DNA of 64,000 nucleotides from Aureococcus anophagefferens. Lineage: Eukaryota; Sar; Pelagophyceae; Pelagomonadales; Pelagomonadaceae. Below are positions 1-64,000 of the stretch, one piece after another. The notes beneath the pieces are model-generated. The model was not told the origin of the DNA and did no database searches. It saw nothing but the letters and a program-made list of their open reading frames with translations. Both the position numbers and the translations under genes were made by a program. The DNA lies in assembly GCF_000186865.1 (NCBI RefSeq), contig NW_008705561.1:2826874-2890873 (forward strand), read 5' to 3'. Each line of letters begins with the position of its first letter. Positions within the stretch are counted from its first letter, which is position 1.

Positions 1-761
1 TCGCGCTGCGCGCGGCGACGGGCGCCGTCGCCTGGACCTTCGCCGCGGGCGGCCCCGTGAAGCGCGCCGCGGTCCGCTGCGGCGGCGACGTCGTCTTCGG
101 GTCCCACGACAACCGCGTCTACCGGGTCTCGCGCGCGGGCGCGCGACGGTGGGCGAGCGGCGACCTCGGCGGCGCGGTCTACGCGAGCCCCGCCGTCGCC
201 GGCGACGTCGTCGTCGCCGCGACGACGGCCGGCGCGTTGGTCGGCCTCGACGCGGACACGGGACATCGGCGCTGGGCGCGGCGGAGCGGCGCGCCCGTCT
301 ACGGCACGCCGGCGCTCGCCGACGGCGTGCTCTACTACGGCGACGTCGGCGGCGCGGCGCGCGCCGTGAGCGCCGCGGACGGCGGCGGCGTCTGGGTCTT
401 CACGGACGGCGCGCGGACGCCCGTCTACGCGCCGCCGCTCGTCGCGGGCGCCGCCGTCTACTTCGGCGACGACCGGGGCCGCCTCGCGCGGCGCCGCCGC
501 GGCGACGGCGCCAAGGAGTGGACGGCGGCGCTCCCGGGCAAGCTCTTCGCGGCGCCCGCGCGCGTCGCGGCGGTCCTCGTCGCCGCGACGACGGGCGGCG
601 TCGTCGTCGTGCTCCGGGAGGACGACGGCGCCCTGCTCGCGCGCGCGCGCCTGCCCGCGGAGGTCTTCTCGACGCCCGTCGTCGCCGGCCGCCGCGTGCT
701 CCTCGGCTGCCGCGACGACCACCTCCACGCGCTCGACCTCGACGTCGAGTACGAGGCGTAA
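1..761 (+). CDS. PQQ-type beta-propeller protein, C-terminal part
   Basis: The frame is open from base 3 and runs to a stop at 761 without needing its own initiator, so this is the end of a gene that starts outside the window (about 252 residues visible). It consists of repeated blades of roughly 40 residues, each with a V-Y-[AG]-[ST]-P strand, a glycine turn and a closing tryptophan or aromatic residue. This is the pattern of quinoprotein-like (PQQ) beta-propellers. In eukaryotes such propellers can follow an adenylation domain (AASDH-type acyl-CoA synthetases), but the N-terminus is missing, so the enzyme class is open. It is tail-to-tail with the next gene, 12 bp away. Confidence 0.6.
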   Translation, partial: ALRAATGAVAWTFAAGGPVKRAAVRCGGDVVFGSHDNRVYRVSRAGARRWASGDLGGAVYASPAVAGDVVVAATTAGALVGLDADTGHRRWARRSGAPVYGTPALADGVLYYGDVGGAARAVSAADGGGVWVFTDGARTPVYAPPLVAGAAVYFGDDRGRLARRRRGDGAKEWTAALPGKLFAAPARVAAVLVAATTGGVVVVLREDDGALLARARLPAEVFSTPVVAGRRVLLGCRDDHLHALDLDVEYEA

Positions 762-773
762 TTTGGAAAACTC

Positions 774-1112
774 TTAGAGCGCGGCGAGCGCGAGCCAGCC
801 GCCGATGAGCCCCGTGCCGCCGTAGGGCGCCCAGCCGCCGTAGGACCGGTCCTGCTTGTACGCGACGACGTAGTTGCTCCCGCAGAAGACCGCGCCGCCG
901 GGCACGAAGCACGCGGACGACACCGCGCGCGCGCGCGCCGACGGGATCGCCGCCGTCGCGAGCAGCGCGAGCGCGTGCACCTGGTGGTACTGCACGGCCG
1001 TCTTCCAGATCGCGCGGTACTCGTCGTCGTGGCTCACGAGTCCGTGCGCGCCGTACGCGCCGGCGCCCACCGACGCCGCGCCGAGCAGGCCCGCCGCCCT
1101 CACCTGCCACAT
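774..1112 (-). CDS. TMEM256/DUF423 family small membrane protein
   Basis: A 112-residue protein, the usual size of this family. It starts with a hydrophobic helix rich in Gly and Ala followed by a G-A-Y-G-A-H-G-L motif, the signature of TMEM256/DUF423 proteins. Three further hydrophobic segments follow, with a conserved Y-H-x-V-H-A-L-A-L stretch and a glycine-rich end. The function of the family is not established; members sit in bacterial inner or mitochondrial-type membranes. The ATG at 1112 was chosen because it begins exactly at the family N-terminus; upstream in-frame sequence is Arg/Pro-rich and unlike the family. The gene is head-to-head with the kinase-like gene at 1337. Confidence 0.8.
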   Translation of the reverse strand: MWQVRAAGLLGAASVGAGAYGAHGLVSHDDEYRAIWKTAVQYHQVHALALLATAAIPSARARAVSSACFVPGGAVFCGSNYVVAYKQDRSYGGWAPYGGTGLIGGWLALAAL

Positions 1113-1336
1113 CGTCTTTTTTTTGCACGAGCTGCTGACGCCACTGCTGGATAGCGCCGACGACGAATGGCAGCGCGCGCTGGCAACGCGCGCACAGGAC
1201 AGCGGAGAGGCCTCACAGCTCGACTCGAAGCGGGGATGGATGATTGAAGGTAACTTGCCGCTATTGAAGCGGCATGGGCAGCTCATAGCAGCATGGGCAG
1301 CCCCTGCAAGACCGTGATGACGCGCCGCGCGGCCCG

Positions 1337-2523
1337 ATGATGCGTCGCTGGCTCCGACTGCTGCTGGCGGCCGCGGCGGCGGCCAAGCGCACGGTGAACA
1401 TGGCCGGCGTCGTCGAGGTCGACGCCTGGATGCACCACCGAGCGCCGCCGCCGCGCCGCTGGGACGCCACGGATCCGGCGGCGCTCGACGCAAAATGGAC
1501 GAAGCTCAGCAGCGGCTTCTACAAAGAGGTGCACCGCGCCACGCTCGGCGGCGACGACGTCGTCGTGAAGCGGCGCAAGCTCTACAAGGCCGACCGGAAA
1601 CGGGCCGGCGGCGCCGCGCTCCGCGGCGAGGCGCTCTATCACGAGCGCGAGGTGCGCGGCGAGGTGCTCTACCTCGAGTATTTACGGGGGCTGCCGGGCG
1701 TCCCGCGGCTGCGGGGCGCGTGGCTCGACGCGAACGGCACGCGCGTCACGTACGCCGTCGACCTCGCCGGGTCGAGCCTCGGCGACGGCGACGGCGACGT
1801 CGGCCACCGGAGCCGCCCCTCCAAGGCCTACGCGGCCTGGGCGCGCCGCGACCCCCTCGCCTGCGCCGCCGCGCTCCTCCGCTGCTTCGAGAGCTTCGCG
1901 GAGCGCGGCGGCTTCTTCCTGGACGATTTCGCGGTGAAGCAGTTCACCGTCGACGAGCGAAAGGACGAGATCTGGCTCGTCGACGGCCCGAAGGCGCTCG
2001 CCGGGCCCATCCGCGACTTCTTCGTGCGGCGCGGGCTCCCGGCGCTGCCCGCCTCGACGGGGCCCTGCTCGAAAAAGGAGCCGTGCCCGGCGACGCTCAA
2101 CGAGCACGCGTGCCGCGCCGCGCGGAAACCGACGACGCGACGCGGCTTCAGTACGGTCCACGCAGGTGCCACGCGCGGCGGCCGCCGAAAACGCAGAACA
2201 TCCTCTCCGTGCGGCCCGTCGCGAAGAACCGCTTCCGGCGCTGCGAGGCCGGCAGCGCGGGCGCGCCCGAGGCGCGGGGGAACTGCTTCCCCAACGGCAC
2301 GTGCGCGCCCGTCGGCGCCCACACCCACGCGTTCGACGTCGGCGCCAAGGTCTGGGCGCTGCCGGCCATCGCGACCTTCGCGTCCAAGAAGCACGCGGCC
2401 GCGGCGGGCGCCGTCGCCGCGCTCGCGGCGAAGATGCGCGCGCCCGAGCCGGGCGACCGGCCGACCTTCGCCGCGGCCGTCGCCGAGCTCGAGGCGGCGC
2501 GGCCGCGTCCGCCGCCCGGGTAG
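1337..2523 (+). CDS. secreted or membrane-anchored kinase-like protein
   Basis: Two exons, 1337-2109 and 2166-2523, give 376 residues. The N-terminus is a short hydrophobic signal or anchor. V-V-V-K-R-R-K resembles the ATP-binding lysine strand, F-F-L-D-D-F-A-V-K-Q-F resembles a catalytic loop, I-W-L-V-D-G-P-K-A-L a metal-binding Asp segment, and the C-terminal G-D-R-P-T-F is the usual end of a protein-kinase C-lobe. A cysteine-rich insert (C-x5-C-P-A-T-L-N-E-H-A-C and N-C-F-P-N-G-T-C) suggests disulfides and life in the secretory pathway. The canonical HRD and DFG motifs are not clear, so activity is uncertain. The cysteine-rich part is readable in one frame only when the 56-bp intron is removed. 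Confidence 0.5.
2110..2165 (+). other. 56-bp intron with target-site duplication (minimal introner)
   Basis: The intron begins with GTGCCGCG and the next exon begins with GTGCCACG, a 7/8 duplication. The 48 bp between (2118-2165) start CCGCGCGGAAACC and end GGTCCACGCAG, matching the terminal sequences of the full-length family A introners in this window. Removal joins the two halves of the kinase-like frame (773 + 358 nt, divisible by three). Confidence 0.75.
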
Positions 2524-2532
2524 TCCCCGCGT

Positions 2533-3285
2533 TTATTTCCGGAGCGCGTCCCAGACGGCGTCCCACTCGGCCTGGGCGGCGGCGAGGAACGCCTGGAGGT
2601 CGGCGAAGTCCTCGGGCCGGACGAGCTTGGACATCTTGTTCTCGATGGTCTCGCCGAGCGTGACCTTAAAGGCCTTCTCGTCGACGATGGCGTACTTGTT
2701 CGAGACCATGGACACGTAGAGCGGGATGCCCCGGTCGTAGGCGAGCTTGATCAAGCCGACGCGGAGCGGCATCTTCTCGCCCGTCGGGTTCCGCGTGCCC
2801 TCGGCGTAGACGATGACGGACCGGCCCTCGGCGCACTTGGCGGCGACGGCGTCGTAGAGGGGCCGCTTCGCGTCCTTCTTGCCCCGGCTGAAGTAGATCA
2901 TGTCGCCGAAGAGCCAGGACCGGATCAGGGACCCGGGGAAGAAGACGAGCTTCAGGACGTTGCGCGACACGTAGACGCCGTCGGGCACGAAGGCGATGTC
3001 GAGGACGAAGTCGCTCCAGTTGACGTGGTTGCAGAGCACGACGCAGCCGCGGAGCTTGCCGTCTTTGTCGACGGGCCGCGGCGCGACGCCCCGCGCGCCG
3101 ATAACCGGCCGGATGCAGGACATCAATCGCTCGATGAACTCCGTGTGCGTCGGCGCCGCGCAGAGGCCGACGAGGCTCCCGAGCTTGCGGAACAGGAAGC
3201 CGACGGCCGACAGGTTGAGGCCGACGAGGAGCAGGTAGACGAGGAAGCCCACGGCCCGCACGCCGCTGTAGTGGACGCGGCCCAT
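2533..3285 (-). CDS. PlsC-type glycerolipid acyltransferase
   Basis: A 250-residue acyltransferase of the lysophosphatidic acid acyltransferase (PlsC/AGPAT) superfamily, which moves an acyl chain from acyl-CoA or acyl-ACP to a lysophospholipid. The catalytic N-H-x4-D motif (N-H-V-N-W-S-D, His near residue 87) and the phosphate-binding E-G-T-R motif (near residues 162-165) are both intact. An N-terminal hydrophobic pair of helices would anchor it in a membrane. The first ATG of the frame is at 3285; the frame stays open upstream to 3411 without an ATG, so an upstream exon is possible. The lipid substrate cannot be told from the motifs. Confidence 0.85.
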   Translation of the reverse strand: MGRVHYSGVRAVGFLVYLLLVGLNLSAVGFLFRKLGSLVGLCAAPTHTEFIERLMSCIRPVIGARGVAPRPVDKDGKLRGCVVLCNHVNWSDFVLDIAFVPDGVYVSRNVLKLVFFPGSLIRSWLFGDMIYFSRGKKDAKRPLYDAVAAKCAEGRSVIVYAEGTRNPTGEKMPLRVGLIKLAYDRGIPLYVSMVSNKYAIVDEKAFKVTLGETIENKMSKLVRPEDFADLQAFLAAAQAEWDAVWDALRK

Positions 3286-3463
3286 GGCGTCGACGGCGCA
3301 CGGCGGCCTCGGCGGCACCGGCTCGGCGGGCGCAGCGACGGCGCGCGGCGGCGCAGGGCTTAATCGCTTCACAAGCTCGGCAAGCAAGGCATGCAACACA
3401 TATTCAACCAAGGGTAAACACCGACTAGGCTAATCACAGCCCGCAACCCATCGAATCGATCCG

Positions 3464-6304
3464 ATGGGCTGCCTCCACATAGCGCTCGTCGCCATCGCCG
3501 CCGCGTCGTGCCGCGCCGCCAGCCTGGACGCGGCGACCCTCGAGCGCTGCGCGGCGTCGCCGAAGGGCGCGGGCGGCGACGTGCTCCTCGTCACGGGCGT
3601 CGTCGCCGCGCGGCGCTACGCCAACGGCACGTCGTCGTCGCCGCGCGCCAGGTTCTGGCGGGCCGTGGCGAACGCGGGCGCGAAGGGCCCGCTCGCGGGC
3701 GCCGTGCTCGACGCCGCGGCGGCGCAGGCGTCGAGCGTGGGCCTCGAGGCCGCCGTCGCGGACGCCGCGGCCGCGGCCGCGGCGAGCCGACCCGGCGGCC
3801 GGCTCCCGGGCGCGTCCGTCGTCGTCACCGTCGACGGCGGCGAGACGGCCGCGCACGTCACCGCCGGCGAGGACGCGACGGCCGCCGCGGCGCGCTTCGT
3901 CAAGTTCTGGCAATTGGACGGCGCCGCGACGCCGGCGCTCGCGGCCGCGCTCTCCGCGGCGCGCGCCGAGGAGACGGCGCGCCTCGAGGCCGACGCGGCC
4001 GCGGCGCGCGCCGCGCGGGACGCGGCGGCGGCGACGAGCGTCGAGGGCGCGGCCTGGTCACCGGCGGCCCTCGCCGAGTTCCTGCGGCTCGCGGCCGCGG
4101 CCGTCGCCGCGGGCGGCGCGCGCGCGGCGGCCGCGGACCGCGTCCGCGCCGCGGCGGCCGGCGCGGGCGGCGCCCTGCGGCTCCTGGAGCGGGGCCCCGT
4201 CGCGGACCTCGCGCGCGCGCGGCGCGCCTTCGCCGACGCGTCGCGGCGGCTCCGGCGCGACGAGTTCTCCGCGGCGGACGCGAGCCGCGCGCGGCACCAG
4301 GCGCAATACGCCTACGACGTCCTCAACACGACGGCCGCCCTCAAGAAGCGCGACGACGCCGTCGCGGCCATGCAAAAGGCCGAGGACCGCGCGCGGGACG
4401 CGCGGCGCGCGGCCGCGGGCGTCGAGCCCGTGTCCGCCGTCCATCGCGCGCGCGAGGACGCGGTCCACGGCATGCTCGCGCGCGCGCGGCGCGACCGCGA
4501 GGCCCAGGAACGGGCCGTCGCCGCCGCGGCGCGGTCCGTCTTCGTCGGCCTCTGCGAGGCGTCGCCGGAGCGCCCGGACCTGCGGTGCGACGCCGACGAC
4601 CGCAAGTGGCTCGACGGCAAGCTCGCCGTCGCCGGGTCCGCCTATTTGGCGGACGCGGCGCCCTTCGCGCACCGCGCGGCCGTCGCCGCGGAGGAGCTCG
4701 CCGAGGCCGAGGCGTCCTTCGACGCCGTGGACCGGCGCTTCGAGCGCCTGCCGCGCCTCGACCGCAAGGAGACGTTCGGGTTGCGGGGGCTCGTGGCGCC
4801 CTTTGTGTACGGGCGGCCGGACCACGCGACGACGGACTGCAAGGACTGCCGCAAGGGGCTCGCCGAGGCCGCGTCGAAGCTGAACAAGGCGCTCCTCCTC
4901 GACAAGGACGGCGGCCGCGTCGCGGACGACTTCGTGCGAACGGCGACAAGCAAGGCGACGACGTACTTCTCCACCTACGGCGCCGTCGACTGGAACCACA
5001 AGGACATCCTGGAGAACCCGTCGAAGCGCAACGCCGCCGTGGCCCGCGCGTTCAAGGACGGCGCGTGCCGCGTCAAGGGCGACGCGTCTTCGACCGTCGG
5101 CCGGAAGCGCGTCGACAAGCTGTGCGCGCCCTGGTCCGCGCTCAAGCACGAGATGCGGAGCGCGCTCCGCCGGCTCCGGGGCCGCGCCCGGGCGACGACG
5201 GCGACGCTCGCGGCGCTCGAGCCCTGGGCCGCGGCCGCGGGCCGCGTCGGGAACGCGTCCGGCGACGCGGCCGTCGTCGCGGCCTACGCGGCCGCGCGCG
5301 AGGCCGCGGCCCGCGCGGCGCGGACCGCCGAGTTCGAGCACGAGCGGACCGTCGACGGGTCGCCGGGCTTCGTGCCCGAGAACGGCACGGACGCCTACGG
5401 GAACCTGAGCGCGAGCCTCGGCGAGGCCGCGGACCGGCACCGCGCCGTCGCGCAGGCCCTCGCGACGGACCCCGAGGCGCGCGCGCTCGCGAGCCTCGAC
5501 GCGGCCGTCGCGGAGCTCAACGCGACGCTCGCGCGCGAGGCGGCCCTCGAGGCCGACGCGCGCGCCTACGTCGACGCGCGGCCGTCGGAGAAGCTGCTGA
5601 TAGCGGCGCGCGACGCCGAGAACAGGCTCGCGCACCTCGCGGGCGAGGCGAAGAAGGCCGGCTTCGCGCTCCAGGACGCGCTCGCCGCGGCGGCGGCCGC
5701 GAACGCGCTCGGCCCGCCGCCGTCGCGCGAGGACGCCGACGCGCTCCGCGAGGCCTACCGGCGCAGCCTCGCGGCCCACGGCGCCGCCGCGGGCGCGCTC
5801 GAGGCCGCGGAGGCCGCCGTCGGCGCGGACGTCGCGGCGGACGCGCACGACGCCGTCGCGGCGCTCGCCTTCGCGCTCGACCGGCGCGTCGACGCGCCGT
5901 CCGTCGCCGCGGCGCACCGCGCGCGCCAGCTCGCGGCGCTCCTCAAGACGGCCGAGGTCGCCGCGTCCTGCGCGCCGGACGTGCGCGACGGCGCGCCGCC
6001 GCCGGGCGCGGGCGCGGGCGCGCGGCTCGTCGCGCGCCGCGCGGCGGGCGTCCTGAGCCTCGCGGCCCCGAACGCCGCGCGGCGCTGGGTCGCCGCGCTG
6101 CCCTGCGGCTTCGAGGTCGGGCCGCGCGCGGCCTGGTTCGGCGCCGCGGCGGACGCCGCGCTCGGCCTCGCGGTGCTCCGGGGCGAGGCCCACGTCGTCG
6201 CCGGCCCGGCGCCGCGCGGCGCGCTCCGGTTCTGGCCGGGCAGCCCGCCGGACTTCGCGCCGGCGGACGGCGCGTGGCTCCTGCGGCGCGACGGGGGGGC
6301 GTAG
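3464..6304 (+). CDS. large Ala-rich secreted coiled-coil protein, unknown function
   Basis: A single 946-residue frame. It starts with a clear signal peptide (M-G-C-L-H-I-A-L-V-A-I-A-A-A-S-C). Nearly all of the remainder is Ala/Arg/Glu-rich helical sequence with heptad-like spacing, interrupted by one more ordinary segment near residues 370-560 with paired cysteines (C-K-D-C). No known domain was recognised. It shares a 178-bp divergent upstream region with the acyltransferase gene. The extreme alanine content follows the local GC content, and the opposite strand and the other frames carry long arginine-rich shadow frames; this frame was chosen for its signal peptide and balanced composition. 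Confidence 0.55.
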   Translation: MGCLHIALVAIAAASCRAASLDAATLERCAASPKGAGGDVLLVTGVVAARRYANGTSSSPRARFWRAVANAGAKGPLAGAVLDAAAAQASSVGLEAAVADAAAAAAASRPGGRLPGASVVVTVDGGETAAHVTAGEDATAAAARFVKFWQLDGAATPALAAALSAARAEETARLEADAAAARAARDAAAATSVEGAAWSPAALAEFLRLAAAAVAAGGARAAAADRVRAAAAGAGGALRLLERGPVADLARARRAFADASRRLRRDEFSAADASRARHQAQYAYDVLNTTAALKKRDDAVAAMQKAEDRARDARRAAAGVEPVSAVHRAREDAVHGMLARARRDREAQERAVAAAARSVFVGLCEASPERPDLRCDADDRKWLDGKLAVAGSAYLADAAPFAHRAAVAAEELAEAEASFDAVDRRFERLPRLDRKETFGLRGLVAPFVYGRPDHATTDCKDCRKGLAEAASKLNKALLLDKDGGRVADDFVRTATSKATTYFSTYGAVDWNHKDILENPSKRNAAVARAFKDGACRVKGDASSTVGRKRVDKLCAPWSALKHEMRSALRRLRGRARATTATLAALEPWAAAAGRVGNASGDAAVVAAYAAAREAAARAARTAEFEHERTVDGSPGFVPENGTDAYGNLSASLGEAADRHRAVAQALATDPEARALASLDAAVAELNATLAREAALEADARAYVDARPSEKLLIAARDAENRLAHLAGEAKKAGFALQDALAAAAAANALGPPPSREDADALREAYRRSLAAHGAAAGALEAAEAAVGADVAADAHDAVAALAFALDRRVDAPSVAAAHRARQLAALLKTAEVAASCAPDVRDGAPPPGAGAGARLVARRAAGVLSLAAPNAARRWVAALPCGFEVGPRAAWFGAAADAALGLAVLRGEAHVVAGPAPRGALRFWPGSPPDFAPADGAWLLRRDGGA

Positions 6305-6451
6305 TTTTGAGGCCGCTGTCGGCTGGTTGTGCACAGCTCAACTGGCGAGCTGAGCGCTTGCACTTTTCGTCGCTAAATATTGCACCCCGCGTCGATTCAC
6401 AATGTTACATTTGGGAAGCTGCCCTCCAACCCCGCCGGGTGTCATCGTTCC

Positions 6452-6907
6452 TCATCCCGTTGGGCCCGGAATTACCGGCGGAAGAACGACACCATGCTCG
6501 CGTTCCACCTCGCGATCCACGCGTTCCATCTCCGCCATGAGCTCGCATTGCTCCCGGCGAAAGCACTCGATCTCGCGGCGGTCGCTCTCGGCAAGCTCCT
6601 CGAGAGCGGCGCGCATCGCCACCCCGTAGTCCTCGACGGTAGCGTGTCGCCATCCGGAGGTACCGGACTCGGAGGCGTCGCGCTGGCCCGGCGGGACCTC
6701 GGAACTGCCGCGCGCCGCGTCGGTCCTGTCGAGGATTTCGAGGACGGCCAACGCGCCGCTGAGGTCGGGATTTTTAAGAATGTTTCCCAGCTCATTCAAA
6801 CGAGCTCAGTCCTTTTTACCTGTTCCGCTGTCGCTGCCAGGCTTTCCCGCAGTTTCAGCTGTTTCGCCAGCTCCTGTTCGTTCGCCGCCAAGCGTTTGGG
6901 AATGCTG
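6452..6907 (-). other. probable C-terminal coiled-coil extension of the HMG/SPRY gene
   Basis: Directly behind the stop of the HMG-box/SPRY frame the same strand carries protein-like sequence in two frames. The first segment (6907-6820) reads as an Ala/Leu/Lys/Glu coiled coil. The second (6790-6452) contains acidic and basic heptads ending in V-L-P-P-V-I-P-G-P-T-G. They join each other, and join the SPRY frame, if two 29-nt segments, 6908-6936 (GT...AG) and 6791-6819 (GT...AG), are spliced out; the phases then fit. Introns this short would be unusual, so decay of a longer gene or sequence error remains possible. The second segment has no ATG near its start. Confidence 0.4.
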
Positions 6908-6917
6908 CTGTAGCCGC

Positions 6918-8336
6918 TTAGCCTTCGGGAAGGCACCGGAAGCCCTCAGCTCCGAAGTTGATCTCGATTTCGCCGACCGACATCGTCAGCGCGGGAAAGT
7001 AGCCGCTCGCGAGGGAAATTTCGGGGAACTCAGGCTCCTCTTCGACAAGCCCGTCGATACTGAAGCGGATCTCGCCACGGTCGAGGTCGAGCATGCACCC
7101 GATGACGTCGCCCACATCCGTCGCCTTTTCGGAAGCAGGCCCGTAGAAGCAGGCGTTCCACGGCGTGTCCTCCTCCGAGTGCCAGAGAAGACAGCGGACA
7201 CGGTCGCACGAGTAGGAAAACTCGTCGTCGCCGCAGCCGCCCTCCGGATTCGCAGAAAAACCACTCCGCGCCCAGCCTAATTGTAGGGCCTCGGGCACTT
7301 TCAGGATCGTAACCTCGTAATACCATTTGCCGCTCGTCAGCGCGACCTCGGGCAGCGCGACCGTCGCGTAATAATCATCTCGATGGCCGTCGCCTCTCTC
7401 GTCCAGTCTCCACGTGGCGGGACAATTGTCGAAGAAGTCGCGCGGGCCGGTGCATGGGTATATCCAGGACAAAGGAAAATTGAGCATCGACTTGCCACCC
7501 CGAGAAAAGTTTGCAAATTCCAGTTCCGTGTCGTAGCGATACTTATCGTACTGTTCCATGCCCTCGTACTCCTCCTTATCGTCTTGCTCCAATGAGCTCC
7601 ACATCTTGCCAAGCGTCAGACCTACGGGGGGATGGAGACGTGACGTCGTCGCGCGTAGGAAAGCCGGACGCAGCGCCGTGCCGATCTCGCCGAGAGACAT
7701 GCCGCGCTCCTCCAACGCCGGGCGCTTGTCGCGGGCGAACAAGGCGAACGCGCGCCGCGGCTTTTTCAGAGCGCTGAATTTCTTGTGGATGTCCTCCGGC
7801 GAGAGCATTGCTTGCTTCGCGGTCGGTTGCGGCTCCGCGATCTGCTCCGGCTCCACGATCTGCTCCGGCTTCGGCTCGGACGCGGCCTGCTCGGACTCGA
7901 GCCGAAGCAAGAAATCTCGCATTGCCTCTCCGATGGCAGGCCTGAAGTCGTTCCTCAGACGCTCGCCTCCGTCCGACTCCCCGAGGCGCGCCGCCAAGGC
8001 CCCCACCAAGAATTCCATGTGGTCATCCGTAGATCCAAATACCTTGCCCGCAGGTCGAGATCGTCTTTCACTTTCCGCGACCTCCATGAAGGTGCGCTTC
8101 ACGACCGCGTCGGTCAATGCCGCCGGCTCGGGCGCGACGCCCTCACCCCAGGGCTCGTTGGAGAGCGCGGCTTGTCGTATGAGGACCGTCAAGAGCTGTT
8201 CCGCCTTCTCCGGACTGTGACCGTCTGCGACAAAATTGTTGATGATGCGCAGCGCGTCTGGTGTGTATTGGTCGATGAGGTGCTCCGGCTGGCTTGCGTT
8301 TCGTAAGGCGCGCCGCACGATCGTCTCGGCGCTCAT
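6918..8336 (-). CDS. HMG-box plus SPRY domain protein
   Basis: A 472-codon frame as it stands. Residues about 190-268 resemble an HMG-box (K-K-P-R-R-A-F-A-L-F-A-R-D-K-R-P ... K-M-W-S-S-L-E-Q-D-D-K ... Y-D-K-Y-R-Y), a DNA-binding fold. Residues about 320-470 are a SPRY domain with the W-Y-Y-E-V-T, L-Q-L-G-W-A and final I-N-F-G elements. The HMG-box is broken by about 20 extra residues encoded at 7622-7681; treating that as a GC-AG intron restores an exact HMG-box. An acidic, Glu/Pro-rich linker precedes it. Base composition is clearly less GC-rich than the neighbours, which may mean recent acquisition. An HMG-box fused to SPRY is uncommon; a chromatin role is inferred only. Confidence 0.7.
   Translation of the reverse strand: MSAETIVRRALRNASQPEHLIDQYTPDALRIINNFVADGHSPEKAEQLLTVLIRQAALSNEPWGEGVAPEPAALTDAVVKRTFMEVAESERRSRPAGKVFGSTDDHMEFLVGALAARLGESDGGERLRNDFRPAIGEAMRDFLLRLESEQAASEPKPEQIVEPEQIAEPQPTAKQAMLSPEDIHKKFSALKKPRRAFALFARDKRPALEERGMSLGEIGTALRPAFLRATTSRLHPPVGLTLGKMWSSLEQDDKEEYEGMEQYDKYRYDTELEFANFSRGGKSMLNFPLSWIYPCTGPRDFFDNCPATWRLDERGDGHRDDYYATVALPEVALTSGKWYYEVTILKVPEALQLGWARSGFSANPEGGCGDDEFSYSCDRVRCLLWHSEEDTPWNACFYGPASEKATDVGDVIGCMLDLDRGEIRFSIDGLVEEEPEFPEISLASGYFPALTMSVGEIEINFGAEGFRCLPEG
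7622..7681 (-). other. 60-bp in-frame GC-AG intron inside the HMG-box
   Basis: On the minus strand this segment starts GCACGGCG and ends CCCCCCGTAG. Its length is a multiple of three and it has no stop in frame, so it hides as coding sequence. Removing it gives S-L-G-E-I-G-L-T-L-G-K-M-W, the uninterrupted HMG-box core. The flanking 8-mers match at only four of eight positions, so an introner origin is not shown. Confidence 0.6.
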
Positions 8337-8563
8337 CGCGCGCTGCGCCGTCGAGGTTTCAGAGCTCCAATTGCGGGCCCGGCGCGCACTTCGTCCGCGT
8401 CCGCGCGCTCAGCCCATCACCCGGGGGGCTGCACCTTTGATTCATCGCCGACACAATCCGCGATGTTGAATCCTGGGCAATTGGTGTGCGACGAGATTCG
8501 ACGCATTTTGCGGTGAGGTCGCTCGGCATGTGCGCCGCGGCGAGCGCGCGCACGCGGTCCACG

Positions 8564-9793
8564 ATGCGAGCGGCGGCGTGGGCGCTGGTGGTCGGCGCCT
8601 GCGCCGCGGCGACCCCGAACACGCGCATCCTCTTTGGGTCGTGCAACAAGCACGACATGCCGCAGCCGCTCTGGCCGTCCGTGCTCGAGAGAAACCCAAG
8701 CGCGTGGATCTGGGGCGGCGACATTATCTACGGCGACTACATCGCCGAGTGGCTCCCCAAGGTCTTGTTCAAGCCCAAGGGGCCCGCGTACCTCGTCGAG
8801 GCCTACGACCGGCAGAACGCCGTGCCCGGCTACGACGAGCTCCTCGCTAGAGACATCCCCGTCATCGCGACGTGGGACGACCACGACTTCGGCCTCAACG
8901 ACGCGGACGCGACGCTCGAGTTCCGCGACGCGTCGCTCGCGGCCTTCAAGGCCGCGTTCCCGCGGGCGGACCGCGGCCAACCCGGCGTCTACAGCGCGCG
9001 GACCGTCGACCTCGACGGCGGCTCCGTGCTCGTCGTCGCCCTGGACATGCGCTACGCGAAGACGCCCTACGACGGCCCCGCGGGCGACGGCGACTTCCTC
9101 AGCGAGGCGCAGTGGGCCTGGCTCGAGGCCGTCGTCGGCGGCTCGACGGCGGACGCGCACGTCTTCGTGTCGTCGCTGCAGCTGCTCGAGTGGCGCAAAG
9201 GCAAGGCCGAGAACTGGGGCCGCTTCCCGAAGGCCAAGGCGCGGTTCATCGACGTCGTCGCGCGGGCGAAGTCGGCCGTGGTCGTCTCGGGGGACGTCCA
9301 CATGGCGGAGATCGCCGGCGCGCGCTGCGGCTCGAAATTGCTGCTGGACGTCACGTCGTCGGGCATGACGCACTCCTGGGCGCGCCAGTCGCCCGTCTTC
9401 CCAAAGTACACGGTGGCGCCCATCCTGACCAACGGCATGCGCCTCGCGCAGCGGCTGCTGCCCTTCCCCTACCTGCTGAGGGACGAGGGCTCGGGCCGGT
9501 CGCAGAACTACCTCGGGCTCAACTTCGGCGAGCTGGACTTTGATTTCGCGAACGGCACGCTCACGGCGCGCATCTTCTCCGAGGACGGCCTCGAGCTCCA
9601 GCACACCTTCGCGCTGGCGGCGCTGGGCGCCGACGGCGGCGCGGCGTGCGAGCCCGCCGGGCGCGACCCGCCGGGCTGGGAGAGCGCGATCCGTTTCTTC
9701 CTCTTCGCGGCGATCATGGCCGCGGGCATCTTCGGCGCGCCGCTCCTCGTCCTCGGCGTCTGCGTCAAGGCGTCCCTCGCGCGGCCGAGGTAG
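8564..9793 (+). CDS. phoD: PhoD-family metallophosphatase
   Basis: A 409-residue phosphatase/phosphodiesterase of the PhoD family (calcium/iron-dependent alkaline phosphatases that release phosphate from esters). It opens with a signal peptide and the family start F-G-S-C-N. Metal-binding motifs are intact: G-G-D-I-I-Y-G-D (about residues 52-58), W-D-D-H-D-F-G-x-N-D (about 104-113) and S-G-D-V-H (about 242-246). A single hydrophobic helix near the C-terminus suggests membrane anchoring with the catalytic domain outside or in the lumen. The ATG at 8564 was preferred over the upstream in-frame ATG at 8486 because it places the signal peptide at the very start. Extracellular phosphate scavenging is inferred from the family. 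Confidence 0.85.
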   Translation: MRAAAWALVVGACAAATPNTRILFGSCNKHDMPQPLWPSVLERNPSAWIWGGDIIYGDYIAEWLPKVLFKPKGPAYLVEAYDRQNAVPGYDELLARDIPVIATWDDHDFGLNDADATLEFRDASLAAFKAAFPRADRGQPGVYSARTVDLDGGSVLVVALDMRYAKTPYDGPAGDGDFLSEAQWAWLEAVVGGSTADAHVFVSSLQLLEWRKGKAENWGRFPKAKARFIDVVARAKSAVVVSGDVHMAEIAGARCGSKLLLDVTSSGMTHSWARQSPVFPKYTVAPILTNGMRLAQRLLPFPYLLRDEGSGRSQNYLGLNFGELDFDFANGTLTARIFSEDGLELQHTFALAALGADGGAACEPAGRDPPGWESAIRFFLFAAIMAAGIFGAPLLVLGVCVKASLARPR

Positions 9794-9810
9794 CGCGATT
9801 TTACTCTTGT

Positions 9811-11796
9811 TTATTTTATCCGGAGCCGGTCCGCGGTCTGCCGCGCGGACTCCGCGGCGACGCGCCTCGTCACGACGGAGAGGTCCTCGCGGCGCGCCCA
9901 CAGGCGCGAAGCGAGCGCCGACGCGAGCGCGCGCTGGTCCGCGGGATCGCCGCCGGCGTCGCCGAGGAGCTCGGACGCGAGCGCCGCGAGTTTCGCGGCC
10001 GCGTCGAGCGCCGCGGCGTCGCGGTCGTCCTCCGTGACGAGCTTCGACCCGCGGAAGAGCCCCAGCGGGTCCACCAAGGACCCGAGCACCGACCGGTCGC
10101 CGCCGGCGCCGCCCGAGCGCCGGCGCGCGTCGGCCCAGAGCCGCCGGGTCCGCGCGCCGAGTGCGAGCGCGACCTGCTCGACGACGAGGCGCGACGCCGG
10201 CGTGTCGTCCTTCAGGAGATCGAGGATCGCGTCGGCCGCGCGCTCCGCGCCGCCGCCGCCGACCGCGACGTCCGTCGACGCGTAGCGGCGCGCGCCGTCG
10301 AGGAGCGAGCCGACGCGGTCCGCGTCGAGGACGCGCGCGCGCGCGTCGTCCTTGGCCGCGCCGAAGACGAAGGTCGAGAGCGCGCCCGCCGCGCGCGGCG
10401 ACGGGTCGGAGAGCATCCTTTCGGAGATGTAGGGCAGCGTGTCGTTGAGGATCGAGTAGTCCGGGTCGACGCCCAAGCCGATGCCCTCGAGCGTCGCGAA
10501 GGCTTTGGCTATGTACGCAAAGTAGGGCGGGATCTGGAAGATGGCCGCGCCCGCGTCCGCCGAGAGGCCCCGGAGCTCGTCGATCAACCCGGGGACGTCG
10601 AAGTTCGCGAAGCCGCCGCCCTCCGCGCGCTTCGAGTACGCCCGCGTGAGCAGGTCGACGACGCCCGCGTCCGCCGCGGCGTCCTCGCCGCCCTCGGGCA
10701 CGAAGCCGAGGCGCACGAGGTCCCCGGGGACCTTGGCGTAGTCCCGCGCCACGAGGTGCGCGACGTGCTCGATGAGCGTCAGCCGCAGGTCCTCGTCGAG
10801 CTGTGTCACCAACCCCCAGTCGAGGATGCACAGGCGCCCGTCCGGCGCCCGGAGCAGGTTCCCGGGGTGCGGGTCGCAGTGGAGGAGCCCGGAGTCGAGC
10901 ATCATCCACATGTAGCTGTTCATCGCCAAACTCGCGAGCCTCGGCACGTCGTCGCGCGCGCCCGTCTCGTCGAGGCGCTCGCCGTCGACCCACTCCGTCG
11001 TGAGTACGCGGCGGCTCGTCGCGTCGGCGACGACCGCCGGCGCGAAGACCCGCCCGTCGAGCGACGACGCCGCGAGCTTCTCGCCGAACGCGGCCGCGTT
11101 CGCGCCCTCGGCCTCGTAGTCGAGCTCGCCCACCAACCCGGCGCCCCAGGCGTCGGCGATGCCGACGACGTCGCCGGGCGCGCCGAGGCTCGCCGCCAGC
11201 GGCGCCGCGAACTCGCGCACGAGGTACATGTCGAGCGCCACGCGGTCCTCGACGTCGGGCCGCTGGACCTTGACGGCGACCGGCCGCCCGTCCCACGTCG
11301 CGCGGTGCACCTGGCCCAGCGACGCGGCGGCGACGGGCTCCGGCGAGACGTCGCGGAGCTTCGACGCCGCGGACCCGAGCTCCGCGGCGATGATCGCGCG
11401 CGCCTCCGCCGACGCGAACGCCGGGACGTCCTCTTGCAGGAGCGTCAGCGCCTTGACGTAGGGCGGCGGCAGCAGGTCCGAGCGCACGGACGCGCTCTGG
11501 CCGATCTTGATGAACGCCGGGCCGAGCGCGACGAGCAGGTCCGTGAGCTCGCGGCCGCGGTCGTCCGCCCGCGGGCCCGCGGGGCCGTCGCCGGCGAGGG
11601 CGTCGCCGGCGAGCGCCGCGCCGAAGCCCGCCGACCGCCACAGGATCTCCAGCGACCGCGCGGCGACGCGGAGCGGGCGGCGGCCGAAGTAGGCCCGGGC
11701 CGACGACGCGTCGTAGGCGCCCGTGGGGTAGGGCTTCGCGGGACCGCCGAAGCTCCAGGCGACGGCGACGAGCAAGGCGACGATGAGGCGACGCAT
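9811..11796 (-). CDS. ABC1K/UbiB/ADCK-family atypical kinase
   Basis: A 661-residue ABC1K protein. Family motifs are present in order: K-I-G-Q (residues 97-100), the Ala-rich A-A-A-S-L-G-Q loop (157-163), the V-A-V-K-V-Q lysine (K176), E-L-D-Y-E (224-228), H-C-D-P-H-P-G-N (306-313) and the D-W-G metal motif (326-328). ABC1K proteins regulate quinone and prenyl-lipid metabolism in mitochondria and plastids. The N-terminus is a signal-peptide-like helix ending A-W-S-F, similar to the phenylalanine-marked cleavage site of stramenopile plastid targeting, so a plastid location is inferred. It ends 17 bp from the PhoD stop, tail-to-tail. Confidence 0.9.
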   Translation of the reverse strand: MRRLIVALLVAVAWSFGGPAKPYPTGAYDASSARAYFGRRPLRVAARSLEILWRSAGFGAALAGDALAGDGPAGPRADDRGRELTDLLVALGPAFIKIGQSASVRSDLLPPPYVKALTLLQEDVPAFASAEARAIIAAELGSAASKLRDVSPEPVAAASLGQVHRATWDGRPVAVKVQRPDVEDRVALDMYLVREFAAPLAASLGAPGDVVGIADAWGAGLVGELDYEAEGANAAAFGEKLAASSLDGRVFAPAVVADATSRRVLTTEWVDGERLDETGARDDVPRLASLAMNSYMWMMLDSGLLHCDPHPGNLLRAPDGRLCILDWGLVTQLDEDLRLTLIEHVAHLVARDYAKVPGDLVRLGFVPEGGEDAAADAGVVDLLTRAYSKRAEGGGFANFDVPGLIDELRGLSADAGAAIFQIPPYFAYIAKAFATLEGIGLGVDPDYSILNDTLPYISERMLSDPSPRAAGALSTFVFGAAKDDARARVLDADRVGSLLDGARRYASTDVAVGGGGAERAADAILDLLKDDTPASRLVVEQVALALGARTRRLWADARRRSGGAGGDRSVLGSLVDPLGLFRGSKLVTEDDRDAAALDAAAKLAALASELLGDAGGDPADQRALASALASRLWARREDLSVVTRRVAAESARQTADRLRIK

Positions 11797-11850
11797 CGCT
11801 GCGTTGGTATTGGCGGTGCCCTGTGTTGGCTGCTGCTGTAGCGGCGGGTT

Positions 11851-11935
11851 GGCGTTGGCAGCGTTCGGTGTTTTCTAGCAGCGGGCTGGCGCGAGTGTTG
11901 GCAGCGTTTGGTGCTCTAGCAGCGGGTTGGCGGCA
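11851..11935 (+). repeat. imperfect tandem repeat of about 40 bp between two divergent genes
   Basis: Two adjacent copies of a unit containing TTGGCAGCGTTYGGTG followed by CTAGCAGCGGGYTGGCG lie between the ABC1K start and the gene at 12036. It sits in the shared upstream region; no function can be read from it. Confidence 0.5.
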
Positions 11936-12035
11936 GGCCTGACTAAGCGCAGCTCATACGGTGCTTCGAGCCGCGACCGTGTTGCCCTCAACATCTTCAT
12001 GAGCAGTGTATTTTTCGGGGCAGCCACCAACAGGG

Positions 12036-12608
12036 ATGGTCCAGCCCAGCGGCTTCGGCTACGCCGCGACGGTCTTCATGGTCGTCGCGGGCCTGCGGCG
12101 GCTCTGGAGCTGCTGGATGACGCTCCCGCGGTGCCTGCGCGGCGACGCCCACTTCGGCGAGGCCTTCGCCGCCTTCTTCCCCGGAGCGTCGAAGCAGCTC
12201 CACTACGAGTACGCCCACTTCGTCTACCCGCAGCAGATGTCGCGCGTCGTGCTGCACATGGCCATGAACCAGGGCTGGCTCGCGCTCTGGGACTTCCTGT
12301 GCGCCGCCTTCTGCGCGAGCCCGACGCGGACGTCGTACGTGCTCTGCGTGCTCCCGTGGCTCTACGGGCTGAGCCACTTCGTCGCCGTGGACTGCGCGCC
12401 GGCGAAGAACCTGTCGACGGCCTGGAGCGAGTGCCAGATGGTCGTCGTGTCCGCGGCGCTCGTCTGCGAGGCCTTCGACCAGAAGTTGGTTTTTCGGACG
12501 TCGACGGCCGAGGTCGCGTTCGCGTCCATCGTCCCCTTCGCCATGGTCGCCGTCTGCGCCGCGCGGAAGACGGCGACGTCCGAGGGCCGCGCCCTCTGCG
12601 GCGTGTGA
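12036..12608 (+). CDS. small multispan membrane protein, unknown
   Basis: A 190-residue protein with about four hydrophobic segments (near residues 8-25, 72-105, 110-130 and 165-180). Between the first two lies a His/Tyr-rich stretch (Y-E-Y-A-H-F-V-Y-P). No family was recognised. The first ATG in frame is at 12036. It is tail-to-tail with the TPR gene, 95 bp away. Confidence 0.6.
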   Translation: MVQPSGFGYAATVFMVVAGLRRLWSCWMTLPRCLRGDAHFGEAFAAFFPGASKQLHYEYAHFVYPQQMSRVVLHMAMNQGWLALWDFLCAAFCASPTRTSYVLCVLPWLYGLSHFVAVDCAPAKNLSTAWSECQMVVVSAALVCEAFDQKLVFRTSTAEVAFASIVPFAMVAVCAARKTATSEGRALCGV

Positions 12609-12703
12609 GGGGCGCGTAACGGCCGCGTCGGTGGTCGCCTAGCCCACGCGAGTGGCCGGGGGCGTCGCTGCCAATTACCGGCGGGCGTCCGGCGCCCGCG
12701 CGC

Positions 12704-13896
12704 CTACATGATCGTGCACTTGAGGCCCGGCTTCTTGCCCGGCTCGGGGAGGGCGACCTGGTTCTTGGCGAGCTGCTTGATCTTGCCGTAGGCGCCGCGG
12801 AGCAGCGCGGGGCACGCGGGGTTGCCGACGACGGCGACGACCTTGGCGTCGACGGCGCCGAAGGCGGCGTGGAGGGGCCCGCCGGCGCCGCCCGTCGCGG
12901 CGCCCTCGAGCATGATGCGCATCTGCATGTACTGCCAGTAGAGGACGAGGAGGATGAAGTTGCGGCGCGGCGTGAGGAGCTCGAGGACCATGAGGAGCCC
13001 CGCGCCGGCCTCCGCGTAGGCGCAGTTCACGACGACCTTGGCGTCGAGCTGGCCGTCGCCATCCAGCAGCGTCCCCTCGAGCGCCGCCGTCGCCTGGAGC
13101 GCCTGGGACTTCAGGCCCACGCTTTTCAGCTTCGCGACGACCGCGTGCGCCGACGCCGCGCCTCGAAGTAGAGCAGGGGCAGCAGGGCGATGAAGGAGCC
13201 CTGGCCCAGGAGCAGGATGAAGGCCCCGAAGAGGCGCTGGCAGCCCGGGTCCGTCATGCACTTTTGCGCGTACGCGCGGTCCATCTTCGGGCGGCCGTGC
13301 GCGCGGCCCCAGTGCATGACGAGCGACAGACACAGGAACTTGACGGCGGAGCGGTAGCGCGCGCGGAGCGTCGCGAGGTCCGTCGTGAAGGACACGAGGT
13401 AGATGGCGCTGTAGACGAAGACCGCGCCGCGCGCCATCAGGTGCGCGTTCTCGAAGCGGCCGCCGACCGGTTGGACGCTCCGCTGCTCCGGGAAGGGCAC
13501 GCGCCGGTAGTTGCCCGCGCCGTTCGCCGCGTCGGCCTTCGCCTTGACCTTCGCCGCGTCGTTGAGGTGCTGCGCGCCGTTCGCCGGGTCGAGCTCCGCG
13601 GCCTTCTCGTACGCGGCGGCCGCCTGGGGCAGCTTCCCGAGCGCGTCGCACGCGGCCGCGAGGCGCGCCCAGCCCTTGGCCCAGGTCGGCTTCAGGGACG
13701 TGCAGGCCTCGGCGTCGTCGTAGGCCTTGTCGAAGGCCTTGAGCTGCATGTAGCACGCGCAGCGGTTGCTGTGGATCATGTGCAGCTGGTCCACCTCCGT
13801 CGAGTCGTCCTCGAGCGCCGACCCGAACTTCGCCGCCGCGTCGCCGAACTTGCCGCTCTTGTAGAGCTCGCGGCCCTCCTTGAGCTCCGCGGCCAT
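12704..13896 (-). CDS. TPR protein with TMEM33-like membrane domain
   Basis: Exons 13896-13162 and 13102-12704 give 377 residues. Residues about 1-115 form three tetratricopeptide repeats of the STI1/co-chaperone type (G-R-E-L-Y-K-S-G-K-F, N-R-C-A-C-Y-M-Q-L, and Y-E-K-A-A-E-L-D-P). The remainder has several hydrophobic helices and a C-terminal pattern (Y-W-Q-Y-M-Q-M-R, then C-P near the end) like TMEM33/Pom33, an ER and nuclear-envelope membrane protein. The two halves lie in different frames; a 59-bp GC-AG intron joins them in phase. TPR repeats fused to this domain would be unusual. The TMEM33 assignment rests on pattern only. Confidence 0.55.
13103..13161 (-). other. 59-bp GC-AG intron
   Basis: On the minus strand it begins GCGCGGCG and ends GAAGTCCCAG, with a CTGAAAA branch-like motif inside. 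Removing it joins codon ends in phase 0 and repairs the frame of the TPR/TMEM33-like gene. The flanking 8-mers match at 5 of 8 positions. A second acceptor nine bases downstream would also keep the frame. Confidence 0.5.
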
Positions 13897-14206
13897 GGCG
13901 CTTCGACGCGGCGGCGCGACGCGTTTGCGAGGCACAGCGAACCGCAGCGACGACGCGTGTTGCCACTACTGCAAATCGGCCGACGGTGAGGCGTACGGTG
14001 CCACGACGCCCCGCGCGCCCGGGAGGCCTCCCGGGCGCCGGCCCCTACTACGGCGTGGCCGCTGCAGCCCACGAGCGCCGTGGGGGGGGCGGGTGCTCGA
14101 GGCCGACTCGGAGACATGTCGTCAGTGCTTTAAACGCATCATCCGGGGCAGCTGCCGCGGCACACGCCGTGCGATGCCCCGGCCATTTCGACCACTTACG
14201 CGTGTC
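13897..14206. other. non-coding stretch upstream of the TPR gene
   Basis: Between the TPR gene start and the RNase H-like remnant I see no protein-like frame, repeat or RNA gene. It contains a short palindromic GGGAGGCCTCCCGG run near 14020 and a G-rich run near 14085. Confidence 0.4.
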
Positions 14207-14938
14207 TCAGGAGGTAGCGGTGCTGGAGCGCCGGCGCGCGCGGCACGCGCGACCGGCGCCCGCGCCATCGAAGGCCGCGGGCACGTCGAAGACGTGGTCC
14301 CGGCGCTCCGCGCCGATCTCCGCGAGCGCGTCGGCGACGCGGTTGCCCTCGACGTCGGCGTGGGCGGCGACCTTGGCGAGGGTCGTCATCGCGCCGCGGA
14401 TCACGAGGAGCGCCGCGGACGCGCGCGCGAGCGCGGGGCCCGGCCGCGCGAGCGGCTGGTCCGCGGCGGCGCCGTCCGAGCGCGCGGCGCCGACGCAGCG
14501 CAGGGCCGTCGCGCCGTCGCTGAAGGGGTGCAGGAGCCGGCGCCGCGGGTGCGCCGCCAGGGCCACGAAGGTCGCCGCGCTGGGCGCGTCGACAGCGCCT
14601 CGAGCCGCAGCGCGTCGCGGAACGCGTCGACGCGTCCGCCGAGGCGTCGAACGCAGCCTCCGTCGCGAGCACGAGACGGAGGCCGTCGGCGCCGCGCCGG
14701 ATGCGCGCCAGGTGCTCGACGTCGCCGGTGCTCCGACGGCAGAGCCGCGCGCAGCGCGCCGAAGGTCTCGCGCCGCCGCCGCCGCGCGACGAGCGTCGCG
14801 TCGCCGACGGCGCCGAGCGCAACGCAGTCCTCGTCGCAGCGCGTGGCGCTGCACGCGGACCTGGCCGCAGGTCCGATCGGGCGGGTCGCGCGGCGCGGGG
14901 CGCGGCGCGCGGCGCGGCAGCGATGGCTCGTCGGCCAT
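14207..14938 (-). pseudogene. decayed RNase H-like gene
   Basis: The last third, in one frame, contains V-A-A-H-A-D-V-E-G-N-R-V-A-D-A-L-A, the C-terminal helix signature of RNase H (His, Glu, Asn and Asp positions all present). Moving upstream, protein-like sequence hops between all three frames at about 14600, 14650 and 14720, each shift being one base, and the regions between become arginine-rich noise. No GY...AG segments explain the shifts. I read this as a broken gene, possibly a retroelement-derived or stand-alone RNase H, although indel errors in the sequence are an alternative. Confidence 0.5.
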
Positions 14939-15217
14939 GATGAGCCTTCATTCCCCCCCTCTCGCGTCGCGTTGCGCGCCGCGCCGCGCGCGCGCGCGTT
15001 GCTGCGGTTCCGCAACGCTTTTGACGAAGCCTGCCGCTGGCACTAGCAGCGCGGAAGCGCCTACAGGCGCGCGCTTCGCGGCGCATCGGCGCCTCGCCGA
15101 CTGCATCGCCGATGCTTGAACTCGTGTTGCCGTGACCGGTAGCTTTTGCACACCTGTCGTCGCACCGCTTCCCGCCCGAACGCATCGCCTACGACCCCTC
15201 AAAACCTCTCAAACATC

Positions 15218-16750
15218 ATGGGCAACGCTCGTCGCGCCCCCTACGGCTCGTCCAAGGCCGCGAAAACGAAGAATTCGCCTCCGAAGCGCCGGAAATCGCC
15301 TCCGCCGCCTCCGCCGCCGCAAAAGTTCCACCCGAAAAACCTCGGGCCGCTGCCAAACGTCACGCCCGCCGACGACCTCACCGATATCGTGGCTCTCGCG
15401 AACGTCCTCGTCGCGCTGACCGCCTACATCGCCTTCGCGCGGCGTATCGGCGTCCTCAGCGTCGCGTCGCTCCCGCTCATCGGCGCCGGCGCCGGCGTCC
15501 TCGCGGGCGTCACTGCCATCTTCTTCATGAACTACGACGTCGACAAGCAAGGGAAAACGGTCTACGACGGGCACACGGACAAGGACAACAGCTGCGTGCG
15601 CTGGGCGACGCGCGGGCTCTGGTCCGCGATCGGCCTCCCGGCGGCCGTCGTCCGCTCGATCTCCGCGAAGGTGCTCGTCATCGACATCTTCAGCCTCAAG
15701 CTCGCGACGCACGACGCCGACGGCAAGCGCCTCAACCCGGAGTACGAATACGTGCGCGTGTGCAAGGGCTACGAGAACGCGAAGCAGCTCGCGCTCCTCT
15801 ACCGGGACCTCATCGTCGCGATCCTCATCTACGTCAAGGTGAAGAAGGGCCGCGCGGTCCCCGTCGTCTCCTTCGGCCTCTCGGCCGCCTCCTTCGTCAC
15901 GGCGCACCTCACGGGCCTCGACTTCGTCGACGTGATCGGCGCGCTCATGCACCCCGAGGCCTTCCTCGCGCTGCCGACGAGCCCGGCGACGCTCGCGAAG
16001 AAGATCGCGAACGGGAAGATCGTCACGGTCGCGACCTCGCTCGCGACCTACGTCAAGGCCGACGCCGCCGTCGCGGCCGTCGTCGCGCTCCTCGCGCCCG
16101 GCGCGAGCTTCTTCGCGAGCTTCCACGTCGGCGCGTTCAACGGCCACGCGACGTTCCTCGTCGAGATCTCGAAGGCGCGGTCCCGGAAAATGCTCGACCG
16201 CTGGGCCTCGATGACGACGGCGGCGCGCGAGGCGCTCTCCAAGAAGCTCAACGCCGCGAACGTCAAGCGCTGGGCCTCGATGACGACGGCGGCGCGCGAG
16301 GCGCTCTCCAAGAAGCTCAGCGCCGCGAACGTCAAGCGCTGGGCCTCGATGACGACGGCGGCGCGCGAGGCGCTCTGCAAGAAGCTCAAGCTCGCCTACG
16401 ACGAGGGCAAGATGACGGGCCTCGTCAAGAAGGGCGAGACGCACTCCGAGGCGACCAAGGCCAAGATGCGGAAGCCCAAGTCCGACGCGAGCAACTATGT
16501 CGGCAACAACAACAACACCCGGGATGACACGATCCACTGCTATTGCCCGAACCCGGCGTGCGACGGCGGCGCGAACGGCACGGCGTACCGCACCTCCATC
16601 CCCCACCAGAGCCGCGACTTCCCCAAGCACTTCGCCAAGTGCTCGCCCTGCGCGGACTTCGTCCGCAAGGCGCTCGACGAGGACGACCCGGAGGGCGTCC
16701 TCTTCGGCTCCCGCTTCAAGTGGCCGAAGTGGCTCCCCGCCCAGCAGTAA
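15218..16750 (+). CDS. membrane-associated repeat protein with MGN start, unknown function
   Basis: A 510-residue protein. The ATG at 15218 gives M-G-N-A-R-R, a plausible N-myristoylation start; the frame is open upstream but less protein-like. A basic proline-rich segment is followed by hydrophobic stretches (near residues 50-100, 150-165 and 205-280). Residues about 328-391 are three near-identical 23-residue units (R-W-A-S-M-T-T-A-A-R-E-A-L-S-K-K-L...). A T-H-S-E-A-T-K-A-K-M motif follows, resembling the NUMOD3 modules of homing endonucleases, then a Cys/His-rich end (C-Y-C-P-N-P-A-C ... H ... C-S-P-C) that could bind zinc. No overall family was recognised. Confidence 0.55.
   Translation: MGNARRAPYGSSKAAKTKNSPPKRRKSPPPPPPPQKFHPKNLGPLPNVTPADDLTDIVALANVLVALTAYIAFARRIGVLSVASLPLIGAGAGVLAGVTAIFFMNYDVDKQGKTVYDGHTDKDNSCVRWATRGLWSAIGLPAAVVRSISAKVLVIDIFSLKLATHDADGKRLNPEYEYVRVCKGYENAKQLALLYRDLIVAILIYVKVKKGRAVPVVSFGLSAASFVTAHLTGLDFVDVIGALMHPEAFLALPTSPATLAKKIANGKIVTVATSLATYVKADAAVAAVVALLAPGASFFASFHVGAFNGHATFLVEISKARSRKMLDRWASMTTAAREALSKKLNAANVKRWASMTTAAREALSKKLSAANVKRWASMTTAAREALCKKLKLAYDEGKMTGLVKKGETHSEATKAKMRKPKSDASNYVGNNNNTRDDTIHCYCPNPACDGGANGTAYRTSIPHQSRDFPKHFAKCSPCADFVRKALDEDDPEGVLFGSRFKWPKWLPAQQ
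16199..16390 (+). repeat. three tandem 69-bp coding repeats
   Basis: Units at 16199-16267, 16268-16336 and a partial one at 16337-16390 are nearly identical at DNA level (one or two base differences), so the expansion is recent or kept uniform by conversion. Each encodes 23 residues of amphipathic helix. Confidence 0.85.
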
Positions 16751-17061
16751 GTGAGCCCTGCCCTGTCTCAGCTGACCCTCGAAGGCCTTCGGCAAATGCT
16801 TCAAGTTATACATATAAGTTGTCGGTTTTTGCGAGGCGATTTTTGAGGTGGTTTAGCGACGCTCGTTTCCCGTGCATGTTGCATGTTTTTTACGGCCAGC
16901 CCGGACCGGACAGGCATGGAGTGGCCCCAAGGAGTCCGCGCTGTAGTCGGTCTTTGGTAGCTCGCGACTGCCGACCAGTGTGACCGCGCGCCGTGGAACA
17001 GGAGCCCGCGCCGTAGACGACCGCGCAACGTCGACGGCACCGCGCGCGCCGCGAAACGACC
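16751..17061. other. intergenic region before the cyclase gene
   Basis: About 310 bp between two genes on the same strand. It contains a locally AT-richer stretch (16800-16900) that is likely the 3' end of the upstream transcript, and no protein-like frame. No promoter motif was recognised. Confidence 0.4.
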
Positions 17062-20000
17062 ATGAAGTACCTCGACATCCTCGCGTCCTACGTGCCGTCG
17101 TTGGTGGTGTCCCACCTCCTCGACGACCTCGAGGGCCCCGTGCCGACGCGCGAGGCCTTCCGCACGGTCTGCCTCTTCTGCGACGTGTCCGGCTTCACGA
17201 AGCTCAGCGAGGCGATGGCGCAGAGCGGCCGCGGCGCCGAGGGCCTGAAGACGCACCTCAACTCCTACTTCTCGCAGATGAACAAGATCATCTCGGGCAA
17301 CGGCGGCGACATCTTCAAGTTCGCGGGCGACGCCATGATCGTCCTGTGGCCGCCGAGCGACGACCTCGGCGACTTGGCGCGGCGCGCGACGCAGTGCGCG
17401 ATCGAGATCCAGCGCGCGCTCGACCAGAGCCACGCGGAGGTCGCGGCGTTCTCCGCGGGCCCGGCGCCGGCCGACGGCCGCGGCGCGCCGCCGGGCAAGG
17501 CCGCGCAGGTCAATCTATCCGTCAAAATCGGCGTCGGCGTCGGCGACGTCGCCGTGCTCCACGTCGGCGGCGACCACGGCCGCGCGGAGTACGTCGCCGT
17601 CGGCGACCCGCTGGACCAGGCCTTCGGGGCGGAGCACCACGGCGCCGCGGGCCACGTCGTCTGCTCGAAGGAGGCCTGGGCCCTCGTCGGCGACCACTTT
17701 GGGAAATTGGAGGACGCGGGCGGCGGCTTCGTGCGCGTCGACGCGGAGGCGAGATACGCGAAGACGCGGTGCCAGGGCATCGCGGCGTTCACGGAGGACC
17801 GCTTATCGTCCGCGTCCACGGACCCGAAGACCGAGGCGGCGCTGGAGGTGCGGCTCGAGCGCTACATCCCGCGGAGCGTCCTCGCCGCGCTCCAGCGCGA
17901 CTCGCGCGAGTGCGAGAAGTGGGCCAACGAGATCACGTCCTGCGTCGTCGTTTTTGTGAATCTGGGCATCTCCGAGGCCATGCTCAACGGCGCCGCGGAC
18001 GCGCGCAGCGACCCCGACGGGTCGCGGCTCCGCTTCCTCCACGACGCCTTCGGCGCGGCGCAAAAGGCCGTCTACGAGTACGAGGGGTCCGTCAACAAGT
18101 TCCTCCACGACGACAAGGGGTCGACGCTCATCGCCTGCTGGGGCCTGCCCCCGACGACGCACGTCGACGACCCGGTGCGGGCCGTGCTCGCCGCGCTCCG
18201 GCTCTGCGAGCTCCTCGCGGACTTAAAGCTCGTCGCGTCCGTGGGCATCACCGTCGGCGACGTCTTCTGCGGCGTCACGGGGTCCGTGAAGCGCCGCGAG
18301 TACACGTGCCTCGGCGACTCCGTGAACCTGGCCGCGCGCTTGATGCAGAAGGCGGGCACGCTCGTCGCCGGCGGCGACGAAGACGCGCCCTGCGGCGGCG
18401 TGCTCGTCGACGCGAAGCTCCGGGACCGCGTGGGCCCGGTGCTCCGGTTCGCGAGCCTCGGCGAGATCACGGTCAAGGGCAAGTCGGAGAAGATTTCTAT
18501 TTTTCACCCCTACGGCCCGCGGCGGACCCTCGACTGGCCCGACGACCCGCGGACGGCCGACGGCCATACCGCGCGCCACCGCCACTCGCCGGCCGCGGTC
18601 TACGCGCGCCACCTCGCCTGCCAGCTCGACCAGCGCGCGGCCGCGACGGCCCTCGAGGCCGCGCGCGCGGCCTTTGGCTTCCGCGCGAAGCCGCCGGACG
18701 GCGCCGCGTGGCTCAAGGTCCAGCACTCGTCGACGCGCGCGCGCGTCGGCGCCGTCGTCGGAGCCGCGGCGAAGGCGCGGCCCGGCGGCTCGACCTACGG
18801 GCGGCTCCGGAGGTCCGTGCTCGGGGCGCGGCCGTCGTCCAAGGGAACGAGGAAACCAACGTCCTTCTTCCAGATGTCGCCGCGGGGCCGCGCGCCGCCG
18901 TCGCCCGCGGCGTCCGGCGCCGACGACGACTCCGACGACGGCGACGCCGTCGATTTGTTAGATGACGAGGGCTACGACATGGGGCAGCTCGTCGCGCGCG
19001 AGCCGGCGTTCGCGCGCCGGAGCCGGTTGCTCTGGCGGCGCCTCGAGGGCGAGGAGTTCCTCGACGACGACCGCGACCACGCCGTCGTGCGCTACGCGGG
19101 CGAGGCGGCGCCGTCGCGTCTCGTCGTCGAGTGCGCCGAGGGCGGCGCCTTACTCGGCTTCGGCGGCGACGCGGCCGCGGACTGCCTCGCCTTCGACCTG
19201 GACGGCTGCGAACGGCCGACGATGCGCGACCTCCGCGACCGCGCGCACGCGGCGGCCGTCGCGGCGGGCCTGCTGCCGGCCGCGCGGGAGCCGGGCCCGT
19301 CGCCCGCGGCGACGCGGCTCCGCAAGGCCGCGCTCCGCGCCGTGGCCTTCCGGACGCCGCGGCGCAGCGCGAGCGAGGACCCGAAGCGCGGCCTGAGCCG
19401 CGACGCGCCGCGCGAGGCCTCCTTCTTCAAGGGCCGCGCGCTCACGTCGACGGCGCGCGCGGCGCGGGGCAACCGCCACTTCTTCTCGCGGGCCGTCGTC
19501 GACGCGGGCGACGACGACGACGACGCCTTCGCGCCGCGCGCGCCCGCGACCGAGGCGCGCGAGCCCCCCGCGAGCCGCGACGCCTACGTGCTCCGCGTGC
19601 GCGGCACGCGCGCCTGGCTCCCCGCGGACTCGCTGCTCCCGCTGACGAAGCTCCAGGCCTTTGTCGCCGCCGTGCTCGGGATCGCGCCGGACGCGCTCGA
19701 CGAGCGCCGCGCCGCGCCGCACTGCGATCCGGCCGGCGGCGGCCGCGTGCGCCTGGCGCTCACGCGGCGCGTCCACCTGCTCGGCGCGTCGAGCCGCGTC
19801 TCCGTGCTCCGGAGGGAGCTCTTCCTCGCGAAGACGGCGCTCGGGGGCATCCTCGAGGCCGCGGCGCCCGACGCGCCGGTTGACGAGGACCTGCCCGCGC
19901 TGCTGGAGCGCGCGAAGCGCGCCGCGGAGGAGGAGCCGATCCCCGAGCGCGACGCGCCGCCGGGCCTGCCCCTGCCGCCGGCGGACGCGCGCGGGGACGA

Positions 20001-23000
20001 CCCCGCGCGGCCGCCGGAGCCGGACGGCGCGGCGCCGGAGCCGGAGCCGGCGCCGGGGCTCGCGGGCTCCATCGCCGCGTCGCTCCGGGCGTGCAACGTC
20101 GCCGCCTGCGGCTCGGCCATGGACGCCGAGGACCCCTGCGAGGACGTCGTGCCCCGGGCCTACGAGCCGCCGCCGGAGGGCGCCCCCGCGCGCCGCGAGT
20201 CCGCGCGCGCGTCGTCCGCGGCGGCCGCGCGGCGCGGCCGCGCGGTGCTCGTCGTGCCCGAGGCCCGACTCGGCAGCCGCCACGGGCGCGTCGTCGTCGT
20301 CGAGGCCGAGTCCGGCTGCGGCAAGTCGGCGCAGGTGTCCGCGTTCGCGGCGCTCGCGTCGCCGCGGACCGCCGTCGTCTGCTTCTGTGCGGCCAAGCCC
20401 TTCGGGGAGACGACGCCGCTGGGCCCCTTCGTCGCCGTGGCCGCGCACTACGTCGGCGTCGTCGCGGCGCGCGCCTGCGGCGGCCGCCACGTCGCGTGCC
20501 GCGCGCTGCTCGGGCGGCCGGAGCTCGACGACGACGGCGCGTGGGACGCTGTGTGGAAATCAAATCTTCAACCCAACTTCAATGTGCGCGTAATCGAACG
20601 ACTTGGACAAGACTCTTTCGCTGTGCTCCGAGAACTCGACGAGAGCAACCGATTCGTCCAAAAATCAGCCAAATCGACTTCGATTTGACCGAGATAGAGA
20701 GCTCTGAAGTTTGGTGGGGACCCCCCAAACCAGTGGTTGATTTCCACACAGGTGGGACGCGGCGCGGCGCGAGCTCCGCGACGTGCTGCGGGCGCCGGCG
20801 GAGCTGCGCCTCGACGGCGGCGACGGGAGCGCGAAATTCGCCCTGCTCTTCCGCCTGCTGAACGCCGCCGCGCGGGGGCCGCGGCCGCTCGTCGTCGTCA
20901 TCGACGACGCGCAGCATCTCGACGTCGCCTCGTGGAAACTCGCGGCGCTCTGGCGCTCCGAGGCGCTGCCGGGGCTGCTGGTCCTCGCGACGCGGCCCCT
21001 CGTGTGCCTGCCGCCCTGGCGGGCGCGGGAGCGGGCCGCGGCGGCGTGCCTGCTCGGCGACGACGACGCGAGCGACGGCGAGGCCGACGAGGTCGCGCGG
21101 CGCGACGGCGGCGCGGCGCCGGCGGCGCCGACGACGATCCGCCTGGATGGGTTGCCGCCCGAGGACATGGAGTGCCTCGTGCTGGAGACGCTCGGCGTCG
21201 GCGTCTGCGCGCGCTCGCCCGTGCGGAAATCAACCGCTGGTTTGGGACGTCCCGACCAAACTTTGAAATTCTCTAGCTCGGCCAAATCGCCGTCGATTCG
21301 GCTGATTTTTGGACGAATCGATCGCTCTCGTCGAGTTCTCGAAGCACAGCTGAAGATATTGTGTCGAAACGTTCAAATACGCGCATATTGAAGTCGGGTT
21401 GAAGATTTGATGTCCACGCAGGTGCTCGCGCGCGCTCCGCGGCGCGGTCTTCGAGTACTCGCGGGGCAACCCGGGCCTCGCCGCGGACGTTTTAGACGAG
21501 CTCGTCCACGGGCCGGACCACGACGCGCGCTTCTCGCGCCGCGACGCGGGCCTCCCGCCGAGGCGCCGCCCGAACGCGGCGGCGCCCAAGCGGTCGTCGG
21601 CGAACGGGAAGCGGAGCCTCGCGGCCGCGCCGGCGAAGGACGGCGTCGTCGACGCGCGCCGGGCCCGGGCCTGGCTGCCGCCGCGGCCCGGCGCGCCCTC
21701 GCTCGAGGTCGTCGAGCTCAACGGGTCGACGCTCGTCCGCGGGCCCTCCGGGCGCGGGCCGGCCGCGCGGCTCGACGACCTCGGGCCCCGCGGCGGCCCG
21801 CACCCGGGCTGCCGCCTCGCGCGGGCGCGCCTGCGCACGTCCGCGGGGGCCCCGCTGCGCGTCGCGGAGACGGCGCGGCCGCGGAGCGCGTCGGGCGACT
21901 TCGCGGAGCGCGCGTCCGACGCAGGGCAGCAAAAGGGTGATTCAACGTCGCTTCAACGTGAGTGTTCCGCGCGCGCGCGTTTCAAACCCAGCACCCACGC
22001 TTCGAGAGCGCTCCGAGAGATGATCGCTCGTCCAAAAATCAGCCGAAACGAGCGAAAACCGACCGAGATAGGAGCCTTTGAAGTTGGGCATGTCGCACCC
22101 TTTTGCTGCCCAGGTCCGACGCCGGCGACGACGGCGCGGCGAAGAAGCGGCCGTCGTCGAGCGTCGTCGCCGTCGTCGACCGCTTCCCGCTCGCCAACAC
22201 GTCCCGCCAGTCGCTCACGGAGAAGCTCAACGGCCTCGACGTCACCGCGCTCATCGTCGCGAAGACCGGCGCGGGAAACGGGCGCGACAGGCCCAAAGGC
22301 TCCTCTCTCGGCCGTTTTCCACTCGTTTCGGCTGATGCTTGGACGAGCGATCATCGCTCGGAGCGGACTCGAAGCGTGGACGTTTGTTTTCCTCGAACGC
22401 TCACGTTGAAGCGACGTCGCATCACCCAGGTCAAGACCGCGGCGCTCGTCGGCCACGCGTTCTCGCTGCCGTTCCTCAAAGACTGCGCGCCGCCGTCGCT
22501 GGGCGGCGACGCTTTGGAGGACGCCGTCGGCGACCTCGTGGCCCTCGGCCTGCTCGAGGTGCTCCCGGACGCGGGCGACGCGGTCGCGGGCCACGACGAC
22601 GCGCGCTACGGCGCGGGAAAAAAGGGCGCGAACTTCACAGGCTCCTAGCTCGACCGGTTTCCACTCGTTTTGGCTGATTTTTGGACGAGCGATCATCCCT
22701 CGGAACGGCCTCGAAGCGTGGATGCTTTTTACGGAACGCGCGCGGAACGCTCCCGTTGAAGCGACGTCGAATCACGCTTTTCAGGTGCTCTACGCGGTCG
22801 CGCACGGCCCCGCGATGCGGCGCACCGTCGCGCGGCGCATGCTCGTGAGCGACCAGCAGCTCCTGCGGGACCGCATCCGCCGCGCGGCGGACGCGGCGGC
22901 CCAGAAGCGGTTCCGGCGGCGCGAGGCGCAGCTCGCGCGGCAGGTCGCCGTCGCCGGGTCGAGCCGCGGCGCGGAGACGTCGGGCGTGCTCCTCTGCCTC

Positions 23001-24626
23001 AAGCGCTGCGGCAAGGTGTCGTCGGCGCTGGCGCGCGTCGCCTGGACCTGCGAGGCGCTGTCGGCGCCGTCGCCGCGCGAACAGGGCGACGACGACGCGG
23101 CCGACGGCGGCGTCTTCCGCGGCGCGTTCGTCCGGGGCGACCGGCGCCTCGCGGTGAACCAGCACGTCCACTACAAGCCGCGCTACGCGAGCCTCACGGC
23201 GACGGAGCTGCTGCTCTTCAAGACGGAGGCCGACCTGCGCCGGGGCGCGCCCTACCACGCCGTGCCGCTCCTCGGCGCGTCGTGCGCGCTGGCCCGCGAC
23301 GAGTCGCCGTCGTCCGCGACGAATCGGGCCCGGTCCAAGCTCGGCGGCCAGTCCGGCGCGCCGACGTTGGTGCTCACGTCGGGCAACTCGACGTCGAAGA
23401 AGCGGCGCGACGTCCTCGTCTTCGCGTCGCCGCGGCCCGGCGACGACGACGCGCGCGACGACCTCGAGGACTGGCTCGTCCGCGTGCGCCTCCTCGCGCG
23501 GCGCGAGCAGCAGCGGCGCGCGGCCCGGGACCACGACGCGGCGCACCACGACGTCGACGCGGCGGAGGAGGAGGAGGCGCCGCCGCGGCAGCGGTCCGCG
23601 GAGGACCACGCGCCGCCGCCGGACGCCGGCGCGGGACGCGGGCGCTTCGAGTTCGCTTCAACACGAGTGTGACGCGCCCGAGTGTTCCGGAGAAAGGATC
23701 CACGCTTCGAGAGCGCTCCGAGAGATCATCGCCCGTCCAAACATGAGCCAAAACGAGTGGAACACGACCGAGATCGGAGCCTCCAGAGTTGGGACGTTCG
23801 CGCGCTTTAGGCCGGACGCCGGCGACCACGTCGCGCCGCACCGCCACTCGCTCGCGCACCGGGCCGACGCCATGGTCCTGTCGAGGAACACGCGGCGCGA
23901 CGGCCCGCGCGCCGCGCCGGCCGCGCCGCCGGACCTCCTGCGCGTCGTCGTGCGGGTCGAGGCCGCGAGGAACCTGCTGAACCGCGACGTCTACGCGCTC
24001 CCGCACTCCGTCGCCTACGCGCTGGCCCTCGGCGGCGCGCGGCGGCGGAGCGCGCGGCCCGTGCTCGGCAAGGCGGCCATCACGTGGGCCGAGGAGCACG
24101 CGTTCCTCGCGGAGCGCGCGGACGTCGACGACGGGGCGGGAACGGAGAGATTCAATTTCGCTTCAACGTGAGTGTGCCGCGCGCGCGCGTTCCGGGACAA
24201 GCATCCACGCGTCGAGACCGTTCCGAGAGATGATCGCTCGTCCGAAAATCAGCCGAAACGAGCGGGAAACGGCCGAGATCGGAGCCTTTGAAGTTGGGCA
24301 TGTCGCACTCTTTTCCTGCCCAGGTCGAGGACGCGACGTCCGGGTTGTCGAGCCTGAGGCTCGCGGTGCTCGACAAGCGCGCGTTCATCGCGCCGGACCG
24401 CCTCGGCGACGTCGACGTCGACCTGCGGCCCTACGTCGTCGACGACCCGCCGGACGAGCCCGACGGCGCGCCCTGGGAGCGCCACGCGTGCCTGCGGGCC
24501 ACCGACGCGACGTCGTTCCCGCTCAACGCGCCCCAGGAGCAGAACATCCTCTGGCTCGCGAAGGACAAGGTCCAGCCGCCGACCATCGCCCTCGCCATCA
24601 AGATCTTCAAGGCGCGCGTCTCGTAA
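17062..24626 (+). CDS. soluble adenylyl cyclase (ADCY10)-like protein with ATPase, PH-like and C2-like domains
   Basis: Eight exons (17062-20540, 20752-21210, 21422-21913, 22114-22258, 22430-22600, 22785-23617, 23811-24123, 24324-24626) sum to 6195 nt, a single 2064-residue frame. Cyclase domain 1 has both metal Asp residues (D41 in F-C-D-V-S-G-F, D90 in F-K-F-A-G-D) and the adenine-selecting Lys (K86). Domain 2 has the sAC-like F-V-N-L strand, T415, N422 and R426 (Y-T-C-L-G-D-S-V-N-L-A-A-R). A P-loop (S-G-C-G-K-S, about 1084-1089) and Walker B (D1211-D1212) follow, as in bicarbonate-responsive mammalian sAC. The C-terminus differs from sAC: a PH-like region (about 1697-1825) and a C2-like region (about 1900-2060). 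cAMP synthesis from ATP is expected. All seven introns are introners. Confidence 0.85.
20541..20751 (+). mobile_element. introner, family A (cyclase intron 1)
   Basis: The element spans 20549-20751 (203 bp) with perfect 15-bp inverted ends CTGTGTGGAAATCAA. It is flanked by GTGGGACG at 20541-20548 and 20752-20759. The intron uses GT of the first duplication as donor and the terminal CAG as acceptor; the GT inside the element would break the frame. Confidence 0.95.
21211..21421 (+). mobile_element. introner, family A, inverted (cyclase intron 2)
   Basis: The element spans 21219-21421 (203 bp) and is inserted in the opposite orientation to the first copy. Its duplications are GCGCTCGC upstream and GTGCTCGC downstream (7/8). 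The frame requires the GC of the upstream copy as donor, giving a GC-AG intron. Confidence 0.93.
21914..22113 (+). mobile_element. introner, family B (cyclase intron 3)
   Basis: The element spans 21922-22113 (192 bp). Its ends are CAGGGCAGCAAAAGGGTG and CACCCTTTTGCTGCCCAG, near-perfect inverted repeats. Both duplications are GTCCGACG. Donor GT, acceptor CAG. Confidence 0.95.
22259..22429 (+). mobile_element. introner, family B, inverted (cyclase intron 4)
   Basis: The element spans 22267-22429 (163 bp), reverse-complement orientation relative to intron 3. Duplications GCGAAGAC and GTCAAGAC (6/8). GC donor, phase 0; the joined exons read into the helical repeat after the ATPase domain. Confidence 0.88.
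22601..22784 (+). mobile_element. introner, family B, inverted (cyclase intron 5)
   Basis: The element spans 22609-22784 (176 bp), same orientation as intron 4. Duplications GCGCGCTA and GTGCTCTA (6/8). GC donor, TTTTCAG acceptor, phase 0. Confidence 0.88.
23618..23810 (+). mobile_element. introner, family B (cyclase intron 6)
   Basis: The element spans 23626-23810 (185 bp). Both duplications are GCCGGACG. GC donor, TTTAG acceptor. The joined frame continues from the PH-like region toward the C2-like region. Confidence 0.93.
24124..24323 (+). mobile_element. introner, family B (cyclase intron 7)
   Basis: The element spans 24132-24323 (192 bp). Duplications GTCGACGA and GTCGAGGA (7/8). GT donor, CCCAG acceptor. 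It interrupts the predicted C2-like fold. Confidence 0.93.
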
Positions 24627-25516
24627 GGAGGGCGTCGCCGGGGCGTTGTGTTTTTTTTTTGCGCCAGGCTCGCTGAATTCCATTGCAAGCGCCCCTATCT
24701 AGGCTATGGACTCGATGAGTTCGATAAGTCGCGCGCCCCTACAGTGTAAATACACGAGTACAGGGTGCTGGCCTCCAAAGGGGCCGGGATTTCGGAGGAA
24801 CTATGCGTGGGGTCGTGAGAGGTGTCGAGGTTCGCGAGTCGCTGTCCGGCCTCACCCACCCCCGGCCAAATCGCTCTGACCTCGTGCCTCAGCGCTCTGA
24901 CATCGCCCTCGACACCGCCATCACCGTCTCGCGCGCGCCGGCGCGGGCTTCGCGCGCGCTCTCGCGCCGTTTTAAGGGTTGCTTCGCGTTGCCCGCCCCC
25001 CTCAGAGTGCATCGCCCGACGCGCGCCTCGGGGGGTGGCGCCGAAGGTGTTGAGCGAATCGAGGTTCGCGAGTCGCTCGTCGAGTGAGAGTTCACCGACC
25101 CCGGCCAGATCGTGTTGTGTTCAATCACAATCAACCAGCGGGGTATCCTCAGTGTCGATTCCACACATAGGGCTGGGGCGCCCCATAGGAATTAAGTAAC
25201 TAACTATCTCGGCCGGCCGGAGTACGTCTAGGGAGCTATCCTGGGCCGCCAGTACGCCTAGGGAAGGGGCGAGGTCGTCGAACCTCGGCAAAATTGGTCG
25301 CCTATATCAAATCATGTCAACATAAGCTCGTTATATGTCGAAAAAAGGCGATTTGGAGGCGTTTGGGGGGCAAAAAATCGGGGAAACGTGGTAATTGAAC
25401 TTCAACATTGCACTTCAAGTGCAAACTTTTTGATTCAACGGATCTCGGGTTATCTCACGAAAATTTTTGGTTTTCGACACTGGTGGCCACGGGCGGCGGG
25501 CGTCGCCCGCGTAGAC
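24627..25516. other. gene-poor 890-bp region with degenerate direct repeats
   Basis: No convincing protein-like frame. A 19-bp identical sequence (TCGAGGTTCGCGAGTCGCT) occurs at 24825-24843 and 25059-25077, each followed by a similar CACC...CCCGGCC stretch, so about 55 bp is duplicated in degenerate form. GTACGYCTAGGGA also occurs twice near 25225 and 25250. The region is less GC-rich than its surroundings. It separates the cyclase from the next gene on the same strand. Confidence 0.5.
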
Positions 25517-26750
25517 ATGCGGTCGCTTCTCTACCTGTTCGTCGTGGCCGTCGCGGCGACTCCGCCGGCGAGGAAGCAGAAGCGGGCGGACAAGAAGCTG
25601 AAAAACTACGCGTCGACGCCACGCGAGGCGAGGAAGCAGAAGCGGGACGACAAGAAGCGGAGAAAATACTGCTACGCCGATGCGAACGACTCGTGCGACC
25701 TCCTCCACAACGCCGTCGGCGGCAACTGCCTGAAGCGGCTCCGCAAGGACCCGTCGCTCTGCCGGCGGCTCCGGAACGCGACGCGGAACGCCGTCGGGTA
25801 CCTCGAGGACGCGGGAGCGCCGCCGATCGAGCCGATCCTCCGGCCCGTCGTCATCGGCGCGGGCTTCGGGCACACGGGCACGCACGCCGTCGCGGCGTAC
25901 CTCGACGAGCTGGGCTTCAACGTCGCGCACAACCTGCCCCACGTCGTCGTCGACGCGATCCGCTGCCGCAACTTCGCGAAGCTCGACGCGTTCGACGCGT
26001 TCCTCGCCGTGCCGAATAGCTTCCACCCGACTTCACTATGCGCGTCATCTTACGGTCTGGACCGGACTCCTCACTGGTTGATTCGCGCGCAGGTTCTTCG
26101 ACGACCCGCTGGCCGCGACGTGGCCGATCCTCCGCCGCGTGTTCCCGAACCACCGCCTCGTGCTCACGCACCGCGACGACTACAAGCGCGTCTACGCGCC
26201 CGACGACGCGCGCTGCGTCGCGCGGCGCGAGCGGCGCGACCCGATCACGCTCGCGCACGCGGCGAGCTCGTGCATGGTCTTCGGGGCCGTCTGCGCCGCG
26301 GACCGGGCCTGGAACAAGCGCCTGCAGGACGAGAACGTGCGGCGCTTCCGCGACCACGAGCTCGTCGCGCGGCACCGGCGCAGATTCGGCATCGAGCACG
26401 GGCGCGCGCGATCCTTCGACATCAAGCGGGGCGAATTGAACTTCACGACGATGCGCGACTTCATCGGCACCTTCGGCGCCGCGGCGACGTACACGGGCGC
26501 GGGGCCCCACCACCCGGACTGGCCCTTCGACCACAAGGTCGACTCCGTCGGCTTCTCCCGCGGGAGCCCGGCATCCAAAATCAGCTCGGCGGGGACGACC
26601 GGGGGGCGGACGCCCGGGCGCGCGCCGAGGACGCCGAAGGCCCGCGACAAGCTCGGGGCCCGCGCGGCGCCGTCCACGTTCCTCGACGAGGCCACGTTCC
26701 GACGAGCGGGCCCCGTGGACGTGCGGTTCGACGACGACATCGTGCGATGA
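25517..26750 (+). CDS. sulfotransferase-like P-loop protein, secretory
   Basis: Exons 25517-25998 and 26093-26750 give 379 residues. A short signal peptide is followed by a duplicated basic motif (A-R-K-Q-K-R-x-D-K-K). G-A-G-F-G-H-T-G-T-H-A-V is the phosphate-binding 5' loop of sulfotransferase-like P-loop enzymes. After splicing, F-F-D-D-P-L-A-A-T-W-P-I-L and F-P-N-H-R-L-V-L-T-H-R-D-D match the usual second region of this fold. A PAPS-dependent sulfotransferase of the Golgi lumen is inferred; the acceptor is unknown. The gene ends 30 bp from its convergent neighbour. Confidence 0.65.
25999..26092 (+). mobile_element. internally deleted family A introner (94-bp intron)
   Basis: The element spans 26007-26092 (86 bp). 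It keeps family A sequence at both ends, including CCCGACTTCA near the start and ACTGGTTGATT near the end, but lacks about 117 bp of the middle. Duplications GTTCCTCG and GTTCTTCG (7/8). GT-AG; splicing restores the sulfotransferase-like core. Confidence 0.9.
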
Positions 26751-26780
26751 TAACGACGGCTGTTTGTGCTCCGTTCTACC

Positions 26781-28930
26781 CTAGACCACGCTTGCGTCTT
26801 GCGAAGGGCGCACGAGCGCCGCGGCGTGGTCGGGGTCCTTGTCGTCGTAGGCGTCGAGCTCGTCGAGCGCGCGCGCCATAACGTCGTGCGCGGCCGCCCC
26901 CTCGGTCGGCGGCGCGTCGTCCGGAGGCGGCGCGAGCTCGTCGAGCGCGCGCGCGAAGTCGTCGTCCGGGGCCTCGTCGGCCGGCGGCGCGGCGGTCTCG
27001 TCCTCGGGAGGAACCGCGTCGTCCGGAGGCGGGTCGTCCGGAGGCGGCGCCGCGTCGTCGGCAGCCGCCGCGTCGTCCGGAGTCGACTCGTCCTCGGCAG
27101 CCGCCGCGTCGTCGGGAGTCGACTCGTCCTCGGGAGGCGCCGCGTCGTCCGGAGGCGGGTCGTCCGGAGGCGGCGCCGCGTCGTCGGGAGTCGACTCGAT
27201 CTCCGGCGGCGCCGCGGCGGCCGGAGGCGGCGCGTGGGGCGGCGCCTCCGCTTCGTCGTCGGACGGCCGCGGCGTGTCGTCGAGTGGGATATCCACGAGC
27301 ACGCCCTCGTCGCCCTCGGCCCCGGCCTCCTCGTCGCCGGCGGCCTCTTCGAGGCGCATCGGGTTCTCCGAGACGCGGACGTCGTCGCCGTCGTAGGCGT
27401 CGACGGTGGCCCCCGGCTTCGCGGCGCGCGCGAGCGCGGGCAGCTCGACGCGGCGCGGGATGAGCGCCCGGGGCCCCCGGAGGCAGGCGTCGAGGCGCGG
27501 CCGCCGCGCGCGGACCTCGCCGACGTAGGCCCGCCACGCGTCCAGCGACTTGCGCTGCAGCCCAAAGGTGAAGAAGCAGGCGCAGCCCTGGGCGCTGCCG
27601 ACGCCGAAGAAGACGAAGTAGAGCACGACCTTGGAGTAGGGGTAGCCGCCCGGCGCGCCCCGGCAGGGCCCCGCGTCGCCGTCGAAGTAGCTCTCCTCCA
27701 GGAGGCACGCGATCCACCGCTCCCACGCGTCGGACCCCGCCTCCTGCGCCATGGCGTCCACGGCGATGGCGAAGCAGCAGAACATGAAGATCATGTTCGC
27801 GCAGTGGAGCACGATGAAGACGAGGGGCGTGCCCGCCTGTGTGCAAATCAACCGCTGGTTCGGGACGTCCCGACCAAACTTTTGAAATTCTCGAGCTCGG
27901 TCACATCGAAGTCGATTCGGCTGATTTTTGGACGGATCGATTGCTCTCCTCGAGCTGTCGAAGCACAGCGGAAATGCTCGTCTCAAAACATTTCGAATAC
28001 GATCACATTGAAGTCGGGTTGAAGATTTGATTTGCGCACGGGTGCCCGCGAAGCCCATCTTCCGCGCGAAGCCCGGGTCGTCGAAGATCGCCGGCGTCGC
28101 CGACGCGCGCGCCTTCGCCGCCGCCGCCGCGATGGACGCCAGGGACTTGCGGAACCGCGACCGCCGCGTCGCCTCCGCGCCCGGCGGCGGGGCCGCGGGC
28201 GCCGCGCGGTGCTGCGGCGACACGGCCGTCGTCGGTTTCCGCGCGATGACGTATAGGACGTGGCACATGAAGCCGAGGCCGACGAAGGACGTCGCGAACA
28301 TGGGCCCGAGCCAGAAGGCCCAGATGAAGGTGCCCGTGACGCGTTCCCGCGCCGGCGCGCTCCCGGGGTTGAGGTAGGGCCTGTGTGCAAATCAACCGCT
28401 GGTTTGGAACGTCCCGACCAAACTTTGAAATTCTCTAGCTCGGTCAAATCGAAGTCGATTCGGCTGATTTTTGGACGGATCGATTGCTCTCATCGAGTTC
28501 TCGAAGCGCAGCGGAAGTGCTTGTGTCAAAACATTCGAATACGCTCACATTGAAGTCGAGTTGAAGATTTGATTTCCACACAGAGGTAGGGCGAGCAGAT
28601 GGGGANNNNNNNNNNNNNNNNNNNNNNNNNNNNNNNNNNNNNNNNNNNNNNNNNNGCCAGCGTCGCCGCGACGGCGGCGTCGCTCGCCGCGTCGACGCCG
28701 GAGACGACGCCGGCGCAGGCCGCCGACGCGTTGCCCGCGAGGGACCGGCCGCCGCAGCCCCCGCCGCAGTGGCAGCCCGACAATCGCAACGCCGCGCAGG
28801 TCTGGGGCGACCGGTCGCCCGGCGCGAAGCCGCCGCAGACCGCACCGCAGCCGCCGGCGGCCGCGATCTCGCGCGTCAGCGAGGCGCCGCCGGCGCCCGC
28901 GACGACGAGCAGCAGCCGCGCGAAGATCAT
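26781..28930 (-). CDS. multispan membrane protein with Cys-rich lumenal part and acidic repeat tail
   Basis: Three exons (28930-28593, 28380-28050, 27836-26781) give about 574 residues if the 50-N gap inside exon 1 is the true length. The N-terminus is a signal peptide followed by a Gly/Cys-rich segment (C-H-C-G-G-G-C-G-G). Two or three hydrophobic helices follow in exon 2 and early exon 3, including T-G-T-F-I-W-A-F-W-L-G-P and P-L-V-F-I-V-L-H-C-A-N-M. The last 200 residues are acidic and proline-rich with repeats such as P-P-D-D-A-A-P-P and E-D-E-S-T-P-D-D. No family was recognised. Both introns are full-length family A introners. Confidence 0.65.
27837..28049 (-). mobile_element. introner, family A, open in frame
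   Basis: The element spans 27837-28041 (205 bp), flanked by GTGCCCGC on the plus strand at 27829-27836 and 28042-28049. On the gene strand the donor is GC of GCGGGCAC and the acceptor CACACAG. The 213-bp intron is a multiple of three and contains no stop in the host frame, so retention would add 71 residues. Confidence 0.95.
28381..28592 (-). mobile_element. introner, family A
   Basis: The element spans 28381-28583 (203 bp), flanked on the plus strand by AGGTAGGGC at 28372-28380 and 28584-28592 (nine matching bases; eight are probably the duplication). On the gene strand the intron starts with GC and ends CACACAG. The joined exon reads S-P-Y-L-N-P-G. Confidence 0.93.
28606..28655. other. assembly gap of 50 N
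   Basis: Exactly fifty undetermined bases lie inside the first exon of the membrane protein gene. A round number suggests a placeholder, although the host frame happens to be kept across it. Confidence 1.
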
Positions 28931-29054
28931 GGCGCCCGAAGAGCCATAGCCCAGCGTGCACGCTTCAATACGCTTCACCGCCGGCCGCAACTCGCACCAG
29001 ACCAGCAAGTAGACCAGCTCATCTGACCAGCTCCCGATCCCAAAAAAACGGAGG

Positions 29055-29700
29055 TTACCCGAGCTCGCTCCGCTTCACGGTGCGCGTCTGGCCCGCGGCC
29101 TTGGCCTTCTTGTAGTCCGGGTCCCAGGGCGCGGGCGGCTCGACGCGGCGCGTGCGCGGGTTGATCCAGCAGTCCCTGACGAGGCTCTCGTCGACGGCCG
29201 GCGCCCGCGCGCCGGAGCTGAAGAAGAGGACGAGCGCGAGCGCCGCCGCCGCGGCGCCGAGGCCCCGGGGCCCCAGGAGCCGCTCCATCTGCGTCAGCTT
29301 CCGCGAGTCGCTGCCGAAGGCGTTGCGCCGCGCGTCGCGCCGCTGCTTCGCCCAGGCGTCGCCGCCGCCGCCGCGGACGCCGCTGCTAAGGCGCTCGTCG
29401 AAGCGCGCGCGCTTCTCCGGGTCGCCGACGGTCTCCCAGGCCTCGGACACGGCCTTGAACTTCGTCGCCGCGGACTCGTCCGGGTTCGCGTCGGGATGGT
29501 AGCGCTTCGCGAGCCGCAGGTAGGCCTACGACGGTGCGTCGGGGATGGTTGCCCGGGACAAAGGGTCGCACCGCCTTGCATTCGGCCTGCGACGCGTCGG
29601 CGTCGACCTCGAGCACGTCGTAGAAGCTGAAGCGGCGAACCGTCGGCGGAGCCGTGCGACGCCGCGCTTCTCGTTGTTGCAGGAACGCGAGCGCGAGCAT
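29055..29700 (-). CDS. J-domain (DnaJ-like) protein with membrane segment
   Basis: Exons 29700-29572 and 29525-29055 give 199 residues. F-S-F-Y-D-V-L-E-V-D begins the J-domain; after splicing A-Y-L-R-L-A-K-R-Y-H-P-D-A-N-P-D carries the essential H-P-D motif. F-K-A-V-S-E-A-W-E-T-V-G-D-P-E-K-R-A-R-F-D ends it. J-domains stimulate Hsp70 ATPases. A hydrophobic helix near residues 135-155 follows a basic linker, so the J-domain is probably exposed from a membrane. Without splicing the domain is cut in two frames. Head-to-head with the next gene, 183 bp. Confidence 0.8.
29526..29571 (-). other. 46-bp GT-AG intron in the J-domain
   Basis: On the minus strand GTGCGACC ... CGTCGTAG separates the first helix from the H-P-D loop. 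Removal in phase 0 restores a canonical J-domain. The flanks do not match as an 8-bp duplication. Confidence 0.75.
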
Positions 29701-29883
29701 GGCTCCCTCGTCGACGGCGGCGACGCGTCGCGAGCTGCGAGGTCGCGCGCACGTCGAGCGCGGACGCGGACGCCGATGAGGCGGTGCTAAGCACTTGCAC
29801 GGTTGCGGCCGATGGTGCACCATGGTGCATCTACGTTGCCCATCGCAATGGAACGGATGCCTGCAGCCCTTTGGCAATGAGAG

Positions 29884-30951
29884 ATGAGGCGTAGCGCGCT
29901 GCTGGCGCTCGTCGCGGGCGTCGCCCGCGGCGACGACGCGCTCGTGCGCTGCGACCTGTCCGCCGAGTCCGGGCAGCTCGCGGCGGGCCTCGCGAAGCGC
30001 GGCGCGAGCTGCGCCGCCTTCGCGCCCGTCGGCCCGGCGCGCGGCGGCGGCCGCGTGTGCCTGAAGGCGCTCCCCCAGAGCGGTTCCACGTTCTCGGAGC
30101 TCGCATTCTCCCGGGTCCTCGAGGACGCGTGCGCCGCCGAGGCGGGCTGCCGCTTCTCCAAGACCGACGACGACGCGCGCGCGGCCTGGCGGGCCGGCGC
30201 GCCGACGGTCCTCGCGTACGGCAGGAAGCACGCGCCGATCCAGAAAGACTGCCCGCGGTCGGTCGTCGTGCTGCGGGACCCGCGCTTCCGCGCCGCGTCG
30301 CACCTGCGCTACCGCGAGCAGCTGAAGCGCAAGGCGCGCGCGCGCGCGGACCTCCCGGACCGCGTCTTCGCGTGGGACGTGAGCTTCGCGCTCCTCGCGG
30401 AGGCGCGGCTCCTGCGGGACCACGTCCTCGACCGCGTCGGCGGCAACGCCACGGCCCTCCTCGTCCGCTACGAGGTCCTCGCCGACGGAATTTACGGGCC
30501 GGCCATCCTCCGCGACGTCGACGCGTTCCTCGGCCTCGCGGGCCGGCGCGGCGCGCGGCTCCCGGCGGCGGCGGCGCGGCGCGTCGCCAACGACACGTCC
30601 TACGCCGAGCTCGCCGCGCGGTGCGGCGCCGGGGACTGGGTCGCGGCCGCCGCGGCGCCGGGCTGCCCGGCGACGCGGCCCCAGGAGCTCTACCGCGCGC
30701 ACGCGCCGCGGTCGCTCGAGGACCTCCTCGTCGGCGGCGACGCGGCCGGCGTCGACGCGGCCCTCGCGAAGCACCGGCTCCTGCGCGGCCTCTGGGGCTG
30801 CTTCGAGGCGCCGCCGCGCGCGACGGCGCCGCGGCGGCCGACGGCCGCGTCCTGCCCGCCGCCGCGCCCGGAGCCGCCGCCGCGGGCCGACGCGATGGCG
30901 CCGCGCGCCGCCCCCCCCGCGCCGCGCGGCTGGCAGCCGGCCGCGGCGTAA
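29884..30951 (+). CDS. sulfotransferase-like protein, secretory
   Basis: A 355-residue frame with a signal peptide (A-L-L-A-L-V-A-G-V-A-R-G). V-C-L-K-A-L-P-Q-S-G-S-T-F resembles the 5'-phosphosulfate loop (K-x-x-x-S-G-[ST]-T), and S-V-V-V-L-R-D-P-R-F-R-A-A-S-H matches the 3'-phosphate-binding R-D-P-...-S strand-helix of PAPS-dependent sulfotransferases. The C-terminus is a proline-rich low-complexity tail. Substrate unknown. With the gene at 25517 this makes two sulfotransferase-like genes within 6 kb, though they are not close in sequence. Confidence 0.65.
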   Translation: MRRSALLALVAGVARGDDALVRCDLSAESGQLAAGLAKRGASCAAFAPVGPARGGGRVCLKALPQSGSTFSELAFSRVLEDACAAEAGCRFSKTDDDARAAWRAGAPTVLAYGRKHAPIQKDCPRSVVVLRDPRFRAASHLRYREQLKRKARARADLPDRVFAWDVSFALLAEARLLRDHVLDRVGGNATALLVRYEVLADGIYGPAILRDVDAFLGLAGRRGARLPAAAARRVANDTSYAELAARCGAGDWVAAAAAPGCPATRPQELYRAHAPRSLEDLLVGGDAAGVDAALAKHRLLRGLWGCFEAPPRATAPRRPTAASCPPPRPEPPPRADAMAPRAAPPAPRGWQPAAA

Positions 30952-31065
30952 GTCCAGCGTCGGCACGAGCAAGGCTGCCTTGCGCTCCTGCCATCGAAGG
31001 CCCTCCGGGAAAGCCGCGAGGCGAGACCCGTGGATCTGTCTGAGCGCATCCTCTAGAGGGTACGC

Positions 31066-32148
31066 CTACGCGAGCAGCAGGACGAGCGTCGCCGCGAGCC
31101 AGAGCGGCGCGAGCTCGATGGCGTCGCGGAGCTCGGCGCGCCCGAAGGACCGCGCGGCCCGGAGCGCGAGCGCGGCCTGGGCGAGGAGCGGCGCGGCGGC
31201 GCGGCCCGGGGACGCGGCGACGGCGCCGGCGAGGGGCAGGAGCGACAGCGCCGCGGCCCGCGGCCGCCCGAAGACGACCGCCGCGGTGCGCACGCCCGCC
31301 GAGGCGTCGCCGTCGCGGTCCTTGCAGTCCATGAGCATCTCCCGGTGGCAGATGAGGCCCGCCGTGGCCGCCATGGCCGGGCCGAGCGGCGCCAGGCTCC
31401 CGACGCCGCCGCCGCGCGCGAGGCCGCCGAGGCCGACGGCCATGGCGACGACGGCCGCGCAGGCCGCGTTCTTGACCACCGGCACGGGCTTGAGGTGCCG
31501 CGTGTAGACGTAGGTCGCGAGCGCGTTCGCGAGGACCCAGAGCCGCATCGTCGCCGTGTCGATCAGACAGATGAGCGCCAGGAGCGCCGCGTAGGCCCAC
31601 TTGAGCACGAGCTTGACGGTCGCGGGCCGGACGTCGCCCGCGACGAGCGGCCGGTCCGGCTTCGTCGCGCGCGTGTCGACGCCGTGCTTGTGGTCGAAGT
31701 AGTCGTTGATCAGCATGGACCCGGCCGTGACGATCGTCGTGCACGCGACGGCGACGCCGAGCCGGAGCGCGGAGCCGACGTCCGCCGCCGCCGGCGGCGC
31801 GCCGCGCGTGCCCCAGGCGCCCGCGGCGACGAGCGCCGCGCCCATGGGCAGCGTGTTCGGCCGCGCCATGCGCGCGAGGCCCGGCAGCTCGTCGCGCAGG
31901 GACCGGGCGCGCGGCGGCGCGTGCTGCGCGGCGCGCCGCTCGTCCGGCGGTGCGCGCGCGTAGACGTCTTGCGCGACCGACCGCAGCTGCGTCGCGCGCC
32001 GCTGCGTCGCGCGTTGATGCGCTATCGGTGCGTGCAGCGGCGCGACGCGTCGTGCAACGAGTGTCAGCACACAGTGAGCGAGTATACCTTTGTTGTGGTT
32101 CCGAGCCATGCTCGCGGCGTACCAGTAGTAGACTTTGTTCTTTGCCAT
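31066..32148 (-). CDS. UbiA-family prenyltransferase
   Basis: A 360-residue membrane prenyltransferase. The first Asp-rich motif N-D-Y-F-D-H-K-H-G-V-D (about residues 148-158), followed by T-K-P-D-R-P-L, and the second, D-C-K-D-R-D-G-D, are intact; both bind the magnesium-diphosphate of the prenyl donor. About eight hydrophobic helices are present. The family makes chlorophyll, tocopherol, plastoquinone, ubiquinone or menaquinone precursors; the motifs do not decide which. The first ATG is at 32148; in-frame ATGs at 32109 and about 31869 are alternatives. The upstream part is basic and could hold organelle targeting. Confidence 0.85.
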   Translation of the reverse strand: MAKNKVYYWYAASMARNHNKGILAHCVLTLVARRVAPLHAPIAHQRATQRRATQLRSVAQDVYARAPPDERRAAQHAPPRARSLRDELPGLARMARPNTLPMGAALVAAGAWGTRGAPPAAADVGSALRLGVAVACTTIVTAGSMLINDYFDHKHGVDTRATKPDRPLVAGDVRPATVKLVLKWAYAALLALICLIDTATMRLWVLANALATYVYTRHLKPVPVVKNAACAAVVAMAVGLGGLARGGGVGSLAPLGPAMAATAGLICHREMLMDCKDRDGDASAGVRTAAVVFGRPRAAALSLLPLAGAVAASPGRAAAPLLAQAALALRAARSFGRAELRDAIELAPLWLAATLVLLLA

Positions 32149-32327
32149 TGTTCGCAGACACCTCAAATGCCAACCTTGAAGTCATCTTGATGTTCAAGAA
32201 GCCTCCCGCCCCCGGCCCCAGCAGTTGCCGCGCGTCGGGCTCACAGGAATCACAGGACGGCGCGGGGCGGGGCGGGGTTCGGACGGGGGCCTGGCGCGGA
32301 CTCGGGGGAACGCGGCGACAGGGGGGC

Positions 32328-33731
32328 CTAGTAGCCGAGGAGGCCGCGGAGCTGGTACGTGTTGGCCCAGTTCTGCTGCTTGAGCATGGGGTAGACGGCC
32401 GTGAAGGCCGCCTTGGACTCGACGGTCGAGAAGGAGCGGCCGCCCTGGACCTTCCAGAGCACGCGGACCGCGTCGCCGTCCGGGAGCTCCGCGCGAAGCT
32501 TCCGCCGGCCCTCGCGCGTCGCCGTCGACGGCGCGAAGGCCGCGGGGAAGACGTGGGACGCCGGCTTGGGCCCCGCGGCGAGGTTTCGGGGGTCGACGTG
32601 CGGGTGCGGCGGCAGCAGGCCCGGGTGGACGACCTCGAGCCGCGCGCAGAGCGACAGGCAGTCGCGCTTGAGCTGGAGCGCCGTCTCCTGGCGGTCCTGG
32701 GGCAGCCCGATCAAGGGCTTGGACGCGTGGAGGTCCAGGAGCATCTCCAGGTTCGGCCGCCGCGGCACCGTCGCCCGGCCGCACAAATCGTGGACCATGG
32801 ACGCGCCCTTGACGTACGCGCCCTCGGCCTGCTCGCCGAGGGGCCGCGCGCCCGCGGCGGGCTCGGCGAAGGTCGCCGGCGCGGCGGCGACGGACGACGG
32901 CGACGCCAGGGAAGCGCCGGACGCGTCGGCCCACGCGCGCAAGGCGTCGAGCGGGTCGTCGCCCTCCGGCACGGCCCTCAGGAACTCGATGGCCTTGGAC
33001 GGCGAGAGCCGCAGGCCGTTGCCGCCGCTCCGCTCGCAGCCCACCAAAGCGGCGAAGGCCACGAGGCGCCGGTGCGTGAGCTCCGGGTCCGTGTCCGCGC
33101 CGCCGAGCGCGTCGTGGAGCGAATCCGCGCGATATTCCAGCATCCTCCCCTCCCGCAGGGAGCAGAAGGACGTGGCCTTGTAGACGACGCGCGCGCCGTA
33201 GAGGAAGACCTCGGGCGTCGACGTGATGATGCCGTCCGCGAGGCCGAGCTGCTCGAGCGCGACGCAGAGCGGCGTGACGGATTCGCCCTTGCGCGCGCGG
33301 ACCCACGAGCAGCCGAGGGCCGCGAGGAGGGGCACGGCGTCCTCGACGGGCTTGGGCCCGGCGTGGGGGAGGACGAAGACGAGGCGCACGTTGCGCCGTA
33401 GCAAGAACATGGCGCACGACACGAGGAACTTGAGGTGCGGGTGCTTGTGCTCGCCGCGGCCGGTCGGGTCCTCGAGCCACTTCGCCAGGTCCACGGCGAG
33501 CGTCTTGCCGCCGAGGCTCACCGTCGGGTCGACGACGGTCGACGTCGGCTCGACCATGTCGAAGAAGCACGTGCGCAGGCCGATGCCCTTGCCTAGAAAG
33601 CCCGTGATCTTCGGCGCGGACCGCAGGGGCTGGTTCCGGGCGGCCTCGAGCTTGAGCTTCACGTCGCTCAGGTTGCACTCGCCGACGTTGGCCCCCATGA
33701 GCGACGACGACGCCGGGACCGGGTCCATCAT
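32328..33731 (-). CDS. XPG/GEN1-like nuclease-fold protein lacking catalytic acids
   Basis: A 467-residue protein with the layout of Rad2/XPG nucleases, closest by eye to GEN1: L-G-K-G-I-G-L..., L-G-G-K-T-L-A-V-D-L-A-K-W-L, R-L-V-F-V-L-P, L-G-L-A-D-G-I-I-T, V-F-L-Y-G-A-R-V-V-Y-K and L-V-G-C. The acidic active-site positions are mostly missing: the usual F-D-G is P-H-A-G, the G-E-A-E-A motif is G-E-S-V-T, the D-x-D strand is S-T-P-E, and the G-C-D-Y motif is G-C-E-R. It therefore probably binds DNA or partners without cutting. The ATG pair at 33731 was chosen; the frame continues upstream through Arg/Pro-rich sequence. Confidence 0.65.
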   Translation of the reverse strand: MMDPVPASSSLMGANVGECNLSDVKLKLEAARNQPLRSAPKITGFLGKGIGLRTCFFDMVEPTSTVVDPTVSLGGKTLAVDLAKWLEDPTGRGEHKHPHLKFLVSCAMFLLRRNVRLVFVLPHAGPKPVEDAVPLLAALGCSWVRARKGESVTPLCVALEQLGLADGIITSTPEVFLYGARVVYKATSFCSLREGRMLEYRADSLHDALGGADTDPELTHRRLVAFAALVGCERSGGNGLRLSPSKAIEFLRAVPEGDDPLDALRAWADASGASLASPSSVAAAPATFAEPAAGARPLGEQAEGAYVKGASMVHDLCGRATVPRRPNLEMLLDLHASKPLIGLPQDRQETALQLKRDCLSLCARLEVVHPGLLPPHPHVDPRNLAAGPKPASHVFPAAFAPSTATREGRRKLRAELPDGDAVRVLWKVQGGRSFSTVESKAAFTAVYPMLKQQNWANTYQLRGLLGY

Positions 33732-33912
33732 CGACGTTCGGGAAAGGGCTGGGGGCAGCGCCGGCGCTCCCGGAGCGCCTGGACGAAGACGCTCTCTGTT
33801 TACTAGTACGCTGTGCGGCACTATTGATGTATCCCTAGTCATCACCGCCGGGGGTCTTCGCATGCGGCGCGTGCTAGCCCCCCCCCTCCCCCCCCGCACC
33901 GGCTAGACGAGG

Positions 33913-35304
33913 TTAGAGCGTCGCGCTGCGGATGGCCGCGGTCGGGAACGGGTCCTTCTTCGACAGCACGAGGGTCTGCTTCTGGTGGGAGATGTAGCCC
34001 TTGATGAGGCCCTTGAAGATGAGGTTCGCGAGGATGCACTCGACCTCGTCCATGTCCGTCGGGCAGCCGAGCCAGGCGAAGGCGCGCTGGAAGAGGTGGA
34101 GCTTGAGCTGCGTCGCCTTGCCCTGGACGAGGTAGATCTTCTTGAAGAGGTTGCGGTAGACGAGGATCTTCACCTTCTCGAGGAGGAGGAAGGTGCCGCG
34201 GCGCACGAAGGCCATCTGGTTCTTCGCGAGCTCCGCGTTGAAGGTGCCGAGGTCCCCGGAGCGCACGGCGTCGACGAGGGGCGCGAGCGCCGCGAGGCCG
34301 TGCTTCTCGAGGAGCGCGCGCCGCGGGAGCGCGCCGCGGCGGAGCCGCACGGGCAGCAGGAACTCGAGGATCGCGCGCTTGTTCCGCCGGCTCGACGCGT
34401 CGCAGTGCGCGAAGGCGTAGATGAGGTGCTCCTCCGCCGCGCCGTACTGGTCCTCGAACATGCGGAGCCGGCCGACGAAGAACCGGTACGCGACGACGTC
34501 GCCCTGGGGGAAGATCTTCCGCGAGTCGAAGGCGCCGGACCGGCCCGCCGTCGCCTCCAGCGGCCGGATCAGCGGCTGGGCGAGCTTGAGCAGGTTCAGC
34601 TTGAAGTAGATCTTGAGGAGCTGCGCGACGACGTAGAGCGTCGCGCGCTTCTTGCTCTCGAGCGACCCCGGCGCGCCGCCGCCGCGGTCGTTCCAGCACG
34701 CGCTGAAGCCCTTCTTGAGCGTCTTCTCGACGTCGCGCAGCGTGTCGTAGCGCGCCGCGTTCGCCGTCGCCGCGGCGGCCGCCGCGACGGCCGGGGCCGC
34801 GCCCGCGCGCGCGCGCTTCGACGTCGCGAGGCGCTCGTCGTCGGCGCGGTCCGCGACGACGCGCGCCTCGTAGGTGAGGCGCCGCAGCACGGGCACGACC
34901 CAGCCCGTCTCCTCGCGCATCGCGTTGATGAGCGCGTTGTAGCCGCCGACGAGGCACGCGTAGGCGCGGTCGACGTCGCCGGCCGCGAGCGCCGCCCGGG
35001 CGCAGAGCTGCTTCGCGGCGATGGGGCCCCAGCGCTCGCCGACGAGGTCGTAGGCCGCGTCGTCGACGCGGCCCTCGCGCTCCGCCGACGCGCAGAAGCC
35101 CTGGACGCTCGGCGGCAGCGGCCGCCGGTCCAGCACGCCGAGCAGCGCCGCGAGCTGCGCGCCGTTCTGCTGCGCCACGCAGCGCGCCACGTCCTGGAGC
35201 GAGGGCTGGACCGACTCCATACTCGCGGGGAGGTGCAGCACCTGCACGATGCCGCCGATATCCATCGATTCAACGCTACCGACCGGCTTGGCCTGCCCGT
35301 CCAT
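33913..35304 (-). CDS. PCID2/Thp1-type PCI-domain protein (TREX-2 complex)
   Basis: A 463-residue PCI-domain protein of the PCID2/Thp1/CSN12 family. Family landmarks include Y-F-K-L-N-L-L-K-L-A-Q-P-L-I-R, V-A-Y-R-F-F-V-G-R-L-R-M-F-E-D-Q-Y, A-E-E-H-L-x-Y-A-F and the C-terminal winged-helix stretch E-V-E-C-I-L-A-N-L-I-F-K-G-L-I-K-G-Y-I. Length matches the family (about 400-460). In TREX-2 the protein helps couple transcription to mRNA export at the nuclear pore. Its start lies only 56 bp from the divergent ODA docking gene, so the two likely share a promoter. Confidence 0.9.
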   Translation of the reverse strand: MDGQAKPVGSVESMDIGGIVQVLHLPASMESVQPSLQDVARCVAQQNGAQLAALLGVLDRRPLPPSVQGFCASAEREGRVDDAAYDLVGERWGPIAAKQLCARAALAAGDVDRAYACLVGGYNALINAMREETGWVVPVLRRLTYEARVVADRADDERLATSKRARAGAAPAVAAAAAATANAARYDTLRDVEKTLKKGFSACWNDRGGGAPGSLESKKRATLYVVAQLLKIYFKLNLLKLAQPLIRPLEATAGRSGAFDSRKIFPQGDVVAYRFFVGRLRMFEDQYGAAEEHLIYAFAHCDASSRRNKRAILEFLLPVRLRRGALPRRALLEKHGLAALAPLVDAVRSGDLGTFNAELAKNQMAFVRRGTFLLLEKVKILVYRNLFKKIYLVQGKATQLKLHLFQRAFAWLGCPTDMDEVECILANLIFKGLIKGYISHQKQTLVLSKKDPFPTAAIRSATL

Positions 35305-35360
35305 CGTCCCGCGGGTAGCGCGCGCTGGTCGCGCCCTACCGGCGCCCGTGAGTCGCCGCC

Positions 35361-36944
35361 ATGAGCGCCCCGAAGATCAAGCTCGGCACGGACGTGCGCG
35401 CGGCCATCGAGAAGATCCAGGGCGAGAATGAGGCCCTGAAGCAGGACCTGGCCCGCGAGAGCCGCCAGTCGCGGCTCACGCAGGTCATGAACAGCAACCA
35501 GGGCGGCGAGGTCCAGCGGCTCCAGATGGAGGCGGACATGTACCTGCGGAAGATCGAGGGCGAGCGGCGGAAGATCGAGCAGCTCGACTACAAGATCGCC
35601 ATGGCCCAGCGGACGATCATCGAGCAGCGGCAGAAGATGGGCGGCATCAACGCGTCCAAGGAGAACCACGACATGATCTCGAAGCAGATCCGCATCTTGG
35701 AGAACCGGCTGGACAAGGCGCTCCAGAAGTTCAACGAGTCGTTGGCCATGAACAAGCAGCTCCGGGAGCAGATCGACAATTTGCGGAAGGAGCGCGTCGT
35801 CTTCGACGGCATCTACAAGAAGCTCGAGAAGGACCTGCACGAGAAGAAGAAGGAGATGGCGGCCATCATCGAGGATTCCAAGGTCGCCTACCAGCGGAGC
35901 GACCGCGCCATGGGCGAGATGGTCGCGCTGAAGCAGCAGGTCGACAAGGAGAAGGCCGAGTTCGAACGCGAGTGGCGCGATCTGGGCAAGCTCATGGAGC
36001 AGGACCGCCAGCTCCGGGAGCAGCTGCGGCGCCAGAGCCGCGAGGAGCACCTCGCCGGCGGCGCGCGGCGGTCCGGCGGCGGCGACCCGTCGGAGGGCGC
36101 CGCGAACTTCGAGGCCGCGGACGACGGCGCCGCGCCGGGCCTCGAGTACGGCGGCGACAAGGACAAGGCGCCGCTCGCGCTGAGCCACGACAAGGTCGTG
36201 TCCTACGAGGAGACCTTCGCGAAGATCCGCGAGGCGACGGGCGTCGAGACCATCAAGGACCTCGTGGACACGTTCCAGGACATCGAGCAGAAGAACTTCT
36301 CGCTCTTCAACTCCATCAACGAGCTCAACTCCGACATCGAGGCGTCGGAGCTCGCCATCGCGGAGACGAAGCTCGAGATCGAGAAGTACAAGGGCCAGGG
36401 CGTGTCCACGGACACGCAGCGGAAGAAGGTCCTCCGGGACCTCGAGGAGCGCCTCGCGCGGACGGAGGCCAAGGCCGACGAGTACGATTTGAAGCACCAG
36501 AACGCGACGAAGACCATCAACCAGCTCAAGACGGGCATCCACTCCATCTTCAGCCGCCTCGGCTGCGCGTCGACGTCCGTCGAGGAGATGCTCGGCAACC
36601 AGGGCGTCACGGAGTCGAACATGATGCAGTACCTCGAGATCATCGAGCAGCGCACGACGGAGATCCTCCAGATGTACGCCGCGTCCCAGCAGTCCACGAA
36701 GGACGACCTCCTCGCCAACAGCGCGCTCCAGTCGGGCATCGTCCAGCCCGCGGCGTCGCGGCTCTCCGTGCAGCCGCCGGCCTGGGACGACTTCAGCTCC
36801 GGCGACGAGAGCGACCAGGAGGACGACGAGCGGCCCCTCACGCGCGAGGAGCTCCAGCGGAAGACGCTCCGGGGCCTCGGCATGAAGGACAAGAACCAGC
36901 ACCACGCGCGCGCGACCAAGGTCGTCAAGGCCGGGGGCAAGTAG
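35361..36944 (+). CDS. outer dynein arm docking complex subunit (CCDC63/CCDC114/ODA1-like)
   Basis: A 527-residue protein, almost entirely coiled coil from residue 10 to about 230 and again from 275 to 400. It has the conserved helix around Y-K-K-L-E-K-D-L-H-E-K-K-K-E-M and the downstream Y-E-E-T-F-A-K-I-R-E-A-T-G-V and E-Q-K-N-F-S-L-F-N family segments. Members (ODA1 in Chlamydomonas, CCDC63/CCDC114 in animals) attach outer dynein arms to axonemal doublet microtubules. The C-terminus is acidic. Its presence implies a motile flagellated cell or life stage. Confidence 0.85.
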   Translation: MSAPKIKLGTDVRAAIEKIQGENEALKQDLARESRQSRLTQVMNSNQGGEVQRLQMEADMYLRKIEGERRKIEQLDYKIAMAQRTIIEQRQKMGGINASKENHDMISKQIRILENRLDKALQKFNESLAMNKQLREQIDNLRKERVVFDGIYKKLEKDLHEKKKEMAAIIEDSKVAYQRSDRAMGEMVALKQQVDKEKAEFEREWRDLGKLMEQDRQLREQLRRQSREEHLAGGARRSGGGDPSEGAANFEAADDGAAPGLEYGGDKDKAPLALSHDKVVSYEETFAKIREATGVETIKDLVDTFQDIEQKNFSLFNSINELNSDIEASELAIAETKLEIEKYKGQGVSTDTQRKKVLRDLEERLARTEAKADEYDLKHQNATKTINQLKTGIHSIFSRLGCASTSVEEMLGNQGVTESNMMQYLEIIEQRTTEILQMYAASQQSTKDDLLANSALQSGIVQPAASRLSVQPPAWDDFSSGDESDQEDDERPLTREELQRKTLRGLGMKDKNQHHARATKVVKAGGK

Positions 36945-37033
36945 GCGCCGCGGCGTAAGGGGTGTGAGCGGCACGGGATGTTAGCGGCGCGGTCGCGGGC
37001 GGTCCGCGGTCGGGGGGGGGGGGGCGCCTGAAC

Positions 37034-38132
37034 TCAGTCGTGCTTGCCCATGGGGGCGTTCACATTCGCCTGGAACGTGCAGTACAAGAGGCTGTCGTAC
37101 TCGGGCTTCATGGTCGCCAGCGCCACGACGGCGCTCAGGGCCGCGGCGATGAGGGCGATGGCCGTCCAGAGGCCGATCTGGTACTCCTTGACGTCGTCGA
37201 TCGTGTAATAGTCGTCATCCCCCGCGGAAGTCGGCGCGGCCGTCGCGTCCGCGAGCCTACCAAGCATGACGGTGACGGTTTCTCATTGTTTTCCCACCCC
37301 AAATCTCTCGAAAATCGTCACGGCCACAGGACGCCGCCGCGAGCCGCCGCGCGTCGTCGTCGTCCTCGAAGACCACGAAGGCCGCGGGCCGCGCGCCGTG
37401 GCGCGCGACGGCCTCGAGGATCGCGAGCCCCGCGGCCGCGTCGCCGGGCGCCAGCGCCGCGAGCCGCGACGCCACGAGCACGTCGACGCGCGGGCGCTCC
37501 GCGTCGCCGTGCGGGCCCGCGGCGACCTCCGCGAGCCCCGCGGCCTCGCCGAGGAACGCGCCGTGGGTTTCGGCGTCGAGCCAGGCGCCCGTCGCCGACC
37601 CGCGCACGCGCGCCGGGCCGCCCTCTCGGACGACGGCGCCGCCCGCGGCCGCGACCGCGGCCTCGAGCGGGTGGCCCGCGGCCGCGAGGCGCCGCAGCGC
37701 GCGCTTCCCGTCGACGGGCTGGAGCCACCGGTCGCAGAGCGCGCCCGCGGCGCCGGCGTTGGCGCCGGCCGCGCAGACGACGCCCGCGACGCGGCCGCCG
37801 GCCGCGTCCGCGGACCGGAGCCCCGCGCCGACGGCCGCGGCGACGTCGCCGCCCGGCGCGAGCCGCCGCGCGCCGGCGCCGCCGGCCCCGGCGGCCCCGG
37901 CGGCCACGGGCGCCACGACGACGGCGAGGCGGCTCGGGGGGCTCAGGAGGTCCGTGGCCGGGAGGCCCGCGTCGGCGCTCAGCGGGGCGCCCAGCGTCGC
38001 CGCCCAGCGGCCCAGGGCCTCCCCGGCGATGGACGCCGCGCCGCCGCCGTCGGCGGGGAAGGAGCCGCTGAACGAGACGTGGGCCGCCGACGCGCAGCAC
38101 GCGAGGGCGAGCAGCGACGCGACGGTGCGCAT
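37034..38132 (-). CDS. ATP6AP2/renin-receptor-like type I membrane protein
   Basis: Exons 38132-37345 and 37256-37034 give 336 residues. It starts with a signal peptide (T-V-A-S-L-L-A-L-A-C-C-A-S-A-A), has a long Ala/Gly-rich lumenal domain, then D-D-D-Y-Y-T-I-D-D-V-K-E-Y-Q-I-G-L-W, one transmembrane helix and a short tail with M-K-P-E-Y-D-S-L-L-Y. That end is the conserved signature of ATP6AP2-type accessory proteins of the V-ATPase. The lumenal domain is poorly conserved in the family, so the call rests on the tail. The two parts are in different frames until the 88-bp intron is removed. Confidence 0.7.
37257..37344 (-). mobile_element. 88-bp GC-AG intron with perfect target-site duplication
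   Basis: The inserted 80 bp (37257-37336) is flanked by CCGCGAGC on the plus strand at 37249-37256 and 37337-37344. On the gene strand the donor is GC of GCTCGCGG and the acceptor GGTAG. The ends carry an imperfect inverted repeat around GTGACGRTTT. It is not clearly family A or B, so it may be a third type. Confidence 0.85.
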
Positions 38133-38228
38133 GGTCGTCGTGCGGCCGATGGCGCGGCGACGCGGAGCGGCACGGCCTCGGCTCGGCTCCGCGTGATGCA
38201 CTGTCGGCTTTTTTGTGGCAACAAAGCG

Positions 38229-39450
38229 ATGGCGGCCACTTTGGAGTCGGCCACCATGACAGACGACGTCGTCCGGCTCTGGCCGCCGAAGCCCAACGCA
38301 ACAACACCGATCAAATGCCTCGGTCCCATGGTGCGCGCCAACAGCACGGCGCTGCGCATCCTCGCGCTCGAGAGCGGCGCGGACATGGTCTACTCCGAAG
38401 AGCTCATCGCGCGGCGCATGGACGTGACCCAGTTCCGGTTGAACGAGACGCTCGGCACGGCGGACTGGCTCGACGCCAACGGCAAATCGGTGGCCCTGCG
38501 CGTGGACCCGGCCCGCGAGCGGGGGCGCCTCGTGGTGCAATTCGGCGCGGCCGACGGCGACGTCGCCGCGCGCGCGGCGGAAGCCGTCGCGCGCTACGCG
38601 AGCGGCGTGGACCTGAACATGGGCTGCCCCAAGCCCTTCAGCGCGGGCAACGGCATGGGCTCGGCGCTCATGCGCGACCCCGCGCGCGCGGCGTCGATCG
38701 TGAAGGCGATGCGGCGCGCGACGCCGGCGGACGTCGCCGTGACCGCGAAGATCCGTCTGAGAGAGACCGAGGCGGCCACGATGGACGTCTGCCGCGCCCT
38801 CCAGGCCGCGGGCGCCGCGGCCATCGCCGTGCACTGCCGCTACGTCGGCGACGACCCGCCCAAAGATCCGCCGCAGCTTCCGAGCCAGCGGAGCCTCTTT
38901 TCCCGGCTGCGTTCGGAGCACGCGGCCTTCCGCGAGGACTGCGCGCTGTTGGCCAACGGCGACCTCTACACGCCGGCGGCCGTCGCCGCCGCCTGCGCCG
39001 GCGAGGGGCGCGCGGACGGCGTCCTCGTCGCGCGGCCCGCGCTGTTGGATTGTTCCGCCATCTTCCGCGACGGACGCGGACCGCCGGCCGCGCCTCGCCG
39101 TGCTCCGCGACTACATGCGCCTCGCGCGCCGCTACGACGCCCACCACAAGAACGCCAAGTACGTCGTCATGGAGATGCTCGCGAAGCGGCGCCACCCGGC
39201 CGCGGCCTACGGTCCGTTCAACGCGGCGGACCCGCTCCCGGGCCGCGTCACCATTTCCGCCGTGTCCACGGCGAAGAGCCTGCGGGCTATTGATGATATC
39301 CTGGGCGTCGACGACATCGTCGAAACGCGGCCGCTCGTCGACGCGCGGGACGCGATCTCCCGCGACGACCGCGCCTACAGCGACGCCTACTTCGCCGACG
39401 ACGACGCGCGCGCGGCGTCCCTCAAGCGGCCGCGCGAGGGGGCCGGCTAA
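38229..39450 (+). CDS. tRNA-dihydrouridine synthase, DUS2-like, with one frame break
   Basis: The gene encodes a flavin-dependent synthase that reduces uridine to dihydrouridine in tRNA. The catalytic motif N-M-G-C-P-K-P-F-S (Cys near residue 133) and the K-I-R and H-C-R motifs are present, with the DUS2-specific start P-M-V-R-x-N-S. About 405 residues are expected. The frame breaks by one base near 39070 (around CGCGACGGACGCGG): the N-terminal frame runs to F-R-D and the next resumes at L-A-V-L-R-D-Y-M and ends at 39450. There is no AG nearby for splicing, so a one-base sequence error is likely. Divergent from the ATP6AP2-like gene, 96 bp. Confidence 0.8.
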
Positions 39451-39461
39451 GTCGCTTCTCG

Positions 39462-40825
39462 TTACCCGATGAGGCGCCGCATGGCCGGCGTGAGGTCCGC
39501 GTCGCGCCTCGTCGGCTTCTCCGTCGGCGCGTCCGCGTCGAAGCGGAAGGGCCAGTGGCTCGTCGTCTGCTCGCCGACGTAGGCGCCGCGCCGCTTCACA
39601 AGGACGTCCTCCGGCGCCTTGGACCGCGGCGCCATGCTCACGAGCGCGACCAAACGCTGGAGCTCCGGCGCCGTGTCGTTGAGGCAGGACGCGTCGATGG
39701 GGAAGTGGCCGAAGCCCGCGATGGACGCCAGCCGCTTGAGCGCGCGCTTCGTCCGGTCCCCGGGCGTCGCGGCGGCGTCGTCGTCGAACCAGACGCGCCC
39801 CGCGTCGCGTGAAACGCCGCGGTGGGGCACGCGCGCGTTCGTCGACGCGTGGAGCAAACGGGAATCCCACAACACCAAGTCGCCCGCGGCGCACGCGACG
39901 AATTTCGGCGCCGCGCCGAGCAGCGCCGGGTCGTCGGGGCGGGCGAGCAGGAACTGGTGGTCCGGGTCGTTGACGCCCCACCACTGCGCCGCGCGCGCGG
40001 ACACGTCGCGGTGGAAGCGCCGGAGCCCGGGATCACGACGAGCCCGCCCGTCTCGGCCGCGTTGTCCGACAGCGCTAAAAAGCCCTGGACGGACTCGAAG
40101 CCGTCGTAGGTCGCCGCGTTCATGTCGACGTGGTACCAGCGCTCGGGCGTGCGCCAGCGCGCGGTGCACCTCACGGGTCGGAACGCGACCGCGCCGCCGA
40201 AATCCGTGAGGAGGTCGTCGTCGCGCCAGACCGCGGCGAAGACGCGCGAGACGTTCGGGTTCAGGCGCAGGCGCCAGAGGGCGTCGCTCTGGCCCACGCC
40301 GTACTGGAGCATGATGCCGTACTCGTTCGCCGGCAGCAGGTCCCACGTCGCGACGTCGTCGCGGCGGACGCCGAAGCGCTCCTCGAAGAAGTCCCAGAGT
40401 TTGTTTGTGATCGCGGCGACCTCGCCGCCGTCGGCGACGCCGGCGAAGACGGCGTAGCCGTGCTCGTGGAAGTAGGCGACGCCGTCGTCCAGCGCGCCGG
40501 CGGCGTCGAAGCGCGGCGGCGGGTCTTCGTAGTCCACGGGCCCGAGCTGCTCGTGCGCGACGGGCGACAGCGGCGCGTGCGGGTGCGCGCCGCCGCACTG
40601 CCACTTCGCGCGGCGCGCCACGTGGCCGGCGACGACGGCCACGCAGTCGCCGCCGAGGGCGCCGACCGTCGCGCAGAAGGCCCGGGCCGCGTCCTCGGCG
40701 CTGCGGCTCTCATCGTAGGCGGCGTAGTGCACCTCCCGCGAGCCGTCGACCTGGATGGGGATCGTGAAGCGGCAGGCCTCCTCGGCGGCCGCCGCGGCGA
40801 CGAGCGCCCAGCGCGGCAGGCGCAT
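39462..40825 (-). CDS. phytanoyl-CoA dioxygenase (PhyH)-like protein, with one frame break
   Basis: A signal peptide and an N-terminal domain of about 90 residues precede a PhyH-type Fe(II)/2-oxoglutarate dioxygenase fold. The iron-binding W-Y-H-V-D pair and the distal D-S-R-L-L-H-A-S histidine are visible, as is V-V-I-P-G-S. The frame shifts by one base near 40030: one frame ends after V-V-I-P-G-S and the next resumes R-R-F-H-R-D-V and runs to 39462. A missing C in the CTCCGG run would explain it, so sequence error is likely. The substrate is not deducible. It ends 12 bp from the DUS2 gene. Confidence 0.75.
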
Positions 40826-40969
40826 GGACGACGCGGCTGTTCATTGAGGCTGCCTCGGCTGCCCCATCTCGGAGATTGAGCTTTTGTCCTAAGAGTTGAA
40901 CTTTTGAGTGAACTTTTTTAGAGATTGCCACAAGGCCATGGTCCTGCTCAAGAGCCTCTCAATAATATT

Positions 40970-41620
40970 ATGGATCTGAACATCCATCTGCGCCTCGACG
41001 CAGCAACGCAAGCAAAGGTGCACGCCGCGGCGGCCGGCCTCGTCGCCGCCGGCGCCGACGCCGACGCCGTGGACGTGACGTCGCCGACGTCTGCGCACGC
41101 GCCGCATGTCACCCTCTTGCTGGGCGCCTTCACGGGCGACGCCGCGGCCGTCGCCGCGGCGCTGGCGCGCGCGCTCGCGGCCCGCCCGCCCGTCGCGTTC
41201 GCGCTCGTCGCGGGGCCGCCGCACCACGCGGGGAGGTACGCCTTCTGGAACGCGACCGGCGCCGATCTCGCGGCGCTCGCCGCCGAGGTGGTGGTGGCGG
41301 CCCAACCGGTCATCGCACGCACACAAACCGAGCCGTCCTGGCTCCCGGCGCTGCCCGAGGCGGAGCGAGCGGCGCGGCGCGCGCAGCTCGCGGAGTACGG
41401 CACGGCGAACAGCTTCGAGTTCTACCGTCCCCACGTGACGTTGGCCTACCACGACGACGCGGCGGCGCTCGGCGCCATCCTGGCCCGCGCGCCGCCCCTG
41501 GCGCGCGTCGACGCGACGGCGGCGGAGATCCACGTCGCGCCCCTCGCGCCCCGCGGCGCGGTGCCCCGCGCGTCGGCGTCGGCCGTCGTCGCGCTCGCCG
41601 GGGACGCGGCCCCGGACTAA
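40970..41620 (+). CDS. 2H phosphoesterase (LigT/2'-5' RNA ligase fold)
   Basis: A 216-residue protein with two H-x-T motifs, H-V-T-L-L-L-G (near residue 45) and H-V-T-L-A-Y-H (near residue 156), spaced as in the 2H phosphoesterase superfamily. These enzymes open cyclic phosphodiesters or 2'-5' linkages in RNA or nucleotides. Length and internal symmetry agree. The particular substrate cannot be assigned. The ATG at 40970 gives a start directly in the first beta strand (M-D-L-N-I-H-L-R-L). Confidence 0.75.
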   Translation: MDLNIHLRLDAATQAKVHAAAAGLVAAGADADAVDVTSPTSAHAPHVTLLLGAFTGDAAAVAAALARALAARPPVAFALVAGPPHHAGRYAFWNATGADLAALAAEVVVAAQPVIARTQTEPSWLPALPEAERAARRAQLAEYGTANSFEFYRPHVTLAYHDDAAALGAILARAPPLARVDATAAEIHVAPLAPRGAVPRASASAVVALAGDAAPD

Positions 41621-41627
41621 CGCGCCC

Positions 41628-44135
41628 TTAGTCCACGGCGAGGGCGCAGGTCGTCGACTCGGGGAACGAGTTGGCCATGCGCTTCTGGTAGGGCGGGCAG
41701 TCGGGCTCGGACCCGTTTCGCGCGGGGCAGGACGTCGGGCAGTGGGGGTCGCCCGCGTAGCAGCCGCAGGCCACGGGGCACCAGTACGACATCGGCTTCA
41801 CTCCGAACCACCAGCCGTCCTCGACGCAGGAGTTCGCGCCGAAGAGATACGCAGGGACGCCCATCGCGGCCCCGTCGCCGTCGAGCGCGTCGCAGCCCAA
41901 GTTCCGGAAGATGCCGACCCACGTCGCGCCGCCGCCCGCCCAGTCGCTGGGCCACGTCGCCGCGACGGCGGCGAAGTCGTCCAAGAACGCGACGAAGGCG
42001 GGATCGTCGCGCGCCACGTCCTCGCAGGGCAGCTCGTCGAGCCTCGACCGGTAGACGCCGCTCCGGGTGCACTGGTCGCCGCAGCCCGCGGCGCCGTCGA
42101 AGAGCGCGAGCGGCGACCGCGGGTCGTTGCAGCCGCACGTCTGCGGGCAGAGCTGGCGCGCGCGGATGCCCGTCTGGGTGTTCGCCGCGCAGTGACCCGC
42201 GACGTCCGCGCAGAGCGGCGTGACGCAGCGCTCGCCGTCGCAGTAGGCGGCGTTCGGCGGGCAGCCGCCGCAGGGCGCGCTGTCGACCGTGTCGCCGATG
42301 GCCGCGGCGAGGAGCTGGTTGTAGGGCAGCCCGAGGTCGAGCGCGTCGTAGCACATGGGGTTCCAGATGGCCACGGCCTTCTCGACGGACCACGCGGCCT
42401 TGGTGGCGACGGAGTAGTCCGTGCCGACGACGTCCTGGGCCGCCGTCTTCTGGACGAGGCAGCAGCCCGGCGCGTCGTCGCGCGGTTTGCCGTAGGGCGA
42501 GCCGTCGTCCTCCGTGCACGCGGACGGCGGCGCGCCGTACCCGCAGACCGCGTCCGCGCCGTCGCCGTAGCAGCAGTCGTCGTTGGGCACGCGGCCGAGC
42601 TGGCGGAGCAGGGCCTCGACGGTCGCGCCGCCGAACGAGCCGTAGTTGGAGCCGAGGTTGAACTCGTCCGCCACGTAGGGCACGTCGCCGCCGTCGGGGT
42701 AGTTGCGCTCGCGGTAGCCGCCCGCGCCGCCGGAGCCCGGCGGGAAGCCCCAGACGGGCACGCCGAAGCCGTCGGTCGCGTACACGAAGTCGCGGTCGCC
42801 CGCGCAGAGCGCGTCGCGCGCGTCGACGATGTCCCGCGTCTGGGGCAGGACCACGAGGAAGACGAAGTAGAGGACCGCGCCGAAGGCCGCGGCGAGCGTC
42901 GCGAGCGACCGCGCGTCGAGGCCCCGCCAGGACCGCGCCTTGGGCACCGCGAGGCCCGCGAAGCCGTCGACGTAGGCCTGGACCGCCGCGGGCGCGAGCG
43001 AGCTGAAGATGAGCTCGTCGACGCCGAGGACGAACTCGAGGGCCACGGTGTTGAGCAGGAGCGTCTCGATGTCGATGGTCACGGCGAGGAAGACGCCGCC
43101 GTAGTACGCGAGGAAGCCGCAGACGACGACGCGGACGACGAGCACGAAACCGGCCGCGGCCCTGCGGCCCCGCGACACGGAAGAGAAAGAAGCGCCGTCT
43201 TCCCCCTCGACGACCAGCGTCCGCGGGCCCGCGGGCGCGTGAAAAAGCGCGCGCGCGTGGGCCCAGGCGTCGTTCGTCTCGCCGGCGATGGTCAGCACCC
43301 AAACAACCAACGCGACGAAGCACATGCAGGGGCCCGGCGCGAACGGCGACGCGTCGAGCGACGCGCCCGCGTAGCGCGCGAAGGACTCGTACTGGACGGC
43401 CTGGGCCGCGGACGTCTCGAGGCCCGCGTCGCCGTCGCAGACGCGGCGCGCGAGGGACTGGCGCGACCGGTCGTCGTAGTACTCGGCGTTGTGCGCGACG
43501 TTGAAGCGCCACGTCCGCAGCGACCGGATCGTCGAATCGCCGACCTGCGGCTCCGTGAGGTTCTCGATGACGATGTAGAGGAAGAAGACCTGGATGAAGA
43601 CGTTGAAGCCGAGGAGCAACACGAGGAGGCAGGACGCGCCGAAGCCCACGGGCTCCGTGAACGCGATCAGCGCCACGGACCACATGGACGCCTGGAGCTC
43701 CTCCGAATCGGTCTCGCCGGCCTCCGCGTCGACCTCGACCTTGCCGCAGTCGTCGCGCTCGGCCTCGCCGGCCTCCGCGTCGCGCTCGCACGCCGCCGCG
43801 TCGCGCTCGCTCCGGGGCGGCACGGACCCCGTGGCGCCGCCGCCGTCGAGCCCGAAAGTGAGGTCGCGGTCGCGCCGGAGGTCCCGCACCTCCGCCTCGA
43901 GGGCCTCGACCTTCCTCGCCAGGGCCGCCAGCGCTTCGCCGGCCTCGTCGCGGGGCTCGAGGTGCGCGTACTCCCGCGGCGCGCTGTCGCCGATTGATTC
44001 GTCGCCATCGTAGCAGGACACGATGCCGCAGAACAAGGACTCGGGCTTCTCCGCGTCGCTCGCGTGCACCGTCGCCGGCTGCTGCGTCGCGAGCGGCCGC
44101 CGCGCGACGCGCTTGGGTTTCTTTCGACGCGGCAT
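41628..44135 (-). CDS. large membrane protein with cysteine-rich ShK-like ectodomain
   Basis: An 835-residue protein. After a basic N-terminus and an acidic coiled coil (near residues 75-150) come at least five hydrophobic helices (including S-C-L-L-V-L-L-L-G-F-N-V-F-I and Y-F-V-F-L-V-V-L-P), then a large cysteine-rich C-terminal half with N-glycosylation-type sites. It contains a ShK-like unit (C-A-D-V-A-G-H-C-A-A-N-T...R-A-R-Q-L-C-P-Q-T-C-G-C) and further C-P-x-x-C-G-C patterns. No named family was recognised. The ATG at 44135 was chosen; an open but atypical extension continues to 44297. Confidence 0.6.
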   Translation of the reverse strand: MPRRKKPKRVARRPLATQQPATVHASDAEKPESLFCGIVSCYDGDESIGDSAPREYAHLEPRDEAGEALAALARKVEALEAEVRDLRRDRDLTFGLDGGGATGSVPPRSERDAAACERDAEAGEAERDDCGKVEVDAEAGETDSEELQASMWSVALIAFTEPVGFGASCLLVLLLGFNVFIQVFFLYIVIENLTEPQVGDSTIRSLRTWRFNVAHNAEYYDDRSRQSLARRVCDGDAGLETSAAQAVQYESFARYAGASLDASPFAPGPCMCFVALVVWVLTIAGETNDAWAHARALFHAPAGPRTLVVEGEDGASFSSVSRGRRAAAGFVLVVRVVVCGFLAYYGGVFLAVTIDIETLLLNTVALEFVLGVDELIFSSLAPAAVQAYVDGFAGLAVPKARSWRGLDARSLATLAAAFGAVLYFVFLVVLPQTRDIVDARDALCAGDRDFVYATDGFGVPVWGFPPGSGGAGGYRERNYPDGGDVPYVADEFNLGSNYGSFGGATVEALLRQLGRVPNDDCCYGDGADAVCGYGAPPSACTEDDGSPYGKPRDDAPGCCLVQKTAAQDVVGTDYSVATKAAWSVEKAVAIWNPMCYDALDLGLPYNQLLAAAIGDTVDSAPCGGCPPNAAYCDGERCVTPLCADVAGHCAANTQTGIRARQLCPQTCGCNDPRSPLALFDGAAGCGDQCTRSGVYRSRLDELPCEDVARDDPAFVAFLDDFAAVAATWPSDWAGGGATWVGIFRNLGCDALDGDGAAMGVPAYLFGANSCVEDGWWFGVKPMSYWCPVACGCYAGDPHCPTSCPARNGSEPDCPPYQKRMANSFPESTTCALAVD

Positions 44136-44322
44136 TCGGCCGTTCGCGGGCAGCCTGCCTACACGCCCGGCAATCTGAGATTCTAAAAATAAAAAAGAGA
44201 GCACCATTCTTGCGAGCATGGCAGCCCTCTCCCAAGGATCTACCGCAGCCAAAAGCATCGAGTTCGCGTACTGCGAGCACTGACGCTTCGCGCCCAAGGC
44301 GTCCTACTGGGGCTCGCTGCTC

Positions 44323-44700
44323 ATGGCAAAGCTCGCGAACAAAACGACCACGGCCTACAGCTTCGAGCGGGGCCAGCCCCGGGGCACGCTGACGATCCGC
44401 GTCGAGGGCGCCCTCGTCTACCAGAAGCCGCCGGGCCGGAACCCGTCGAATCCCGAGCCGACGCCGGAACAATTTAAAAGCATCACGGAGCTGCTGCTCG
44501 CGAAGGCGGGCGTCGCCGGCGGCGTCGAGGCCGAGGAGGAGGAGGCCTACGCGGCGCTGCACGCCGCCATGACGGCGAAGCTGCTCGCGCTCGTCGCCGA
44601 GGGCCAGCTCACGGCGAGCGGCGAGAAGGTCGAGGGCGCCTACGAGGGCGCCGCCGGCAAGCGGGAGATGACCGCCGAGGAGCGCGCGCTCCGCGCGTGA
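44323..44700 (+). CDS. small acidic-tail protein, unknown
   Basis: A 125-residue protein with an ordinary N-terminal beta-rich part (residues 1-45: Y-S-F-E-R-G, T-L-T-I-R-V-E-G) and a helical Ala/Glu-rich remainder. No signal or membrane segment. No family was recognised. It is divergent from the ShK-like gene and convergent with the coiled-coil gene. Confidence 0.55.
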   Translation: MAKLANKTTTAYSFERGQPRGTLTIRVEGALVYQKPPGRNPSNPEPTPEQFKSITELLLAKAGVAGGVEAEEEEAYAALHAAMTAKLLALVAEGQLTASGEKVEGAYEGAAGKREMTAEERALRA

Positions 44701-44799
44701 CCGCGGCGCGCGAGGCCGATGACGGCGGCGGCCCACCCGACGGGGGCCGCCGCCCGACGCCCGCTTCTAAGCGCCCGTGGTGTTAGCCCGTTGCGCGCT

Positions 44800-46425
44800 C
44801 TACGCGCTCGCGCCGAAGGATTCGAACTTGCCGAGCGCGACGTCGTCCACGCGGAGCTCGGAGCTGAGCGCGCGGTCGTCCGTGGCCGCGGGCTCCTCGA
44901 CGGCGGCGCCGTGGACGGGCTCCTCGATGTGGACGGGCTCCTCGACGGGCTCCACGAGGGCTTCGGCGGCGAAAACGGCCTCCTCGAGGACGGGGTCCAC
45001 GTGGAAGGAGGGCTGCTCGGGGGCGTCGGCGTAAAAGACGGGCTCCTCCGCGGCGGGCTCCTCGTGGAACGCGGGCTCCTCGAGGGCGTCGGCGTGAAAG
45101 ACGGGCTCCTCCACGGCGGGCTCCTCGTGGAACGCGGGCTCCTCGAGGGCAGCATCGGCGTGGAAAACGGGCTCCTCCAGTACGGGCTCCTCGTGGAACA
45201 CGGGCTGCTCCAGGGACTCGGCATGGAAAACGGGCTCCTCGAGGGCAGCTTCGGCGTGGAAGACGGGCTGCTCCAGGGACTCGGCGGGGAGCGCGGGCTC
45301 CTCGGCGTGGAGCGCCTCGGCCTCGGGCATCTCCGGCGCCGGCTCGTCGTCGAGGGCCTTCTCGATGGCCGCGACGACGTCGGTCTCCGCGACCTCGGGC
45401 GCGTCGAGGGAGATGTGGTTGTACTTGGGCGCGGCCGGCGCGGCCGGCGCGGCCGGCGCGGCCGGCGCGGCCGGGACGGCCGGCGCCGCCGCGTACGCCG
45501 GGACCGCCGCCGCCGCGGGCGCCGCGGGCGCCGCGTACGCCGGGACCGCCGCCGCCGCGGGCGCCGCGTACGCCAAAACCGGCGCCGCGGGCGCCGCGTA
45601 CGCCGAAACCGGCGCCGCGGGCGCCGCGTACGCCGAAACCGGCGCCGCGGGCGCCGCGTACGCCGGGACCGCCGCGGCGGCCGCCGGCGCGGACGAGTCG
45701 GCGACGGCGTGGGCGAGGTCCGCGAGGTTCGCCGCGGCCTTGATGATGTCGCTCTTCTCCTCGAGCGTCCGCAGCGCCTCGTCGAGCGCCTTGCGCAGCT
45801 CGAGCGCCTCGACTTTCGCCGCGTCGCGCTCCGCGCGGGCCGCGGCGACGTCCGTCGCCGCCGACGCCGCGGCCTCCGCGTGCTTCGCGTTCGCCGAGGC
45901 CTCCGCCGCCGCCGTCGCGAGCTGGTTCTGGCAGAGGCCGAGCTGCTGCGTGAACGCGACGCGGAGCTCGTCGATCTCGACCGCGTGGCCGTCGACGGCC
46001 TCCGCGTGGTCCTCGTGGGCCGCCGAGTGCTCGCGCCCGAGGGCGTCGCGCTCCTCGCGCGCGCTGTCGAGCTGGGCCTGGACCGCGTCGAGCTCCGCGC
46101 CGAGCCGCGCGCCCGCCTCGCGCGAGTCGCGGAGCGCGTCCAGCGCCTTCGTCGCCTTGTCGCCGAGCTCCTTGATGACCGCGCCGGAGGACGCCTTCTC
46201 CGCCGCGAGCGCGCCCGTCGCCGCCGTCGCCTCGTCGAGGCGCCGCGCCTCGAGCCGCGCCTCGAGCTCGCGGTTCGCCGACGCCGACGCCTCGAGCTCC
46301 TGGTTCCGTAGGCTGACCTGGCGCTGGGCCTCGGTCCGCGAGCTCAGCGTCGAGAACATGGCGCCCATGAAGACCATGGCGACGCACACGTCCTTGACCT
46401 TGAGGCGCGACACGCCGGCGGACAT
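44800..46425 (-). CDS. type II membrane coiled-coil protein with two repeat arrays
   Basis: A 541-residue protein. One hydrophobic helix near the N-terminus (V-C-V-A-M-V-F-M-G-A-M-F) is followed by about 200 residues of coiled coil. Then come a Y-A-A-P-A-A-P-V array (about residues 255-340), an acidic linker, and an E-E-P-V-F-H-A-[ED] array (about 390-520). Both arrays are repetitive at DNA level. The ATG at 46425 places the helix near the start. The extended repeat rod suggests a structural or surface role; no family was recognised. Confidence 0.6.
   Translation of the reverse strand: MSAGVSRLKVKDVCVAMVFMGAMFSTLSSRTEAQRQVSLRNQELEASASANRELEARLEARRLDEATAATGALAAEKASSGAVIKELGDKATKALDALRDSREAGARLGAELDAVQAQLDSAREERDALGREHSAAHEDHAEAVDGHAVEIDELRVAFTQQLGLCQNQLATAAAEASANAKHAEAAASAATDVAAARAERDAAKVEALELRKALDEALRTLEEKSDIIKAAANLADLAHAVADSSAPAAAAAVPAYAAPAAPVSAYAAPAAPVSAYAAPAAPVLAYAAPAAAAVPAYAAPAAPAAAAVPAYAAAPAVPAAPAAPAAPAAPAAPKYNHISLDAPEVAETDVVAAIEKALDDEPAPEMPEAEALHAEEPALPAESLEQPVFHAEAALEEPVFHAESLEQPVFHEEPVLEEPVFHADAALEEPAFHEEPAVEEPVFHADALEEPAFHEEPAAEEPVFYADAPEQPSFHVDPVLEEAVFAAEALVEPVEEPVHIEEPVHGAAVEEPAATDDRALSSELRVDDVALGKFESFGASA
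45430..45680 (-). repeat. coding minisatellite (Y-A-A-P-A-A-P-V array)
   Basis: On the plus strand, units around GCGGGCGCCGCGTACGCC recur with small differences across this stretch, preceded by GCCGGCGCG triplets in tandem. They encode the Ala/Pro/Tyr array of the coiled-coil protein. Confidence 0.8.
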
Positions 46426-46643
46426 GGCTTCGCGTCGCGTCGACGCGGGCGTCGGCGCCGAGCACACGCGGCCCAGATGCCTACAGCTGTATCCTCATGT
46501 TGACCAATTTATTGAAGGGGACGCGCGCGGGTTGACCAAGTTATTGATTATGTATCCTGATAGCCGCCTCAAGATTGCCATCCACCCCTCTCGCGCTGCC
46601 ATTCCTTTTTAGCGCCGCACGTGCCCAACTCCGCTCGTGTCCG

Positions 46644-47873
46644 ATGGTTTCTCGCAACTCCCTGCTCTTCGCGGCCTTCGCGACCTAAACGTCCGCTGAA
46701 TTCATCGAGAGCACCAACAGCCCCTTCCCCTACATCGACGTCGGTTTCGCCAACAAGCCCTGGTTGGCCGACGTCGACGGCGACGGCGACCTCGACCTCG
46801 TCGTGGGCGATCACTATGTCTTTGGCGAACCCGGAAAAATCAGCTACTAAGAAAACGTCGGGTCCGCGGCGTCGCCGAGCTACGAGGAGAAGACCGGCAC
46901 CGCGAACCCCTTCGACGGCATCGACGTCGGTTCCTACAGCGCGCCCGCGCTCGCCGACGTCGACGGCGACGGCGACATCGACCTCGTGGTGGGCGAATCC
47001 GTAGGCTTCCTCTACTACTACGAGAACGTCGGGTCCGCGGCGTCGCCGAGCTACGAGGAGAAGACCGGCACCGCGAACCCCTTCGACGGCATCTACTTTC
47101 ACAATGGCTACAGCGCGCCCGCGCTCGCCGACCTCGACGGCGACGGCGACCTCGACCTCGTCGGGGGCGAATTCGACGGCTGGCTCTACTACTACGAAAA
47201 CGTCGGGTCCGCGGCGTCGCCGAACTACGTGTCCGTCACCGGCAGCGACAGCCCCTTCGAGGGCCTCGACGTCGGTGACGACTTCGCGCCCGCGCTCGCC
47301 GGCGTCGCTGACCACAGCGTGCCCGCGCTCGCCGACGTCGACGGCGACGGCGACCTCGACCTCGTCGTGGGCGCAGGCGACGGCACCCTCTACTACTTCG
47401 AGAACGTCGGGTCCGCGACGTCGCCGAGCTTCGCGGCCGTCACCGGCAGCGACAGCCCCTTCGACGGCGTCGACGCCGTTGAGCGCAGCGCGCCCGCGTT
47501 CGGCGACGTCAACGGCGACGGCAACCTCGACCTCGTCGTGGGCGCTATGGACGGAAAGCTATACTACTACGACGAACCGACGCACGCACCGACGCTGACG
47601 CCCGCGCCGTCCCCGCGGCCGACCACGCCCGCGCCGTCCCCGCGGCCGACCACGCCCGCGCCGTCCCCGCTGCCGACCACGCCGATCGACGACGACGACG
47701 ACGACGACGACGCCATGTCCGCTGCGATGATCCTCTTCGCCGCCTCCGGGTGGTGCGTGGCGCTCGTGGTGATCGTCGCCGCGCTCGTCGCCGCGAAGCG
47801 CCGCCGGACGCCCCCCCTCGAGCCCGCCGTCGAGCTCCCGACGAAGGAGGCGCCCGCCGCGCAGATGGCCTAG
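46644..47873 (+). pseudogene. FG-GAP/VCBS repeat surface protein with two in-frame stops
   Basis: From the ATG at 46644 one frame encodes a signal peptide (V-S-R-N-S-L-L-F-A-A-F-A), at least five FG-GAP/VCBS repeats with calcium-type loops D-x-D-G-D-G-D-L-D-L-V-V-G, a Thr/Pro stalk, an Asp8 tract, a transmembrane helix and a basic tail. It is interrupted by TAA at 46686-46688 and TAA at 46848-46850. The second stands where the other repeats have a Tyr codon (TAC), so one base change explains it. The 888 nt after 46986 are fully open. Recent inactivation or base error are both possible. Adjacent repeats share about 70 identical bases. Confidence 0.6.
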
Positions 47874-48230
47874 GCGCGCGGGAGCGTGCCACGTACCCCG
47901 CCGGCGGGTGCGACGTCGACGGCTCAGGACCTAAAAGTCCGCCGCGTCGTAGATGCCCTGTCCTCGGTCGGGAGGTAGCTCGGCTCGTGGGCGAGCGGGA
48001 AGGGCGTGTCGAGGCCGCAGACGCGCGCGGGCGGCGCCTCGAGGTGGAGGACGCACGCCTCGGACACGTGCGCGGACGCTCTCTCCCAACGTCACAGAGA
48101 CGACGGGAGCTGGCTGCCCGCCGTTCGCGCCGCGTTGCTCCGCGAAGATAGCTTGGTAGCGTGGCTTAGGAGCGCCGCGCCCGCGGCCGCGCGCGGCGCG
48201 CGCGGGGGGCGACGGCGCGCGGCTGGCCGC
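47874..48230. other. intergenic region between convergent genes
   Basis: About 357 bp between the ends of the FG-GAP gene and the EGF protein gene. I see no protein-like frame, RNA gene or repeat in it. Confidence 0.4.
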
Positions 48231-50555
48231 CTAGACGGCGAGCGCGGACTGCTGGTCGCAGTTGTCGTTGGTGTAGCCCGTGAAGCACTCGCAGAGGCCC
48301 GAGCCCGCGTCGCAGAGGCCGCGGCCGGAGCACTGCGACACGTATTCGTAGTTCCCGGTCGACGCGGGCGCGAACTTGACGATGGACTGGAGGCCGATCA
48401 TCTGCTCGGAGGGCGTCTCGCGGAGGTCGTCGTCCGTGTAGTCGGCGTCGATGACGGAGGACACGGCGGCCGTGCCCGCCGCGGCGGTCGCGACGAGCGC
48501 GCGCGCGGCGACCTCGGAGCCGTCGTAGTTGATGACCTTGTCGACGACGAAGTAGAAGCGGTCCTCGACGGCGTAGGTCGACGCCGACGTGGGGTTGACG
48601 CCGATCTTGACGATCTTGTACATGTTGCCCGCGGCGTTGGACGACGTGCGGAAGCCCTCGCCCTGCGAGTCGCCCTGGTTGAAGGTCGTGATCTTGTTGG
48701 AGAAGAGGAAGACGAAGTCGCCCTTCTCGAGGCACGCGTTGAGCGTGTCGAACTTGGCCGACGTCTGCGAGTAGGCCGCGTTCTCGTTCGAGGAGCCGCC
48801 GGCCCAGGGGTACGACTGGACGCCGTGCATCGTGCCGGAGTAGCAGGACACGTCCTGGGACGTGTAGACGATGTCCGTGCCCTTCTCGAAGTAGGCCGTC
48901 ACCGGGTTGTGGTTCATGTCCGTGAAGCCGCCCGTGCCCGTGCCGAAGTGGCCGTCGGTGCCGTTGGCCAAAAGCGTCGCGACGCCGTCGGTCGTGAAGA
49001 CGATGTAGTCGCGGTCCGCGACGGACTGGCCGGACGAGTAGAAGGTGCCGCCGGGCGCGCCGCCCGTCGCCGTGTTGTCCTCGTCCTCGAAGTACATGAG
49101 CATGAACTTGCCCGCGTCGTAGACGTCCTCCTTCGGGCTGACGCCGGACGTGGGGTGCGGCGCGACCTTGACGATGTGGGGGTGGTACGTCGTGTTCCAG
49201 GAGCCGTAGTCCCAGTTGTAGACCTCGACGTTGTTGTCGCTGTCGCCGTCGGCGTCGCCGAGGCAGCGCTTGAGCAGCTTCTTCTCCGCCACCGTCAAAT
49301 CCTCGAGCTCGCCGAAGTACGCCTTGTCGGACGTCGTCGGGAAGGTCGCGCCGCCGGCCCAGTCGGCGACCGTGAAGACGACGCCGTCGCAGTAGTCGGA
49401 GAAGTAGTCCGTGAACTCGCCGGAGATGCCGAAGTAGTTGGGGTAGACCGCGATGTCGACGTCGAAGTCCTGCTTGGACGTGGAATTCGCGTTCGCGACG
49501 TAGACCGTGGGCCGCGCGCCGTCGAGGTAGGCGTTGACCTCCATGGGCTTGAGGTCGCCGGGGTTCTCCTCGAAGAGGAGGTCGTAGGTGACGAAGCCCT
49601 GGTTGCCCAGGTCCTTGGTCGGGTTCCCGAAGAGCACCTTGTCGCCGCTGTAGTCGAAGGAGTCGAAGCAGCGCACGGAGTTGGCGGGGATGACGCTGTT
49701 GGGCAGCTCCTCGAGGGCCGTGACAACCTCGGCGCAGCCCGCGGACGCGGCGAGGGGCGCCGTCTGGTAGTCCTCGCCGAAGACGTCGTAGAACTTGATC
49801 GCGTACGTGCCGTCGATGTACTTCTTCGTCTCGTAGGTGTAGCCGACGCCGTCCTCGGACTCCGTCGTCGCGCTCGAGTTGTCGAAGGACATGACGACGC
49901 GGGCCGTGGGCACGCGGATCGACATCATCTCGTCGTCGTCGTAGAGCGGGTCGACGCCGTACTTGCACATCTTGTCCGCGCAGGACGGGCCGCTGTAGCC
50001 CGGCTCGCACATGCAGCCCATGGACACGTCCTTGTCCCAGAGGCGGTAGACGTTGTCGAAGTCGGCCGTCGCGAGGTCCTTGGCGGACATGCACGTGCCG
50101 TGGCCGCTGCACGTCGGGTCGGGGCACGACGCGCGCTGGCAGCCCGCGCCCTCGTAGCCGGGGAAGCACTCGCACTCGCCGCTCTTGCGGTCGCAGATGC
50201 CCTTGTTGCCGCACTCCGCGTAGGCGTGGGCCGTGTTCTTGAGCTCGCGGCCGAACGTGTCGACCATGAGCGGGTACTGCTCCGTCGTGCCGTACGGGTA
50301 GACCGTGGACTCGGTGATGACGACGGACGACGTGCCGGAGAGGGCGTCGGCGGAGCCGTCGAGGTCGCCCTTGGGCGAGTCGACGTGGGCCAGGGCGAAG
50401 GGGCACGTGCGCCCGCTGCAGTCGGCCTCCTGCCAGTTCGGGTAGCAGTGGCACTCGTCGAAGGCGCCGCAGGTGCCGTGGCCGCTGCAGGCGTTGGGGC
50501 ACTCGGCCGCGGCCGGGGCCGCGAGGGCGAGGGCGAGGAGGACGCGGGAGGCCAT
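48231..50555 (-). CDS. EGF-repeat secreted protein, SIG1/mastigoneme-like
   Basis: A 774-residue protein with a signal peptide and EGF-type modules at the N-terminus (C-P-N-A-C-S-G-H-G-T-C...C-H-C, then two more with C-S-G-H-G-T-C and G-I-C-D patterns) and one at the C-terminus (C-S-G-R-G-L-C...C-E-C-F-T-G-Y). After the first EGF comes S-G-R-T-C-P-F. Many N-x-[ST] sites are present. This arrangement resembles the stramenopile SIG1/Ocm family, which includes components of tubular flagellar hairs. The assignment is from memory of the family pattern. It agrees with the dynein-docking gene in the same window. Confidence 0.6.
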   Translation of the reverse strand: MASRVLLALALAAPAAAECPNACSGHGTCGAFDECHCYPNWQEADCSGRTCPFALAHVDSPKGDLDGSADALSGTSSVVITESTVYPYGTTEQYPLMVDTFGRELKNTAHAYAECGNKGICDRKSGECECFPGYEGAGCQRASCPDPTCSGHGTCMSAKDLATADFDNVYRLWDKDVSMGCMCEPGYSGPSCADKMCKYGVDPLYDDDEMMSIRVPTARVVMSFDNSSATTESEDGVGYTYETKKYIDGTYAIKFYDVFGEDYQTAPLAASAGCAEVVTALEELPNSVIPANSVRCFDSFDYSGDKVLFGNPTKDLGNQGFVTYDLLFEENPGDLKPMEVNAYLDGARPTVYVANANSTSKQDFDVDIAVYPNYFGISGEFTDYFSDYCDGVVFTVADWAGGATFPTTSDKAYFGELEDLTVAEKKLLKRCLGDADGDSDNNVEVYNWDYGSWNTTYHPHIVKVAPHPTSGVSPKEDVYDAGKFMLMYFEDEDNTATGGAPGGTFYSSGQSVADRDYIVFTTDGVATLLANGTDGHFGTGTGGFTDMNHNPVTAYFEKGTDIVYTSQDVSCYSGTMHGVQSYPWAGGSSNENAAYSQTSAKFDTLNACLEKGDFVFLFSNKITTFNQGDSQGEGFRTSSNAAGNMYKIVKIGVNPTSASTYAVEDRFYFVVDKVINYDGSEVAARALVATAAAGTAAVSSVIDADYTDDDLRETPSEQMIGLQSIVKFAPASTGNYEYVSQCSGRGLCDAGSGLCECFTGYTNDNCDQQSALAV

Positions 50556-50745
50556 GATCACCGGGGGGGGCGCACCAACAGCGAGGCCGGTGTATTTAGC
50601 GCTTGTGTTGTGAGGGCCAGTGAGGAGCGGATCTCACAACCAACGAGCATGATACATACGAAAGATTCGGGGTTTGCATCGTCGGGCCAACGAATCCGCA
50701 GGAGCCCTGGGAGTCGATGGCTGCCCGGCCCTAGGCTCCCGGACC

Positions 50746-52410
50746 ATGACGTCCATCTTCTTCTGCTTCGACGAGACGGAGAGCGGGTCCGTGGCGCCCA
50801 AGGCGCTCTGGACCGCCGCGGGGTCCCCGATGAACGCCGTGCCCAAGTCGCAGCAGGAGGAGTCGGTGCTCGACGTCCTCACGCCCGACGCGGAGCTGCC
50901 GGCGTCCATGGCCTTCTGCTGCAAGACCGGCGACGAGGAGGGCGAGGCCGCGCCCACGGTCGACAGCGCCCGGCTCCTCGCCCAGGCCCAGGACAGCGGC
51001 CGCTGCGACTACGGCGACGCGCGGGCGGAGCTGTTCAAGAAGGCGCGCGCGGAGCTCGAGCGCGCGCGCCACGACGCGAAGCAGGCGCGGCGGCTCAAGC
51101 AGAAGTCGCTGCGCGACGAGGCCTTCGACCTCTACCGCAAGTGCGTCGCGACGGAGCTCCGGGAGCTCGAGCTCGAGGGCGTCGTCGAGCCCGACCGCCT
51201 CGACGAGCTCCTCGTGTGCCGCCACGAGCGCGAGTTCAAGGGCCAGCAGTACGGCATCACGAACGCGGGCCTCGACAGCAACGACTCGCGGGGCAACGGG
51301 TGCCTCCACCAGCTCCTGGAGAAGTGGCACGCGGCCCGCGACGACGGCGCGCGGTCGCGCGTCGAGGAGGAGTTCGTCCTCGTCTGCGTCGTCGGCGCCA
51401 AGCTCGACGCCTACAGCCGCGAGCACCTCGCGCCCCTGTCGAGCGCCGTCAAGTTCGGCGCGACGGCCGTGCTCCGCGTCCTCATCCTCTTCGGCGCGGA
51501 CCTGCGGTGCAAGAACGGCCAGTCGTTCCGCCCGCTGCTCCTCGCCGCGGAGTGCGACCAGCAGGCGTCCTTCCAGGTCGTCGCCAAAGCGCTGCGGGCC
51601 CGGGGCGAGCTCTGCGACGTCGCCGCGGACAAGGGCAACGGCTACACGGTGCTCCACTTCGCGGCCATCAACAACAACGCGGGCCTGCTCCTCTCCGCGC
51701 TCGAGTACGAGGAATATAGGGACCCGCTGGTCATCGACGCGCGGAGCTCCTTCGAGACGACGGGCGCCGAGAGCGGCGGCGCGGGCGTCGACGCGGCCTA
51801 CGTGTCGAACCAGACCGCGCTGCACAAGGCCGTGCTCTACGACTTCCGGGACTGCGTCGTCGTGTTGCTCGAGCACGGCGCGAACCCGAACGTCGCCGAC
51901 AACTCGGGCCGCACGCCGCTCCACTCGTCGGTGACGCGGAACAACGTGCCCCTGACGCGCGCGCTGCTGGACGCGGGCGCGGACCCGCAGTCGCGCGACG
52001 GCAACCGGCAGACGCTCCTGGAGAAGGACCGGCACATGGACGGCCGCCGCACGAACAAGGAGTGCATGGCGCTGATCCGCGCGACGCTGGCGCAGCCGCC
52101 CAAGGTCCGCATGGGGCCCGCGCACCACCTCAACAAGGCCGCCAAGGTCGGCCTCGACGTCGACGCGAACAAGGCGCTCAAGGACGTCACGGGCGTCGAC
52201 GCCGTCCAGGCCGCGCCCAAGCTCGACACGACGGAGCTCGAGGCCAAGGTCGACGAGGCCGCCGACGGGGCCGCCGGGGCGCCGCGGCGCTTCGGCAACT
52301 TCGCGGGCCTCTTCGGCCGCCGGTCGTCGTCGTCGCCGGCGCCCGCGCCGCCGTCGCCCGCGGCCGCGAAGAAGAAGAAGAAGAAGGCCAAGAAGAGCAA
52401 GAGTAAGTAG
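50746..52410 (+). CDS. ankyrin-repeat protein
   Basis: A 554-residue protein. Residues about 220-460 hold ankyrin repeats; the clearest are G-Y-T-V-L-H-F-A-A-I-N-N-N, N-Q-T-A-L-H-K-A-V-L-Y, G-R-T-P-L-H-S-S-V and L-L-E-H-G-A-N-P-N-V-A-D-N-S. An N-terminal helical region and a C-terminal basic, lysine-rich tail (K-K-K-K-K-K-A-K-K-S-K-S-K) flank them. No signal or membrane segment, so an intracellular protein-binding role is inferred. The ATG at 50746 was chosen over the open upstream frame. Confidence 0.8.
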   Translation: MTSIFFCFDETESGSVAPKALWTAAGSPMNAVPKSQQEESVLDVLTPDAELPASMAFCCKTGDEEGEAAPTVDSARLLAQAQDSGRCDYGDARAELFKKARAELERARHDAKQARRLKQKSLRDEAFDLYRKCVATELRELELEGVVEPDRLDELLVCRHEREFKGQQYGITNAGLDSNDSRGNGCLHQLLEKWHAARDDGARSRVEEEFVLVCVVGAKLDAYSREHLAPLSSAVKFGATAVLRVLILFGADLRCKNGQSFRPLLLAAECDQQASFQVVAKALRARGELCDVAADKGNGYTVLHFAAINNNAGLLLSALEYEEYRDPLVIDARSSFETTGAESGGAGVDAAYVSNQTALHKAVLYDFRDCVVVLLEHGANPNVADNSGRTPLHSSVTRNNVPLTRALLDAGADPQSRDGNRQTLLEKDRHMDGRRTNKECMALIRATLAQPPKVRMGPAHHLNKAAKVGLDVDANKALKDVTGVDAVQAAPKLDTTELEAKVDEAADGAAGAPRRFGNFAGLFGRRSSSSPAPAPPSPAAAKKKKKKAKKSKSK

Positions 52411-52454
52411 GTCAGGAGGCGGCGCGCGACGGAAATTAAAATGGGCGGGCCCTC

Positions 52455-55400
52455 CTAGCCCGACGTGAGCCGCCGGTTGCCGCGGGAGGAGCTCTTCTCG
52501 CGGGGCTTGCGGCCGCCCTGGAGCATGTACTGCTGCTCCGTCGTGAGGAGCTTCTTGTTCTTGTGCATGAGGCGCGCCTGGCCCGTGCGCAGGTTGCCCA
52601 TGGCCGCGAGCGCGCGCGTCTGCGCGAGCGCGGCGTCGGCGACGGGCCCCGACATCTTCGCGTCGAGGCACGCCTTCAGGCTCTTGCGCGCGGAGACGAG
52701 GGCGACGACGCCCTCCTTGCGCTCGAGGTCGTTCTGGAGCTCGTAGAGGAGGCGCACGACGCGGCCGCCGAACTCGTGGGTCCGCGCGATGAGCTCGGAG
52801 TGGCCCTCGATGTCGCTGAGGCCGCGGTCGCGCCACCACTGGCTGTAGAGCTCCCAGTGGATGGGGCCCGACACCTTGGGCTGGCACTTGCCGTTCTCCA
52901 TGTCCATGTTCCACCACTCGTGGTAGTAGCCCCGCTCCTCGCTGTGGACGATGTTGTACAAATTGATGGGGTCCAAATCGGAGTACGACCCGACGGCCTC
53001 CGGCGGCTTCACGATCTTCAGGCCCGCCTCGACCATGCGCAGGGCGATCTCCTCGTCGTCCAGGCCCCAGCCCCAGTTGTCGTTGGCGTAGCCGTTGCAG
53101 GCGACGTAGTCCTCGGGCCGGAACGCCAGCGCGCCGCCCACGAACTCCGCGTTGCGGTACTTGGTCCGCCACGCGCCGCCGAGGTGCACGGGCCGCTTCG
53201 ACTTGGGCGGGCACGTGTAGTAGGGCATCAGATCCTCGCTCGGCAGAATGTCGATGTCGTGGAAGATGACCGAATCGTAGGGCCGGCCCTCGGCCTCCGC
53301 CTCTTGCACGACGTCGCGGAACGCCGCGTTCATCAACCGGCCCCGGTTGAACTTGCGGCCGTCGTCGGTCTGCGTCGCGATGACGACCGTGAACTCGCAC
53401 TTGGGCCGCGCGTAGCCCAGGTAGGCGACCATGTAGGGCACGAACTTGAAGAGCTGGGGCTGCCGGTCCTGGAGCGGCAGCTGGTTCCGGTACGCGGCGA
53501 TGAGGCAGACGCGCGGCGGCCGGTCGCCGAGCTTCGCGCTGACCATGGAGATGATCGCGTCCGTCTTGCGCTTCACGAGGGCCATGGGCGATTTGTCCTC
53601 CTCCTTCTCCTCGACGGCCGTCTCCTCCTCTTTTTTCTCCTCCTCGCCGTCCTTGGCCTCCTCGGCGCCGCCCTCGGCCGCGGCCTTGATCGCCTCGGGC
53701 GTCTTGCCGCCCTCGGTGAGGAGCTGGTACTCGGCCTCGCACTCGTTGACGTAGTGGTCGTCGGGCTTGGAGCAGACGAGCTTGTGGTGGGGCCTGAGTG
53801 GAAATACAACCAGTGGAACGCCCTGTCCAGCAAAAACTTCAAACCTCTCTAGCTCGGCCAAATCGAAGTCGATTCGGCTGATTTTTGGACGAATCGATTG
53901 CTCGCGTCGAGTTCTCGAAGCACGGCCGAAGAGCTTGCGTCGAAACTGTCGCATGCGCTCACATTGAAGTCGGGTTGAAGATTTGATTTCCACGCGGGGT
54001 GGGGCCACGCGGCCTTGCCGCACTCCGTCGAGCAGTAGAGCGTCGTCTTGCAGCGGCCGCAGCGCTTGAACTTCTTGTTGCCGTGCATGAGGCGCGTGGG
54101 CTTGCGGCACCAGGAGCACTGCTTCTCGTTGCGGAAGGGGTTCATCGTCGCGTGGTCCATGCCGTTCCAGTCGTAGCCGTCCGGCCGCTGGAGCAGCGAG
54201 AACGAATTCGGGTCCACGAGCTCCTTGCCCGTGACGTCCTCGTCCTGGAGCTCGCACGACAACAGGTCGACCTCGAAGCGGAGCCAGGTGCCCCGGGGCG
54301 ACTCCTTGGAGTAGCCCGGCACGGCCGGGTAGCGGCCCTTGCGGCCGAAGGTCTTCTCGGGCACCATGACGAAGTGCGCGAGCTCGCCGACGCGCATGGA
54401 CGCGAGGCCCTCGTGGAGGCCCTGGAGGTACTTTTTGGAGCGGGGCACGCCGTTGTGGTCCTCGTCGCAGAAGAGGCGTAATTTCTCCGGCTCGACCTTT
54501 TGGGTCTGGTAGTCCTCGTCGTACGAGCTCTGGCAGACCGTGCCGTCGAGGCGCGACATGATGATGTGGCAGACGACGAGGCAGCCCGCCGTGGGCCGCC
54601 GGTTCGGCCCGTCGCGGGGCGCCTCGCGCTCGATCCACTTCTTCACGGAGATGTCGCCGTTGAGCAGGTAGGGCTTCTCCTTGGTCGCGTTCCGCTCGTC
54701 GTCGGACGCGGGCTCGCCCTGCGCGTCGTAGTAGGCCCGGTGCGTCGGCGCGCCGGGGCGGTGGGGCCACTCGTCCCAGTCCCAGAACTTCTTGTACTCG
54801 TCGGTGTCCGTCTTCCAGATGTGGCCGCTCTTGACGACGTCCTCGACGGTGAGCAGCGCGAGCTGCGTCGCGGCCTCCGCCTCTTTCGCGTCGTCCTCCG
54901 CGGACTTGGCCGGGCCCGTCGCGGGCCGCGGCGGGAGCTTGTACTGGCGCCAGCCGCTGTTCTTCTGCCGCTCCCACTCCTCGGCCTCCTCGAGCTCGCG
55001 CTGCTCCCGTTCCTCGCGCGTCTCCTCGATGACCTTGTCGTCGTCGCTCGCGGCCGTCTCGCCGTCGCCGCCCCCGAGGCCGTCGAGGCCCAGGGAGAGC
55101 ACGGGCAGGTCGTCGTCGCTGCCGATGAAATCGTCGTCGTCCGCCTCGGGCGTCAGCCCGCCGTCCGCGACGGACATCATCTCGAGCAGCGCCATCGGGT
55201 TCGGCGCGCCGTCGCCGCTCCGCGCGCCCGGCGCCGCGCCCTTGAACAACCCCTCGGGCGCCTGGGGCACGTCGATCTTGCCCTGCTCCCAGGCCAGCAG
55301 CTGCTCGTACCACTCCACGGTCACGTCCTTCTTCTCCATGATCGGGTTCGCGGCTTTGAGGGACCGCGAGATGCCCTCGCCCTCCTTGATCTTGCCGACC

Positions 55401-56241
55401 CACTCCTTCTTGCGCACGTGCTCCGCGGGGATCTTCAGCTCCACGTGGCCGTGCTGGAAGCGGATGTCGTAGGTGCAGTCCTCGTCGTGGATGCCGACGA
55501 CCATGCCGTTGAAGTAGTTCCGCACCTTCTTGTAGCGCGCCTCGCAGCGGTCGCCGATGTCCATCTGCATGAGGTGGCGCATCTGGGCGTAGTCGATGTA
55601 GTAGCCGAGGTTCATGCCGCTCTGGCCGTCCTGGGTCTCGATCTTCGTCTTGTTCTTATCGTGGCCCAGCTGCTCCTCGCCGCCGTCGCCGCGGCCGAAG
55701 TAGTAGCCCTTCATGCGGCCCTCGAACTTCAAGGCCGGTATGAACTCGACGCGGCCGTCGGCCCCGCGGCCCTTCTTGAGCTTCTGCTGGCGGTGGAAGT
55801 ACTCCATGTTCTTGACGCGGACCTCCGCGATCTCGGCCGGCGTCAGCTGGCGCCGCTCGACCTCGGGCGGCTCGAACTTCTTGATCTTCTCGAGGCGCTC
55901 GCGCTCCGTCTCCGCCTCGAGCTCCTTGACCTCGAAGTCCATGGGCGCCCAGAGCGGGTGGTTCCGCGGCAGCGCCCACGCGGAGCCGACCTGAGAAAGT
56001 TTCGCCTCGGACGCGCGCGGCGCGAACTCCGGGGACGCCGCTTCCGCGCGTTCGGCGTCGCCGCGCCGTAGAGCGAGTGCGTCTCGATGTCGCCCTGCTG
56101 CACGGGGTCCACGAGCGTGATCGCCCCGGCGTCCGCGATCTTCTCGCCGCGGTCGAAGCGGCCCGTGCCTACGTTGCGGGTCTGGGGGGCGCCGCGCGCG
56201 CGCGCCACGCACCCTCGCCGCCGCCGAACTCCCATCGGCAT
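52455..56241 (-). CDS. FKBP-MYND-glycosyltransferase fusion protein
   Basis: Exons 56241-56065, 55990-54006 and 53793-52455 give 1166 residues. In order: a conserved-looking N-terminus; a Y-Y-F-G-R-G-D-G-G...L-G-Y-Y-I-D segment; a Tudor/SH3-like stretch (Y-F-N-G-M-V-V-G-I-H-D-E-D); an FKBP-type prolyl-isomerase domain (G-E-L-A-H-F-V-M-V-P-E-K-T-F-G, W-L-R-F-E-V-D-L-L); a MYND zinc finger (C-S-W-C...C-G-R-C-K...Y-C-S-T-E-C...H-H-K-L-V-C); and a C-terminal GT7-like domain (F-H-D-I-D-I-L-P, F-V-G-G-A-L-A-F, N-D-N-W-G-W-G-L-D-D-E-E). The MYND finger spans the introner junction, so the fusion is one gene. The first junction (intron about 55991-56064) is less certain. Confidence 0.75.
53794..54005 (-). 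mobile_element. introner, family A, inside the MYND finger
   Basis: The element spans 53794-53997 (204 bp), flanked on the plus strand by GGTGGGGC at 53786-53793 and 53998-54005. On the gene strand the donor is GC of GCCCCACC and the acceptor is CTCAG. Splicing gives W-P-H-H-K-L-V-C, completing the MYND zinc ligands exactly. Confidence 0.96.
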
Positions 56242-56466
56242 CGCTCCGACTGGTTCGTGCCCTTCATCGTGCCGGTGGCGACGCCAGCCGAGAGACTAGA
56301 CGACTTCCACGGCCGTGATGGCTGGCGCGGAGAGCAAGCCCTCGACGACGCGTCGCTGCAGTTTTCCGTTTTCAGCTTGAAGTTCAACGTAGACGTAGTC
56401 CCGAGTCGTGCCGCCGGCCGCGGAGTCCGGCCGACGACGCGACGCGCCGCCCTCGGGCGTTCCCTC

Positions 56467-58309
56467 TTACGGGTCCGCGGGCCAGTCGACGACCCCCCCG
56501 CAGACGTCGCGGCGGCAGGCGTAGAGGTCGCTCTGCTCGCCGCCGGCCTCGCGCGCGGGCTTGCCGAAGCGGTAGTCGCGGCGCACGGAGTCCGGCGACC
56601 GCCAGTCGGGCGACCGCGCGCCGCGCCTGAGCCCCGCTTTCGTCGCCGTGGCCTCGAAGCCCAGCGCGGCCACGGGCAGGTGCTCGTCGTCGGCGACGGA
56701 CCACATGAGGTGCGGCACGAGCTTGAAGCCCCCGTAGCCGAGGTGCTCGAGCGAATCGAGCGCGGCCTGGTCCTCCGCGGAGACGTAGAGCGGCCGGTGC
56801 GGGAAGGGCACGCGCGCCAGGGAGTCGATGCAGACCTGGTCGAAGCCCTCGATGTCGACCTTCAAGTAGTAGCACGCGCCGCAGAGCGAGCCGACGACGG
56901 CCGCGCACGTGGTCGTGTTGACGCGCGCGCTCGCGCAGCTGTTGCCGCGCCTGCGCTGCTCGTCGCAGGAGAGCGTGCTGCTCGACATCTCCGGGTTGTC
57001 CTTGTTCACGGCGAAGTCGACGTGGGGCGCGCGCGGCGCCCAGGACCCGTCGCCGCCGCCGGGCGGCGCGACGGCGACGAGCCGGAGGTCCGCGCGGCCG
57101 TGCGCGGCGGCGAGCGCGACGACGGGGTGGCGCCGCGCCTGGCGCAGCAGGCCGTCGTTCGCCTCGAGGCCCACGACGCCGAAGCCGTGGCGCCTGTGGA
57201 GGGCGCGCGTGTCCTTTTTCAAAAAAATTCCGTCCCGCGCCGCGCCGCGCAGGTAGGCCGCCGTGTCCGCGCCGTTGTGGACGCCGACGTCGACGACGAC
57301 CTGCCGGTGTTTCGTCGGGGCGCGCGCCGGCGCCGTCGGGCGCCGCCGCCGGCGGGCAGCGCGCGCGGGTCCGCGAGGCGCGCCGCCGCGTCCTCGACGA
57401 GCGGCGGCGGCGCGGACCTGCGGTCGATGGTTTTTGAAACATGCGGGGGTCGGCACGCGGCGACGCCGGGACGGGACGGCACGAGGTCGCCGGCGATGTA
57501 CTCGTCGCAGCTCGAGCCGCGCCACCGCTTCGGCGCGTCTCCGTCGTCGCGCGACAGCGCGCCGTCGCGGATCGCCTCGCACCTGGCCCGGGCCCACCAG
57601 GCGAAGCCGCCGACGGGGTCCCGCGCCCAGGCCGGGGGCCGCTTGAGCGTCGCCATGGTCTTCTTCGCGTTGAGTACCGCGCCCGCGCAGCCGGCCTCCT
57701 CGCGGCACCGCTGGAGCGCCTCCGCGCAGCCGCCGCGCGCGCACTTGACGACGATGGGCGGGTCGAAGTCCGCGCCTGCGAGGCGCTCTCCCGCGGAAGT
57801 CTACGTGCGGGACGCGGGGCCGCGCCGACGAGCGCCGTCGGCGTCCGCGGCGGGAAGACGCGGGGCGCCGGCGGCGCCTTCGCCGCCGCCGCGGCGTCGC
57901 CGTAGACGACCGGCGTCGCCGAGGCGAGCGGGTGCGGGTCCGCGTTCGCCGCCGCCGCGCGCGCCGCGCACGCCGACGGCGGCTGCGCCTCGGGCGACGC
58001 GGCGCGCGGCGGCGCCGCGAGGTCCGAGGCCGCCGTTCGCGACGCCGGTGGCGGCGCGATCCGAGGCGGCGTCGCACCGTGCGGCGTGGCGGCGGCGACG
58101 TCCGCGGACGCCGCGACGACCGGAGGCGGCGGCGCGGGCTGCAGCGGCTGGGAGCCCCGCAGCACGCACACCAGCAGTGCGCCGGTGACGATGCCCAGCG
58201 CGTACGCCGCCAGCGTGTGGCTGCGCGATGTCGACGACAGCTGCTGTTCTGGCGCTGGGCTCGGCTCGGTCTGCGGCGCGTACGGGGCGCGACCACGCCG
58301 CGACGCCAT
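56467..58309 (-). CDS. FkbM-family methyltransferase with signal anchor
   Basis: Exons 58309-57826, 57775-57354 and 57300-56467 give 579 residues. A type II membrane anchor (A-A-Y-A-L-G-I-V-T-G-A-L-L-V-C-V-L) is followed by a Pro/Ala-rich stem, then a cysteine-containing domain (C-A-R-G-G-C-A-E-A-L-Q-R-C-R-E-E-A-G-C). The C-terminal FkbM domain has V-V-V-D-V-G-V-H-N-G-A-D-T (SAM-binding glycine loop), V-V-G-L-E-A-N and Y-Y-L-K-V-D-I-E-G-F-D. FkbM enzymes O-methylate sugars or small molecules; a Golgi location is inferred from the anchor. The second junction (57301-57353, GC...AG) is inferred from frame and fold; its donor is not certain. Confidence 0.75.
57776..57825 (-). other. 50-bp GC-AG intron with target-site duplication
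   Basis: On the gene strand the intron begins GCGCGGCC and the next exon begins GCGCGGAC (7/8). Only 42 bp (57776-57817) lie between, starting CCGCGT and ending CGCAG like family A ends. Removal keeps frame and creates the cysteine-rich segment. Confidence 0.75.
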
Positions 58310-58848
58310 CGTTCCAGGGGCTGCCCCAACGGAGTTAATCCACATATTAAGGACAAAGTTCAAATTTTACCTTACACGGAAATGACCCCTTAGTCAAGAA
58401 CAAGCACATTTTCGGTTATTTTTTAACACATCTCGGTTTTTTTTCGCAAATTTTATAAGGATTTTTTTACACCAACGTCCTTTTTAAAAATTTACATTTT
58501 AACAACCACTTTTTAATGATTTTTTAGCGAGTTTCCTAAAATTTTAAAAAATTTAACCACTTTTGGTGAAGTAATGTTTACCTTCAAAAATCGCGGTCAG
58601 TTTTATATCAGGTTTGGTTAAATATTATTTGGTCTTTTATAAGGTTTTGTGATGGTCACAAAGAAAAACTCACAAACCTAAAACATAAAAAAAAACCTAC
58701 CTAATAGGACTAAAACAGGAAATGACACTTCAACATCTGTTTTTTGGAAAGTCCGGGACAAATTCCCTAATAAAAACTTCCCCATCAGAATTACTATGAT
58801 TTCCTCCTGGGCAATGACACCTCCATCCGGCAGGAATCAGCATGCACT

Positions 58849-59145
58849 CTAAACACCTAATAACATCAATTCCATATTTATCACATTAGAAACATTCCAA
58901 TTAGATATATCTTGATTGAAAGCCTCCGCTTGATAGAACATATTTTTCATATTAGTCACATTAGAAACATTCCAATCACCAATATATTGATTAAAACATT
59001 CAGCGTCCGAAAACATACCTATCATTTCAGTAACATTAGAAACATCCCAATTACCAATAGGTTGATTGAATTTTTCACATGCAGCAAATACATAATTCAT
59101 TTTTTTTACATTAGAAACATCCCATTTAGAAATATCTTCATACAA
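58849..59145 (-). CDS. DUF285/BspA-like leucine-rich repeat fragment
   Basis: A 98-residue frame made of four copies of a unit of about 24 residues with F-N-Q-x-I-x-x-W-[DN]-V-S-N-V-T-x-M-x-x-M-F. This is the DUF285 (BspA-like) repeat found in bacterial surface proteins and in some large algal DNA viruses. Complete proteins usually have many more repeats, so this is a fragment. Both ends run into non-coding AT-rich DNA. Codon use is A/T-ending, quite unlike every other gene here. Confidence 0.7.
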   Translation of the reverse strand: MYEDISKWDVSNVKKMNYVFAACEKFNQPIGNWDVSNVTEMIGMFSDAECFNQYIGDWNVSNVTNMKNMFYQAEAFNQDISNWNVSNVINMELMLLGV

Positions 59146-59170
59146 TAATTATATAATATACAAAATACAT

Positions 59171-59542
59171 CTCATTCCCTTATCCAGAAAGGGTCGCGCT
59201 TTAGCGGTGAATACAGCGTGGAATTGCCATTCAAGTTTTCGGAAGTGTTTTGATATTCCAGGATTTCAGTTTTTTAAAAGGGAATATTGCTACAACTCCT
59301 TATATAACACATCCAAATCAACAATCTCTTCCTTTTTACAGACGTTTTTCAAAATAAAATTAAAAAAATTCGAAAAAAAAATAAATTTATTACAAGACTT
59401 ATAGAATATACCAAATACAACTCATTCCCTTATCCAGAAAGGGTCGCGCTTTAGCGGTGAATACAGCGTGGAATTATACAAATACATCTCATTCCCTTAT
59501 CCAGAAAGGGTCGCGCTTTAGCGGTGAATACAGCGTGGAATT
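59171..59542 (+). repeat. three perfect 55-bp direct repeats
   Basis: Identical 55-bp units lie at 59171-59225, 59421-59475 and 59488-59542, with a partial copy of about 14 bp near 59558. Each is preceded by AAATACAWCT. The unit, about half G+C, is richer in GC than the AT-rich DNA around it and contains AAAGGGTCGCGCTTTAGCGG. The spacings (195 and 12 bp) are unequal. Confidence 0.9.
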
Positions 59543-59957
59543 ATACAAAAACCGCATCATTCCCTTATACAGATGATCTCAAAAATTTTAACATCATGTC
59601 ATAAAATAACCAGTGTTGTTTAATTATTAACTTCTGGTTGGATATGAACAAACTTTGGTCATTTTACAAGCCAATTCCCCCCAACGGGCCTCGAGTTTTT
59701 GTGGAAACTTGCCATAACTAGGGGATCGTGGGCCGCGCGGTCGTGCCTGTTTGTTGTTGGCGAGCAGGCTTGTGCGCGACGTGGGCGGCGGTAAGGCGAA
59801 AAACGATGTCCCCCACGCCTGCCGCTGCGACGTCTGTGGCAGGCGCGACGACGACGTGTGCGGGCGCCGCCCGGGGCGGCCGCCCCGTGTCCCGGCGGGG
59901 CCGGCCGTAGAACAGAAGACGAGCATCTGGGTGCCCAGGGCGATCCGCGCCGTCAAG

Positions 59958-60758
59958 ATGCTGGGCCTGCGAGCGATGGGCGCCCGCCTGGGCGTGGGCA
60001 GGAGCCTCGCGCGGCCGCTGTCGAGCGTGGCGGCGCCGAGCTCCGAGCTCGGGTCCTTCGACTACGGGTTTAAGAAGGACCGCATCGCGAAGACGACGAG
60101 CGGCGCCGCGGAGAACCGGGGCTTCACGTACCTCGTCATGGGGTCGAACAAGTTCATCTACGCGTCGGCCGTGCGCATCGGGGCGCTCAAATTCATCGCG
60201 ACGATGTGCGCGTTCGGCGTCCGGGTTTCGAACCGGCGGCCCCGCCTGCCGGCCGCGGAACGCGGCTGGATTTGGGGGGGGAGCGGCCGCCCCGCGCCGT
60301 CGAGGGAAGGCCCCGCGCGCCGCCCCGCGCCGACCCCCCCGCGTGCCCGCAGGTCCGCGTCCAAGGACGTGCTCGCGCTCGCGAGCGCCGAGTTCGACGT
60401 CGGCGCCGTCGAGGAGGGGCAGACGATCACGGTCAAGTGGCGCGGCAAGCCCGTCTTCATCCGCCACCGCACGGCCGAGGAGATCGCCCAGTCCGAGGCC
60501 GTGACCCTCGACGAGCTCCGCGACCCCCAGCTCGACAGCGAGCGCGTCGACACGTCCGAGTGGCTCGTCGTCATGGGCATCTGCACGCACCTGGGCTGCG
60601 TGCCCATCGCCAACGCCGGCGACTACGGCGGCTGGTTCTGCCCCTGCCACGGCTCCCACTACGACGTCTCCGGCCGCATCCGCAAGGGGCCCGCGCCGCT
60701 CAACCTCGAGATCCCGCCCTACAAGTTCACGGACGACACGAACCTCCTCGTCGGCTAG
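59958..60758 (+). CDS. Rieske iron-sulfur protein of mitochondrial cytochrome bc1 complex
   Basis: Exons 59958-60205 and 60353-60758 give 217 residues. The 2Fe-2S ligands are complete: C-T-H-L-G-C and [10 protein letters not shown] basic mitochondrial presequence ([14 protein letters not shown]) precedes one transmembrane helix and the hinge [11 protein letters not shown], which is created by splicing. The C-terminus [11 protein letters not shown] is typical. The protein transfers electrons from ubiquinol to cytochrome c1 in respiratory complex III. Confidence 0.93.
60206..60352 (+). other. 147-bp intron with target-site duplication
   Basis: The intron starts GTGCGCGT and the next exon starts GTCCGCGT (7/8). 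It ends CCCGCAG. The insert (60214-60352) is GC-rich and does not obviously match family A or B. Splicing restores the Rieske hinge exactly. Confidence 0.8.
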
Positions 60759-60874
60759 GCGGCGGTACCCGGCGCCGCGGTCGGGCCGCGGCATCCCTCT
60801 TTTCTCCTCCTCCCTTTGAGTTCCCCCGCTCTCTCTATTAAGTTCTAGTACCGCCTTTTTTTGGGAGCGGGGAC

Positions 60875-61140
60875 GCGAGCTCTGGAGGCCGACGGCGTCA
60901 TCGCGGCGCTGGGCGGCATCATGCCCGACGGCGTCCGGGCCGTGGGCGAGATCACGATCGTCGACAACGGCGCGCCACACGAGCAAGCTCGAGCGCCTCG
61001 GCCCGCGGCGCGACCGGTACCCCCTCGGCACGTACTTTGCGCCGGCGCTCAGGCTCGCGTCCGTGGCCATCACGCTCGACCACGACATGTGGATCCCCGG
61101 CTCGCCGTTGTCCGTCGTCATCGAGTTCGCGCTGACGCCG
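60875..61140 (+). pseudogene. frame-broken coding fragment, unknown
   Basis: Protein-like sequence in one frame (A-L-G-G-I-M-P-D-G-V-R-A-V-G-E-I-T-I-V-D-N-G) continues in another (T-S-K-L-E-R-L-G, then P-L-G-T-Y-F-A-P-A-L-R-L-A-S-V-A-I-T-L) after a one-base shift near 60972. After about 61140 it becomes arginine-rich. There is no clear start or end and no family was recognised. It may be a remnant, or an exon of an unpredicted gene. Confidence 0.3.
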
Positions 61141-61509
61141 GCGGCCCGCCGGCGCCGCACGACGCGCGCCGAGCGGCTGCTCGACGCCGCAGCAAGTGGC
61201 CCATGGGCCGCCGCGCGGCGGCAGCGTGTCGCGGAGGGGCCTGAGGAGCGGGTCGCCGCGGGTGTGAGGAGTTCCGCAAACGCTGGCGCCGTGCTTCGAC
61301 GACGACGGTCGCGACGTTCGAGGAAAGTTGTGGAGGCGTTTGTGATGGATTCTCGGCTTCACCGCCTTCAGTTTGAACTTGAGGCCCTAGACGTCAGACT
61401 CAGATTGTGCGCCGCCATACGCGGCGCCTGTGGATCCGAAGTTGAGCATCAACCGCACCCGCGACAGAGACGCACGGACTGCCAAAAACGTCTGCACACG
61501 ACAGCCACA

Positions 61510-62394
61510 ATGCCCGAGCTCGCCACAACGACCCACGACAACAGCAGCGACGAGGACTGCGTCAAGTACGTAAAAGCAGCCACCACCGTTGAAGCCGAGG
61601 ACGCCGCCGTGGTGTCCGGCGGCTCGGAGGAGGGGGACCCCGAGCCGGAGCGCCTGCGGGCCGCGTCCAACGACGACGACGGCGTCGACGAGCCGGAGGC
61701 GCCCGCGCGGGGCGAGTCGAGCGCGAACCTCGAGAGCGGCCGGTGGTCCGCCGCGGAGCACGCGCGCTTCGTCGACGGCCTCCAGCGCTTCGGGCGGCGC
61801 AAGTGGATCCGCATCGCGGAGCACGTCGGCACGCGCACGGTCATCCAGGTGCGGTCCCACGCGCAGAAATACTTCAAGAAGCTCCGGCGGACGGCGTCGA
61901 CGAACAGCCTCCGGAGCCTCGGCGAGAGCGACGACGAGGGCGAGGGCCCGCCGGCGGCGACGCGGGACTGCGCGACCCTCGAGGCCCTCGACGCCACCGA
62001 GGGCTTCGCGCTCCTCACCGCGGCCGCGAAGCTCGTCGAGGGCGCGAAGGCGCACGTCCGGCCCGACGAGTCGGGCGACGAGGCCGCGAGCTCGTCCCTG
62101 AGCGCGTCGGGCAGCCTCGACGACCTCCACCGGCCCGACTGCGACGACTCGCGGAAGCGCGGCCGGTCGTCGTCGAGCGAGGACGACGACGAGCTCGCCG
62201 CCGCGGCGGAATCGTCGAAGCGGGCCGCCGTCGCCGTGAGCCCGCTCCTCGCCTCGTCGTCGCCCCGCGTCGCCGCGCCGCTGCTGCCGGCGCCCTTGGG
62301 CTGCCCCGTCGTCTCCGCGGCGACGACGCCCGAGGCGCGCCTCGACGACAGCCGCTACTCGCGCCTCGGCGGCTTCGCGCTCGAGTCGCACTGA
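61510..62394 (+). CDS. SHAQKYF-type single-repeat Myb transcription factor
   Basis: A 294-residue nuclear protein with one Myb repeat at residues about 78-124: G-R-W-S-A-A-E-H at the start, K-W-I-R-I-A-E-H-V in the middle and the diagnostic S-H-A-Q-K-Y-F in the third helix. This class includes the plant LHY/CCA1/RVE regulators. The flanks are acidic and serine-rich (S-S-S-S-E-D-D-D-E), and K-R-G-R could aid nuclear import. Targets are unknown. The ATG at 61510 is the first that gives a normal acidic N-terminus. Confidence 0.85.
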   Translation: MPELATTTHDNSSDEDCVKYVKAATTVEAEDAAVVSGGSEEGDPEPERLRAASNDDDGVDEPEAPARGESSANLESGRWSAAEHARFVDGLQRFGRRKWIRIAEHVGTRTVIQVRSHAQKYFKKLRRTASTNSLRSLGESDDEGEGPPAATRDCATLEALDATEGFALLTAAAKLVEGAKAHVRPDESGDEAASSSLSASGSLDDLHRPDCDDSRKRGRSSSSEDDDELAAAAESSKRAAVAVSPLLASSSPRVAAPLLPAPLGCPVVSAATTPEARLDDSRYSRLGGFALESH

Positions 62395-62624
62395 CTCCCC
62401 CCCGAGATCCCCCCCCTTCCCGCCGCCCGCGACGTCGCGGGCGACGATGACACAAAGGAAACTCCCGCGCGCGGCGCCAAGCACGGCCGCGCGCGCGTCG
62501 CCGCCGGGGACCCCCGCCGGGCGGGCAGCGATATGCCCCCGCCCCCGCGATCCCCGCCGCCGAGCAAGGTCTAAATTCAATCCAAGCTAGCATGTGTGTC
62601 ACGGCGCGGCGAACGCACCTTACC

Positions 62625-63311
62625 TCACTTACCCGCCGCCGCCGCGATCTCGTCGGCGAACTCGGCCGCGTGGTCCGCGAGCCAGGTCCGGAGCTGCGCG
62701 AGCGCGCGGCCGCGGTGCGAGATGGCGTTCTTCGCGGCCTTGTCCATCTCGGCGTAGGTGAGCCCGCCGCTCTCCGCGGGCTCGAAGACGGGGTCCCAGC
62801 CGAAGTCCGTCGGCCCGCGCGCGGGCACGATCGCGCCCCGCGTCCGTCCGTCGAACAAGCGCACGGGCGCGCCGGGGCCCGCGCAGAGCGCGAACAAACA
62901 CTGCGCGTAGGCCCCCTTGTCGTCGTAGGCCGCCAGGAGGTTGTTGAGGCCCGCGTGGCCCGTCTTCTGCAGGAACCACTTGATGTAGGGACCGGGCAGG
63001 CCGTTCAAGGCGTCGAAGCAGAGGAGCGTGTCCTCGCACATGACGGCGCCCCCGGCGGCGGCCGCGGCGAGGACGCACTTCTCCCGCGCGATGTCCTCGG
63101 GCTCGCCCTGGAGCTCGGGCAGGTCCAGGGCGCGGTTGCCGATGGCGAAGGGCAGCGGCGTTCCGGCGTTGAGGATGGCCGTCACCTCCTCGAGCTTTTT
63201 GGCGTTGCCCGTGACGAAGGTGAGCGCTGGCTTCTTCGACGCGAGCGCGGCCATGCTCGAGGCGCGCCGAACGCCAACGACGAGGGCGGCGAGGCGCAGC
63301 GTGTTGCGCAT
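62625..63311 (-). CDS. inosine triphosphate pyrophosphatase (ITPase/HAM1)
   Basis: A 228-residue ITPase, which hydrolyses ITP, dITP and XTP to monophosphates and so cleans the nucleotide pool. Family signatures are present: [12 protein letters not shown] near the start, [29 protein letters not shown] and S-H-R-G-R-A. The first ATG (63311) adds about 19 residues before the ATG at 63254 where the core begins; the extra part is hydrophobic-basic and may be a targeting signal. Confidence 0.9.
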
Positions 63312-63551
63312 GCACCAGGGGAGAGCGGGGCTCGAGTGCTGCTGCCACAAGCCCTCGGCTCGCTGATCTAGCAGCGCGAGATCGCAGCCCGCATGCGAGT
63401 TTGGTGTTGAGGATTTCGCGGTGATGCTCGCGGTGATTCAAGGTGACGACAGAAACGACGCCAACCAACGTATCCAGGCTCGCGTATCACAGCGAGCCGA
63501 AGGCTTCAACAAGTATCAAGGCAGCCCCGCGTTGTCGAGAGGCTCCGCACG

Positions 63552-64000
63552 ATGGCCGACGCCGCCCTGGGCGCGGCCGTCTTCGATGTCTGTTCGGGCG
63601 TCGCCGCGCGCGCGACGCGCGGCGTCGTCGACGAGGCGGCGGGCCGCCTCGAGTTCCGCCTGGGCATGGTCGCGGCGCGCGTCGCGTCGCTGGGCGTCAC
63701 CTTCCGCTTCGAGGCGCCGGCGGCGGCGCCGGCGCCGTCGACGGCCCTCGCCGTCGTGGAACCATCGGTGGCGACGCGGGACCCCTGGGCCTGGTCGTCC
63801 TTCGGCGACACGAACGCGAGCCGGCGCTGGACGGCGGCGCTCGACTGGCGGGAGGCGGCGCCGGGCGTGACGTTCGCGTCCGAGAAGGACGAGGCGCGCA
63901 TGGCGCTGCCGGACGGCCGCACGCAGCTCGACCCCATCGTCGAGACCTATCTCGGAAACAACGCGGCGCGCGTCGTCCGCGCCGTGCGGAGCCGGAGCCG
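63552..64000 (+). CDS. protein of unknown function, N-terminal part
   Basis: The frame opens at ATG 63552 and is still open at the window end (about 149 residues visible). It begins M-A-D-A-A-L-G-A-A-V-F-D-V-C-S-G and contains W-A-W-S-S-F-G-D-T-N-A-S-R-R-W and L-D-P-I-V-E-T-Y-L-G-N-N-A-A-R. No family was recognised. It is head-to-head with the ITPase gene, 240 bp away. Confidence 0.55.
   Translation, partial: MADAALGAAVFDVCSGVAARATRGVVDEAAGRLEFRLGMVAARVASLGVTFRFEAPAAAPAPSTALAVVEPSVATRDPWAWSSFGDTNASRRWTAALDWREAAPGVTFASEKDEARMALPDGRTQLDPIVETYLGNNAARVVRAVRSRS

Follow-up and report, generated by a model that had tools for sequence, protein, structure and literature searches.

Introner elements in Aureococcus anophagefferens and Micromonas pusilla were reportedly described by Huff and colleagues in Nature in 2016, as non-autonomous DNA transposons which are said to carry one splice site, to co-opt the other from the duplicated target, and to insert between nucleosomes. 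With respect to those introners, the introns analyzed here show no difference in core mechanism, and come from the same genus and probably the same species. Mechanism and genus are already in print under the name of introners. A family survey which includes Aureococcus also discusses a linker bias of insertion (PMC9860276; PNAS 2022). The example given there for Aureococcus sp. has its two splice sites within the element, with 12 bp added, whereas in the introners described below the duplication itself apparently serves as donor. The introners of Amoebophrya, according to PMC7789003, share with ours the inverted repeats at the intron ends and the direct repeats at the exon borders; however, their direct repeats span 3–5 nt and their splice sites are non-canonical, in contrast to the 8 bp and GY-AG ends found here.

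The window (the whole stretch of 64,000 nucleotides analyzed in this work) is GC-rich. Fifteen introns had been pointed out in it by a preliminary description, on the grounds that their first eight bases equal the first eight bases of the next exon, and rechecking of all coordinates bore this out at 15/15 sites. The match counts claimed were also right: all eight bases agree in seven introns (20541, 21914, 23618, 27837, 28381, 37257 and 53794), seven of eight in six (2110, 21211, 24124, 25999, 57776 and 60206), and six of eight in two (22259 and 22601). Read in the sense direction, all 15 duplications open with GT or GC, and all 15 inserts close with AG, as CAG in 13/15 and as TAG in 2/15. The match alone proves nothing, since a repeat of at least 7/8 with an AG 45–230 bp downstream is common by chance in the window (361 sites on one strand and 331 on the other).

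Twelve of the fifteen introns belong to repeat families: six to F1, including one with an internal deletion, five to F2 and one to F3; outside these families, one intron has F1-like ends and two are without known relatives. Seven are situated in a single gene with an adenylate/guanylate cyclase domain (17062..24626, + strand; PF00211 match), which is open for 2079 codons (from 17017) once they are removed. Two of these seven are F1 copies: 20541..20751 (211 bp), whose duplication appears again at 20752-20759 and which keeps a 15-bp terminal inverted repeat, and 21211..21421, of opposite internal orientation, matching F1 reversed at 84%. The other five are F2 copies: 21914..22113 (forward sublineage), 22259..22429 (171 bp, in frame) and 22601..22784, both reversed internally and matching the F2 minus strand at 75% and 83%, respectively, and 23618..23810 and 24124..24323, matching F2 at 78% and 88%. 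Further along the + strand, a sulfotransferase-like gene (25517-26750) contains a 94-bp internal-deletion derivative of F1 at 25999..26092 (76% to F1 over 50 nt). On the − strand, a gene predicted at 26781-28930 holds two F1 copies, 27837..28049 (213 bp; 81% to F1) and 28381..28592 (85%; run of N in the upstream flank), and a third lies within a MYND zinc finger at 53794..54005 (GC donor; 81%). The 88-bp − strand intron at 37257..37344, with ends CGGCGTCC...TTGGTAG, is assigned to F3 by a single sibling (L044:2607-2661), which shares these ends and has a duplication of 7/8. The 56-bp intron at 2110..2165 (+), in a kinase-like gene (1337-2523), has F1-like ends on comparison by eye, and might conceivably be a short deletion derivative. 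Finally, for the 50-bp intron at 57776..57825 (−) no repeat relative was found among the loci compared, nor any F1/F2 match for the 147-bp intron at 60206..60352 (+), in a mitochondrial Rieske gene, and neither displays a clear terminal inverted repeat. It is to these two that another reading may apply, in which the introns are ordinary ones and their 8-bp repeats, instead of being target-site duplications, reflect chance or a proto-splice resemblance. The frequency of 7/8 matches in the window sequence speaks in its favor, but we regard it as very improbable for the set, given the permutation and duplication controls described below.

The coding frames flanking the introns join on splicing in 15/15 cases. 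This test is informative in 12, because the intron length is not divisible by 3; at 2110 and 57776 the frame joins only when spliced, and at 27837 and at 60206, which is in frame without a stop, it is uninformative. The codon model employed was trained on the cyclase gene, itself the host of seven of the 15 introns. A gene finder written for this analysis, blind to the duplications and penalizing GC donors, predicted 33 introns in the window and overlapped 15/15 of the duplication-flanked ones, with the 3′ end exact in 14 and both ends exact in 5. When in-frame donor shifts of up to 33 nt were allowed, 11/33 predicted introns reached a match of at least 7/8, against a mean of 1.29 and a maximum of 6 in 2000 permutations of the exon starts, which argues against chance similarity. 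The earlier statement that most introns visible in the window fit the pattern is only partly supported: it holds for 15/33 predicted introns and fails for the other 18, many of them weak predictions, whose matches stay below 7/8 throughout and attain 6/8 in two.

The proposal that splicing rebuilds the pre-insertion sequence agrees both with these frames and with homology across the junctions, as read from proteins. The exons joined across the 60206 intron align ungapped to solved Rieske proteins, the junction at 53794 is ungapped against SMYD2, and the sulfotransferase-like match amounts to 30.9 bits when spliced vs 20.1 for exon 1 alone. Furthermore, introns 2110 and 25999 are absent from paralogues or relatives, at the protein rather than the DNA level: three paralogues (L089-L091) and a relative (P0002) read through the 25999 site without an intron, and a relative (P0005) continues ungapped at the 2110 junction. 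The exceptions are an A. anophagefferens gene model (P0004) and a metagenome protein (P0003), which depart from the spliced reading at 2110. The kinase-like gene as a whole matches the NCBI entry “serine/threonine kinase [Aureococcus anophagefferens]” along 95% of the query with 74% identity, or 85% in a second alignment. Near-identical stretches are long, and the breaks between them coincide with differences between the gene models. The match places the genome in Aureococcus or close to it.

Genome-wide, F1 and F2 yielded 1726 and 1771 first-look candidates, and the 40 scored for each family are 91–100% and 93–100% identical to the query, respectively. Many near-identical introns are found at unrelated sites, as is characteristic of the introner elements of Aureococcus. 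Exact F1 ends number 774 and F2 ends at least 688; the terminal inverted repeat is perfect over 15 bp in F1 and has one mismatch in F2 (CAGGGCAGCA...TGCTGCCCAG), and it has decayed in several window copies. We analyzed 103 distinct copies (20 of 123 matches having been dropped), a non-random sample obtained by best-match searches. With ends fixed by the alignment, 79 copies carry an 8/8 duplication and 90 at least 7/8; with ends sliding by 5, these figures become 84 and 97, against averages of 1.66 and 12.1 when flanks are mispaired and ends slide. Among the 97 copies with a 7–8/8 duplication, GY...AG is present on at least one strand in 91 and on neither in 6, some of which resemble slips of end assignment. 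All F1 copies whose left end is CAG combine an 8/8 duplication, a GY start and a CAG end (10/10). The duplication controls (79/103 perfect at fixed ends vs 1.66 mispaired), the permutation test and the GY...AG pairing together refute chance similarity for F1 and F2.

We hold with high confidence that the introns are introners, that is, short non-autonomous DNA transposons whose duplication would act as 5′ splice site. A transposase supplied from elsewhere would insert the element and duplicate 8 bp of target; where this target reads GYNNNNNN on the sense strand of the gene, the first copy would become the 5′ splice site, the last three bases of the element (CAG or TAG) the 3′ splice site, and the second copy the opening 8 bases of the following exon. 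Removal of the first copy together with the element would then give back the pre-insertion mRNA. The preliminary description had put forward this origin of the 5′ splice site, and the data support it, with 57776 and 60206 standing outside the repeat families and 2110 joined to F1 through its ends only.

The distribution of GY bears directly on this mechanism. GYN6 precedes 467/774 exact F1 ends genome-wide (60.3%), where 59.9% is expected if only the sense end is constrained and 19.7% by chance. In F1 copies paired among 100 listed places, GY is found on at least one side in 24/24 and on both sides in only 6, which points to splicing rather than to a symmetric insertion preference. Likewise, of the 100 F2 left ends listed first (those whose first base is not C), 96 have a GY start, against a chance rate of 0.31. 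Ordinary transposons lying mostly outside exons or in pre-existing introns, with splicing as an incidental outcome, are a very improbable alternative: the sample, made of best-matching copies and one window, leaves such a reading some room, but in the 12 cases assigned to a family nothing of the intron lies outside the element and a single duplication, and the asymmetry of GY is seen across the genome.

It is also conceivable, though unlikely, that these are introners of which many F1 copies splice from a GT that lies within the left terminal repeat of the element itself (CTGT^GTGG), so that 12 extra bases (8 of duplication and 4 of element) would stay in the mRNA, in frame. F1 left ends do contain this GT; the duplication-blind gene finder placed several donors at precisely this offset of 12 nt, although for the most part within F2 copies and at GC; and the legend of Fig. 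2F describes Aureococcus sp. introners with both splice sites and 4 + 8 = 12 bp added (PMC9860276). The frame cannot separate this donor from the duplication, because 12 is a multiple of 3. However, an internal donor would lift any constraint from bases 1 and 2 of the duplication, yet GY is kept in all 24 F1 pairs, and the MYND finger at 53794, otherwise ungapped, would be interrupted by four additional residues. Judged by homology at this one F1 intron and by the genome-wide GY signal, the internal donor is disfavored with respect to the duplication, and some copies may use it. An apparent difference between families in donor usage (GC in 23/41 F1 vs 10/41 F2 copies, p = 0.006) was dropped, because the wider F2 list comprises 53 GC and 43 GT per 100.

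Transposons of the hAT superfamily make 8-bp duplications and have termini of the CAGNG type, which the F2 sense 5′ end (mostly CAGGG) fits and the F1 ends (mostly CTGTG) do not. A profile search of the genome for the hAT transposase (PF05699) gave 0 matches, as it did in control genomes, and a search for KDZ (PF18758) gave nothing, with uninformative controls. Two pairs of F1 ends, 0.75 and 4.5 kb apart, were considered as the borders of an autonomous partner, and rejected when the ends were read as separate introners. A transposase of P-element/THAP9 type is present above cut-off at C25:178372-178818 (PF21787), in a gene degraded by 7 in-frame TAG and adjoined by an introner core; of its two relatives at 28% identity, one matches three domains weakly, below cut-off. 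Around the P-type relative at a contig end (L086) no introner ends were found, after the P-type frame of L082 there is only a partial introner core, part of that locus reading N, and no transposase gene between introner-like ends was found at the loci examined. Introner density reaches one per 14 kb (F1 and F2 candidates, possibly overlapping), and an introner core beside a P-type gene would perhaps be expected by chance in an estimated 1/6 of loci. Viral carriage was also discarded: viral contigs contain 0 exact matches to the introner core pattern and no F2 match, and the 43 single matches to the 15-base F1 end, with F1 similarity never beyond 23 bases, were taken as chance. Introners in mirusviruses are treated in PMC12768974, in whose passages on them no link to this genome was found.

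The 29 gaps between neighboring introners fall at multiples of roughly 164 bp, the best-fitting period, and 0/20,000 uniform sets score as high. This spacing lends indirect support to the view that insertion may prefer the linkers between nucleosomes.

Both families may also be compared in the direction of splicing. F1 ends are symmetric (CTG...CAG), and the element is thus able to splice in either orientation. In F2, AG is present only at the end serving as 3′ splice site, and the 41 unambiguous copies (33 forward, 8 reverse) form two related sublineages of opposite internal orientation; at the sense 5′ end, 40/41 read CAG or CGG, one reads TCG and none reads CTG. This is most simply read as descent from a parent whose ends were CAG...CTG: one T-to-A substitution, at either end, would have been enough to produce a one-way intron. 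When 44 F2 copies are placed on a tree, the forward and reverse labels can be explained by 2 changes, where shuffling gives a mean of 7.5 (0/500 as low); this tree has weak branch support, an unsettled bootstrap and 3 unlabelled rows, and its sample leans to the forward query. That the terminal repeat sets the splice direction through its outermost bases, and that this direction was fixed more than once within one transposon family, is a proposal to which we give even odds. The division of F2 into two one-way sublineages is possibly less documented than the core mechanism. With seven introners in one gene of the window, this locus offers a clean and checkable case of the creation of spliceosomal introns in bulk; its value lies in confirmation and in one testable addition, the distinction between one-way and two-way introners.

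At all 15 introns the 8-mer at the intron start is repeated at the start of the next exon, the match counts of the preliminary description being reproduced on re-reading, and on the sense strand every duplication begins with GT or GC while every insert terminates in AG; five of the introns (27837, 28381, 37257, 53794 and 57776) lie on the minus strand. Window GC is roughly 70%, and chance sites combining a match of at least 7/8, the right spacing and AG number 361 and 331 on its two strands. Since such matches are frequent by chance, the intron claim needs support independent of the repeats. In a frame test, codon usage over 150 bases of each flank picked the frame per side of the intron: spliced flanks share a frame in 15/15 introns and read-through would break it in 12, the codon model having been trained on the cyclase gene, host of seven of the 15, and one tested flank containing an N run. 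Without its seven introns (20541-24124), the cyclase gene (PF00211) is a single open frame of 2079 codons; keeping any one of six introns leads to an earlier stop, and retention of the seventh (171 bp, in frame) adds none. A duplication-blind gene finder predicted 33 introns in the window, overlapping all 15 studied, with the exact 3' end in 14 and both ends exact in only five. With in-frame donor shifts allowed, 11 of the 33 show a match of at least 7/8 (permuted mean 1.29, maximum 6 in 2000 permutations). The remaining 18 predictions all stay below 7/8, with two of them at 6/8; several of the 18 carry poor acceptor sites and may be spurious. The earlier statement that most introns fit the pattern is thus borne out for 15 of 33 predicted introns at minimum, a share that would be larger if the real intron number is smaller.

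Two introner families account by sequence match for eleven of these introns: F1 (20541, 21211, 27837, 28381, 53794 and, with an internal deletion, 25999) and F2 (21914, 22259, 22601, 23618 and 24124). Queries taken from 20549-20751 (F1, 203 bp) and 21922-22113 (F2, 192 bp) returned 1726 and 1771 first-look candidates, respectively, in the 49 Mb genome, with identities of 91-100% (F1) and 93-100% (F2) among 40 scored candidates each. From 123 local matches, 103 distinct copies were kept after dropping nine short ones, three at edges and eight duplicates. With alignment-fixed ends, 79/103 copies carry an 8/8 duplication and 90/103 at least 7/8, rising to 84/103 and 97/103 when ends may slide by up to five bases; mispaired flanks from different copies gave means of 1.66 and 12.1. 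Intron 37257 was placed in a third family, F3, because both its ends are identical to those of a single sibling, a 55-bp insert elsewhere in the genome (L044:2607-2661, 7/8 duplication). By eye, 2110 is F1-like at its ends only, and 57776 and 60206 found no assignment among F1, F2 and F3.

F1 behaves as a two-way family, the internal splice orientation being forward in 25 copies, reverse in 16 and either in nine; F2 consists of one-way copies of two kinds, 33 forward and eight reverse. The sense 3' end of F2 is CAG in 41/41 copies; at the sense 5' end, 40/41 carry CAG or CGG and 1/41 carries TCG, and CTG is absent. In a weakly supported tree of 44 F2 copies direction is clustered (two changes vs a shuffled mean of 7.5), which suggests that one parent element gained acceptors at either of its two ends. 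GT and GC donors are both found in F1 and in F2. Counts in the 103-copy set (F1, 18 GT and 23 GC; F2, 31 GT and 10 GC) hinted at a difference between families, which was dropped because a wider F2 list has no GT excess (43 GT and 53 GC among 100 listed).

Genome-wide, exact 15-base F1 ends occur 774 times (backward control, 0), and a GYN6 8-mer, that is, one starting with GT or GC (GY), precedes 467 of them (60.3%; chance 19.7%); a model with the sense end forced to GY and the other end free predicts 59.9%. Among 24 paired F1 copies with both ends among 100 listed places, GY is present on at least one side in 24/24 (chance about 1e-11) and on both sides in 6/24. The constraint is asymmetric, whereas symmetry would be anticipated if it reflected target choice by a transposase, so that its source at F1 ends is most likely splicing. 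In 10/10 F1 copies whose left end is the unusual CAG, the duplication is 8/8 and starts with GY, and the insert ends in CAG. Exact F2 left ends whose first base is not C number 688 (control, 1), and GY opens 96 of the first 100 on the list (chance 0.31).

Junctions could also be placed against proteins and paralogues. The Rieske protein (60206) aligns without gaps over the junction with solved mitochondrial Rieske proteins, as does the MYND finger (53794) with SMYD2. The latter bears on a rival reading, in which a GT inside the F1 left end would serve as donor and leave 12 extra in-frame bases in the mRNA: the F1 left end does hold such a GT, and the Fig. 2 legend of PMC9860276 gives an Aureococcus sp. 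introner case adding exactly such 12 bases, but both the MYND homology and the GY constraint on F1 duplications argue against it here. The sulfotransferase-like gene of 25999 scores 30.9 bits spliced vs 20.1 bits for exon 1 alone. Four paralogues were found in the same genome (L089-L092); of the three compared at the junction, L089-L091, each runs through the site in one continuous frame, L090 and L091 ungapped and L089 with a 3-residue gap just upstream. A relative, P0002 (59% identity), is likewise continuous, apart from one gapped residue slightly upstream of the junction. At 2110, P0005 (54% identity) is continuous and ungapped and other relatives are gapped near the junction; the A. anophagefferens gene model P0004 and the metagenome protein P0003 diverge here and lend no support to the splice, and may be unspliced or mis-modelled. 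The relatives lacking introns 2110 and 25999 are known as proteins only. One window gene has a match in an Aureococcus anophagefferens protein (74%, covering 95% of the query) that includes long stretches of near identity.

P elements produce 8-bp duplications, and P-type transposase genes exist in the genome; at the P-type loci examined, none was seen between introner ends. On contig C25, a P-type transposase-like frame of about 1.4 kb (~L082:1063-2442) is interrupted by seven in-frame TAG codons, lacks both TAA and TGA, and has a partial introner core at its end; as a guess, the TAG codons may replace former Trp or Gln codons. Near the ends of C2 and C11, two P-type transposase relatives (L084, L085) with equal scores and open frames of about 563 aa suggest a duplicated end-of-chromosome copy. 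Within the window, an AT-rich stretch at roughly 58.4-59.6 kb (GC 0.457 over 58001-60000) includes 75-bp repeats at 58849-59148 encoding a DUF285 match (PF03382, E 4.5e-39), adjoined by short repeats at 59141-59542, and this island looks foreign in origin. At 16194-16400, inside an open frame, a 69-bp unit occurs three times in tandem, with 88-96% identity to the first copy.

The introner finding is real and already known, Huff and colleagues having reportedly described such introners in Aureococcus anophagefferens in 2016. Neighbouring introners, at loci chosen non-randomly as best matches to the queries, are separated by 29 gaps of 152-176 (8), 307-355 (6), 439-543 (9), 603 (1) and 803-842 bp (5), with a best-fit period of 164 bp that none of 20,000 uniform random sets fitted equally well. 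This spacing is consistent with insertion between nucleosomes, as the introners of Huff and colleagues are said to do. PMC9860276 also discusses such introners in Aureococcus anophagefferens and cites their insertion between nucleosomes.
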